A stretch of DNA of 38,163 nucleotides from a virus. Under the pieces are notes generated by a model. That model was not told the origin of the DNA. It was given only the letters and a program-made list of their open reading frames with translations, and made no database searches. Positions 1 to 38,163 of the stretch are shown one piece after another (the stretch's first letter is position 1; each line of letters opens with the position of its first letter). Both the position numbers and the translations under genes were made by a program. Where the stretch lies: positions 1 to 38,163 of the IMG/VR virus record IMGVR_UViG_3300003873_000069; one strand, 5' to 3'.

Positions 1-181
1 AAATTTATTTAACCTAATTGTTCTATATATATAGAGTTTAACGATTTAAATTAATCGTTGACGAAGTTCATGAAATTTATTTAACATAATTGTTCTATAT
101 AGAGATTAACGATTTAAATTATTTTGAATTAATCGTTAACGCGATTAATGCGATTACAGAACTTCATGAAATTTATTTAAC
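1..181. repeat. Left terminal repeat array (inverted relative to right end)
   Basis: Two full copies and one partial copy of an imperfect AT-rich unit, starting near positions 1, 73 and 169. Each carries aaatttatttaac, then (units 1 and 2) ttctatata(ta)gag, ttaacgatttaaatt and taatcgtt. The palindrome ttcatgaa links the units. The same unit occurs three times in reverse orientation at 37940-38163, so the two ends of the window mirror one another to within about 8 bases. No coding potential is seen. Such arrays could be replication or partition sites, linear-genome ends, or dispersed repeats at which an assembly stopped; the sequence alone does not decide. Confidence 0.85.
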
Positions 182-230
182 CCGAATGATTTTTAATCAG
201 TTGAAATTTGTTGTACAATGCCATTAGGCA

Positions 231-275
231 TAAAACCACAGGTATAAATCACATTTATACTCGACCGGTGGTGTT
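231..275. other. Hairpin in left non-coding region
   Basis: An 8-bp perfect stem gtataaat/atttatac with a 3-base loop lies at 242-260. It is flanked by an outer accac (235-239) that can pair with gtggt (268-272). It sits alone in the 182-610 gene-free stretch, which is otherwise AT-rich and has no open frame with a ribosome binding site. It has no T-tract on either strand, so it is not an obvious terminator. Its role is unknown; a structured site linked to the nearby terminal repeats is possible. Confidence 0.5.
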
Positions 276-280
276 CATTG

Positions 281-371
281 TTTTCAATCAATTTAATCAT
301 ATTATTTCAATTATTATTTAATCATATTATTTCAATTATTATTTCAATCAATTTAATCATAATATTTCAAT
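281..371. repeat. AT-rich direct repeats
   Basis: A roughly 30-bp unit (tttcaatcaatttaatcat followed by a/t-rich tatttcaatt) occurs at 282-311 and 342-371. A shorter partial copy lies between them at about 316-340. The array lies inside the non-coding left end, between the terminal repeats and the first gene. The remaining stretch 372-610 shows no gene and only AT-rich sequence downstream of the 611-2326 stop codon. Confidence 0.7.
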
Positions 372-610
372 TTTTCCCTAAATGGTAACAATTTAAAATT
401 TAATCGGAAAAACATAATGATAATGATTCAATAATATGCGTTTTTGTGTAATTAGCTGTTTAATTAGCTGATTTAATACTGCAGTTTGATCGTATTTTTT
501 GTATTTAATTTTTGTATTCGATGAAATGTTCTTAACCGGGTACTACAAAACATCCGTCGTTCAATTGAATGACAGATTAAAAAGTTTAAACGTTTAAATG
601 TTTTTAAAAA

Positions 611-2326
611 TTATATAATTGGTATTTTAATTGGTATTATTTTTTCGAAAGTAAAAGGTACAAGCAAGCCACATAAAGATTGAACGATTGCTGAGACATT
701 TTGAATTACGCTTCTAGTTTTTTCAGTTAATTCAAAAATAACGCAGTCATGAATTTGCACGGTTGTATCAAATATATTCATCATTTGATTTCTAACAGCA
801 CTTTCGAATATTGAATAACGGATATAGTTTCGTTTAGCTTTATGACGTTTCCCACGGCCGAAATTCTGAGGTTTTCTAGTTTTCATATTTTCAAATTCTT
901 CTTCAGTATCGCGTTGAACGTCACCAATACGCAAATCGGCGATTCTAACATTTTTATTGCCTTCGTCAGACAAATATTCATTAAAATAATTGCTTAATTC
1001 TTTAATTTCATTGGCCATTTCATCAATAACCGGTTTATTATATGTTTGTGAACTTTTCTTGTTGTAATTATGTGAAATAAAGTAAGCGTAATCGAATTGG
1101 ACATCATATGATAGCGCGATTAACATTTTTTTGAAGTTGGTTACCGTTAAATTGCATTCTTTAGCGTATTTGCCTCTGAAATGGTCCTTATCAACAATCA
1201 TTTCATGCAATCTGGGCGAATCAACCTTTAACAAATCCATATAGTTCGATTTAATTGTATTCGTACGATAATCATGATACCGAATGTTAAGCATCATTGA
1301 AAATACTGATGTATCAATATCGCATTCATAATAATCTTTGAACAAAATTTTACGTAATCTTTTTGGCATATTAGTAATCGCATTATATGAACGCGAACAA
1401 AAATAAGTTCCCTGATTACAATAGCGCATATCGTCTTCAACGCGGATTTCATCTAATTGAACATGATAATTTTTTCCATCAAAGTATTTAACGCTCGTTA
1501 ATAATGTTGACAACTTTGAATAATCAATGATATTAAATGATTTAACCGCAGCATTTTTTGAATTTACAATATTTTTCATTGTTGCTTCTGTTTTTTGTTT
1601 ACCGGAAACTAGCCGTTCCCGACGTTCAATAAAACGACGGTTTTTATGCACATTTAAGTTATATGAAGTATTATTAGCAGCATCAATGAACGTTTTCATT
1701 CGTTTTAATGTAATAGTCATAAAAGTATATGATTTGCTGCGTTTAATGAATTCGTTGGTCGTTAATAAATCGAACGCAATGTTAATACGGTTATCATTTT
1801 TTTGTTTATGAAATACCCGTGTACTACATAACCTTTGATTATACATGTCCAAAATGTCTGAACCAGCATCGGTTAGTTCGTAGGAACAAGGATGAGATGG
1901 GTTCGCGTTTGAACTGTAATTAAATGCAAGAAACTTTCCGGTTTTTTTGAACGCGCGAAACCCGAAAATACTGTTTGTTAGTGTACAATTATTCGAAGTC
2001 CGCATCTGGTCAGAATAACAATATACACCTGATTCTGGACCATGCGATGTGGTAAAAACATTATTTAATGTATGTGCAAAACCAGAAGCAAATGAACGTA
2101 TAGAACGCTCAGTATATTCATCACGTGAATATTTACGAGAAATATATGCCCGAACGCTGTCGGTTAATAGTTCTAAATGAAAACCAACTGTATTACGCTT
2201 CCGTCTTACTGGTGATTGTAGTTCTTTAATAGAATTGTTTGAGAAATCTGTTGAACTGTAAATGTTTGTCATATTATACGTATTCCTTGCCTTTTTAACA
2301 TGTGTGCGCATGATTATATTTTTCAA
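611..2326 (-). CDS. Putative replication-type protein with polymerase-palm-like motifs
   Basis: Family not recognised with certainty. The 571-residue basic protein has a C-terminal half with three spaced motifs resembling a DNA polymerase palm. The first is CDIDTSVFSMML around residues 335-346 (motif A-like, acidic D336 and D338). The second is NFKKMLIALSYD around 397-408 (motif B-like, Lys and Tyr). The third is VQIHDCVIFEL around 523-533, close to the family A motif C form QVHDELVFEV but with Cys where the second acid normally is. No exonuclease motifs are evident. The frame opens with TTG at 2326; an ATG follows at 2311 and neither has a clear Shine-Dalgarno. The gene is alone next to the left terminal repeats, and its start lies inside one arm of a 37-bp inverted repeat. 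A replication role for the repeat-bounded element is inference. Confidence 0.45.
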   Translation of the reverse strand: MKNIIMRTHVKKARNTYNMTNIYSSTDFSNNSIKELQSPVRRKRNTVGFHLELLTDSVRAYISRKYSRDEYTERSIRSFASGFAHTLNNVFTTSHGPESGVYCYSDQMRTSNNCTLTNSIFGFRAFKKTGKFLAFNYSSNANPSHPCSYELTDAGSDILDMYNQRLCSTRVFHKQKNDNRINIAFDLLTTNEFIKRSKSYTFMTITLKRMKTFIDAANNTSYNLNVHKNRRFIERRERLVSGKQKTEATMKNIVNSKNAAVKSFNIIDYSKLSTLLTSVKYFDGKNYHVQLDEIRVEDDMRYCNQGTYFCSRSYNAITNMPKRLRKILFKDYYECDIDTSVFSMMLNIRYHDYRTNTIKSNYMDLLKVDSPRLHEMIVDKDHFRGKYAKECNLTVTNFKKMLIALSYDVQFDYAYFISHNYNKKSSQTYNKPVIDEMANEIKELSNYFNEYLSDEGNKNVRIADLRIGDVQRDTEEEFENMKTRKPQNFGRGKRHKAKRNYIRYSIFESAVRNQMMNIFDTTVQIHDCVIFELTEKTRSVIQNVSAIVQSLCGLLVPFTFEKIIPIKIPII

Positions 2327-2473
2327 AACACCATATATAGTTTAACAGCGAAGAAGTCGCACAACCCATAATAACAAACTTATCGAAAGATAAGCGGCAA
2401 GCCAGTATGACAACTGATTCACTATTATGTTTTTAATCGCTGTTAAACTATATATGGTGTTTTGAAAAATATA
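2315..2473. repeat. 37-bp perfect inverted repeat with structured 85-base loop
   Basis: Arms 2315-2351 and 2437-2473 are exact reverse complements over 37 bp, containing caaaacaccatatatag and tttaacagcga. The 85-base centre holds a second hairpin at 2379-2394, cttatc-gaaa-gataag, which would be a GNRA tetraloop if transcribed. The left arm covers the start codon and leader of the 611-2326 gene. The arm motif tatatagtttaac resembles part of the terminal repeats. Candidates are a replication origin, a cruciform, or a structured leader RNA controlling the gene; none is proven. Confidence 0.85.
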
Positions 2474-2506
2474 TTTGTTACTTAGTAACTCGAATTCGAT
2501 GTAGTT

Positions 2507-2641
2507 GTTTAACAATATAATTCTATTTATATTTTAAAAATTATTTATTTTGTTTAACAATATAATTCTATTTATATTTTAAAAATTATTTATTTTGTTT
2601 AACAATATAATTCTATTTATATTTTAAAAATTATTTATTTT
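2507..2641. repeat. Three exact tandem copies of a 45-bp AT-rich unit
   Basis: Units at 2507-2551, 2552-2596 and 2597-2641 are identical and start gtttaacaatataattc. They contain no open frame. They lie between the inverted repeat and the 2774-3358 gene. The rest of this gene-free stretch (2642-2773) holds a short aatgttgaa triplication near 2673-2700 and nothing else recognisable. Iteron-like replication sites are a possibility because a candidate replication gene is adjacent. Confidence 0.9.
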
Positions 2642-2773
2642 TTTTCTTTCATGCTGGTTGCATCAAGCTCACAATGTTGAAATGTTGAAATGTTGAAAAT
2701 AACATTCCAGCGTATTTAGTACTGATTGAACATGTAACCCTATATTTTAAAATTATAACATGCGTTCATTTAA

Positions 2774-3358
2774 TTATATGTACAATTCTGGATATTTCAT
2801 TTTGAATTTGTCATTTCTCAATGTTCGATAATCGCATAGCGGAAAATTATGTGGGTCTACATCAAACAATTCATCGCACCCAGAAAACATGCATTTATAA
2901 TTTTCATTATTTTCAAAATCGAAATTCGGTACTGCTGTTAATGAAGTGCATCCAGCAAACATCATATACGAAATAGCTACGTTGTATGTACAAAATAATG
3001 GTACTGTTTCTAATGACATGCAATTTTGAAACATGAAACTCGCGTTAGTGCATTGTGATAAATCGAATAATGGCACAGATTCCAACGAGATACAATCTGA
3101 AAACATGTGTTGCGTATATATTACATTGGATGTACAGAATAATGGTACAGTTTTTAATGATGAACAACCAGCAAACATGAGTTGCATGTCAGTCACATTG
3201 GATGTATCAAACAACGGCACAGTTTTTAATGATGAACACGTGTTAAACATATAAGACATATCGGTTATAGCTGAGTAATCGTATTTTGAGTTGAGTTCTT
3301 TTGAAGAAATACCATCGAGAATCAAATCGCGCAGTTCTGCTTTGTTAATTTTAATCAT
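2774..3358 (-). CDS. BspA-type leucine-rich repeat protein (DUF285-like)
   Basis: A 194-residue protein made of about six repeats of the form DTSNVTDMxxMFxxCxSLxxVPLF. This is the signature of the BspA/DUF285 family (Mycoplasma-lipoprotein-type LRRs) seen in bacterial surface proteins and some phages. No signal peptide or membrane segment is visible, so it probably acts inside the cell or on the virion. It is the last gene of a minus-strand run starting at the promoter near 4445. The start ATG lies just after the upstream stop, with only a weak ribosome binding site. The exact ligand is unknown; family LRRs usually mediate protein binding. Confidence 0.8.
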   Translation of the reverse strand: MIKINKAELRDLILDGISSKELNSKYDYSAITDMSYMFNTCSSLKTVPLFDTSNVTDMQLMFAGCSSLKTVPLFCTSNVIYTQHMFSDCISLESVPLFDLSQCTNASFMFQNCMSLETVPLFCTYNVAISYMMFAGCTSLTAVPNFDFENNENYKCMFSGCDELFDVDPHNFPLCDYRTLRNDKFKMKYPELYI

Positions 3359-3373
3359 TCGTTTATGTGTTCA

Positions 3374-3649
3374 TTAGACATCAATTATGTCTGTTCGTTG
3401 TGTATACATTTTTCTTGGTTGCGTTATAACAGTTTTAATCCGAATGGTATTGTTAATTCGATGAATTGCTAAAAAATTATAATCTTCACCATCAAATGAA
3501 CGAATTTGCAAGTGCTGGTCGTGCGCAATCGGGTGCATTTTAATGGTTCTTGAAATTAAAGTCAACGCATTGTCACTTATACGAACAGAACTTCCGACTG
3601 CTCTGCCCCAAGACCGTTCTAGTAGAGATTTTACAAAACTTATAAACAT
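3374..3649 (-). CDS. Hypothetical protein, 91 aa
   Basis: Unrecognised small protein with a basic, slightly hydrophobic N-terminus (FISFVKSLLERSW) followed by a mixed polar body. It starts with ATG at 3649 and overlaps the upstream gene by 10 bases, which suggests translational coupling. It belongs to the minus-strand run of small genes transcribed from the sigma70-type promoter at 4417-4445. No motif allows a functional call. Confidence 0.6.
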   Translation of the reverse strand: MFISFVKSLLERSWGRAVGSSVRISDNALTLISRTIKMHPIAHDQHLQIRSFDGEDYNFLAIHRINNTIRIKTVITQPRKMYTQRTDIIDV

Positions 3650-3894
3650 TGTTTTAAATTCGTTAATTCTAATATAACAGACTCACGGTATTCTCTGTTA
3701 ATTCCTTCGTCGTTACGGATTTCGTCGATGCTTTCTGTGATGACTCGGTTCATATCGACATTAACGCCAGCGTTGTTTAAACGAGCAAACACGCTTTCTC
3801 CAGAATCGGTACACGGATAATAGCCACAAGCATCCTCTATTTCCTCATATACCATCATTAATTTGTGCATATTGTGCATATTGTTTGTTTTCAA
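3640..3894 (-). CDS. Hypothetical protein, 84 aa, TTG start
   Basis: Unrecognised acidic protein. The frame opens at TTG (3894) with GGAG six bases upstream, whereas the first ATG (3879) is 21 bases from any such site; TTG is therefore the likelier start. The body is predicted mostly helical (EIEDACGYYPC, ESIDEIRNDEG). It follows the 3907-4281 gene by 12 bases and overlaps the next gene by 10, consistent with one operon of small accessory phage genes. No function can be assigned. Confidence 0.6.
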   Translation of the reverse strand: MKTNNMHNMHKLMMVYEEIEDACGYYPCTDSGESVFARLNNAGVNVDMNRVITESIDEIRNDEGINREYRESVILELTNLKQCL

Positions 3895-3906
3895 AATTTA
3901 CTCCAG

Positions 3907-4281
3907 TTAATCCGAAAAATACATTCCCACGTTAATACCATGATTATTAAGCTCAACTTTGATTCTTTGTCTTATTTCAGGACTAACCTTAAACGCGAAT
4001 TGGCATTTGTCAGTTTCACATACAGGTTCAACGTCATCGAAATAATTTTTAAATATTTCAGTTGATTCGTTTTTCTGCGCTATTAACACAACAAACACGG
4101 TTTTATCAGTTTCATCATTAAAAATATCGGTTAGTACAGCACTGATTTTTTTTGAATCACGAATTCGTTTATTGAGCTTATGCATTTCTTTAATATACAA
4201 AATATAAGAGTTTGAATTAACGCCAATGAACGTACCGATAATCAAACCAATTACTACATAAACAAAACATGCCAAATCCAT
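3907..4281 (-). CDS. Small membrane-anchored protein, 124 aa
   Basis: One N-terminal hydrophobic segment (residues about 4-20, ACFVYVVIGLIIGTFIGV) is followed by a soluble, charged domain of about 100 residues. The layout suggests an inner-membrane anchor with the C-terminal part in the cytoplasm or periplasm. A good AAGGAG site precedes ATG 4281. It lies just downstream of the 32-aa gene and the promoter at 4417-4445. Family not recognised; an early host-takeover or superinfection role would be a guess. Confidence 0.65.
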   Translation of the reverse strand: MDLACFVYVVIGLIIGTFIGVNSNSYILYIKEMHKLNKRIRDSKKISAVLTDIFNDETDKTVFVVLIAQKNESTEIFKNYFDDVEPVCETDKCQFAFKVSPEIRQRIKVELNNHGINVGMYFSD

Positions 4282-4290
4282 TATAACTCC

Positions 4291-4389
4291 TTAATTAAGC
4301 ACCGTTAGTGAAGAAACCCGGTTACAGTCCGTTAAAATTGTCCCCGCTAACGCGTTTGCGGTCATTTCAATCGTTTTAGATTCAGTCAT
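4291..4389 (-). CDS. Very small protein, 32 aa
   Basis: A 32-codon frame (MTESKTIEMTANALAG...) begins with ATG at 4389, preceded by a GGAG site at good spacing. It is the first frame after the consensus promoter at 4417-4445. It ends at 4291, with its TAA merging into the AAGGAG ribosome binding site of the next gene (ATG 4281). Promoter proximity, the ribosome binding site and tight packing support it as a real micro-gene. Function unknown. Confidence 0.55.
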   Translation of the reverse strand: MTESKTIEMTANALAGTILTDCNRVSSLTVLN

Positions 4390-4416
4390 ATCAATCTCCA
4401 ATGTTTTAATACGATA

Positions 4417-4445
4417 ATTATATACTAATAGTACTGAGCTGTCAA
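4417..4445 (-). promoter_or_regulatory. Consensus sigma70-type promoter
   Basis: On the minus strand TTGACA (4445-4440), a 17-base spacer, then TATAAT (4422-4417). Both hexamers match consensus exactly. It reads into the 32-aa gene and the operon down to 2774. The -10 region shares a 16-base stretch (ttagtatataattatc) with the promoter at 8466-8494. Confidence 0.9.
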
Positions 4446-4448
4446 CTT

Positions 4449-5042
4449 TTAATTAAATGGTGAAATATTAAATTTTGTGAATAATAATTTGAGTTCTTTC
4501 GTTAATTTCTTTGATTTCGGGTACTCTGGAAATTTCTTTTTCTTTTGGTTTTTTCGTTTTGGCACGAACTCTTCAGCATTTGACATTCTTTTTAATTTAT
4601 TATAGTTTCTTTTTGATACCGGTTTAGGTTTTGGTACTTCGTTCGGGTGCACATGATAGTTGCCATTTTCATCAACATAAGCGCCAACATCCAAATAATC
4701 CGCGAGGTTCCTTAAAAAATCGCTTAATTTTATTGGATGAGTACTTTCGTCTGAACCGAAATACCGTTTATAAGAATTCGTTATTTTACCTTCGATCGCA
4801 TTCGCTCTGAAATCGATCGCATTTCTAATGGTTCCTTTTTGTTCGGAGCAATCATCGTTAATTAGTTTATGAATGTGGTCAAGCACTGTTTTATCTTGGG
4901 GTACATAAATGTTCAATAATGGACAAATCCCATTATTGAATTTCCATAATTTATCCCGTAACAATTTAATATCAGATTGTTTCATCAATATCAGATTGTC
5001 CGGGATGTTTTTCGGTTCAGACTTATCAGACGATTCAGACAT
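4449..5042 (-). CDS. 49: Recombination endonuclease VII (gp49-like), zinc cysteines mostly lost
   Basis: Endonuclease VII resolves Holliday junctions and trims branched DNA before packaging. Residues about 20-105 align with T4 gp49: NGICPLLNIY (first Cys position), LDHIH (catalytic Asp-His), RNAIDFRANAIEG (catalytic Asn and Glu region). Three of the four T4 zinc cysteines are replaced (second of the first pair, and both of the CNLC pair). The fold must therefore be held without the usual zinc, as an inference. A lysine-rich C-terminal tail (about 150-197) is not the T4 one. ATG 5042 is preferred over an upstream TTG at 5057, because it falls just after the preceding stop. It is the last gene of the gp55 run. 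Confidence 0.7.
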   Translation of the reverse strand: MSESSDKSEPKNIPDNLILMKQSDIKLLRDKLWKFNNGICPLLNIYVPQDKTVLDHIHKLINDDCSEQKGTIRNAIDFRANAIEGKITNSYKRYFGSDESTHPIKLSDFLRNLADYLDVGAYVDENGNYHVHPNEVPKPKPVSKRNYNKLKRMSNAEEFVPKRKNQKKKKFPEYPKSKKLTKELKLLFTKFNISPFN

Positions 5043-5046
5043 AAAA

Positions 5047-5325
5047 TTACCAGTCAACTAGATGAACTGCTTTATTTGATCGTGTTTCAACTGTCGAATT
5101 AATATTATGAAATGCACAATCGCTTTCTATTAAAGATTTAAAATAAAAATCTTCTGAAATTGCATCTCCAACAAGCACTAACGGATAATCGAATTTCAAA
5201 CAAAAATCAGAAATCAGCTCCAAGATTGGTGCTTGACGATTTTTTTCTTTTCTTTCAATCACATACGTCATTACTTCGTTTACTAAAATGGGATAATCGT
5301 TCGAATCAAATGTTTTATTCGTCAT
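5047..5325 (-). CDS. Possible late-transcription coactivator (gp33-like)
   Basis: A 92-residue acidic protein. Its central part (PILELISDFCLKFDYPL, then AISEDFYFKSLIESDC) resembles in length and pattern the helical RNA-polymerase-binding part of T4 gp33, which bridges gp55-polymerase and the sliding clamp. Similarity is weak and the C-terminal clamp-binding hydrophobic tail is not clear (ends AVHLVDW). It directly follows gp55 with an 11-base overlap, which supports a shared role. ATG 5325 has GAGGT six bases upstream and is preferred over the earlier frame start at 5352. It could equally be an unrelated small protein. Confidence 0.4.
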   Translation of the reverse strand: MTNKTFDSNDYPILVNEVMTYVIERKEKNRQAPILELISDFCLKFDYPLVLVGDAISEDFYFKSLIESDCAFHNINSTVETRSNKAVHLVDW

Positions 5326-6142
5326 TTTGTACCTCGAATTCAATATTATCAAACTTCGATTTAATAATATCTACGTTTTTGTTATCTAAATCAGTCGAAC
5401 ACACAAAAACATAATTGTCTGCTTCGTTTTTATTCATGATTGATTTTACTTCATTTTGAATTGTATCAACATCATAATCAGGCAGTTCACTTAAATAAAA
5501 ATATTTGGTAATCACACACGCTGATGCTGGATGAATACCGTTTGATTCTTTGTACAGTTCGGTAAATCCAGGTATCTCATATACTCCTTTCGTTTCTGCA
5601 TAAGAACGGACTTTCTGGTTTTCTTTCTTTTGTTTTTTGATAATATAAACGATACTATTATGAATAATCTGAGAGATATATGCAAATGAATTGACTTGTA
5701 CGCCAGTTCGCTCGGATATTAATGTATGATTGAAATTATGTAAGTACTTTAATATTTTATACGATGCGTCAGAATAAAAATCGTCTTTATATGTGTACCC
5801 TGAAAATTTCGGTTTAGTAAGAATGTGTTTAGTCATGAGAATGATGATATTGCCTAATCGTTCTTCTTCAGCTTGAGTCGCTGCTGTTTGTACCGAATCT
5901 TCAATTGCTCGTTCTTTAATAATCGATTTAATATGAGCTCGACGTTTCGGGTCTAAAGATTGTTTAACATACGCTTTTTCATTTAAAGCAGCGAACGTAT
6001 TAACTAATTCATCAATTCTTTTGTTTTTGTCAGGTACGCCAATATCTTTTTTTGCATTGTTAATCCGAATAATCAAAGTTTTTAACTCTAACTCATTCGT
6101 ATAGTTATGCTTAATACTTTTTTGTTTATTTGTGTATTTCAT
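5315..6142 (-). CDS. 55: Late-transcription sigma factor gp55
   Basis: gp55 is the minimal sigma factor of T4-like phages and directs host RNA polymerase to TATAAATA late promoters. The 275-residue protein carries the region-2-like core: a helical EEERLGNIIILMTKHIL, then KDDFYSDASYKILKYLHNF, then NSFAYISQIIHNSIVYIIKK (about residues 95-185). It is longer than T4 gp55 (185 aa), with an extra N-terminal helical region of about 80 residues and an acidic C-terminus. It is followed by the gp33-like gene and endonuclease VII. Matching TATAAATA sites in front of structural genes in this window support the assignment. Confidence 0.8.
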   Translation of the reverse strand: MKYTNKQKSIKHNYTNELELKTLIIRINNAKKDIGVPDKNKRIDELVNTFAALNEKAYVKQSLDPKRRAHIKSIIKERAIEDSVQTAATQAEEERLGNIIILMTKHILTKPKFSGYTYKDDFYSDASYKILKYLHNFNHTLISERTGVQVNSFAYISQIIHNSIVYIIKKQKKENQKVRSYAETKGVYEIPGFTELYKESNGIHPASACVITKYFYLSELPDYDVDTIQNEVKSIMNKNEADNYVFVCSTDLDNKNVDIIKSKFDNIEFEVQNDE

Positions 6143-6151
6143 ATAATCCTT

Positions 6152-6163
6152 TATTTATAAATA
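6152..6163. promoter_or_regulatory. Palindromic late promoter TATTTATAAATA
   Basis: The 12-base palindrome presents TATAAATA on the plus strand (6156-6163) and on the minus strand (6159-6152). The plus copy is well placed for the gene at 6192. The minus copy is so close to the gp55 start (6142) that its transcript would have almost no leader, so use in that direction is uncertain. Confidence 0.7.
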
Positions 6164-6191
6164 TAAACAAGAAAAATTTACCGGGGTTGAT

Positions 6192-6683
6192 ATGAACCAA
6201 AATAATTTAGCGCAAAAGTCGAACTATACTGCTGGTTCGCACGCCCTTCAAATAGGTATGTTATATCTTACATCGGTGAATATTCCTGGTATTTCTTTCA
6301 ATCATCCTGAACTTTCAACACGTTCAGGGTCAAAACTCAACCTTGGTGGTGACACTTTATCGTATAATTCATTAGCTCTAGAGGTTTTACTGGATGAACA
6401 GTTTTTAGTGTATGAAGAACTGACTAAAAAAATATTTGATTCAGTGAATCCGGTGTCCGGTGCATTTGCAATGCCAGATTTCGACTTTTGGGTTCAAATT
6501 AATAACTCAAAAGGTAATTACACTATGAAAATCGATTTTACAAACTGTAGAATAGAATCAATCGGCGATATTACGTTTGAACCAAGTTCAGATGAAACAG
6601 AATTCACATTGTCAATCGAATTAAAATACGATTACTATAAAGTAACCAGAACTCAAATCGTGCCAACTCTTCAAGTTAAGTAA
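6192..6683 (+). CDS. Putative virion protein, tail-tube-like fold, 163 aa
   Basis: The sequence has the pattern seen in small beta-rich tail proteins of T4-like phages: VNIPGISF near residue 30, GDTLSYNSLALEVLLDEQF around 54-72, and a C-terminal beta pair ending YDYYKVTR. It begins with ATG after a GGGG-type site and a TATAAATA late promoter 30 bases upstream, so it is a late gene. It is the only plus-strand gene among minus-strand early genes and ends back-to-back with the dNMP kinase. A tail tube, tail terminator or neck-associated role is inferred; the exact T4 counterpart is not identified. Confidence 0.5.
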   Translation: MNQNNLAQKSNYTAGSHALQIGMLYLTSVNIPGISFNHPELSTRSGSKLNLGGDTLSYNSLALEVLLDEQFLVYEELTKKIFDSVNPVSGAFAMPDFDFWVQINNSKGNYTMKIDFTNCRIESIGDITFEPSSDETEFTLSIELKYDYYKVTRTQIVPTLQVK

Positions 6684-7265
6684 TCAGGTTACAGAATGTA
6701 ATGTTTTAAACTTATTTAAAATATCGTGTGCAACGTTAACAACATCGTTGTGTAAATTTGGTTTACCTGTATTATCAACATAATAATCAAACTTATAGCT
6801 GTTTAATTCATTTTCAGACGCGTGTGAATCGGTATTATTAATATCATCGTTAACGATATTAATCGTATATGAATCGCTGATATGCTCACATTTAAAACGA
6901 AAATCTGGAACAATAACAATATCACCGGTTTCTTTGGTGTACTCCTTGTATTTGCTAATAAGCAACTTTACCCAAACGTCACCGCCAAAAACAGCTTTCA
7001 TCGATTCGGTACCGAAATTCTGAAGAATTTCACGAAATGTAATCTCTTGAAAATCGTTGAACTGATTGTACATAAATGAGTAATCTGAATTCTTTAACGC
7101 GTCTAATTCGTCTATGCTAATCTTAAATGCACCGGCTATAATTTCTTTCAACGGCGTTGCAAACGACATGGTCGTGCAAGTTACATTCTTATTTAATTCA
7201 TTTAATAATAACGAGCTGAAATAATCTTTACCCGCCCGTTTCTTCCCATTTACTAAAATCAACAT
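6684..7265 (-). CDS. 1: Deoxynucleoside monophosphate kinase (T4 gp1-like)
   Basis: It phosphorylates dNMPs to dNDPs using ATP. The N-terminal P-loop is GKKRAGKD (residues 7-14). It is followed by a typical phage dNMP kinase pattern: FATPLKEII, FREILQNFGTESMKAVFGGDVW (around 75-96) and IVIVPDFRF (about 115-123). The 193-residue length is somewhat shorter than T4 gp1 (241). It overlaps the dCMP deaminase gene by 38 bases, with AAGGAA upstream of ATG 7265, so the two are probably translationally coupled. It works with dCMP deaminase and ribonucleotide reductase in dNTP supply. Confidence 0.85.
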   Translation of the reverse strand: MLILVNGKKRAGKDYFSSLLLNELNKNVTCTTMSFATPLKEIIAGAFKISIDELDALKNSDYSFMYNQFNDFQEITFREILQNFGTESMKAVFGGDVWVKLLISKYKEYTKETGDIVIVPDFRFKCEHISDSYTINIVNDDINNTDSHASENELNSYKFDYYVDNTGKPNLHNDVVNVAHDILNKFKTLHSVT

Positions 7266-7722
7266 CTGATATTTCCTTTTTTTCTAAATCTATTATTTTA
7301 TATTTTACACCACAATCAGTTAACATTTTCGCTGATATTGTTGCCGATTTTGTCCAATTTGGTTTTGGCAATGTGTCTATAATAACTTCAGCAATACCGC
7401 ATTGTATTATAATTTTCGCACATTCATGACACACCGGCAAACCTGTTACGTATATCGTGCAATCACGAACTGTCGTATTATTATGAATTGCGTTATAAAT
7501 GCAATTCGCTTCTGCATGAACAACATGGTTGTACTTGAACTCTCGGTCGGCGTATGATTTAACATCATCGTCAACACCCCGTGGGAACCCATTGTAGCCT
7601 TGTGAAACAATTTGTCCTTTGTTTCCAATTATGACTGCACCAACTTTTGTTGAGTCATCCTTGCTCCATGTCGATACTTCTTTCGCGATTCTCAAATAAC
7701 GGTCAGCCCATTTAAATGTCAT
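7228..7722 (-). CDS. cd: dCMP deaminase
   Basis: It converts dCMP to dUMP, feeding dTTP synthesis. The zinc-dependent cytidine/deoxycytidylate deaminase motifs are intact: HAE at residues 69-71 (zinc His and catalytic Glu) and PVCHEC at 96-101 (two zinc Cys). The N-terminal WADRYLRIAKEVSTWSKD and GYNGFPRG are typical of the family. At 164 residues it is close to T4 Cd (193). It starts two bases after the preceding gene and overlaps the dNMP kinase. Confidence 0.93.
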   Translation of the reverse strand: MTFKWADRYLRIAKEVSTWSKDDSTKVGAVIIGNKGQIVSQGYNGFPRGVDDDVKSYADREFKYNHVVHAEANCIYNAIHNNTTVRDCTIYVTGLPVCHECAKIIIQCGIAEVIIDTLPKPNWTKSATISAKMLTDCGVKYKIIDLEKKEISDVDFSKWEETGG

Positions 7723-7725
7723 TAT

Positions 7726-8199
7726 TTAATACCATGTAAAATACCTGTTATTCGTCATTTTAATATAATCAATGATTTGATTATTTTCTTTGCAACTCAT
7801 AGTTTCATCGTGTGTTAAAATGTATGGTACGTGAGCGCCGATTCTTTCAACTACTTCATCGTTGAACACATAAAATCGTTTACCTGCAACCAGAACTTCA
7901 TCTTCAATCATTCCACATTTTGTTAATTGTCTTTTTGTTGCTTGTATGTGAGTATTAACATACGTAGCTGGCAATTTGTTGTACATCGGCGTGAACTCGT
8001 GTTCTTTAACAGCATCTTTGATATTACGAGGTAATTTGTTCGCGTGTGTATTAATAAATGTACAATCGTTCATCTTAATAATAGTGTATTTGTCATCGCC
8101 ATGAACGTATTTGCTTCGTAACATTGAAATGTTAGCAATGTGAATGCCAATCTGTTGAACTAACTCATTTCCTAAAATGAACTTCTCGTTTAAAAACAT
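7726..8199 (-). CDS. Hypothetical protein, 157 aa
   Basis: Not recognised. It has two similar-looking parts with alternating helices and strands (FILGNELVQQIGIHIANIS and, near residue 110, FYVFNDEVVERIGAHVPYI), which may be a degenerate internal repeat of a small DNA- or nucleotide-binding unit. A strong AAGGAAG site precedes ATG 8199. It lies in an operon with dCMP deaminase and dNMP kinase behind the promoter at 8466-8494, so an early or middle function is likely. Confidence 0.65.
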   Translation of the reverse strand: MFLNEKFILGNELVQQIGIHIANISMLRSKYVHGDDKYTIIKMNDCTFINTHANKLPRNIKDAVKEHEFTPMYNKLPATYVNTHIQATKRQLTKCGMIEDEVLVAGKRFYVFNDEVVERIGAHVPYILTHDETMSCKENNQIIDYIKMTNNRYFTWY

Positions 8200-8262
8200 G
8201 TTTCTTCCTTTTCTTGCATTAAAACTGTTACCGGATATACCCTGGATTGTTCATTTTTGTTA

Positions 8263-8433
8263 TTAATCATCTTCATCCGCGATTTCACATCCGAATTCCA
8301 CCGAATTGGTTTCTTCACAAAACTGATGCGTTACTATATTGTGAATATTGAAATTCGCAAACGTCGTTACTACGGTGTCTTTTGGGTAATTACTCAAGAT
8401 GTTAATCATTTCTTCAACTGTATATGGTTTCAT
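8263..8433 (-). CDS. Small acidic protein, 56 aa
   Basis: A 56-codon frame, MKPYTVEEMINILSNYPKD... ending in an acidic ADEDD tail. ATG 8433 is preceded by AGGAG at good spacing and follows directly after the consensus promoter at 8466-8494. It is the first gene of the operon leading to dCMP deaminase and dNMP kinase. The fold looks like a small helix-then-strand domain. Function unknown. Confidence 0.65.
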   Translation of the reverse strand: MKPYTVEEMINILSNYPKDTVVTTFANFNIHNIVTHQFCEETNSVEFGCEIADEDD

Positions 8434-8465
8434 TGCTGCTCCTGTGTTAATATGTTTATATGATA

Positions 8466-8494
8466 ATTATATACTAAAAGAACCAGGTTGTCAA
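8466..8494 (-). promoter_or_regulatory. Consensus sigma70-type promoter
   Basis: Minus strand TTGACA (8494-8489), a 17-base spacer, TATAAT (8471-8466), both exact. It lies between the terminator of the RNR operon and the 56-aa gene, so it starts an independent transcript through dCMP deaminase and dNMP kinase. Confidence 0.92.
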
Positions 8495-8507
8495 CATTTA
8501 TTTCACA

Positions 8508-8538
8508 TTAAAAAGGCCGACTATAAATAGCCGACCTT
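8508..8538 (-). terminator. Rho-independent terminator of RNR operon
   Basis: On the minus strand a near-perfect stem (aaggtcggcta... with G-U pairs) spans 8538-8513 and is followed by a run of T. It sits directly downstream of the 8551-8796 stop codon and just upstream of the next promoter, so it cleanly separates two operons. Confidence 0.88.
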
Positions 8539-8550
8539 GGTTAATCAGAT

Positions 8551-8796
8551 TTAACGCTCTTCAGCGACTGTTGATTTATTAATTCCCGCTTCCAATGATT
8601 CAAGAATAAAAGACGTGCACAATTCCTTTGCGAGTTCATCATCAAATGTTTTATCATTAAAATCATATGAAAATGACAAAACGCCGTCGTCATTCATATC
8701 GATATTAGACAAAACAACCTTGTCATTTATCAGAAACTTACCAGATTCAATCTTCATCACATTAGTGATTTTCGTTTGCTTAGCTTCTTTATTCAT
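8551..8796 (-). CDS. Hypothetical protein, 81 aa
   Basis: Unrecognised acidic small protein. It has a predicted N-terminal beta-hairpin (MKIESGKFLINDKVVLSNI) and a C-terminal helix (DDELAKELCTSFILESLEAG). AAGGAGA precedes ATG 8796, 10 bases after the nrdA-C stop. It is the last gene of the RNR operon before the terminator. A redox role is not supported, as it has only one Cys. Confidence 0.65.
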   Translation of the reverse strand: MNKEAKQTKITNVMKIESGKFLINDKVVLSNIDMNDDGVLSFSYDFNDKTFDDELAKELCTSFILESLEAGINKSTVAEER

Positions 8797-8805
8797 ACTT
8801 TCTCC

Positions 8806-9870
8806 TTAACTACAACTTTCGCAAATATGCTCGTTGCTTTCTTTTTGTTGTTTTTGATAATACAACGTTTTACCGCCCAATTTGAAATAATAAAAATTTA
8901 ATTTAATCATTTCTAATAGCGAATCTGGTTTAGCAATATACAAATTGACCGATTGTGCCTGGTCGATCCACTTTTGTCTAACCGCAGCATTTCGAAGTAA
9001 CGCATATTGGTCACAATCAAACGCTCGTTTATAGTACTGGTTGTTCTTTTTGAAATTCGGCACGACCGTCGGCACAATAATAGTGCCTTCTTCCTTATAA
9101 AAGAAATCGTGAATAGGCTCAATACTTTCAATTGCATTTATAGCTTTTCCCGATGTTGCTGTGGGAGCCACAGCCATTAATTGAGCATTCCGGATACCGA
9201 ACGTTTTGACTCGTTCTGCTAGTGTGTCCCATTTCTCTTTATCATAACAGTACTCGGTCAATCCCTCAGCACGTTTTGATGATTTATGGATAGGTAGGAT
9301 ACCTTTTGCCCACTCTGTTTCATAGAACTTTTCAAACTTGCCTTTTTCAATAGCCAAATCTACACTAGCCGAAATAATACGGTAAGACAAATCATCAAAC
9401 AATTCATCAGTTTCTTCGGCAGCTTCTTGTGTATCAATAACAATCTTTTTTAGTGCAAGATAATTGGTGTAATTAAGAACACCAATGCCCAAATAACGAT
9501 ACATCATGTTTGAGTTTTTTGCTTCTTTCACTGGATATGTTGCTACGTCAATAGTATTATCCAAACCTCGGACTAATGTATTAACCAACTCGTTCTTTTC
9601 AGATTCATTCATATAGAACCAACGTTCTAAATTGATACTCGACAGGTTGCACAAAGAAATTTCGCCCGAATTGTATGTCTTTGTAATGACCTTTTCACCG
9701 TTTTCTGTAGTTACTAGGGTTTCGTCGATGATTGTTGATGGTCTGGATGGCAGTACAATTTCCGTGCAATTATGTACTAATACATCGTTAGCAAAAAAAT
9801 TATGATTATCTTGAACAGTAATATCATAAACCGGGATTTCTTCTTCCAAATATTCAATCTTTATGGTCAT
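8806..9870 (-). CDS. nrdA: Split intein C-half fused to NrdA C-terminal part
   Basis: The first 34 residues are a split-intein C-fragment: VYDITVQDNHNFFAND, then LVHN with the terminal Asn and penultimate His. The first C-extein residue is the Cys of CTEIVLPS. That Cys corresponds to the active-site thiyl-radical Cys of class I RNR (C439 in E. coli NrdA). The C-extein carries the second redox Cys (ISLCNLSS), the radical-transfer tyrosine pair (KTLYYQKQ), and the C-terminal redox pair CESC. ATG 9870 with AAGGAAG upstream is preferred over GTG 9876. It must be joined in trans to the N-half encoded at 10803-12479; the mature protein is about 784 residues. It overlaps the end of the HNH gene by 17 bases. 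Confidence 0.95.
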   Translation of the reverse strand: MTIKIEYLEEEIPVYDITVQDNHNFFANDVLVHNCTEIVLPSRPSTIIDETLVTTENGEKVITKTYNSGEISLCNLSSINLERWFYMNESEKNELVNTLVRGLDNTIDVATYPVKEAKNSNMMYRYLGIGVLNYTNYLALKKIVIDTQEAAEETDELFDDLSYRIISASVDLAIEKGKFEKFYETEWAKGILPIHKSSKRAEGLTEYCYDKEKWDTLAERVKTFGIRNAQLMAVAPTATSGKAINAIESIEPIHDFFYKEEGTIIVPTVVPNFKKNNQYYKRAFDCDQYALLRNAAVRQKWIDQAQSVNLYIAKPDSLLEMIKLNFYYFKLGGKTLYYQKQQKESNEHICESCS

Positions 9871-10786
9871 TTTCACTTCCTTTTATTTTGTGTCTTCTTC
9901 GTATGGAAACCGACAACTTACGCTTGTGTTCTTCTGTTTTTATATATACTGGATATGCTTCGTTGAATTTGTCTTCATAAGCCATTTTAAATCTCCTCAT
10001 CCCGCTTGTATCATTATAATTTTTAAATCTGAATTTTGAAAATGTTTTAGGGAACTTAGGGAACTCGTCATACATTTTTTTATCTATTCTACCGTTTTTT
10101 AGTATATAAGCATGTGCAATATTTAATAACTGTTCATCGGTATATCCAGAATATCTGCCATTCTTTTCTCCATGTCGAGCACATTTAGCTTTTCTTTCTT
10201 CTGAAAGTTTTGTTCCTTTCGAATGGTGTACCCACACCCCGGACAACACATTTGGATGATTAACTGAAACGGCGCCTATCATTTTATTTGTGATTGAATC
10301 TTTAACTGGCATTGTTCCTTTTCTAGCATCAGATATTCTCCTTGTCCCATCCTTCGTATGCCAGCCGTGCGTATTCCTAACTACTGCAGAGTTATGTTTA
10401 ATCCACGCATAACCCTGCAGTAATGATTTCGTTAATCTATATTCGTTCTTAACTTCCATGATTTTTCTATTCTTATTATATTGAAACCCATTTAAACAAA
10501 ACCGTACGGCTAGTATATCGCCTCTTTGTTTAAATGCTTTCCAACGTATCTTATGAGCAAAGACATGTTCTTCCGGCAACAATCTAACAACATCTTCATT
10601 TGTATTATCAATATCATGTTTTGGGTTAATATGATGCAACTCAGAATAAATATATTCATCATTCAATCTTGCATCTTTCTTGTTTCTGATAGTTAAACGT
10701 TCTCGTAATGTCGTATTTTTACAATATTCAATAAATGTGTTATATAATTTTTTATAATTCATATATTTATAAATTAGTAAAACCAT
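9854..10786 (-). CDS. HNH homing endonuclease between the two nrdA/intein halves
   Basis: Free-standing endonuclease. The HNH core is ELHHINPKHDIDNTNEDVV then EEHVFAHK (residues about 49-79), with metal/catalytic histidines at 51/52 and 74/78. The C-terminal half is basic, with modular DNA-binding segments (KLSEERKAKCARHG, and KTEEHKRKLSVSIRRRHK at the end). It lies exactly where a full intein would carry its endonuclease domain, but as a separate gene. The frame opens at ATG 10786. A second ATG at 10762 follows a TATAAATA motif (10771-10764) so closely that late transcription from that site would miss it, so the start is uncertain. It probably mobilises the interrupted nrdA locus. Confidence 0.85.
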   Translation of the reverse strand: MVLLIYKYMNYKKLYNTFIEYCKNTTLRERLTIRNKKDARLNDEYIYSELHHINPKHDIDNTNEDVVRLLPEEHVFAHKIRWKAFKQRGDILAVRFCLNGFQYNKNRKIMEVKNEYRLTKSLLQGYAWIKHNSAVVRNTHGWHTKDGTRRISDARKGTMPVKDSITNKMIGAVSVNHPNVLSGVWVHHSKGTKLSEERKAKCARHGEKNGRYSGYTDEQLLNIAHAYILKNGRIDKKMYDEFPKFPKTFSKFRFKNYNDTSGMRRFKMAYEDKFNEAYPVYIKTEEHKRKLSVSIRRRHKIKGSENDHKD

Positions 10787-10802
10787 CTCAGCACATGAAA
10801 AA

Positions 10803-12479
10803 TTACATTGTTGTCAATTCGTCATCTTCTTTCAAATCTTTGGCCATAACATAACCTCGATTCTTTGTCCAAATTTTGTGTTCTGGTGTACATGTTATTG
10901 AAAAACCATCATCATCGGTGATTCTCAAAACTGTTGCTTTTTGATTAGTCATTGCAGAATCTGTTACCAGTTTATAATCAATTTCATTCGTATCGGTGTT
11001 CATTGAAAGCACCATATCGCCAATTTCAATATCTTTTAATTCTTTTTGACCATCAGTTGTTCGAACCAAAGTATTTCCAGCTAAACACAAATTGGAACTT
11101 CCGATATACCTATTCAATAAGGTTGCATTATTGACGTTTTCATCATGGAACAAATAAATGTTTCCTGATTCGGACCTTTCTTTCATCAGCTTTTCGCACA
11201 ATTCACGTGCTGGTAAAGTTTTCTTTCGAATGCCAGACTTGTTCTTTAATACCTCATATTCAGTGTTAAATGCTTCGCCAGTTTTGCCTAATAATGATCT
11301 TGCGTCTTTAGGGTCAAATAATACAATGTCTTCATCATTAAGTACAGCATCAATAAATAATTGGTTAATTTTCATGCCATATTGTAAGCCGCGTGCACGG
11401 TTTTCGTCTGTACCGCCATTCGATTTAAGACTTAATAAATCGTTAACATTTAAATGCCACCAACTGAAGTATACGCAAAGACTACCAGGTCGTAATCCGC
11501 CCTGATTGAAAGATTTCATAATTGATTCGTAGAACTTCATGAACGGTACAGGACCAGACGATGTTCCTCTAGTACCTTCAATAAAACCGCCTTGTGCTCG
11601 AATTTCAGAAATGTCTAACGCTGTGCCACCCTTAAATTTTGAATATATACCCAAATTTTTGCCAGTATCCAAAATAGAATGTGAATCGTCTGCAACTGTG
11701 CTGAGTACACATGAACTCAATTGTTGACCTTGCGTCAATGCGTTCATTACAATGGGCGTAGCGCACGTATAGTTGTGTTTTGATACATTGTCATATAAAT
11801 CTTTAATCTTAGTCAATCTGTCTGATTCGTTCATCATTAAAGACATAGCAATACGCATGTAAGAATGTTGCGGTAATTCCAATTTCTTTGTTTTTGTGTA
11901 ATTTAAACAGTACCGAGTTACATATGAAACGATACCTTTATAATTAAACAACAAATCGCGTTCTGGTACAATCATTGTATCGATTTCTTTCAAATCTTCA
12001 TCAGAATACGTGCTGCAATACTCTTTTGAGTACAACTTATGATCCAAACCACGCTTGATTATTGCACTCATTGCTGGATATTCATTCATATTGCTCATAT
12101 TATGAATTTCTTTATAATAAGACATTAACTGCAGTTTAGCAGCAATATCTTCCCAATGCGGATACAACATCGAAATCTTATTAACTGCAGTAACAATAAG
12201 TTGATTGAACATATCTTTAATATTAATTTCTTTGTGCAATTTGATAGTAGTGTCGCGGATTAATTCGTCTGCTAGCCATTCTTTATTATCGACTGCCCAC
12301 ATGCACACAGCTTTCATTTTTTCTGGTTTGTATTGTTCTTTTCTGCCATCACGTTTAATAATAGTAATGTCTGTTGCGTTCATTTCATCAAAATTTGAAA
12401 TTTCAATATTACTATCTTGTTGTACCGCGTTTGATAAATTATCCAATGATACAGTGTTGTACCGTTTCGCTTTTGTCAT
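10803..12479 (-). CDS. nrdA: NrdA N-terminal part fused to split intein N-half
   Basis: Ribonucleotide reductase class Ia large subunit, which reduces NDPs to dNDPs. An ATP-cone lies at about 36-125. The first catalytic Cys is C257 (SSCVLS, E. coli C225 equivalent). The extein ends SSNL at residue 464. From C465 a 94-residue intein N-fragment begins: CLAGNTLVRTTDGQKEL (block A) and ITCTPEHKIWT (block B with TxxH), ending in a stop after DDELTTM. With the 34-residue C-fragment it forms a 128-residue mini-intein with all splicing residues visible. It resembles the NrdA-2 type of split inteins described from aquatic metagenomes. AAAGGA precedes ATG 12479. It lies in the nrdB-nrdA operon. Confidence 0.95.
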   Translation of the reverse strand: MTKAKRYNTVSLDNLSNAVQQDSNIEISNFDEMNATDITIIKRDGRKEQYKPEKMKAVCMWAVDNKEWLADELIRDTTIKLHKEINIKDMFNQLIVTAVNKISMLYPHWEDIAAKLQLMSYYKEIHNMSNMNEYPAMSAIIKRGLDHKLYSKEYCSTYSDEDLKEIDTMIVPERDLLFNYKGIVSYVTRYCLNYTKTKKLELPQHSYMRIAMSLMMNESDRLTKIKDLYDNVSKHNYTCATPIVMNALTQGQQLSSCVLSTVADDSHSILDTGKNLGIYSKFKGGTALDISEIRAQGGFIEGTRGTSSGPVPFMKFYESIMKSFNQGGLRPGSLCVYFSWWHLNVNDLLSLKSNGGTDENRARGLQYGMKINQLFIDAVLNDEDIVLFDPKDARSLLGKTGEAFNTEYEVLKNKSGIRKKTLPARELCEKLMKERSESGNIYLFHDENVNNATLLNRYIGSSNLCLAGNTLVRTTDGQKELKDIEIGDMVLSMNTDTNEIDYKLVTDSAMTNQKATVLRITDDDGFSITCTPEHKIWTKNRGYVMAKDLKEDDELTTM

Positions 12480-12563
12480 ATTGTTTCCTTTAAAATGTAA
12501 TAACCCATGTATTAGCCGTCAATTCGTCTGATATGCCAAATTCGGGTCTTGTGTTAATTCTGT

Positions 12564-13934
12564 TTAATAATTCTCAATATCGTGCTTTGTGATGAGTGAT
12601 TCTTGACCAATCCCATGATACAAGTAATCGCAATTTCCGAAGAATACACCATGCGAAAACCCTTGCTCATCAAAGTAATCTCGTGCACGTTCTAAGAATT
12701 CTGTATTTTGTTGTTTTGATTCGTTTATGTTTAATACTGTACCGTTGTTGTCATAAACTACTAGTTTGAAGTTGTAACCTAAATGCTTAACACTATTGAA
12801 CTTTTTGTGATTTACTTCTACGTTAGAAAATAATGTATATTCGCTTTTAACTTCATATATCGTATTAGTTGATTTGATGTACACGTCTGGAAAATATCTG
12901 TGTTCTTTCCATTCAAATTCATAAACAAAAATAGGAAGATGTTTCCATTCAGTGACTATATCAGATTCGTCGTATATTTGAACCAATACATCAAGTAAGA
13001 AATGTTCATATCCTTGCACCAATATTATATTTCCCGATGGCAATGCGTATTCTTTTTTCTTATATGCACAGCATTTTCCCAAATACGTATAGTTGTCTAC
13101 ACCATAACGTTCGTTACAAGTGACTCTTCTTTTTTCCGGGTTATTATAATTTTCATCGCCGTAACGCTCTAATTTCGTGCGTTTTGCGTTATCCGAAGAA
13201 CAGCTAGGACAACCCGCGCCATTCGCATGAGATTGAACTAATTGCTCGAATTTCAAACCGCAAGTACGGCACGTAATACTCATTTTCGATTTTGTATTAC
13301 TGTAAGTTGATACATCATAACTAAAAGAATCAGCATGGGTTTCTTTAAATCTGTTAAGTACTTCATTAATCGGTAAAGCGTTAGAATTCCCCATTTTTTC
13401 GTATCTGCATTTCTTACAGCCAGTACCTCGATTTAAACTATTTATGGTTGTTTTGTATGAGCCATGAAGTCTGCATATCGCTGAATTTGGTTCTAAATAA
13501 TTTTTAGTGAAGTCTGTTATGCTTATATCGACATTCGTGTTTACTAATTTTGAAGTATTTTCACGTTTCTCTGCTGGTGTTAAACTTCTATGTTGACACT
13601 TTGGACATTTCGATCCACGTCTGTGATAGTTCTTGTTTTGTTTAAATTCACCGTGAATTTTACATATTACGGTTATATTAGTATCAGACGTATTAAATAG
13701 TTTATATGTGTACTCGCCATTGTGAACATAATGAAATTCAGCTAGGTAATCCTGAATTGTCAAACTATGGCCTAAGCATTTAGAACAATTACCGGTTCTT
13801 ATGAATGTTCGTTTTAACTGTTTAACGATGCCGTGAATATCACACTTATATACAACAAAATGAGATAGTTTTTCTGGCATCGTTAACACAGTTACGTGAT
13901 TGTTAGATTTCAATCTTGCCGTCTGGAACGTCAT
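12564..13934 (-). CDS. Zinc-ribbon PD-(D/E)xK homing-type endonuclease next to nrdB
   Basis: 456 residues. The first about 250 contain four zinc-ribbon-like repeats, each with a Cys(-x-x-)His/Cys knuckle and a CxxC (near 31/50-53, 91/110-113, 154/173-176, 222-225/242-245), likely reading DNA. Next is a modular KLERYGDENYNNPE segment around 254-267. The nuclease domain carries LPSGNIILVQGYEHFLLD, FPDVYI (P349-D350) and YEVKSEY (E361, K363), a PD-x10-ExK arrangement. The frame starts at 13934 inside the last codons of nrdB (32-base overlap); a later ATG at 13880 avoids the overlap. Its nuclease domain is clearly related to that at 37486-37802. It probably spreads itself through the RNR locus. 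Confidence 0.82.
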   Translation of the reverse strand: MTFQTARLKSNNHVTVLTMPEKLSHFVVYKCDIHGIVKQLKRTFIRTGNCSKCLGHSLTIQDYLAEFHYVHNGEYTYKLFNTSDTNITVICKIHGEFKQNKNYHRRGSKCPKCQHRSLTPAEKRENTSKLVNTNVDISITDFTKNYLEPNSAICRLHGSYKTTINSLNRGTGCKKCRYEKMGNSNALPINEVLNRFKETHADSFSYDVSTYSNTKSKMSITCRTCGLKFEQLVQSHANGAGCPSCSSDNAKRTKLERYGDENYNNPEKRRVTCNERYGVDNYTYLGKCCAYKKKEYALPSGNIILVQGYEHFLLDVLVQIYDESDIVTEWKHLPIFVYEFEWKEHRYFPDVYIKSTNTIYEVKSEYTLFSNVEVNHKKFNSVKHLGYNFKLVVYDNNGTVLNINESKQQNTEFLERARDYFDEQGFSHGVFFGNCDYLYHGIGQESLITKHDIENY

Positions 13935-14991
13935 TCTTCATAATACCAATTGAATACACAGCCAAATCAGATTCTTGTCCCGCAGAATTGTCCTTATTTA
14001 GATCACGATAAAGCGTGAACCAACGGGTAACATCGGTGCTTTCTTGGTTAAATATTACGGGTTCTTTTAATTGTGTCAATCTAAAATCGACGAAGTACTG
14101 TAAAAATTGTTTAAGTACTTCTTCGGTTAATGTTGGAACGTCCCCGATACTTAACAAGTATTTTGAGAATTCCATTTCGTCATCGAATACCGATTGGAAT
14201 GTTTCCTTAACCATGTTATGGTACCAATCTGAATTCATAATTTCGGTAAATCCTTCATCTTGTTTAGACTTTAAGATGTTCAATAAACCGTTTGTCATGC
14301 TTGTGTGCAAGTCTTCATCAAAGTTAATCAGTTTAATGATTCTTGTTGCGCCATTGATACTGTTCGCGTAACTGTTGTTAATAACATAAGTGACCAAAAA
14401 CGAAACATAGAATTTTACGCCTTCTAATGCAAAAATGTTCACTAACAATTCAATCACTAGTTTTTTCCGTTCAGTTAACGATTCGATGGACTCGATGTTT
14501 TTGACTTTATCGTATAATCGTATTTCTTTATTAATTCTATTTTGAATTTCTGGATAATCTTTAATTTTATCAAACACTGCTGTACTATCCGCAAAAATGC
14601 CCCGCAATATATGAGAATACGACAAGCTGTGAATTAATTCAAAATATCCCCAAGTTTTAAACATTGCTTCAAATTCTGAATTTGTACATAGCTCCGATAG
14701 TACTGTTTCGAGACCTGTGTTTTGACCTGAATCCATCAGTGTTTGAAATAGCCAAATCCGAATCATTATTTCTTGTATGTGTTCAGGCATATCAAAGAAT
14801 TTCTGAGAATCAGTACTCATTGAAATCTCGTTTGGGTTCCAAAAAGCATTTCGTTGGTGTTCTTCCATATCTGTAGCAAACCGATATGTTGGATTGTCAT
14901 ATCGTTGAAACCCAGAATATTCACCGAAAAATATTTTTTCTTTACTTTTATCGGTAACTAATTGAGTAGTCCTAATAATTGTTTTTTTCAT
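13903..14991 (-). CDS. nrdB: Ribonucleotide reductase class Ia small subunit
   Basis: Diferric-tyrosyl radical subunit, partner of NrdA. All iron ligands can be placed: D87 (TLMDSGQ), E118 and H121 (FELIH), E190 (ALEGVKFYVSF), E226 and H229 (FDEDLH), with the radical Tyr at Y125 (HSLSYSH). At 362 residues it is slightly shorter than E. coli NrdB (376). The last residues, KNDVPDGKIEI, do not look like the usual aromatic-ending tail that docks into NrdA, and the endonuclease gene begins within them. The start ATG 14991 follows AAAGGA, 26 bases or more downstream of the consensus promoter at 15025-15053. Confidence 0.95.
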   Translation of the reverse strand: MKKTIIRTTQLVTDKSKEKIFFGEYSGFQRYDNPTYRFATDMEEHQRNAFWNPNEISMSTDSQKFFDMPEHIQEIMIRIWLFQTLMDSGQNTGLETVLSELCTNSEFEAMFKTWGYFELIHSLSYSHILRGIFADSTAVFDKIKDYPEIQNRINKEIRLYDKVKNIESIESLTERKKLVIELLVNIFALEGVKFYVSFLVTYVINNSYANSINGATRIIKLINFDEDLHTSMTNGLLNILKSKQDEGFTEIMNSDWYHNMVKETFQSVFDDEMEFSKYLLSIGDVPTLTEEVLKQFLQYFVDFRLTQLKEPVIFNQESTDVTRWFTLYRDLNKDNSAGQESDLAVYSIGIMKNDVPDGKIEI

Positions 14992-15024
14992 TCATGACTG
15001 TCCTTTTAATTTTGTTTCTTTTAT

Positions 15025-15053
15025 ATTATATCACATTATAACCGTGTTGTCAA
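15025..15053 (-). promoter_or_regulatory. Consensus sigma70-type promoter of RNR operon
   Basis: Minus strand TTGACA (15053-15048), a 17-base spacer, TATAAT (15030-15025). Both hexamers are exact. It reads into nrdB and then the whole RNR operon to the terminator at 8508-8538. Confidence 0.9.
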
Positions 15054-15056
15054 CAA

Positions 15057-15815
15057 TTAGAATGAAATTGTCCAAACGATTTGAAGCGCAACAGTGTTAT
15101 CTTTAATTTTAGCAGGGAACGTTTTCAGTGAGAAAATCTCAGCACCAGAATACAACGACGCTTCCGTGAATATTGACATGTTTGCTGATTGACTGTTCGC
15201 TGCTGCGGTAACTACGTCAATCGTAAAAATAACAGAATTGTTTGTTGTTAATACATGAACTGTTGAACCGACTCCAGTGTTAGTTTCAACGATACTATTC
15301 GCTAATGATCCGGGTGCTGCAACAGTTGTCCCAGAAACGACAAAGTTTATATCATACGTATAAGGCATAACTGTGCCTAAGTTTTTCCACAATGCTGCAT
15401 TCGCAAGGTTAGTAGCATTAACCGTAGTACTTGGTATAGCTAGCGGCGGGATTGTTACTGCTCCGACATATTCGTAGTAATTACCGTCAACGGTATAATG
15501 AATAACGTCGCCCATGTTAGCATTAATGACAGCGCCAGTTCCATACGATTTCGTTTCTGAAAACATCCGGTCACGTGTTTTCACGAATCCATTTGCTGAT
15601 GTTTTTGGTACAAGGATAGACGAAATGTGGTTCCCCATTGTTCCAAGAGAGAACCGGGTAAGCCCGCTTCGTTCACCGCTAAAAATCCCAGCCATTCCTA
15701 TACTTGCTGGGTTCATAATCATGTTACTGTCTTCAACCGTGTCAATAATGTTACCATCTTTATCAATAACATTAAGTTTAAAATGACCTGTAATAGCTTT
15801 CATAGTATCTTTCAC
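15057..15815 (-). CDS. Putative virion structural protein, 252 aa
   Basis: Not assigned to a T4 gene. It begins GTG at 15815 with GAGGT five bases upstream, one base after the preceding stop; an internal ATG lies at 15803. The N-terminus (GHFKLNVIDKDGNIIDTVED...NMIMNPA) followed by Thr/Val/Asn/Ala-rich beta sequence looks like a baseplate- or fibre-associated protein. It is the last gene of the long minus-strand tail block (from 20381 down) and stops just upstream of the nrdB promoter. A role at the baseplate rim or in fibre attachment is inferred from position only. Confidence 0.5.
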   Translation of the reverse strand: MKDTMKAITGHFKLNVIDKDGNIIDTVEDSNMIMNPASIGMAGIFSGERSGLTRFSLGTMGNHISSILVPKTSANGFVKTRDRMFSETKSYGTGAVINANMGDVIHYTVDGNYYEYVGAVTIPPLAIPSTTVNATNLANAALWKNLGTVMPYTYDINFVVSGTTVAAPGSLANSIVETNTGVGSTVHVLTTNNSVIFTIDVVTAAANSQSANMSIFTEASLYSGAEIFSLKTFPAKIKDNTVALQIVWTISF

Positions 15816-15816
15816 G

Positions 15817-16074
15817 TTATACCTCAAAAAACAGCGGTGTAATTGGATTGGTTGTTGCATCCATGTATACTTGGTAAAAGAAGCCGTTTGTTGTATCGTG
15901 CCAAATGTCTTGTTCTTTTATCCCCATTGCTAGTGTTGGCGGGGTACTGCTGTCAAAATAGGACTGATACGTCCCAGCAGACAATGATAAGTTGTATGCG
16001 TAATTGATACCAGTAACTGCATTAACCGCAGTCAGCCCCACTGGATATGGGGTATAATTGTCTTGTGTTGGCAT
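15817..16074 (-). CDS. Small virion-type protein, 85 aa
   Basis: Unrecognised, low-charge protein (YPVGLTAVNAVTGINYAYNL; DIWHDTTNGFFYQVYM). The pattern IKEQDIWHDTTNGFFYQVY resembles short beta motifs of phage tail-fibre or baseplate decoration proteins. AGGAG precedes ATG 16074, downstream of a TAATAAATA late-promoter-like site. Cotranscribed with the 252-aa gene, from which it is separated by one base. Confidence 0.5.
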   Translation of the reverse strand: MPTQDNYTPYPVGLTAVNAVTGINYAYNLSLSAGTYQSYFDSSTPPTLAMGIKEQDIWHDTTNGFFYQVYMDATTNPITPLFFEV

Positions 16075-16091
16075 GGTGGCTCCTGTTTATC

Positions 16092-16100
16092 TATTTATTA
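16092..16100 (-). promoter_or_regulatory. Late-promoter-like TAATAAATA
   Basis: The minus strand TAATAAATA (one base from TATAAATA) lies 18 bases before the ATG of the 85-aa gene with AGGAG in between. It fits a gp55-dependent late promoter, in a variant also seen before the gene at 31168. Confidence 0.5.
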
Positions 16101-16106
16101 TCAGTA

Positions 16107-17453
16107 CTATAAAGTTGTTAAATAAAATCCTTGATTTATACTATTTGCTTGCGCGAACGCGTCAACCGTTGTTAAATAAAACCCTAAATTGGTTACAACT
16201 CCTCCTGCACCAGGTTGGTTGGTCGTCAAATAAGGGTTTCCATTGCCGTTTATGCTAACATTTGTCGTATCATTAACGTCGGTCGGCATGTTTATAACGT
16301 CTGACGTTACAGGTGGAATTGACGGTTTGCCAGTTGCATCGTTGATGGAAGTTATATTAAACGACGAGTTTGATGTAATCGCATCAGTATAATTAAATGT
16401 TGTGCTATATGGTGCATTAATATAAACCGAAAAATGACCAGATGCTGATGGCGAAAACGTGGAAGTTGTACCAGTTGCACTATCATAATAAGTAACAACG
16501 ATTTGTGAGTTCTGAACATCTTGTATGATATATGAATTGTCCGTAAAAACAACTTCTACATATCGTCCAGTTACATTGAGCTTATCAATTATACTTTTGA
16601 CTTGTTTATTAGGATAAATTGTCACCAACGCCGGATCCACGAAGTCTGCGTGGGTAAACAAACTAAATGTTTTCAAGTTCGTCCGGTTTGTTAAAAACGT
16701 TTGTTCTAACGGTGCAGTTGCTGCGGCAATAGTTGGGTAGTCTGTGAATACCCTATATGTCCCGTCAGCACCACGAATTTCAATAACTGGGTGTGTACCG
16801 TAAACAACATTCAAACCGAACAGATCTACCAGATTGTTCACTTGTATAACTTCTTTATACGAATAAGTATACCCAAGAGGATGTGAAACAGGCTCAACCA
16901 CTGTGCTATAAAGTTCTTTTGAAATCCCGCCCTCAATTACAAAATTGAATGGCGACGCTTCGGTAATTACCGGGCTTCCAGTTGAATCACTGGCTTCGAG
17001 CAGTTTTGCTAATGAATACACATAATTAATCGAGTGAATTGTACCAACGGATTCTTTAAGTTTCTTACTAGCAGAAAACTGTGAGTTATTAAGCACATTA
17101 GACAACGGCGTATACAACAGCGCTATATTTTCTTTTTGTCTAAGAGCGATTTTTGTTTGAAGTGTTTTGTTGGTTTGTGCGTCTTGTATCGCAGTTTTCA
17201 GAGCAATTAAGTAAACATCGATAATAGCATTACGTAAATTCGCGTCTGGCACAGTGGCAGGTGTGTGTACTGTATTGTGAACATCGCTTAGTACCTTGGG
17301 ATTCACGTAATTATATAGATTCTTAATGTCAATAGATACTAACGCGTTTTCTTCTAAACAAACTAAAAACGCGTTAATCACATCTTGTAGAACTGGAATA
17401 TTTTTAATATTCTCTGGTGTCAACGCGTCGAATATAGGTTTTAAATCAGACAT
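16107..17453 (-). CDS. Baseplate/virion protein downstream of gp6, 448 aa
   Basis: Family not recognised. The N-terminal about 140 residues are helical (IFDALTPENIKNIPVLQDVINAF; LRNAIIDVYLIALKTAIQ). The remainder is Thr/Val/Ser-rich beta sequence. Two similar GFYLTTVDAFAQANSIN/GFYLTTL ends suggest a short C-terminal duplication. AAAAGGA precedes ATG 17453, 13 bases after gp6. In T4 the wedge genes gp7 and gp8 follow gp6, so a wedge role is plausible by position, but length and sequence do not match either clearly. Confidence 0.5.
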   Translation of the reverse strand: MSDLKPIFDALTPENIKNIPVLQDVINAFLVCLEENALVSIDIKNLYNYVNPKVLSDVHNTVHTPATVPDANLRNAIIDVYLIALKTAIQDAQTNKTLQTKIALRQKENIALLYTPLSNVLNNSQFSASKKLKESVGTIHSINYVYSLAKLLEASDSTGSPVITEASPFNFVIEGGISKELYSTVVEPVSHPLGYTYSYKEVIQVNNLVDLFGLNVVYGTHPVIEIRGADGTYRVFTDYPTIAAATAPLEQTFLTNRTNLKTFSLFTHADFVDPALVTIYPNKQVKSIIDKLNVTGRYVEVVFTDNSYIIQDVQNSQIVVTYYDSATGTTSTFSPSASGHFSVYINAPYSTTFNYTDAITSNSSFNITSINDATGKPSIPPVTSDVINMPTDVNDTTNVSINGNGNPYLTTNQPGAGGVVTNLGFYLTTVDAFAQANSINQGFYLTTL

Positions 17454-17465
17454 ATTATTTCCTTT

Positions 17466-19997
17466 TTATATAAACAAAACACGTTTTAATCGCGGAATAA
17501 CGTTTTTCGTTACTGCAAAGTTTGGCGAATTATAAGTTAAGTTTAAATGCCGGTCCAGGTTAAATAAGTCAGACTTTATTGGAGATGAAGAATACGTTAA
17601 ATCTGTAACCGTTTTATAAATGTCGCCCGTAACAGACGATGCTTGTGCGGGGTCAGTTAACGTATAACCACCGGTCGTCAAATAAATTGTAGCATTCGCA
17701 GCTGTATAAATGCTATTTGTCGAAGTTAAACTCGATTTTGCCACAGAAAACGGTAAATTTAAACCAGTCGATTGCGATCCGTCAATATATAATTGGACGA
17801 CTATAGAAGGTTTAATACCGTTTAATATTGTATAACTACCACATGTAACATCACATTGAACGACTATTGTGTCACCGACCGCTAATTGTGTTCGAACAGT
17901 GAGTTGACTGGTTGAATTAACTGAAAACCCGTCACTTGCAGCGGCCAAAGTTAGAGGTTTTGTTGTTCCATTGGTGCTTTGAATGGTAACCGATGTCTTG
18001 GTATACGTCGGCAAAGCATTAATGTCATCTGGTTGAATCAAAATGTTCGATAGATTAACTGTACTTGCTGTAGTAGGACCTGCACTTGCAGCTAGACCAG
18101 TTACGTGTTCGACTGTCGCGGCACGAATAGGCACATCGAGAACAATCGTTGCAGCGTTTGCAGTGAGATTCGTTACACTTGACCAATCTGTGTATATATC
18201 ATACGCCAAAACACCGTTGTTAATATCGGCAGTAGTCCTTGCATCGATGAACCCAGCTGTATCTATGTTTGGGAAAACTGACGTAATCATTGCACCATTT
18301 GTATCTAAATAGTTTTCGAATGGCATGCTTAATGGTATAAATATGTCTTGGTTTGAAATTTTCGAGTTTTCAGCAGATACGTTTTTAGCTGTTAATAGCA
18401 ACGATGTTTTTAATGAACTGTTGAATCCCGACGCATCGGTTGTGACAGTGTCGATACGTTTTTCTAGCGTGCTATGAAAATACTGAACCATAAACGATTG
18501 CATTTTTAATGTATCATTGATACCAGTAAACATGCTGTCAATTGTGTTAAAAATATCGTTATGAATTGTTGCTTTCGATGTCACCACGTTATATTTCAAA
18601 ATTTGGATGGTCACTTCAAAATCGACGTAAACTGGGTGTCTATTTTGAAACACAATGGTAGGAATCTTGTAATTATTCAGCGAATCCCATATACCAATCG
18701 TGGTATTACCAACCGTATTTGCTGCGCGTATAGTATTATCAATTAAGAAATGATTATTGTAGTACGTTATCGCATTATTATATTGTGTTTCGTATGCTGA
18801 CCCCACTACAATTGCACCAGTTGGTACAGGAATATTATAATCCCATACATTATTAGCATCAGGCAACACGTATTCAATGTTGGTTTGTGCGTTTAATGTG
18901 ACTGGCGTAGTTACTAATACGCTCGGAAGAAAACTAAACCAAATTTGACCTGGTGACTTTGGCATCTCGTCATTACCACCCCAAACTACAGTATCTGCAA
19001 CGGCTGATTGCCTATTACAGTACGCGGTATAATCATTGGCAGTGACCGCACGGTTTGCGCTATTATAAAACTTCGGTGCATTTTGTTTAATACTGGATAT
19101 AGTTTCTTCGTTTGTACCGATTACTGCTAATGAAATGCTATCAATAGAAACGTTGGGAATAGTCGTACTGATCGTAGCTGGATCGTACGGCGTCGGCAAT
19201 ACGCCATTGACACCATTGGTAGTGAGTACATTAAGATTAACATTGGAACCAATTCTAACACCAGTGCCTGCACCAGCTAATGAAAAATATACACGCGGTG
19301 CGCGGTGCACTATGTCATCTTGTCTAAAGAACATATTTTTAACGATGGTATCTTTATCAATCATAAACTGTGGAGCCTTTGTCCACGGTTCATTATTAAC
19401 CAATGTACCTAGATCATTATAATAAGTCACAAAACATTCTATACCGTTCTCTTCAACGTCAACAAATGGTACGTCAATAAAATATTGCGGAATGGTTTGG
19501 CCTGATTCGTTAATGACTGGTACTGTGGTAACTGATAACGTATTGAGATAATCATTCGACATATACAACGTGCCTTCTTTCGCACTAACCGTAGTTGATG
19601 CACCAGCAGTTAACGTTAATGTGGTTCCCATATAATAATATGTATGAATGCCGTCAGTGAACGACGAATGCTTTAAAATCGAAATAGTACTAGCTGACGT
19701 ATTCGTAATAGAGAAATCATATACGTACGATTGAATATGTTGAATTTCGTAACCCAATGCCCGAGCATCTGATAATACGTTGTCTCGTTTTGTTGCTAAG
19801 GATAAAATCGTTTCGTTTATATTTACAGCAGTATTCACATTCAACATGCTTATCAAATATGCCATTGCATAAGTAAGCTGAGATACATTCGAACCCGGTG
19901 ATGTGTCATAGCCAGCAGCGATCAATTTATCGTTTAAACTGGTTTGCAGTTCAGCAAAATTAAATGGGACTGTTTCTGTAACAGTTGTTAGTGGCAT
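17466..19997 (-). CDS. 6: Baseplate wedge protein gp6 (baseplate J-like)
   Basis: gp6 forms the inner iris ring of the T4 baseplate. The N-terminus (VPFNFAELQTSLNDKL...GSNVSQLTYAMAYLISMLNVNT...ETILSLATKRDNVLSDARALGYEI) is the diagnostic gp6/baseplate-J start. The central AVTANDYTAYCNRQ around residue 310-320 is also typical. At 843 residues it exceeds T4 gp6 (660), mainly through a Thr/Ser-rich C-terminal part from about 610 onward. The order gp25 then gp6 is the T4 one. ATG 19997 has AAGAGA upstream and follows the gp25 stop by 9 bases. Confidence 0.9.
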   Translation of the reverse strand: MPLTTVTETVPFNFAELQTSLNDKLIAAGYDTSPGSNVSQLTYAMAYLISMLNVNTAVNINETILSLATKRDNVLSDARALGYEIQHIQSYVYDFSITNTSASTISILKHSSFTDGIHTYYYMGTTLTLTAGASTTVSAKEGTLYMSNDYLNTLSVTTVPVINESGQTIPQYFIDVPFVDVEENGIECFVTYYNDLGTLVNNEPWTKAPQFMIDKDTIVKNMFFRQDDIVHRAPRVYFSLAGAGTGVRIGSNVNLNVLTTNGVNGVLPTPYDPATISTTIPNVSIDSISLAVIGTNEETISSIKQNAPKFYNSANRAVTANDYTAYCNRQSAVADTVVWGGNDEMPKSPGQIWFSFLPSVLVTTPVTLNAQTNIEYVLPDANNVWDYNIPVPTGAIVVGSAYETQYNNAITYYNNHFLIDNTIRAANTVGNTTIGIWDSLNNYKIPTIVFQNRHPVYVDFEVTIQILKYNVVTSKATIHNDIFNTIDSMFTGINDTLKMQSFMVQYFHSTLEKRIDTVTTDASGFNSSLKTSLLLTAKNVSAENSKISNQDIFIPLSMPFENYLDTNGAMITSVFPNIDTAGFIDARTTADINNGVLAYDIYTDWSSVTNLTANAATIVLDVPIRAATVEHVTGLAASAGPTTASTVNLSNILIQPDDINALPTYTKTSVTIQSTNGTTKPLTLAAASDGFSVNSTSQLTVRTQLAVGDTIVVQCDVTCGSYTILNGIKPSIVVQLYIDGSQSTGLNLPFSVAKSSLTSTNSIYTAANATIYLTTGGYTLTDPAQASSVTGDIYKTVTDLTYSSSPIKSDLFNLDRHLNLTYNSPNFAVTKNVIPRLKRVLFI

Positions 19998-20006
19998 ATT
20001 ATTCTC

Positions 20007-20381
20007 TTATCTAATTAATGATACTGATATTTGGCTATCAACGGCAAGACCAGTTACAGTGTACTTATAATCAATATTCGCGATTAAACGGTTGTATTCT
20101 GGTATAGGCTTTAACGATACATTAGTTACCAGTATTCTTGTTTCCCATAACGCAAGTGATGCCATTACTTGTTTTTTGAGTAAATCTAATGTAATGTGGT
20201 CAATATTAGCAAATACCATTTCAGCAACTTCAGAACCGAATTCGGACATACCCGGTACGCTGCCAATTCTGGTAGTCAAAATGTTCTTAATTGAATTGTT
20301 GATCGCGTGATGGTCAATATTTAAGCTAAAATCTTTTAATGCGTTATTATTAACAGCACCCAAATCAGTATATATCGCCAT
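20007..20381 (-). CDS. 25: Baseplate wedge protein gp25
   Basis: Conserved lysozyme-like-fold wedge protein linking sheath initiation to gp6. 124 residues, like T4 gp25 (132). Family features: TRIGSVPGMSEFGSEV (T4: loop with PGxxxFG) at about 36-52, and ALWETRILVTNVSL around 80-93. The ATG at 20381 has AAAGGA at a long spacing and a TATAAATA late promoter 28 bases upstream. It heads the operon running to 15057. Confidence 0.92.
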   Translation of the reverse strand: MAIYTDLGAVNNNALKDFSLNIDHHAINNSIKNILTTRIGSVPGMSEFGSEVAEMVFANIDHITLDLLKKQVMASLALWETRILVTNVSLKPIPEYNRLIANIDYKYTVTGLAVDSQISVSLIR

Positions 20382-20408
20382 AGTGATAAAATCCTTTCAG
20401 TTTTTGTA

Positions 20409-20416
20409 TATTTATA
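20409..20416 (-). promoter_or_regulatory. T4-type late promoter TATAAATA
   Basis: Exact TATAAATA on the minus strand, 28 bases upstream of gp25. It fits gp55-directed transcription of the gp25-gp6 wedge operon. The surrounding 20382-20527 interval otherwise holds only a 6-bp hairpin at 20492-20508. Confidence 0.75.
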
Positions 20417-20527
20417 TTAATTGAACCAAGAAAACGCAAAAACTTGACATGCTGAACTACCTGATAAACGCGGAGTCTGTGTATCTTTATTGTTCATCAA
20501 CAATGAACTTATATGAAGTTACATTGA

Positions 20528-20812
20528 CTATTTTGAGAACGTGTTGCCTGATGCGCCGACAATCACACCACCACACGATATACTATCACCAATCCTTACA
20601 ACCGCTTTACCGTTTATCCTTACATTAGTGCTTGACGCGACGGCCGTACCGCTATGCGATGAAGTTCCGTTAGAATGGACAACGAATAAATCGCCATGTA
20701 AGTGTGGTGGTTTTCCGTTCACCTTCACATTAGTAACTGTGGATATACCAGTTCTCGGTGGAAATGTGCTGTGACCTGAACTACTGTCACCTTGTGTTGC
20801 AATACCTGGCAT
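20528..20812 (-). CDS. PAAR-repeat spike tip protein
   Basis: PAAR proteins cap the central spike with a metal-stabilised point. The 94-residue protein has the typical N-terminus MPGIATQGDSSSGH, a central NVKVNGKPPHLHGD, and NVRINGKAVVRIGDSISCGG. His residues at about 14, 37 and 39 and Cys 81 can form the metal site. It follows the 172-aa gene by nine bases with GGAGAG before ATG, and lies downstream of gp5, whose beta-helix tip it would cap. Confidence 0.9.
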   Translation of the reverse strand: MPGIATQGDSSSGHSTFPPRTGISTVTNVKVNGKPPHLHGDLFVVHSNGTSSHSGTAVASSTNVRINGKAVVRIGDSISCGGVIVGASGNTFSK

Positions 20813-20821
20813 AGCGCTCTC

Positions 20822-21340
20822 CTAATAACGATTTAAGTAATAATTTTTAACAAAACTGTTAACCATTGAATACGTTTGTTTAATCTCTAACGTGTTTATT
20901 GTAGTAAACGTGGTACCATCATCTAATGTTGCTGTACATGTAACATGTACTATTATTGATGTTCTATTATCAATATTTATTTTTATTAATTCTTTGAAAT
21001 CTGGTAAGTTCGCTAACGTGCTGGTAATCGGCGTTTGTAGCATGTCGCTGCTGCCTTGGTCAACATACACCGCGCTGTATTTATCAAATGCCGCAATTGA
21101 AACAGGTCCAGATATTGTACAATCTATCGCGGTACTCGTTAATACGAATTCTGTCGGCATTGAGGATACCGATATGCTTACTGATGATAATAACCTAGTG
21201 TCTGTTGCTGAAGCCGTCCAGGTTGGTGTAATCGTGTAACTAAATGCAGCGTCAACGAAGACTGTTCCCAATAACACAGCATCAAAGTTCCAAGCCATGG
21301 TTGAAACAGCTGGCGCAGTCGTTGTAGTTCCGGCAGGCAT
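20822..21340 (-). CDS. Virion-associated protein between gp5 and PAAR, 172 aa
   Basis: Unrecognised, beta-rich, Thr/Ser/Val-dominated protein (PAGTTTTAPAVSTMAWNFD; LEIKQTYSMVNSFVKNYYLNRY at the end). Its ATG overlaps the gp5 stop as TAATG, so translation is coupled to gp5. The position between spike and PAAR tip suggests a spike or baseplate accessory. No enzymatic motif is visible. Confidence 0.55.
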   Translation of the reverse strand: MPAGTTTTAPAVSTMAWNFDAVLLGTVFVDAAFSYTITPTWTASATDTRLLSSVSISVSSMPTEFVLTSTAIDCTISGPVSIAAFDKYSAVYVDQGSSDMLQTPITSTLANLPDFKELIKINIDNRTSIIVHVTCTATLDDGTTFTTINTLEIKQTYSMVNSFVKNYYLNRY

Positions 21341-22572
21341 TAGTTAATATTTACCATAGGAGCAGATACTGACGCGGTTGCTGACGAGCTCAATGTTGCA
21401 GAAGAAGAACCACTAACAGTTGATGACCCTGATGAATTCATTGTTGCTGAAGCTGTACCATCTATTAATACTTTACCGGAAGCGGTTAACGAACTATCTC
21501 CGGATACTGAAATTGTTTCTGATGCAGCGTTCAACGTATAGCCATTCGTTATTTGGTCTGTGTATGATCCACTACAATTCATGTTTACGTTCCCGGTTAC
21601 GTTCCACGTTAAATTCCCGTCAACAGTAATAGTCGCGTCTCCTTTTACGTGGTCAACTAAGTTAATATCAATCTGTCTAGTGACGGTTTTTGTTATATGT
21701 TCATCGAGGTTTGCACCGATGTGTCTTCTAACGTTCTGGGATACGATTTCGTCTAGGTTTTGTTCTATTAATCTTCTGACGTTTTTTGCGATGTGTTCTT
21801 CGACATCAGCCATTGCAATAAAGTGGTTTTTGCCTGTAGCATTTACCGATTTTTGAACAAATGTTCCGTCTGGTTTGATCTCAAAATAACTGCCCGACGT
21901 ATGATACAACCTGATACGTTCGTTATTTGGCGTATCATCGAACTCGATAACGTGACCAGATGCTGTTTCTATAACGTTATTATTAGGGTACGTGCTTGCG
22001 TCGTTTGTTGAATTTGGTTCAGTTTGCGTTGCATCAGCGCCGCTCACACTATCTGTGGTCGTAACCTTGTCTACATTGTCATTTATTTGTTTATGGGGAG
22101 TATCTTTACTCGAATATACCGATTTGGGTGTGTCATAAGTTTGTGCGTTGAGTTTGTCGTTTCTGACAAATCTATGAATATCTGGTTCTGTCAATCTTGC
22201 ATCTAATGGATAAATGCCATCTTTGTCATTAAAACCTTCGCCATCAGCGTATTTTTTACGTTGTTGGGATGTGCCAGAAATGGTTCCAAATACTACCGGT
22301 TTATTGGGATTGTCGTTCTCGAGTATTACTCGAACCCATGTGCCTTGTAACAACACGGACGAAACACCTACACCAGACACTAGACCAAACGATGTCGGAC
22401 CATTAACTTCTGCCCAAACCAGATCACTCGATTTGATAATACCGAATTTGCCATTTTTTGGAGATGATGTGTTTTCGTTATCTTGGGTGTGCAACCCGAA
22501 GATTCTAACCTTAACTCTTCCAACGTTCAACGGATCGTTATTATCTTCTACAACGCCTCTATACATTTTCAT
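21340..22572 (-). CDS. 5: Central spike protein gp5 (without lysozyme domain)
   Basis: The N-terminal OB-fold is clear: MYRGVVEDNNDPLNVGRVKVRIFG, then GTWVRVILENDNPNKPVVFGT (about 80-100). The C-terminal part from about 245 is a trimeric beta-helix: NVRRLIEQNLDE repeats, then short VTGNVNMNC/SGS-type repeats. The T4 gp5 lysozyme domain, normally between these two, is absent; a low-complexity linker (about 120-215) replaces it. Wall digestion may instead come from the M15 domain encoded at 25600-27582. AGAGGT precedes ATG 22572. Operon order gp53-gp27-gp5. Confidence 0.88.
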   Translation of the reverse strand: MKMYRGVVEDNNDPLNVGRVKVRIFGLHTQDNENTSSPKNGKFGIIKSSDLVWAEVNGPTSFGLVSGVGVSSVLLQGTWVRVILENDNPNKPVVFGTISGTSQQRKKYADGEGFNDKDGIYPLDARLTEPDIHRFVRNDKLNAQTYDTPKSVYSSKDTPHKQINDNVDKVTTTDSVSGADATQTEPNSTNDASTYPNNNVIETASGHVIEFDDTPNNERIRLYHTSGSYFEIKPDGTFVQKSVNATGKNHFIAMADVEEHIAKNVRRLIEQNLDEIVSQNVRRHIGANLDEHITKTVTRQIDINLVDHVKGDATITVDGNLTWNVTGNVNMNCSGSYTDQITNGYTLNAASETISVSGDSSLTASGKVLIDGTASATMNSSGSSTVSGSSSATLSSSATASVSAPMVNIN

Positions 22573-22580
22573 AATAACCT

Positions 22581-23729
22581 CTAATTTAATCGCTGTAGTA
22601 CTATTTTTTGGACGAACTTATCAATAAGCACACACTCGTCAATTTGAACTATTACAAAATTACCAGAACTAGCAACATCGCCTTTTGTGGCACTTTCTTT
22701 AAAAATGGCGTTCCCTTTAAAAGAAGCTTTCACTAAAGACAGCAATTGGCATTTAAAGTCCCCAGGAGTTACTATTGAAATTTCTTGATATTGCATATAT
22801 TTATTAAACAAGTCGTGTCGTTGGTTCTTTGTTAGAAAAATCTCCTGCTTGTTAAATTTAATACCTGTACTCGATTGAAAGTCTGAAAACGTTATCGGTT
22901 TGTTAATAGCGAAATCTGAAGCCACATCCTGTAAGTTCAAAGTACTTGAAGAAATAATCTTGTCTCCGTTAAACCTGAAAGTCTCGGTTACTGGGTATTC
23001 TGCGGCTGTGCTGAGACCATTCGTGCTTTGTTGGAAATCGTGTATTTTGTACATATAATTATTGTTTGTTGTGTTGTTCGAGTACTCAACAATGGCACCA
23101 GTGCTATCAAGCGCCAACGACAACGCACTGGGTATAATTTCTTTAATGTGAATTGCATTACGTGATTGATAAAAGCGTATATTTTCTTGCTTGAACAAAT
23201 ATATAAAAAAATCAAGAACAGACTCATTCTGTGGAACCACAAATTGACTAACTGTGCTCGTATCAACAATATCTAACAACAACTTATCGTTTGAAATCAT
23301 AGTATCTATGGATAGTTCTTTAAAATACGCTCGAATCGCGTTTACTGGGGTGTCGTTAAATCCTTTGCTTATGAACGCGTTTGATAACGTGTACGTAATT
23401 TCGTCAATCAAATCGAACGAATATGACTTATGCGATTCTCTGTGAATGTTAACAATACAATCTAGTATTCTAAATGTTCTAATCGCAGTAGTTTTAAAAA
23501 AATCGGTCATACTGACAGACACAACCGTATTCGCGTTGAATTGCGTTAACCCATTGTTGTTTAAATCGTATGTGTCAATTATTTCCAATGTAGCAGATAA
23601 CCCGAATTCATCGATTTTTTGAAATGTTTTAAACTGAACAATGTCTTCTTTTTGTATGACTTGTTCGCCTACCGTTATTGTTAATTCGTTATATACTGTG
23701 CCAGGTGTGAAAATCTTTGCAATTGTCAT
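22581..23729 (-). CDS. 27: Baseplate hub protein gp27-like
   Basis: 382 residues (T4 gp27 has 391). The N-terminus (FTPGTVYNELTITVGEQVIQKEDIVQFKTF) and later ESVLDFFIYLFKQENIRFY (about 165-190) fit the gp27/GpD hub family, whose trimer links tail tube and gp5 spike. Its ATG overlaps the gp53 stop as TAATG, and gp5 follows 8 bases after its stop. Sequence similarity to T4 gp27 is moderate, but position and size agree. Confidence 0.75.
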   Translation of the reverse strand: MTIAKIFTPGTVYNELTITVGEQVIQKEDIVQFKTFQKIDEFGLSATLEIIDTYDLNNNGLTQFNANTVVSVSMTDFFKTTAIRTFRILDCIVNIHRESHKSYSFDLIDEITYTLSNAFISKGFNDTPVNAIRAYFKELSIDTMISNDKLLLDIVDTSTVSQFVVPQNESVLDFFIYLFKQENIRFYQSRNAIHIKEIIPSALSLALDSTGAIVEYSNNTTNNNYMYKIHDFQQSTNGLSTAAEYPVTETFRFNGDKIISSSTLNLQDVASDFAINKPITFSDFQSSTGIKFNKQEIFLTKNQRHDLFNKYMQYQEISIVTPGDFKCQLLSLVKASFKGNAIFKESATKGDVASSGNFVIVQIDECVLIDKFVQKIVLQRLN

Positions 23730-24205
23730 TAAAATAAACCCAAGTCGTATCCGTCTTGCAAAAATTTGTTCATTTTTGTAGGCTTCAATACCTTGATAGT
23801 TCTATTCGATTCGTTCAATATATCATTATCTGAATTAAGTTTGTTCATCATAGCAGTTCTTGGCTTGTCCGGTATAGAAGAGCCATAAACAAACAATTCG
23901 TATTCGAGAATATAGTCATTACTGCGAGTTAGCACTGTGTCAAAATCAAACGGTAATCCCGATAATGTATGTCTGTGATTTAAAATTAATATAACATCCC
24001 AATAATCCGGGTTTCCATATAATTCTAATGAAATCCGGTCAAATCGGTCATTGTCTTGGGCGTGGTACCAGGTATACATATCTTTTGGTAACGTAGTAAT
24101 ATATTGTTGAACGGCTTGAATATCAATGCTGGTGTATTCACAAACGTTGTATTGCCCAAACGTAGCTCGTTTATAATTTGTTAATGTTGATGTTAATAAT
24201 CCCAT
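23729..24205 (-). CDS. 53: Baseplate wedge protein gp53 (LysM-like)
   Basis: 158 residues. The core YHAQDNDRFDRISLELYGNPDYWDVILILN (about 47-76) is the LysM-like segment typical of gp53, which locks neighbouring baseplate wedges. AGAGGT precedes ATG 24205. It stands between gp48 and gp27, unlike the T4 map where gp53 lies with gp5. Confidence 0.87.
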   Translation of the reverse strand: MGLLTSTLTNYKRATFGQYNVCEYTSIDIQAVQQYITTLPKDMYTWYHAQDNDRFDRISLELYGNPDYWDVILILNHRHTLSGLPFDFDTVLTRSNDYILEYELFVYGSSIPDKPRTAMMNKLNSDNDILNESNRTIKVLKPTKMNKFLQDGYDLGLF

Positions 24206-24213
24206 TTTATCTA

Positions 24214-25122
24214 TTAACCTCTAGTTGGTTCAGTTGAATAATCTTCTGAAGTCTGCACTGTCACTTCACTGAATGAAATGTCTAAACGCATTTGTTTTGG
24301 CATACCATCCCGTGTTAGCTGCATCGAATCGTCTGAACTGTAATTCAAGCTAACTTGTGTAATAACAACTTTATCTAAACTAAGCATAGATGTTAAATAA
24401 TCGTTGTTTAACTCAACTGAAAAATACATCGGCGAAACCAACGTTGCACCACCAGTACTTAAACTTGGAGAAGAAAACTCTTTTAATTTCATAACTATCT
24501 GAAATATCATGTCAGCTTCCGCGCGCGACTCAGGTATTAAGTCCCATGAAGATTGAAACGTTCTTGGCTTTGTGCCAGTATAGTTTTGAAAATATTTCGG
24601 GTTCGTAACCGTTTGGTGTGTGCCAGCTTGATTCGCAATGTGCGATGCGATGTCAGCGTATCCATCGCCAAATACTTTTTTTGCGCCGTATTTGAGTGCT
24701 TCCGCGGCCAATCCGGTCGTCGTATCGTAATCATGAGATTGTGAATCGCTTAATGAATTCGGCACAGGTAAAACAATCGCGGCAATCACTGGGTCACTAT
24801 TGGCATTTGCGTTATTTCGTTTGATTTGCGCCAATTCAGCTGCGTTTGTCGCACTTACATGAGCAACTTCTTGCACACCATTCAAAGAATTGTTTAATGA
24901 AGTATTCGCTTGATTAAAAGCTGATACCGTTGAATTGACAGCACTAGCAGCAATAGATTTAACGCCTGCAACGCTCGCGTTCTTTTTAATAGTGCTGACC
25001 ATCGATGCTGCCCGTGCTTGAACCGTTGGGTCTTTTACGTAAATCGAAAACTTTCGATTCTTGAATTGTTCATCTTTTAGTTTGTCCGGGTACTGAAAAA
25101 TAGGGACTGCTGGAGCTTTCAT
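24214..25122 (-). CDS. 48: Baseplate tail-tube junction protein gp48-like
   Basis: 302 residues. The N-terminal about 25-residue lead (IFQYPDKLKDEQFKNRKFSIYVKD) and the C-terminal tube-like domain (WDLIPESRAEADMIFQIVMKLKEF around 188-211, YFSVELNNDYL, IDKVVITQVSLNYS-type end) match gp48, which starts tail tube polymerisation on the hub. The middle is Ala/Asn-rich helix. AGAGGT precedes ATG 25122. Confidence 0.75.
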   Translation of the reverse strand: MKAPAVPIFQYPDKLKDEQFKNRKFSIYVKDPTVQARAASMVSTIKKNASVAGVKSIAASAVNSTVSAFNQANTSLNNSLNGVQEVAHVSATNAAELAQIKRNNANANSDPVIAAIVLPVPNSLSDSQSHDYDTTTGLAAEALKYGAKKVFGDGYADIASHIANQAGTHQTVTNPKYFQNYTGTKPRTFQSSWDLIPESRAEADMIFQIVMKLKEFSSPSLSTGGATLVSPMYFSVELNNDYLTSMLSLDKVVITQVSLNYSSDDSMQLTRDGMPKQMRLDISFSEVTVQTSEDYSTEPTRG

Positions 25123-25124
25123 GA

Positions 25125-25661
25125 TTACCTCTGTTTAAACAAATCTAACGGTTTGGCACTTACTGATTTTGCATTTTTCACACTCACCGAAGTAACGTCA
25201 GGTGTACTATCATGCTTGTTTATATTCGTGTTTTTTTCGTAAGCTTGTTTGTTATTTATAATTTCGTTGTGTGTTTGTTCTCGTTTAATTGTCGTAATGG
25301 TTTTATCGGTTGAAACGTTTTTTGCGTTGTTGGTTTTTTCGTCTGTTGCATTGTGTTCAACCGGTGCCCGGTTATATTCAGACGTTGGCTTTGCTAAACT
25401 TTGACTAAATGGTTCCGAGTCATTTGGTCCGTGATTGACCATAACATGGTTCTTATTAACAGATTCTGTGTTAACTGAGTTCTTAGATTCTGTGTTAACT
25501 GAGTTCTTATTAACGACGTCCTTAGATTCTGTGTTAACTGGGTTCTTGTTAACGACGTCCTTAGATTCTGTGTTAACTGGGTTCTTGTTAACGACGTCCT
25601 TAGATTTTGTTAACGACGTCCTTAGATTCCGAATCGTCCTCCGAATTTGACAGGTTAACAT
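25125..25661 (-). CDS. Frame-shifted C-terminal part of the tape-measure-like protein
   Basis: Low-complexity, polar, repeat-rich frame (SKDVVNKNPVNTE units, then Asn/Lys/Thr/Ser-rich to PLDLFKQR). The nominal ATG 25661 lies inside the end of the 25600-27582 gene with no ribosome binding site. The gene upstream ends SESKDVVNKI, the same repeat in another frame. Adding back 17 bases missing from one 39-bp repeat unit makes both frames continuous as an 824-residue protein. It therefore looks like the detached C-terminus of that protein, through natural contraction, phase variation or an assembly error. Confidence 0.65.
   Translation of the reverse strand: MLTCQIRRTIRNLRTSLTKSKDVVNKNPVNTESKDVVNKNPVNTESKDVVNKNSVNTESKNSVNTESVNKNHVMVNHGPNDSEPFSQSLAKPTSEYNRAPVEHNATDEKTNNAKNVSTDKTITTIKREQTHNEIINNKQAYEKNTNINKHDSTPDVTSVSVKNAKSVSAKPLDLFKQR
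25463..25626. repeat. 39-bp coding tandem repeat with a contracted unit
   Basis: Complete 39-bp units at 25505-25543 and 25544-25582 (minus strand encoding SKDVVNKNPVNTE) are followed by a 22-bp unit near 25583-25604 and another unit start. The short unit lacks 17 bases (ctgtgttaactgggttc) flanked by a tt microhomology. Degenerate shorter units continue to 25463. The contraction changes the reading frame. Confidence 0.9.
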
Positions 25662-27582
25662 CAGTATGATTTACTGGAGTGTTTGCCGGTTTGTCATCAA
25701 TTACCGATTCCCTAATCGCCTTGCGATCAATACCTGATGGTTCAACATGCCAGGTCTCCCCACGCACTGGCCGAACAAATCCGTATTTTTTAAATAGACC
25801 CATGCGTTCCGCGTTATCAGCGTCCATTGTATTCATGTCAACTGCGAACCCATAGTTGTGCATCGATTTTCCTGGTGCAGCAGCTTTATTCGGGTGTTGT
25901 TTTTTTAGTTTCTTTTGTTCTTCGATACCTCTGTACGCTGAGTTTACTTGTATTTTTGTACCAAACATATCCAGATACTCTGCACCCATTGCTTTCATAT
26001 TGTTTTTAACAGTTGGGTTCAGTTTGTCAAATTGTTTTTCATCGACTTTATATAATGTAAACAATTCCGACGGTTTGTATTTTGTTGGGTCTTTAGTACT
26101 ACGTGACGCAGTTTTCATCCTATACGGGATGCTCTTGACCGGTTTATAATCGTTAAATTGGTGGTTTGCCTTTGATGACTCAACGAAGTTATCTAATTTA
26201 ACATTGTCTTCGTCAGTCGAATGTACTGGGTTCTTACTAGGTTTGGAATCTGGCAAATCGAGACCGGTGTCTTCCCAAACACCATCGTTAACATCGTCAT
26301 GCCAAGTACTCGGTGGCCCAACACGAATTTCATTCCAATCGACCGTGCCGAGTTCTTTAAGCTTTTTGAACTCCATAAACGTGGTGCTGTCGCGAAAAGT
26401 CATCCGTTTATCTTCCCGCCACCCTCTTTCATTATCGCGTTTGATTATTATCATTGCGGCATCGAAAGATAGCGCGGTGTACGCTGGGTCATTTTCTGAG
26501 TTATTAATTATCGGTTTGTGCTTTTTGTTTAGTAATTCGTTGCCTTTTTTAACATCGATATTTGTGTTTTTTGGTGTATCTGATTTAGCTGATTTGTGTG
26601 CAGTCTGGATTTGTTTAAGCTGTTGCAACTTTGTTAAGTCTCTATCAGACCAATCATCAATGTCGATGATTTTTTGGATATCTGTCGGTTTTAGTGAGGA
26701 CAACTTATTCCAACTCGTTATTTCTGAATTACCAAACGTATTATGGTCAATAATACCGGCATCTTCATATTTAGTAATAGTTGCTGATGTGTTATGTTCA
26801 GCATACGCATTAGCGGCGTCTTCACCAGCGATGTGCCCGCCCGTGTTTCTATCAATAAAACCAATCAAGTCTTGTATACTATTTTTTGATGATTCGTCCA
26901 TGTTTGATTCGATTAACGATCCAGCGGCGTACCCAGCTGATGCTGCCCCAATAAGTTGACCAGCAATTGGTATGCCTCGTCCTAATTGCAGCGCGGTTCG
27001 TAACGCTGGTCCCTTTAATGCGTTACCAACTTTTAATGCTCCTTTAGCGAGAGGTTTGAATTTTTTAAACTTGCTAACGCGTTTTGGTGGCTTTTTCTTT
27101 GGCTTTTTCTTTGGCTTTTTCTTTGGCTTTTTCTTTGGCTTTTTCTTTGGCTTTTTCTTTGGCTTTTTCCGAAACAGATTGTGGAGGAAGCTGTTGTCAT
27201 CGGTTTCGGGGTCGTTAGGGGTTTCTTGACTATCGTTATCTGCGTTATCTGTATTACTGGCATAAATCGAATCATTGGTTGATTCTGGTAGTCCACGGAT
27301 CGTTGTGTCTTGTTCATCAAACATGTCTTTTTGAATTCTTTGCAGAACTGCCAAGATTTTGTTATTAGTGATTAACAGGTTTTCATTAGATTTAACAAGT
27401 TCTGTACTAGTTTCAGCGTTAACTGGTGTTTTTTGGTTTGATAACGTTTCAATTCTTTCGGCAGCTGTGTCCTCACCGAGTGCGTGTATATAATTGACCA
27501 GCTTAGCATCAGTTTTTTTAATCTGATCTGGTGTCGCGGTGTCTGGGTTCAGTTTTTCATTGAACGGTATATCGTATTTCAT
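25600..27582 (-). CDS. Tail tape-measure/hub protein (gp29-position) with M15 peptidase domain
   Basis: 660 residues. The N-terminal helical part (1-90) is followed by a run of seven KKKP units (139-167) and a small hydrophobic segment (about 193-226, GIPIAGQLIGAASAGYAAGSL). The domain near 515-625 is an M15/VanY-type peptidase: AYRGIEEQKKL, then SMHNYGFAVDMN (H575, D582) and WHVEP (H612), the zinc triad. Such domains cleave peptidoglycan stem peptides, so this protein may open the wall during DNA entry. Its place between gp26/51-like genes and gp48 is that of T4 gp29. It starts with ATGA overlap at 27582 and ends by frameshift at 25600. Confidence 0.7.
   Translation of the reverse strand: MKYDIPFNEKLNPDTATPDQIKKTDAKLVNYIHALGEDTAAERIETLSNQKTPVNAETSTELVKSNENLLITNNKILAVLQRIQKDMFDEQDTTIRGLPESTNDSIYASNTDNADNDSQETPNDPETDDNSFLHNLFRKKPKKKPKKKPKKKPKKKPKKKPKKKPPKRVSKFKKFKPLAKGALKVGNALKGPALRTALQLGRGIPIAGQLIGAASAGYAAGSLIESNMDESSKNSIQDLIGFIDRNTGGHIAGEDAANAYAEHNTSATITKYEDAGIIDHNTFGNSEITSWNKLSSLKPTDIQKIIDIDDWSDRDLTKLQQLKQIQTAHKSAKSDTPKNTNIDVKKGNELLNKKHKPIINNSENDPAYTALSFDAAMIIIKRDNERGWREDKRMTFRDSTTFMEFKKLKELGTVDWNEIRVGPPSTWHDDVNDGVWEDTGLDLPDSKPSKNPVHSTDEDNVKLDNFVESSKANHQFNDYKPVKSIPYRMKTASRSTKDPTKYKPSELFTLYKVDEKQFDKLNPTVKNNMKAMGAEYLDMFGTKIQVNSAYRGIEEQKKLKKQHPNKAAAPGKSMHNYGFAVDMNTMDADNAERMGLFKKYGFVRPVRGETWHVEPSGIDRKAIRESVIDDKPANTPVNHTDVNLSNSEDDSESKDVVNKI
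27082..27168. repeat. 12-bp coding repeat encoding KKKP units
   Basis: About seven nearly identical 12-bp units (minus strand aagaaaaagcca-type) encode the Lys/Lys/Lys/Pro run of the tape-measure-like protein. The run is prone to slippage but is in multiples of three codons plus one, so length changes keep the frame. Confidence 0.9.
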
Positions 27583-28268
27583 CTGGTTAGTTCTTCCCTA
27601 GTTTTATTTAATATGTTTATTAATATCGACCGTTCAAAAGGAAACATACTATCTACATCATGTAACGAATATTTTCCAAAAAACACCAAATCTGAGTATG
27701 TTTGATATAACGAAATCAGTGTATCTTCACTTAACGAGTTTATACAGAATTCGTCTTTTTTGATGTTAATGTAATTTGTTTCGGTGCATTGTTGGCATAT
27801 CGCTGGTCTATCAAAACTGAACTTCGTAGTTGACTCGTTTATTTCTTTAGTGACTTGTTCAAATTCATCAATATCGAGTTCATCAATATCGAGTTTATAA
27901 AATTTTTGAATGTTATCATCTGTCAGTTCGTCTAACGCATCAATGATATGTTCGTTTGTTATATTTCCGGGCATTACCATGTTTTCAATATCAATGACGT
28001 TTTCGTTTGGCGCTGAACATTTACAGCATGTGAATTTTGTATTAATAGACGATCCTACTGATATTTCTCGTAACTTATATAACATCGCTAACCGTTCGTT
28101 TGCTGTTAACGAATCGACCACGTCTTTTTTGATTCCGCATATTTCTAATGCTGAAGCTGTGTTATTGTTACCGATCGTATTCATCAGCAATAATGATTTT
28201 TCTTGTTTTGTATTATATGGTTTTAGACTAAATTGTTTAGCCGCGTACTCATATTGAACAGAAATCAT
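27579..28268 (-). CDS. Baseplate hub assembly protein, gp26/gp51-type (zinc)
   Basis: 229 residues from ATG 28268, whose ATGA overlaps the previous stop; a TTG at 28280 is unlikely. The N-terminus ISVQYEYAAKQFSLKPYNTKQEKSLLL is typical of the T4 baseplate hub assembly family (gp26/gp51). Two CxxC pairs, CCKC (about 80) and CQQC (about 160), form a probable zinc ribbon. It lies directly before the tape-measure-like gene, with which it overlaps. T4 hub assembly proteins are not all in the final virion; that is family knowledge. Confidence 0.65.
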   Translation of the reverse strand: MISVQYEYAAKQFSLKPYNTKQEKSLLLMNTIGNNNTASALEICGIKKDVVDSLTANERLAMLYKLREISVGSSINTKFTCCKCSAPNENVIDIENMVMPGNITNEHIIDALDELTDDNIQKFYKLDIDELDIDEFEQVTKEINESTTKFSFDRPAICQQCTETNYINIKKDEFCINSLSEDTLISLYQTYSDLVFFGKYSLHDVDSMFPFERSILINILNKTREELTR

Positions 28269-28957
28269 TTTGTTTTCCAATTACTCGGGAAAAAACCAGG
28301 AAACTCATCAAACAAGTATTGTTCTTCGTGATTGCAATGTGGACACATAACCGTACTAACCATATTTAATTTGAATTTTGTTTTTACCCATTCTTGAAAG
28401 ATTTTATCGAATGCGTCAATGTCCATTTCATTTATTATATTAATGATTTCGTCGAATGTTAACGAAACGTCACCATTAAATGACTGAATATGTAACACAA
28501 AATCTGCAATGTCGACTTCGTTTTTATATTTCAGCATTGTTTCCTCATAGAATTTCCTATTACACAATTCCCCGAGTTCGATATTGTAGCTTGTATCTGA
28601 AGACACTACAGCAATTGGTTTATATTTTTCGAATACAGGTTTAACCACATCTTTAACATCTGTTACGAACTCATAAGCATTTTCGCAACTAGAGCACTCG
28701 AAATTATAAACTAATGCAGTTTTTACGGATTCAGCACGAATGTTTATCAATGCGTATCGAAATTCGTCTTCTGATAGAACTATATTCTTATCGTCTATGC
28801 AATCATACACAATTGCTTCTTTAATTGAAATATCGTCTTCGGTATTTGTTGAATTGATGTATTTCTTCTTGTCTTTTACTTTCCATTTTCTGAATTTTAT
28901 TTGTTTATTCCCGATTTTTAAAACAAACTTATAGTCTTTTGAAACTGATGTATTCAT
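28265..28957 (-). CDS. Baseplate hub assembly protein, gp26-type (zinc), second copy
   Basis: 230 residues with the same plan as the neighbour: an N-terminal beta region (YKFVLKIGNKQIKFRKWKVKDKKKY), CSSC near residue 90, and CPHC near 206, followed by DEFPGFFPSNW. The two tandem genes look like distant paralogues. AAGGAAA precedes ATG 28957. Overlap with the next gene (ATGA) implies coupled translation. A role in assembling the hub is inferred from the family and context. Confidence 0.65.
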   Translation of the reverse strand: MNTSVSKDYKFVLKIGNKQIKFRKWKVKDKKKYINSTNTEDDISIKEAIVYDCIDDKNIVLSEDEFRYALINIRAESVKTALVYNFECSSCENAYEFVTDVKDVVKPVFEKYKPIAVVSSDTSYNIELGELCNRKFYEETMLKYKNEVDIADFVLHIQSFNGDVSLTFDEIINIINEMDIDAFDKIFQEWVKTKFKLNMVSTVMCPHCNHEEQYLFDEFPGFFPSNWKTK

Positions 28958-28966
28958 AGTTTTTCC

Positions 28967-29482
28967 TTAAAATATTATTGGATTCCTGCATTTAAAGTTT
29001 ACGTCAAATTCTGCGATCTGTGCTTCTGTTTCATTACTGAATTGCAATTGGCCAACCGCGTCGATCATCGTGTCTTCAAGATTGAACAGAACTGTGTCTG
29101 GTCCTTCGTGATCGCTATCTTTGGACAACGTTACTATCATTGCACATTCATTAAAGTATGCCATCTTCTGTGTATTATACGTTCTCACGAACCTTCGGTA
29201 TAACGACATTTGGTTATAGTCTCTGAATGTTACACTAAACCTGAATAGCTGGTTTCTACCAACATGCATTTTCCACATATCTGCAACAAACCCTTCAATT
29301 GGAGAATTCGTGAATTCGGGTGTATTAATATTTTTAATACAGTACGATAGGTTTTTAATTTCTTCTTCTTGCCATTGTGCTTCTCTGATCGTATATTCAC
29401 TAAAATGAAACTGCACACCAAATGTGTTAATAAATGACCACTTAGTGTCATATGCTTTCCTAACACCTTCTTCAAAATTCAT
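28967..29482 (-). CDS. Tail-tube-like baseplate protein, 171 aa
   Basis: First gene of the long minus-strand tail operon. The pattern WSFINTFGVQFHFSE, then RNQLFRFSVTFRDYNQMSLYRRFVRTYNTQK (about 76-106), and a C-terminal beta strand (AQIAEFDVNFKCRNP) is that of gp19-like tube-fold proteins. It may be a tube-initiator (gp54-like) or terminator. AGGCGG precedes ATG 29482; a TATAAATA late promoter lies 32 bases upstream. The fold call is pattern-based. Confidence 0.5.
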   Translation of the reverse strand: MNFEEGVRKAYDTKWSFINTFGVQFHFSEYTIREAQWQEEEIKNLSYCIKNINTPEFTNSPIEGFVADMWKMHVGRNQLFRFSVTFRDYNQMSLYRRFVRTYNTQKMAYFNECAMIVTLSKDSDHEGPDTVLFNLEDTMIDAVGQLQFSNETEAQIAEFDVNFKCRNPIIF

Positions 29483-29513
29483 GCGTACCGCCTATTAAAT
29501 GGAACTTTTTTAT

Positions 29514-29535
29514 TATTTATAATGAAGAATAAATA
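29514..29535. promoter_or_regulatory. Divergent late promoters
   Basis: Minus-strand TATAAATA (29521-29514) faces the tail operon beginning at 29482. The plus-strand variant AATAAATA (29528-29535) faces the tube/head operon beginning at 29557. The two are only seven bases apart, so one regulatory node serves both late operons. Confidence 0.65.
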
Positions 29536-29556
29536 ACAATAAACTGCGAGGATAGT

Positions 29557-30417
29557 ATGTCATCTGGTGTTCAAAATTTATTAGACTCAGTATTGAATGA
29601 TGGTGCAAGACCATCTAAATTCGAGGTATACTTTTCGTTCAAAGACCCAAATACAGGAATAAGTAGTACTGACATTGTATTTTTGGGAAAAACTACGTCT
29701 TTTCCCAGCAAATCGCATTCACCGGTCGATTTTAAATATAAAGGCCGAAAAATTCCAATTAAAGGACAAGTGAAATACAATCAGGTTTGGGACTGTACAT
29801 TTTATTTAACTGAAGACCATAAATTAAAGTACGTGTTCGATAATTGGATGGAATCGTTAGACAACATACACTACGGTTCCATAAATAGTAAAGGTTTGCG
29901 AGACGCTATTGTCGCGAATCATGCTGGTTATACGACTGATATTACAATTATACAAAAAGATTTTGATGGAGTGAATAATATGGCACAATACGTTATACAT
30001 AACGCGTTTCCGACGTCTATTTCCGCTTCTCCGGTATCTTACGAAAGTACCAGCGCAGTTTTAGATTTTACTGTTTCGTTTTCGTATAGTCATTATACAA
30101 TGTCAGTAATGGCTGCAGCACAAGGGAATTTTATTGATGAAATGGTTGGTAAATTAGAAAGTATGGCACAGAACGCTGTAAACGGCGTAATGAATCAATC
30201 AAAAAACGGCGTAAACAATATGTTAGGCAGCGCAATGCAAAGCGTATCATCTAGCGTTCCTGGGTTGTCTTCATTAACACCAACATCATCAAGGCAACAA
30301 TCCAAATATGGTGCAAATACTGAAGGTGATGTGACTGCGCCAATTCAACCATCAAGCGGCGCAAACGCCGGTAACATGTTGAGCAAGACCGGTTTGTTAT
30401 CAGGATTTGGTAAATGA
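29557..30417 (+). CDS. gp19-like tail tube family protein, 286 aa (possible gp54)
   Basis: The N-terminal about 190 residues have the T4 gp19 tube pattern: GARPSKFEVYFSF, TTSFPSKSHSPVDFKYKGRK, WDCTFYLTEDHKLKYVFDNW, and HNAFPTSISA...VSYESTSAVLDFTVSFSYSHY. A further about 95-residue Ser/Gln/Ala-rich helical tail is absent from gp19 and fits an initiator such as gp54 (320 aa in T4). GAGGAT precedes ATG 29557. It overlaps the next gene by ATGA and is the first of three tube-fold genes in a row. Confidence 0.65.
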   Translation: MSSGVQNLLDSVLNDGARPSKFEVYFSFKDPNTGISSTDIVFLGKTTSFPSKSHSPVDFKYKGRKIPIKGQVKYNQVWDCTFYLTEDHKLKYVFDNWMESLDNIHYGSINSKGLRDAIVANHAGYTTDITIIQKDFDGVNNMAQYVIHNAFPTSISASPVSYESTSAVLDFTVSFSYSHYTMSVMAAAQGNFIDEMVGKLESMAQNAVNGVMNQSKNGVNNMLGSAMQSVSSSVPGLSSLTPTSSRQQSKYGANTEGDVTAPIQPSSGANAGNMLSKTGLLSGFGK

Positions 30418-31139
30418 GTAACATTAATACGTTAAAATCTCATCTCGGCATTGGTATCGGCTCGAGAAAAAATAAGTTTTTAATTGAATTGCCGATGCGT
30501 TCTCTAGATGGCGAAAAAATAAACGCACTAGCTAAAAGTGCATCATTGCCTGAGAGGAAGATAAATCCCGTAAAAATAATGCATAAAGGCAGACAATATT
30601 ATGTACGCGGGGAAACCGAGTACCCTGGGACGTACCAAATTACGGTACTAGATGATTCGGAAATGAACGTAAGGAAAGCGATTGATGATTGGTTAACTGA
30701 GATAGACGATTCAGCAAAAACTACCCGTGCAGGTTTGGGTTCTTCTTCGTTTGAAAAAAACACAAACAATCTATTGGGAATTCTTCAATCGGGCAAAAAC
30801 ATATATTCGGATGTTAGATCTGCGTTGAACGATCCATCGAACGCAATGTCGAACACTTTGGTTGGTATGATAGATCCTAGTCAAAAATCGCCTTCTGCAA
30901 AATATCAAGTTGATATTAACATTTGGCAATTATCTAGCAACGGTCAGAAAGTATATGGATACAAACTACAAAATGCGTTTCCTATTAACGTTGGTGCAGT
31001 AACATATGAAGATTCAGACCAAAACACGTTAACAGAATTTACAGTAGAATTTGCGTATAGCGAGTTTTTGCCGTTAGAAAACAGAACTGCGCTTGGTAAC
31101 ATTGCTACAGTAGATGGTAGATTATCAAAATCATTTTAA
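30414..31139 (+). CDS. gp19-like tail tube family protein, 241 aa
   Basis: Second tube-fold gene. Motifs: NKFLIELPMRSLDG, SASLPERKINPVKIMHKGRQYYVRGETEYPGTYQITVLDD (about 40-80), KLQNAFPINVGAVTYEDSDQNTLTEFTVEFAYSEF (about 182-216). An insertion of about 55 residues (about 100-155), Asn/Ser-rich, distinguishes it from the 193-aa neighbour. It starts within the stop of the upstream gene. It is a probable minor tube or tube-adaptor protein. Confidence 0.65.
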   Translation: MSNINTLKSHLGIGIGSRKNKFLIELPMRSLDGEKINALAKSASLPERKINPVKIMHKGRQYYVRGETEYPGTYQITVLDDSEMNVRKAIDDWLTEIDDSAKTTRAGLGSSSFEKNTNNLLGILQSGKNIYSDVRSALNDPSNAMSNTLVGMIDPSQKSPSAKYQVDINIWQLSSNGQKVYGYKLQNAFPINVGAVTYEDSDQNTLTEFTVEFAYSEFLPLENRTALGNIATVDGRLSKSF

Positions 31140-31141
31140 AA

Positions 31142-31150
31142 TAATAAATA
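31142..31150 (+). promoter_or_regulatory. Late-promoter-like TAATAAATA
   Basis: TAATAAATA lies directly after the 30414-31139 gene and 17 bases before the ATG of the tube gene at 31168, with AGAGGT between them. It would give the main tube protein its own late transcript. Confidence 0.5.
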
Positions 31151-31167
31151 CAATAAAGAGGTAATAC

Positions 31168-31749
31168 ATGGCAAACAAACTAGAAGAACTTAAAGGCGCA
31201 ATCGGCGCCGGTGCTAGAGCTAACAAATACAGGGTGAATTTTTCGGTGCCATCTGATGTCGTGGTAGTTTCAAATTTGCAAGATGCTGATGTTTTATGCA
31301 AAGCGGCATCATTTCCATCTATGACTATCGGGCAAATCGAAGCATGGAACCAAGGTAGAAAACTATTAATCCCGGGTGACACGACATATTCAAACACATG
31401 GGAATTGACATTTTATACAACAGAAGACCATGGTTTGCGTCGTGATATGATTTCGTGGATGCGTTCAGCAGACCATTTTCAAAATAATCAACACACTGGT
31501 AACCCGGGAGCGTTAATGGGAGAACTATCTGTTGAACAACTGGACTCTGCTGGAATGGGAACTGCTAAGTATACGTTTCATAACGTTTTCGTTTCAGAAG
31601 TTGGCGAGTTGACTTTGGGCGATGATACTGCGGATACAATTCACGAATTTTCAGTAACGTTCAGTTTCACTGACTGGGTCGTTGGCAATGGCGCGTTGAA
31701 TGTACCAGGTAAAGCTGGAACACCAACTAATAACGTAATAGCTGGTTAA
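31168..31749 (+). CDS. 19: Major tail tube protein gp19
   Basis: 193 residues (T4 gp19 has 163), the most compact of the three paralogues. Motifs: NKYRVNFSVPSDVVVV, KAASFPSMTIGQIEAWNQGRKLLIPGD, TWELTFYTTEDHGLRRDMISWM, YTFHNVFVSEVGELTLGDDT, and HEFSVTFSFTDWVV. It has its own promoter-like site, a strong AGAGGT ribosome binding site and a terminator immediately after, as expected of an abundant protein. gp19 polymerises into the inner tube of the contractile tail. Confidence 0.82.
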   Translation: MANKLEELKGAIGAGARANKYRVNFSVPSDVVVVSNLQDADVLCKAASFPSMTIGQIEAWNQGRKLLIPGDTTYSNTWELTFYTTEDHGLRRDMISWMRSADHFQNNQHTGNPGALMGELSVEQLDSAGMGTAKYTFHNVFVSEVGELTLGDDTADTIHEFSVTFSFTDWVVGNGALNVPGKAGTPTNNVIAG

Positions 31750-31755
31750 TATAAT

Positions 31756-31777
31756 ATTGGGCTCTTCGGGGCCCAAT
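31756..31777 (+). terminator. Hairpin terminator after gp19
   Basis: A 9-bp stem attgggctc/gggcccaat (one G-T pair) with a TTCG tetraloop lies seven bases after the gp19 stop. The following T-run is short (gttt), so termination may be partial, or the hairpin may protect the mRNA 3' end. Confidence 0.75.
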
Positions 31778-31865
31778 GTTTAATATGAAAAATTATACAC
31801 TTAAAAATACAGATTCGGCTACATGTACTGTCGTTAAGTGAAACGTTTAAACTGGGATTGGTTAA

Positions 31866-32426
31866 ATGAGCATATTATCTAAATTGAAGGGTTTCGGGTC
31901 AAAAATCGTACAGGGCATTAAAGAATTAACATTGCCGCAAAGCAACAAAGCGATTAAAGAGCTTATAAAAGAAAAGAAGAAACTTAGCGTTAAAGATTTC
32001 AAACCAGGCAATATCATTTTAATGAAGTACGTAGCAAAAGACGATACACAAACGTACGACAAAACACCACTTGCGTTGGTACTTAGGAGTAATAGCACTC
32101 ACACGCTTGCTTTGAACTTTCATTGGGCACCACTTTCAATGAGAATCAACCTTATCAAAATTATTATTATAACTAATAAGAAAAACATACAACGTAACAA
32201 ACCACTGGAATTTGATTACCAACAGATAAGGCCATTATTAAAGCAACTGGGGTACGCACCTATTATTCGGCGATATATCAATAGCAGAATATCGTCTCAA
32301 GGTGTAGTTATTCCGCCTGAACGTTTAATGCAGGTAGCACGATTAAAAACAGAATCGTTTACAAATGGAAAATTCTCTGCTGCTCAGATGCTTGCAATGG
32401 CTAAACGAAGAGGAAAAACAAAGTAA
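31866..32426 (+). CDS. Conserved phage protein of unknown role, 186 aa
   Basis: Found where T4 has the portal gene gp20, but far too short for a portal. It has an N-terminal basic helical region, then KPGNIILMKYVAK, YDKTPLALVLRSNSTHTLALNFHWAP (about 66-91), and a basic C-terminus ending RRGKTK. The central pattern (G-x-x-I-x-x-x-Y-x-A... P-L-x-x-V-L... L-x-L-N-x-H) is reminiscent of a small structural or DNA-end family of myoviruses, but I cannot name it safely. No strong ribosome binding site precedes ATG 31866. Confidence 0.6.
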   Translation: MSILSKLKGFGSKIVQGIKELTLPQSNKAIKELIKEKKKLSVKDFKPGNIILMKYVAKDDTQTYDKTPLALVLRSNSTHTLALNFHWAPLSMRINLIKIIIITNKKNIQRNKPLEFDYQQIRPLLKQLGYAPIIRRYINSRISSQGVVIPPERLMQVARLKTESFTNGKFSAAQMLAMAKRRGKTK

Positions 32427-32447
32427 ATTAAATTCTCAGATTTAATA

Positions 32448-32455
32448 TATAAATA
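32448..32455 (+). promoter_or_regulatory. T4-type late promoter TATAAATA
   Basis: Exact TATAAATA, 17 bases before the ATG of the 59-aa core gene, with AAGGAG between. It starts the prohead core-protease operon. Confidence 0.8.
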
Positions 32456-32471
32456 AAACAAAGGAGTTAAT

Positions 32472-32651
32472 ATGATTGAACAAGAAACAATTAGAAATTG
32501 TGTAAACAAACATTATTCAGCATTTGCTGAAGACATTAAAGAAACACTTCATGCCAAATTATGTGCACATCCGGAAATTGAGAAATATCAACAAGATATC
32601 GACCATATCGACCGTATGAAGACCGTGTTTGCTGAAATCAACAACGGTTAA
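32472..32651 (+). CDS. Small prohead core candidate (gp67/gp68 position), 59 aa
   Basis: A 59-codon frame with AAGGAG before ATG 32472; its stop (TAA 32649-32651) abuts the protease ATG at 32652. The protein is helical and charged (HYSAFAEDIKETLHAK; EIEKYQQDIDHIDRMKTVF). In T4 the small core proteins gp67 and gp68 lie just before gp21. Position, size and helicity fit a core component, which is inference rather than sequence identity. Confidence 0.6.
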   Translation: MIEQETIRNCVNKHYSAFAEDIKETLHAKLCAHPEIEKYQQDIDHIDRMKTVFAEINNG

Positions 32652-33374
32652 ATGAATATGACATATAAACTAATTTTCGATGAGGATGCAAAAACATCAG
32701 TTAAAGTCGAAGAACAACTCGACGAAGCATCTGGCAAATCCGAGAAAAAATATAAAATTTCTGGTGTATTTAGCACTATTGGTGAAAAAAACAGAAACGG
32801 CCGTATTTACCCGCGTAATTTGTGGACAACCGAAGTTCAAGCGTACCAAGAAAACTTCTCAACTGGTTCTATTAACACGTTAATGGAATACAAACACCCA
32901 GCTCGTTCAGCGGTTGACCCTATGGAAGCGGTTGCAAAAATTACTAAGTTATATATTAAAGATAACTATGTAATGGGCGAAGCAGTTCTTTTAAATAATG
33001 ACAAAGCGAATCAGTTAAAAACATTGATTGATAACGATATTGTTATTTCTGTTTCATCACGTGCAGTCGGTTCAGTTAAAAACGGAGTAGTCGAAAACTT
33101 CAAATTGATTACATACGACATTGTACCAGACCCATCAGATTATAACGCGACTATGAACGGCGTTGTTGAAAACCATAAATTGAACGAAGGCGTCGTTGAA
33201 GGTTTGGCGTTTGACCTTGATAGTCATGGTAATATTGTTGCAGCGAAAGTTGAAGAAGAATCCACAGATAATCCAGATGAAACGTTAACCGAAGAACATG
33301 TTTCTGTCGATGATGTTCAGTCTGCTGTGGCCGAAAAATTTAATAAAATTTTTACAAGCTTAAAATATAAATAA
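32652..33374 (+). CDS. 21: Prohead core protein protease gp21
   Basis: It processes scaffold, core and capsid proteins during head maturation. Family motifs: FSTIGEKNRNGRIYPRNLW (about 40-58), YKHPARSAVDP with catalytic His (H82), VISVSSRAVG with catalytic Ser (135 or 136), and YDIVPDPSDYNA. 240 residues, near T4 gp21 (212), with an acidic C-terminal extension (EEESTDNPDETLTEE) that is probably autoprocessed. It sits between the core gene and the scaffold gene as in T4. Confidence 0.9.
   Translation: MNMTYKLIFDEDAKTSVKVEEQLDEASGKSEKKYKISGVFSTIGEKNRNGRIYPRNLWTTEVQAYQENFSTGSINTLMEYKHPARSAVDPMEAVAKITKLYIKDNYVMGEAVLLNNDKANQLKTLIDNDIVISVSSRAVGSVKNGVVENFKLITYDIVPDPSDYNATMNGVVENHKLNEGVVEGLAFDLDSHGNIVAAKVEEESTDNPDETLTEEHVSVDDVQSAVAEKFNKIFTSLKYK
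33366..33373 (+). promoter_or_regulatory. T4-type late promoter TATAAATA
   Basis: Exact TATAAATA overlapping the last codons of gp21 and 21 bases before the scaffold ATG, with AAAGGAG between. Confidence 0.75.
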
Positions 33375-33393
33375 ATCCAAAAGGAGAACAAAC

Positions 33394-34692
33394 ATGCTTA
33401 AAGAAATCTTTGAGTCATTAGACAAAACAGTGTTTACCGCTGAATTGCGCGAATCATTAGAACGACAGTTTAATGAAGCAGTTGAAGTTCAAGCGAATGC
33501 ATTGGTTGAAGAACGTATTGAGGAAGAACTTGATACGTTGAGCGAAAAATCGGAAGCACACATTGATTTGCTTAATGAAAAATCTAATGAACATATCAAA
33601 ATGCTTAACGAACAATCTAATAATGTCGATGAACACATCGAGATGCTTAATGAGAAGTCCGATGAACACATCGAGATGCTTAATGAGAAGTCCGATGAAC
33701 ATATCAAAATGCTTAATGAGAAGTCCGATGAACACATCGAGATGCTTAATGAGAAGTCCGATGAACACATCGAGATGCTTAATGAGAAGTCCGATGAACA
33801 CATCGAGTTTTTAAACGAAAAAGCTGAAGAATACGCTGAAATGAAAATGGATGGCATGTTGAATTCAGTAGATATGTACCTAGACAAGGTTGTTGACGAA
33901 TTTGTAACCGAAGCCCGTGAAAGTTTGGCTGAATCTTCAAAATCCGAAAAATCTGATATGATTATCGAAGCATTCGATACAATGTTAGTTGCAACTGGTG
34001 TTGATATTGCTAAAATTGTTGAGGCTAAGGACGAAAGCGCTGAAGCATATAAACTTGACGAAAGTATCAATAAGTACGATGAGTTGTTGGACGAAAGCGC
34101 TAAATTGCACGAAGAAAATCGCAAATTGGTTAAACTAGGTATCATTACCGAACTTAAAGAAGGTTTAACTGAAAAGGCATCAAACCGTTTTGATAAACTT
34201 GCTAAAATCGTCGAATTCACAAATGACTCCGCTTATTTGGACAAACTTGAAATGATTCGTGAAAACGTTCTTGTTGGTTGCCCTGATGAATCTGTTGATT
34301 TAGCTGAATCAAATGACCGCCTTGAATCAGTAATTCTTGACCTTAAAGAAGAATTGTCTGGTCTTAAAGAAGAAGTCATTACAATTAATGAAGAAGTCAG
34401 TACAATTAATGAAGAAAAAGAAGAACTTATTAAGTTGGGTGTCATTACTGAACTTAAAGAAGGTCTTTCAATCATTCAATCTGAAAAGTTCGAACGTTTA
34501 GCAACACAAATCGATTTTGTTAATGATATGTCATTCGTAAACAAACTTGAAGCGCTTAAAGAATCTGTACAACTTAACCGCGGGTCTTCCAATTTGTTTG
34601 AATCAGAAAAACCTCGCAGGACTGAACGAGCAAAACGTGCAGAACGTGTTGAACTTGATTCGTCTGTTGCACCTTGGGCACATTTGGTTTAA
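33394..34692 (+). CDS. 22: Prohead scaffold protein gp22-like, with 11-residue repeats
   Basis: The main core scaffold. 432 residues (T4 gp22 has 269). Residues 50-151 are about nine units of NEKSDEHIEML, an 11-residue (hendecad) coiled-coil repeat with one 3-residue insertion. Residues 244-293 and 344-393 are a duplicated domain (KLVKLGIITELKEGL / ELIKLGVITELKEGL). The C-terminus is basic (RRTERAKRAERVE). Highly acidic and helical overall, as expected of a protein that is degraded by gp21. Good AAAGGAG site; its own late promoter. Confidence 0.87.
   Translation: MLKEIFESLDKTVFTAELRESLERQFNEAVEVQANALVEERIEEELDTLSEKSEAHIDLLNEKSNEHIKMLNEQSNNVDEHIEMLNEKSDEHIEMLNEKSDEHIKMLNEKSDEHIEMLNEKSDEHIEMLNEKSDEHIEFLNEKAEEYAEMKMDGMLNSVDMYLDKVVDEFVTEARESLAESSKSEKSDMIIEAFDTMLVATGVDIAKIVEAKDESAEAYKLDESINKYDELLDESAKLHEENRKLVKLGIITELKEGLTEKASNRFDKLAKIVEFTNDSAYLDKLEMIRENVLVGCPDESVDLAESNDRLESVILDLKEELSGLKEEVITINEEVSTINEEKEELIKLGVITELKEGLSIIQSEKFERLATQIDFVNDMSFVNKLEALKESVQLNRGSSNLFESEKPRRTERAKRAERVELDSSVAPWAHLV
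33541..33846. repeat. 33-bp coding tandem repeats in scaffold gene
   Basis: About nine 33-bp units (core gatgaacacatcgagatgct). The middle five are almost identical at DNA level, the outer ones diverged, so expansion is recent. Unit length is a multiple of three, so copy-number change keeps the frame and alters coiled-coil length by 11 residues. Confidence 0.9.
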
Positions 34693-34720
34693 ACCGTAAT
34701 TATAAAACACAGTTAGATAA

Positions 34721-34728
34721 TATAAATA
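34721..34728 (+). promoter_or_regulatory. T4-type late promoter TATAAATA
   Basis: Exact TATAAATA in the 82-base gap between scaffold and capsid genes, 46 bases upstream of the capsid ATG. It would supply the high expression needed for the capsid protein. Confidence 0.78.
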
Positions 34729-34774
34729 ATTTAAAATCTGATTGAAAAGAATTTACTACTATAGGAGAAAGTAA

Positions 34775-36217
34775 ATGAAAAATATTGATGCTTTAATTGA
34801 GAGCACAAAATTCCCATCGTTGAGTGACACTGATAAAGCTGTAATGTCAATGATGTTGGAAAATACACAAAAAGAACATAACCATTTGGTTAACGAAGGA
34901 ACATTCAGTGGTGATGTAGCACAATTTACACCAATCTTGATGCCTATGGTTCGTCGTGTATATCCTAATTTGATTGCAAACGAATTGCTTGGTGTTCAAC
35001 CAATGTCAATGCCAACTGGTTTCATCTATGCTTTGACTCATGAATATACTGGTAACGGTATTGCTGGTCAAGGTACTAATCCTAATTCTAACGCAATCGT
35101 TGCTGATGTAACTGGCGTTTTGATTCCACCAGTAATTGGTGATGCTGTAACATTTACACCAGCTGGTGTTGGTGCTGCTGTTGTAACTGGTACCGTTTTA
35201 CATTTTGAACCAACTACATTGGCTACAGGCGTTGTTGCAACACGCGTATTATTGAATGGCTTCCTTCCTGGTTCAATCGCTGCTGGCGCAACATTGGCTT
35301 TCCCTGACCATGCGGTCGGTGCTGTAGTTGGTGCAACTGTACCAGCAACAGTTGGTGCGGTATTCTCAAACGAAGCTTCATTCGGTACAATCTTGCATAA
35401 CTACACAGGTCCTTATACTACAGCACAAGCTGAAGTACTTGGTACCGATATGAAAGAACTTGGTTTCTCAATCTCACGTAAGAACGTTACAGCTGTTTCT
35501 CGCGCTTTGAAAGGCCAATATACTGTTGAAATGTATCAAGATTTGAAGGCTCAACATGGTTTGCTTGCTGATGAAGAAGTAATGTCATTGATGTCTTATG
35601 AAATGCAAGCTGAAATCGATCGTGAAGTCGTTAACTTCGTAAATGCTAACGCTACACAATTGCCCGATACTGCTTTCGGTGCTGTTAATGCTGGTGCCGG
35701 TGCTGCTACCGTTGATGGTCGTTGGGAAGTTGAACGCTATCGCGCACAATCAATCCGTATCTCTGCTGAAGCTGCTCAAATTGGTCTTGCTACTAAACGC
35801 GGCCAAGGTAACTGCTTGTTGGTTTCTCCAAAAGTTGCAACAATGTTGGAACAAGTTGGAACATTCAAGATTGCTGAATCTGCTCCTGGCGTTTCTGCTC
35901 CTGTATCCGGTGGCGTTGCTGGTACATTCGATGGCCGTTATAAAGTTATCGTTGACCAATACGCAACTGCTGACTACTGTACAGTAATGTATAAAGGCCA
36001 AGATCGTCGCGATGCAATGGGCTTCTTCGCGCCTTATATCCCAATGTCCTTTACCAAGGTTACTAACCAAGCTTCTGGTCAACCAGCGGTTGTTGCAAAA
36101 ACCCGCTATGCTTTGGATACAATCCCTGGTATCTCTTCTCCAACTTCAAATGACCGTGCTGCTAATTATGCTCGTTCATTCGCGGTTAACTTTGCAAATA
36201 CAGTACTAGCAGGATGA
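34775..36217 (+). CDS. 23: Major capsid protein gp23
   Basis: HK97-fold shell protein, 480 residues (T4 gp23 has 521). Recognisable parts: TPILMPMVRRVYPNLIANELLGVQPMSMPTGFIYAL (about 50-87), KELGFSISRKNVTAVSRALKGQYTVEMYQDLKAQHGLLADEE (about 228-268), and GFFAPYIPMSF (about 417-427). A gp21-type cleavage site is likely after Glu in LVNEGTF (about residue 41). Residues 105-200 are an Ala/Val/Gly-rich insertion. Codon use is more biased (TTG, GCT, GGT) than in neighbours, as expected for high expression. TAGGAG precedes ATG 34775, and a terminator follows. Confidence 0.96.
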   Translation: MKNIDALIESTKFPSLSDTDKAVMSMMLENTQKEHNHLVNEGTFSGDVAQFTPILMPMVRRVYPNLIANELLGVQPMSMPTGFIYALTHEYTGNGIAGQGTNPNSNAIVADVTGVLIPPVIGDAVTFTPAGVGAAVVTGTVLHFEPTTLATGVVATRVLLNGFLPGSIAAGATLAFPDHAVGAVVGATVPATVGAVFSNEASFGTILHNYTGPYTTAQAEVLGTDMKELGFSISRKNVTAVSRALKGQYTVEMYQDLKAQHGLLADEEVMSLMSYEMQAEIDREVVNFVNANATQLPDTAFGAVNAGAGAATVDGRWEVERYRAQSIRISAEAAQIGLATKRGQGNCLLVSPKVATMLEQVGTFKIAESAPGVSAPVSGGVAGTFDGRYKVIVDQYATADYCTVMYKGQDRRDAMGFFAPYIPMSFTKVTNQASGQPAVVAKTRYALDTIPGISSPTSNDRAANYARSFAVNFANTVLAG

Positions 36218-36284
36218 CTTTTCTTTTAGAATTTTTAATTAAGTTCTTAAGAATTTTTAAATAGAGTTAGTATAGAATAATTCT

Positions 36285-36311
36285 AAGCCCACTTCGGTGG
36301 GTTTAGTTTTT
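36285..36311 (+). terminator. Rho-independent terminator after capsid gene
   Basis: Stem aagcccac/gtgggttt with a TTCG loop (36285-36304), followed by agttttt. It ends the late head transcript 68 bases after the gp23 stop. Confidence 0.9.
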
Positions 36312-36355
36312 AGAGTAGCTTCGGAAATGCCCTTCTGAGGTTATTCTAAAAACTA
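36304..36355. other. 14-bp inverted repeat upstream of the endonuclease
   Basis: Arms 36304-36317 and 36342-36355 pair over 14 bp with one G-T. The left arm contains the T-tract of the capsid terminator, so the two structures are mutually exclusive. The right arm ends six bases before the AAGGGG site of the endonuclease. It could affect termination and translation of that gene. Confidence 0.6.
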
Positions 36356-36374
36356 ATATTATAAGGGGCATCTT

Positions 36375-37802
36375 ATGACGATAGAATTAACATTATTAAA
36401 GAGTTACATATCTGAACGATTAGTAACAAGAACTGGAACGCCAAACGCTGCGGTACTACGAAGGGAAGAGTTCCTCAAGTCTGCCGAATGCGAATCAATT
36501 ATGCATTACACGCTCTGGATGAACGAATTAAACTCAGATGCGAAAATTTCATTACGTATAATGGTATTGCATCATGGTATTACTGATTTTTCAAAATGCG
36601 AATTGTGTGGAAACTCAGTTAAATTCAAAACATACAACAAATACCCAAGATTCTGTTCAAAAAGTTGTTCATGAAAAAGTACTAAAGAACTTAGACGAAC
36701 AAACGAGTTATCGAAATATAACGAATTAAAGAAGTCACAAACGGTTCATTCTCTTGAAGACACCAAACAATACATTAAATCGAAATGGTTAAAATCTGGC
36801 ATATACGAGAAAGAATCCGTTTATGCTGGTTACTATAATTCAATACTGGAACATTCTCCTGACAATGTTGAGTATTCTTCATTTAGTGAACGCATGTATT
36901 TCATATTAAATGATATGCAATCAGAAAACGACAAACCAGTATGTAAGCATTGTTCTAAAGCAGTGAAGTTCATCGCTTCATTTTATAGAGAATTCTGTTC
37001 TAACGCATGTCAATCTTCACACAATGCAGATAAAAGACAAGCAACATACGAAAGCAGAACGGGTTACTCTCATCCCCATCACAATCCAGAAGTAAAATCA
37101 AGGATGCAGCATTGTCTTGATACTTTAGGTGTTAAACATCAGTGGAACAATCCTGTACCGTCACAGCGTACTAAGATTGAACGGTACGATGACCCATATT
37201 ATAACAATCCCGAACAAATCAGTAAAACCTGGACCGAAAAGTTTTCAGACCCAGAACAAAAAGATGAGATTATCAAACAACGCGAAGAAGGTATGCTCAA
37301 GAATCATGGTGTTAAGAACGCGATGTCGTCACCAGAGATAAGACAGAAAATGGAAGAAACAATGATCGAGCTATATGGAGTTAAGAATGCATTTTCGTCA
37401 CCAGAGATAAGACAAAAAATAGAAGAAACAATGATCGAGCTATACGGTGCGAGGAGTTACTCTCAGACCATTCACGGTGTAAACGGTTACAAATGGAAGG
37501 ATTACGTATTGCCGAGTGGCACAATCATAAGAATACAGGGTTATGAGAATTTTTTATTAGACGAATTATTGGAGAGCCACGACGAGTCTGAGATAAAGAC
37601 ATCAAGAGTTGACATGCCAGAATTCTGGTACGAGTTAGAAGGGAAGAAGCACCGGTATTTTCCTGACGTATATGTACCAATTACGAACACGATATACGAA
37701 GTAAAATCCGAGTACACTTTAAAATGTAATACACTAAAGAATACACTAAAGTTCCAAAGTGTTAAAGACGCTGGGTACAATTTCGAACTAAAAGTATTTT
37801 AA
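36375..37802 (+). pseudogene. PD-(D/E)xK homing-type endonuclease interrupted by in-frame TGA
   Basis: One 475-codon frame with a single TGA at 36672-36674. Upstream: 99 residues with a zinc-ribbon (CELC...FCSKSC). Downstream: a second ribbon (CKHC...FCSNAC), a duplicated 23-residue NUMOD-like module, and a nuclease domain with LPSGTIIRIQGYENFLLD, FPDVYV and YEVKSEY (PD-x10-ExK). The nuclease is clearly related to that at 12564-13934. TGA serves as an ordinary stop elsewhere here (capsid gene, tube gene), so recoding is unlikely. A C-terminal product could start at ATG 36894 but has no ribosome binding site. A sequencing error is the main alternative. Confidence 0.75.
37308..37445. repeat. 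69-bp duplicated DNA-binding module within endonuclease
   Basis: Two adjacent 69-bp units (37308-37376, 37377-37445) encode GVKNAMSSPEIRQKMEETMI-type modules with few differences. This looks like a recent duplication of a nuclease-associated DNA-binding module. Confidence 0.85.
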
Positions 37803-37844
37803 AACCGGTTATAACATTTAAATCAGTTTGTAGTATTTGACGGC

Positions 37845-37870
37845 GCCGGCATTTATGCTGGCTTTTTTTT
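37845..37870 (+). terminator. Rho-independent terminator
   Basis: An 8-bp stem gccggcat/atgctggc (one G-T pair) with a 2-base loop at 37845-37862, followed by eight T. It ends plus-strand transcription after the endonuclease. The rest of the 37803-37939 stretch shows nothing else. Confidence 0.92.
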
Positions 37871-37939
37871 GTGTGCGATCAACAATCACTTTGTTTAAAC
37901 CTAATTAACACTCATTCCGTAGTTTCTATACGAAAAACA

Positions 37940-38163
37940 ATCAATTCACAATAATTTAAATCGTTAATCTCTATATAGAACAATTCAAAATAAGTAGTTA
38001 AATAAATTTCATGAACTTCGTCAAAATAATCTAAATCGTTAAACTCTATATATAGAACAATTAGGTTAAATAAATTTCATGAAGTTCGTTGACGATTAAT
38101 TCAAAATAATCTAAATCGTTAATCTCTATATAGAACAATTAGGTTAAATAAATTTCATGAAGT
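37940..38163. repeat. Right terminal repeat array (inverted relative to left end)
   Basis: Three imperfect copies of the left-end unit in opposite orientation. Read on the minus strand from 38163 they begin acttcatgaaatttattt..., and contain ttctatatagag and ttaacgattt. Unit starts on the minus strand are near 38163, 38089 and 38017. Together with 1-181 this makes an inverted terminal repeat of tandem units. No gene is seen in it. Confidence 0.85.

Follow-up and report, generated by a model that had tools for sequence, protein, structure and literature searches.

Among the T4-like phages, the Campylobacter group II phages CP220, CPt10, CP21 and IBB_35 (Firehammervirus) carry extragenic arrays of 72-86 bp units at several places in their genomes, with a core of about 75 bp in CP220 (PMC4546147; PMC2853527). 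Their arrays lie between gene modules in both direct and inverted orientation and vary in copy number, and they are the reason why the IBB_35 genome remained in five contigs (PMC4546147; PMC2853527). Slippage or unequal crossing-over together with exchange between arrays has been argued for CP220 (PMC2853527) and CP21 (PMC4546147), and a role as recombination-prone spacers between modules has been proposed for the arrays of the group (PMC4546147; PMC2853527). In our analysis of the CP21 sequence, arrays were found at five places with periods of 72-98.

Here we analyze a complete IMG/VR virus record of 38,163 bp, i.e., a whole contig, hereafter called the window. Like the Campylobacter group II phages, the phage to which it belongs has extragenic tandem arrays of ~70-100 bp units at several sites and in both orientations. 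We consider it very probable that the window is a fragment of a single large T4-like genome whose assembly broke within dispersed intergenic arrays, and the structural part of this explanation is near certain.

Results

The window and its end arrays

The features of the window are, from left to right:

1-182, minus unit orientation: left tandem array, about 2.3 units, corresponding to the right array when read on the reverse strand
611-2326, minus strand: 571-aa ORFan adjoining the left array and transcribed towards it
4449-5057, minus strand: endonuclease VII-like gene (phrog_423, E 1e-20)
5315-6142, minus strand: late sigma factor (gp55-like)
6192-6683, plus strand: tail completion/sheath stabiliser homologue (gp19-family profile match; matches the phiKT1024 gene so named)
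8806-12479, minus strand: ribonucleotide reductase (RNR) large subunit NrdA in two parts, with split intein halves
13903-14991, minus strand: RNR small subunit
17466-29482, minus strand: baseplate wedge, hub, PAAR and tube-cap genes
29557-31749, plus strand: three gp19-like tube genes
31866-32426, plus strand: gp2-like DNA end protector
32652-36217, plus strand: gp21 protease, gp22 scaffold and gp23 major capsid protein
36894-37802, plus strand: homing-endonuclease-like gene (DUF7487), transcribed towards the right array
37845-37862, plus strand: terminator-like hairpin with a T run, separating the last gene from the right array
about 37943-38163, plus unit orientation: right tandem array, about 2.9 units

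The preliminary description of this DNA had listed capsid, scaffold, protease, tube, hub, wedge, RNR and late sigma genes, all of which are borne out by matches in the window. It had also described a block lacking portal, sheath, terminase, neck and a recognised replisome, and indeed no match to portal, sheath, terminase, neck or DNA polymerase was found among the window genes. Across the window and the partner contigs described below, the phage has a T4-type capsid, scaffold, protease, tube, baseplate, portal, sheath, terminase, late sigma factor and late promoter, the motif TATAAATA being enriched upstream of genes.

Both window ends carry the same AT-rich unit of roughly 78 bp (consensus 78 bp) in opposite orientations. 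The match between the right and left arrays (E 5e-47) is far beyond chance, which upholds the earlier observation of one unit arrayed inverted at both ends within about 8 bases of mirror symmetry. Among the inverted arms, 67-155 pairs with 38073-38161 (89 nt, 90% complementary) and 1-29 with 38127-38155 (100%), with further arms at 57-137/37936-38016 and 45-105/38045-38105. The two arrays are ~88-90% alike and differ in unit arrangement, with unit lengths of 66-96 bp at the window ends and 66-101 bp across all arrays. An offset of 8 bases separates the two ends from exact mirror symmetry; in the outward direction, the left end finishes with ...AAATAAATTT and the right end with ...AAATAAATTTCATGAAGT.

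Some further observations concern the genes and the intergenic stretches. The 571-aa ORFan had no match in PHROGs, Pfam, PDB, phage records or IMG/VR; by eye, its motifs YYECDID and IHDCVIFE recall polymerase active-site motifs, and a structure model was uninformative. The NrdA gene is fractured around a free-standing homing endonuclease gene (9854-10786): its first ORF ends with an N-terminal intein portion, and its second ORF starts with the C-terminal portion. Beside the PAAR protein, a 172-aa ORF (20822-21340) weakly resembles a PHROGs family that is labelled toxin (E 6e-7). DUF285 (BspA-like leucine-rich repeat) proteins have many paralogues in this phage and its relatives (window 2774-3358; several ORFs in L070 and L071), and the internal 72-bp DNA repeats of their genes may also disturb assembly. 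One intergenic stretch holds both a perfect 37-nt inverted repeat with arms 85 nt apart (2315-2473) and a 45-bp tandem repeat in three copies (2505-2645).

Partner contigs sharing the unit

Outside the window, the unit is present in only three IMG/VR contigs, all from sample 3300003873, from which the window probably also derives. IMG/VR was scanned three times, each time with a different unit core, and the identical three contigs were returned. Arrays in direct orientation lie at the two ends of contig 000129 (14,005 bp), which encodes portal, a gp4-like head closure protein, two neck proteins, ligase, GroES and DHFR. Contig 000064 (23,749 bp) encodes sheath and an intein-broken terminase, and holds ~11 units internally (~1660-2571). 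The sheath gene flanks this array at one end, and a head-protease-like gene with a terminator flanks it at the other. Contig 000080 (20,326 bp) begins within an array; its genes include those for thymidylate synthase and a DNA methyltransferase. Across the four contigs the unit occurs both direct and inverted, with at least four distinct array sites as judged by flanking genes, and we infer that all three partners belong to the genome of the window.

The preliminary description had suggested looking in the same sample for contigs with the same repeats and the missing genes. This recovered the portal (000129) and the sheath and terminase (000064), but a DNA polymerase contig of this phage was searched for in sample 3300003873 and not found. 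The array of 000064 is the one array of this phage seen with both flanks. The join across it could be an assembly chimera; the same picture of an internal array is seen independently in G013, G015 and G016, the contigs of another sample presented below. No occurrence of the unit was found in cultured phages. Bacterial and archaeal genomes yielded two single exact matches, both in Prevotellaceae bins, which are taken as chance.

The terminase large subunit gene of 000064 (18944-23280; L071 18944-20000, L072 1545-5281) consists of several pieces with intein-like ends, with a T5orf172/GIY-YIG-type ORF between pieces and a HINT-like stretch within the last piece.

Assembly breaks and array polarity

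The longest exact match between copies of different arrays is 72 nt, so that k-mers up to ~71 are ambiguous. Two contig ends, the right one of the window and the left one of 000129, coincide exactly with a base at which copies diverge; at the former, CATGAAGT is followed by T or A among copies. Such an exact divergence base is found at two of the five array-borne contig ends, and these two stops look like what a break in an assembly graph produces.

Array orientation relative to the gene running towards the array is the same at all five readable sites of this phage, and a terminator-like hairpin precedes the array at four of them. The leftmost window genes lie on the minus strand and the rightmost on the plus strand, i.e., both point outward. 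The window ends are therefore inverted because the arrays follow the transcription of their neighbour genes.

Relatives carrying the block on one molecule

Contig 3300012933_000323 (205,555 bp) carries the window block collinearly at 146.4-177.2 kb, and also encodes sheath, portal, neck, ligase, terminase and DNA polymerase. Unlike the window phage, it has no dispersed arrays. The closest cultured capsid is that of Vibrio phage phiKT1024 (63.5% over the whole length), a complete genome of 191,289 bp with a circular map on which the window core genes and all missing genes are found together; this phage and its kin measure 191-196 kb. It too differs from the window phage in having no dispersed arrays, and its gene order is partly different, with the sheath located between the portal and tube genes. 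While portal and sheath are adjacent in phiKT1024 and the 205-kb contig, each adjoins an array in the window phage.

In the contig G013 (3300013233_000184, 36,665 bp), the window block runs in the opposite direction, starting with the capsid and reaching to late sigma. G013 has arrays of its own 69-bp unit, which is unrelated to the window unit:

616-1059: array 1, just beyond the capsid and homing-endonuclease genes
28302-28550: array 2
34298-34633: array 3, ~2 kb beyond the sigma gene

Both outer arrays of G013 have further genes on their far sides. Since these arrays lie at both homologous borders with genes beyond them, the borders of the window block are arrays there too, and the molecule continues. 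The polarity seen in the window phage holds for two of the three G013 arrays, and is therefore a tendency. From the same sample and with the same unit, G015 carries the portal start, neck and ligase, with one array internal and another at one end, and G016 carries terminase and fibre-like genes, with arrays at both ends and an internal one in opposite orientation. The sample of G013 thus repeats the pattern seen for the window independently, with another unit. Additionally, G014 terminates in an 88-bp array directly after the capsid-side homing endonuclease gene, and 000140 from the same sample has a 61-bp array at the corresponding place. Arrays follow the capsid region in four relatives, though the units differ.

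Similarity and candidate identities of the units

In the long array, the similarity between adjacent units (0.877) exceeds that obtained when the unit order is random (0.793, p 0.001). The variant TATTAGAGTATTTAAG is common to the 000129 and 000080 arrays, and GTACTTTAATCGCG to those of 000129 and 000064. Both the neighbour similarity and the variants common to different arrays fit slippage or unequal crossing-over, combined with exchange among the arrays, and from the unit sequences we infer that the units probably multiply in this way.

Several identities of the unit were rejected. As a late promoter it would have contained TATAAATA, which is absent from the consensus, and as a known RNA it had no Rfam match. 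An open frame spans part of the 000064 array; however, unit lengths include 97 and 101 bp, so there is no common frame and the unit is not a coding repeat.

Discussion

If the genome of the window phage is like those of its relatives, it would measure ~190-205 kb. Phage-specific arrays of the ~78-bp unit are scattered between its genes, mostly just past the terminator of a neighbouring gene and running in the direction of that gene's transcription, and assembly very probably stopped inside the arrays, leaving contigs that end in repeats. The more conservative of two earlier readings, that dispersed repeats broke the assembly, agrees with this explanation. It is supported by the same-sample contigs with the unit and the missing genes, by the array inside 000064, by the collinear single-molecule relatives, and by G013, which reads through arrays at both homologous borders.

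What the arrays do is a separate question. By analogy with the Campylobacter group II phages, we lean towards arrays that act as recombination-prone, satellite-like spacers between gene modules and not as termini. Alternatively, selection may maintain the arrays for a dedicated function, be it as an origin, as protein-binding iterons or as an RNA-level element; this would replace the spacer role and leave the genome structure as described. The uniform polarity in five of five arrays with a terminator beside four, an imperfect palindrome within the consensus unit, and the post-capsid arrays of four relatives despite differing units all speak for such a function. However, different relatives have unrelated unit sequences, such arrays are absent from the 205-kb contig and from phiKT1024, the consensus yields neither an Rfam match nor the late promoter motif, and the polarity is not kept in G013. 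We therefore regard a dedicated function as possible but unlikely. A related idea, which we consider doubtful, is that an uncultivated T4-like clade retains arrays at homologous borders even though their unit sequences are wholly replaced between relatives. If true, the arrays would not be junk but a maintained, rapidly replaced device for module shuffling.

The preliminary description also raised the possibility of a multipartite T4-like phage in which the window is a single linear segment; the arrays would then be terminal repeats common to all segments. The inverted arrays at both window ends, and the arrays at both ends of 000129, could be read in this way. Nevertheless, those of 000129 are direct and not inverted, and that of 000064 is internal. 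Segments are expected to have a common exact terminal sequence, whereas the ends observed here differ in sequence, phase and orientation. The window ends are not exact mirror copies; their unit composition is not the same, their stops are offset by 8 nt, and they bear no mark of a terminus. Additionally, G013, the 205-kb contig and phiKT1024 all have the homologous block in their interior, and a literature search turned up no segmented tailed phage. A segmented genome is thus highly improbable, and the claim of a multipartite tailed phage is removed. Inverted ends are also a known form of chimera, but an amplification or assembly artefact such as an inverted chimera is scarcely credible, as the window arrays are only ~88-90% alike with different unit arrangements, recur in three other contigs with intact flanking genes, and follow terminators.

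A single large genome broken at its arrays carries a warning for public viral collections, where T4-like contigs that end in repeats can be pieces of one genome. Such fragments are recognisable by a common sample-specific unit. The unrelated units of the different relatives also make possible a comparative study of the origin of the arrays and their possible role in module exchange.

Despite the similar architecture, the window phage is not a member of Firehammervirus. The capsid of the Campylobacter group II phages has 52% identity to that of the window over 79%, and the 13-bp repeat core of CP21 is absent from the window-phage contigs, whose unit is unrelated. The arrays of the window phage, where complete, are also shorter than those of the Campylobacter group II phages. 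Collectively, a repeat-separated architecture is already known from the latter and is not a new kind of system; new here is that this architecture is found in several uncultivated environmental relatives with unrelated units.
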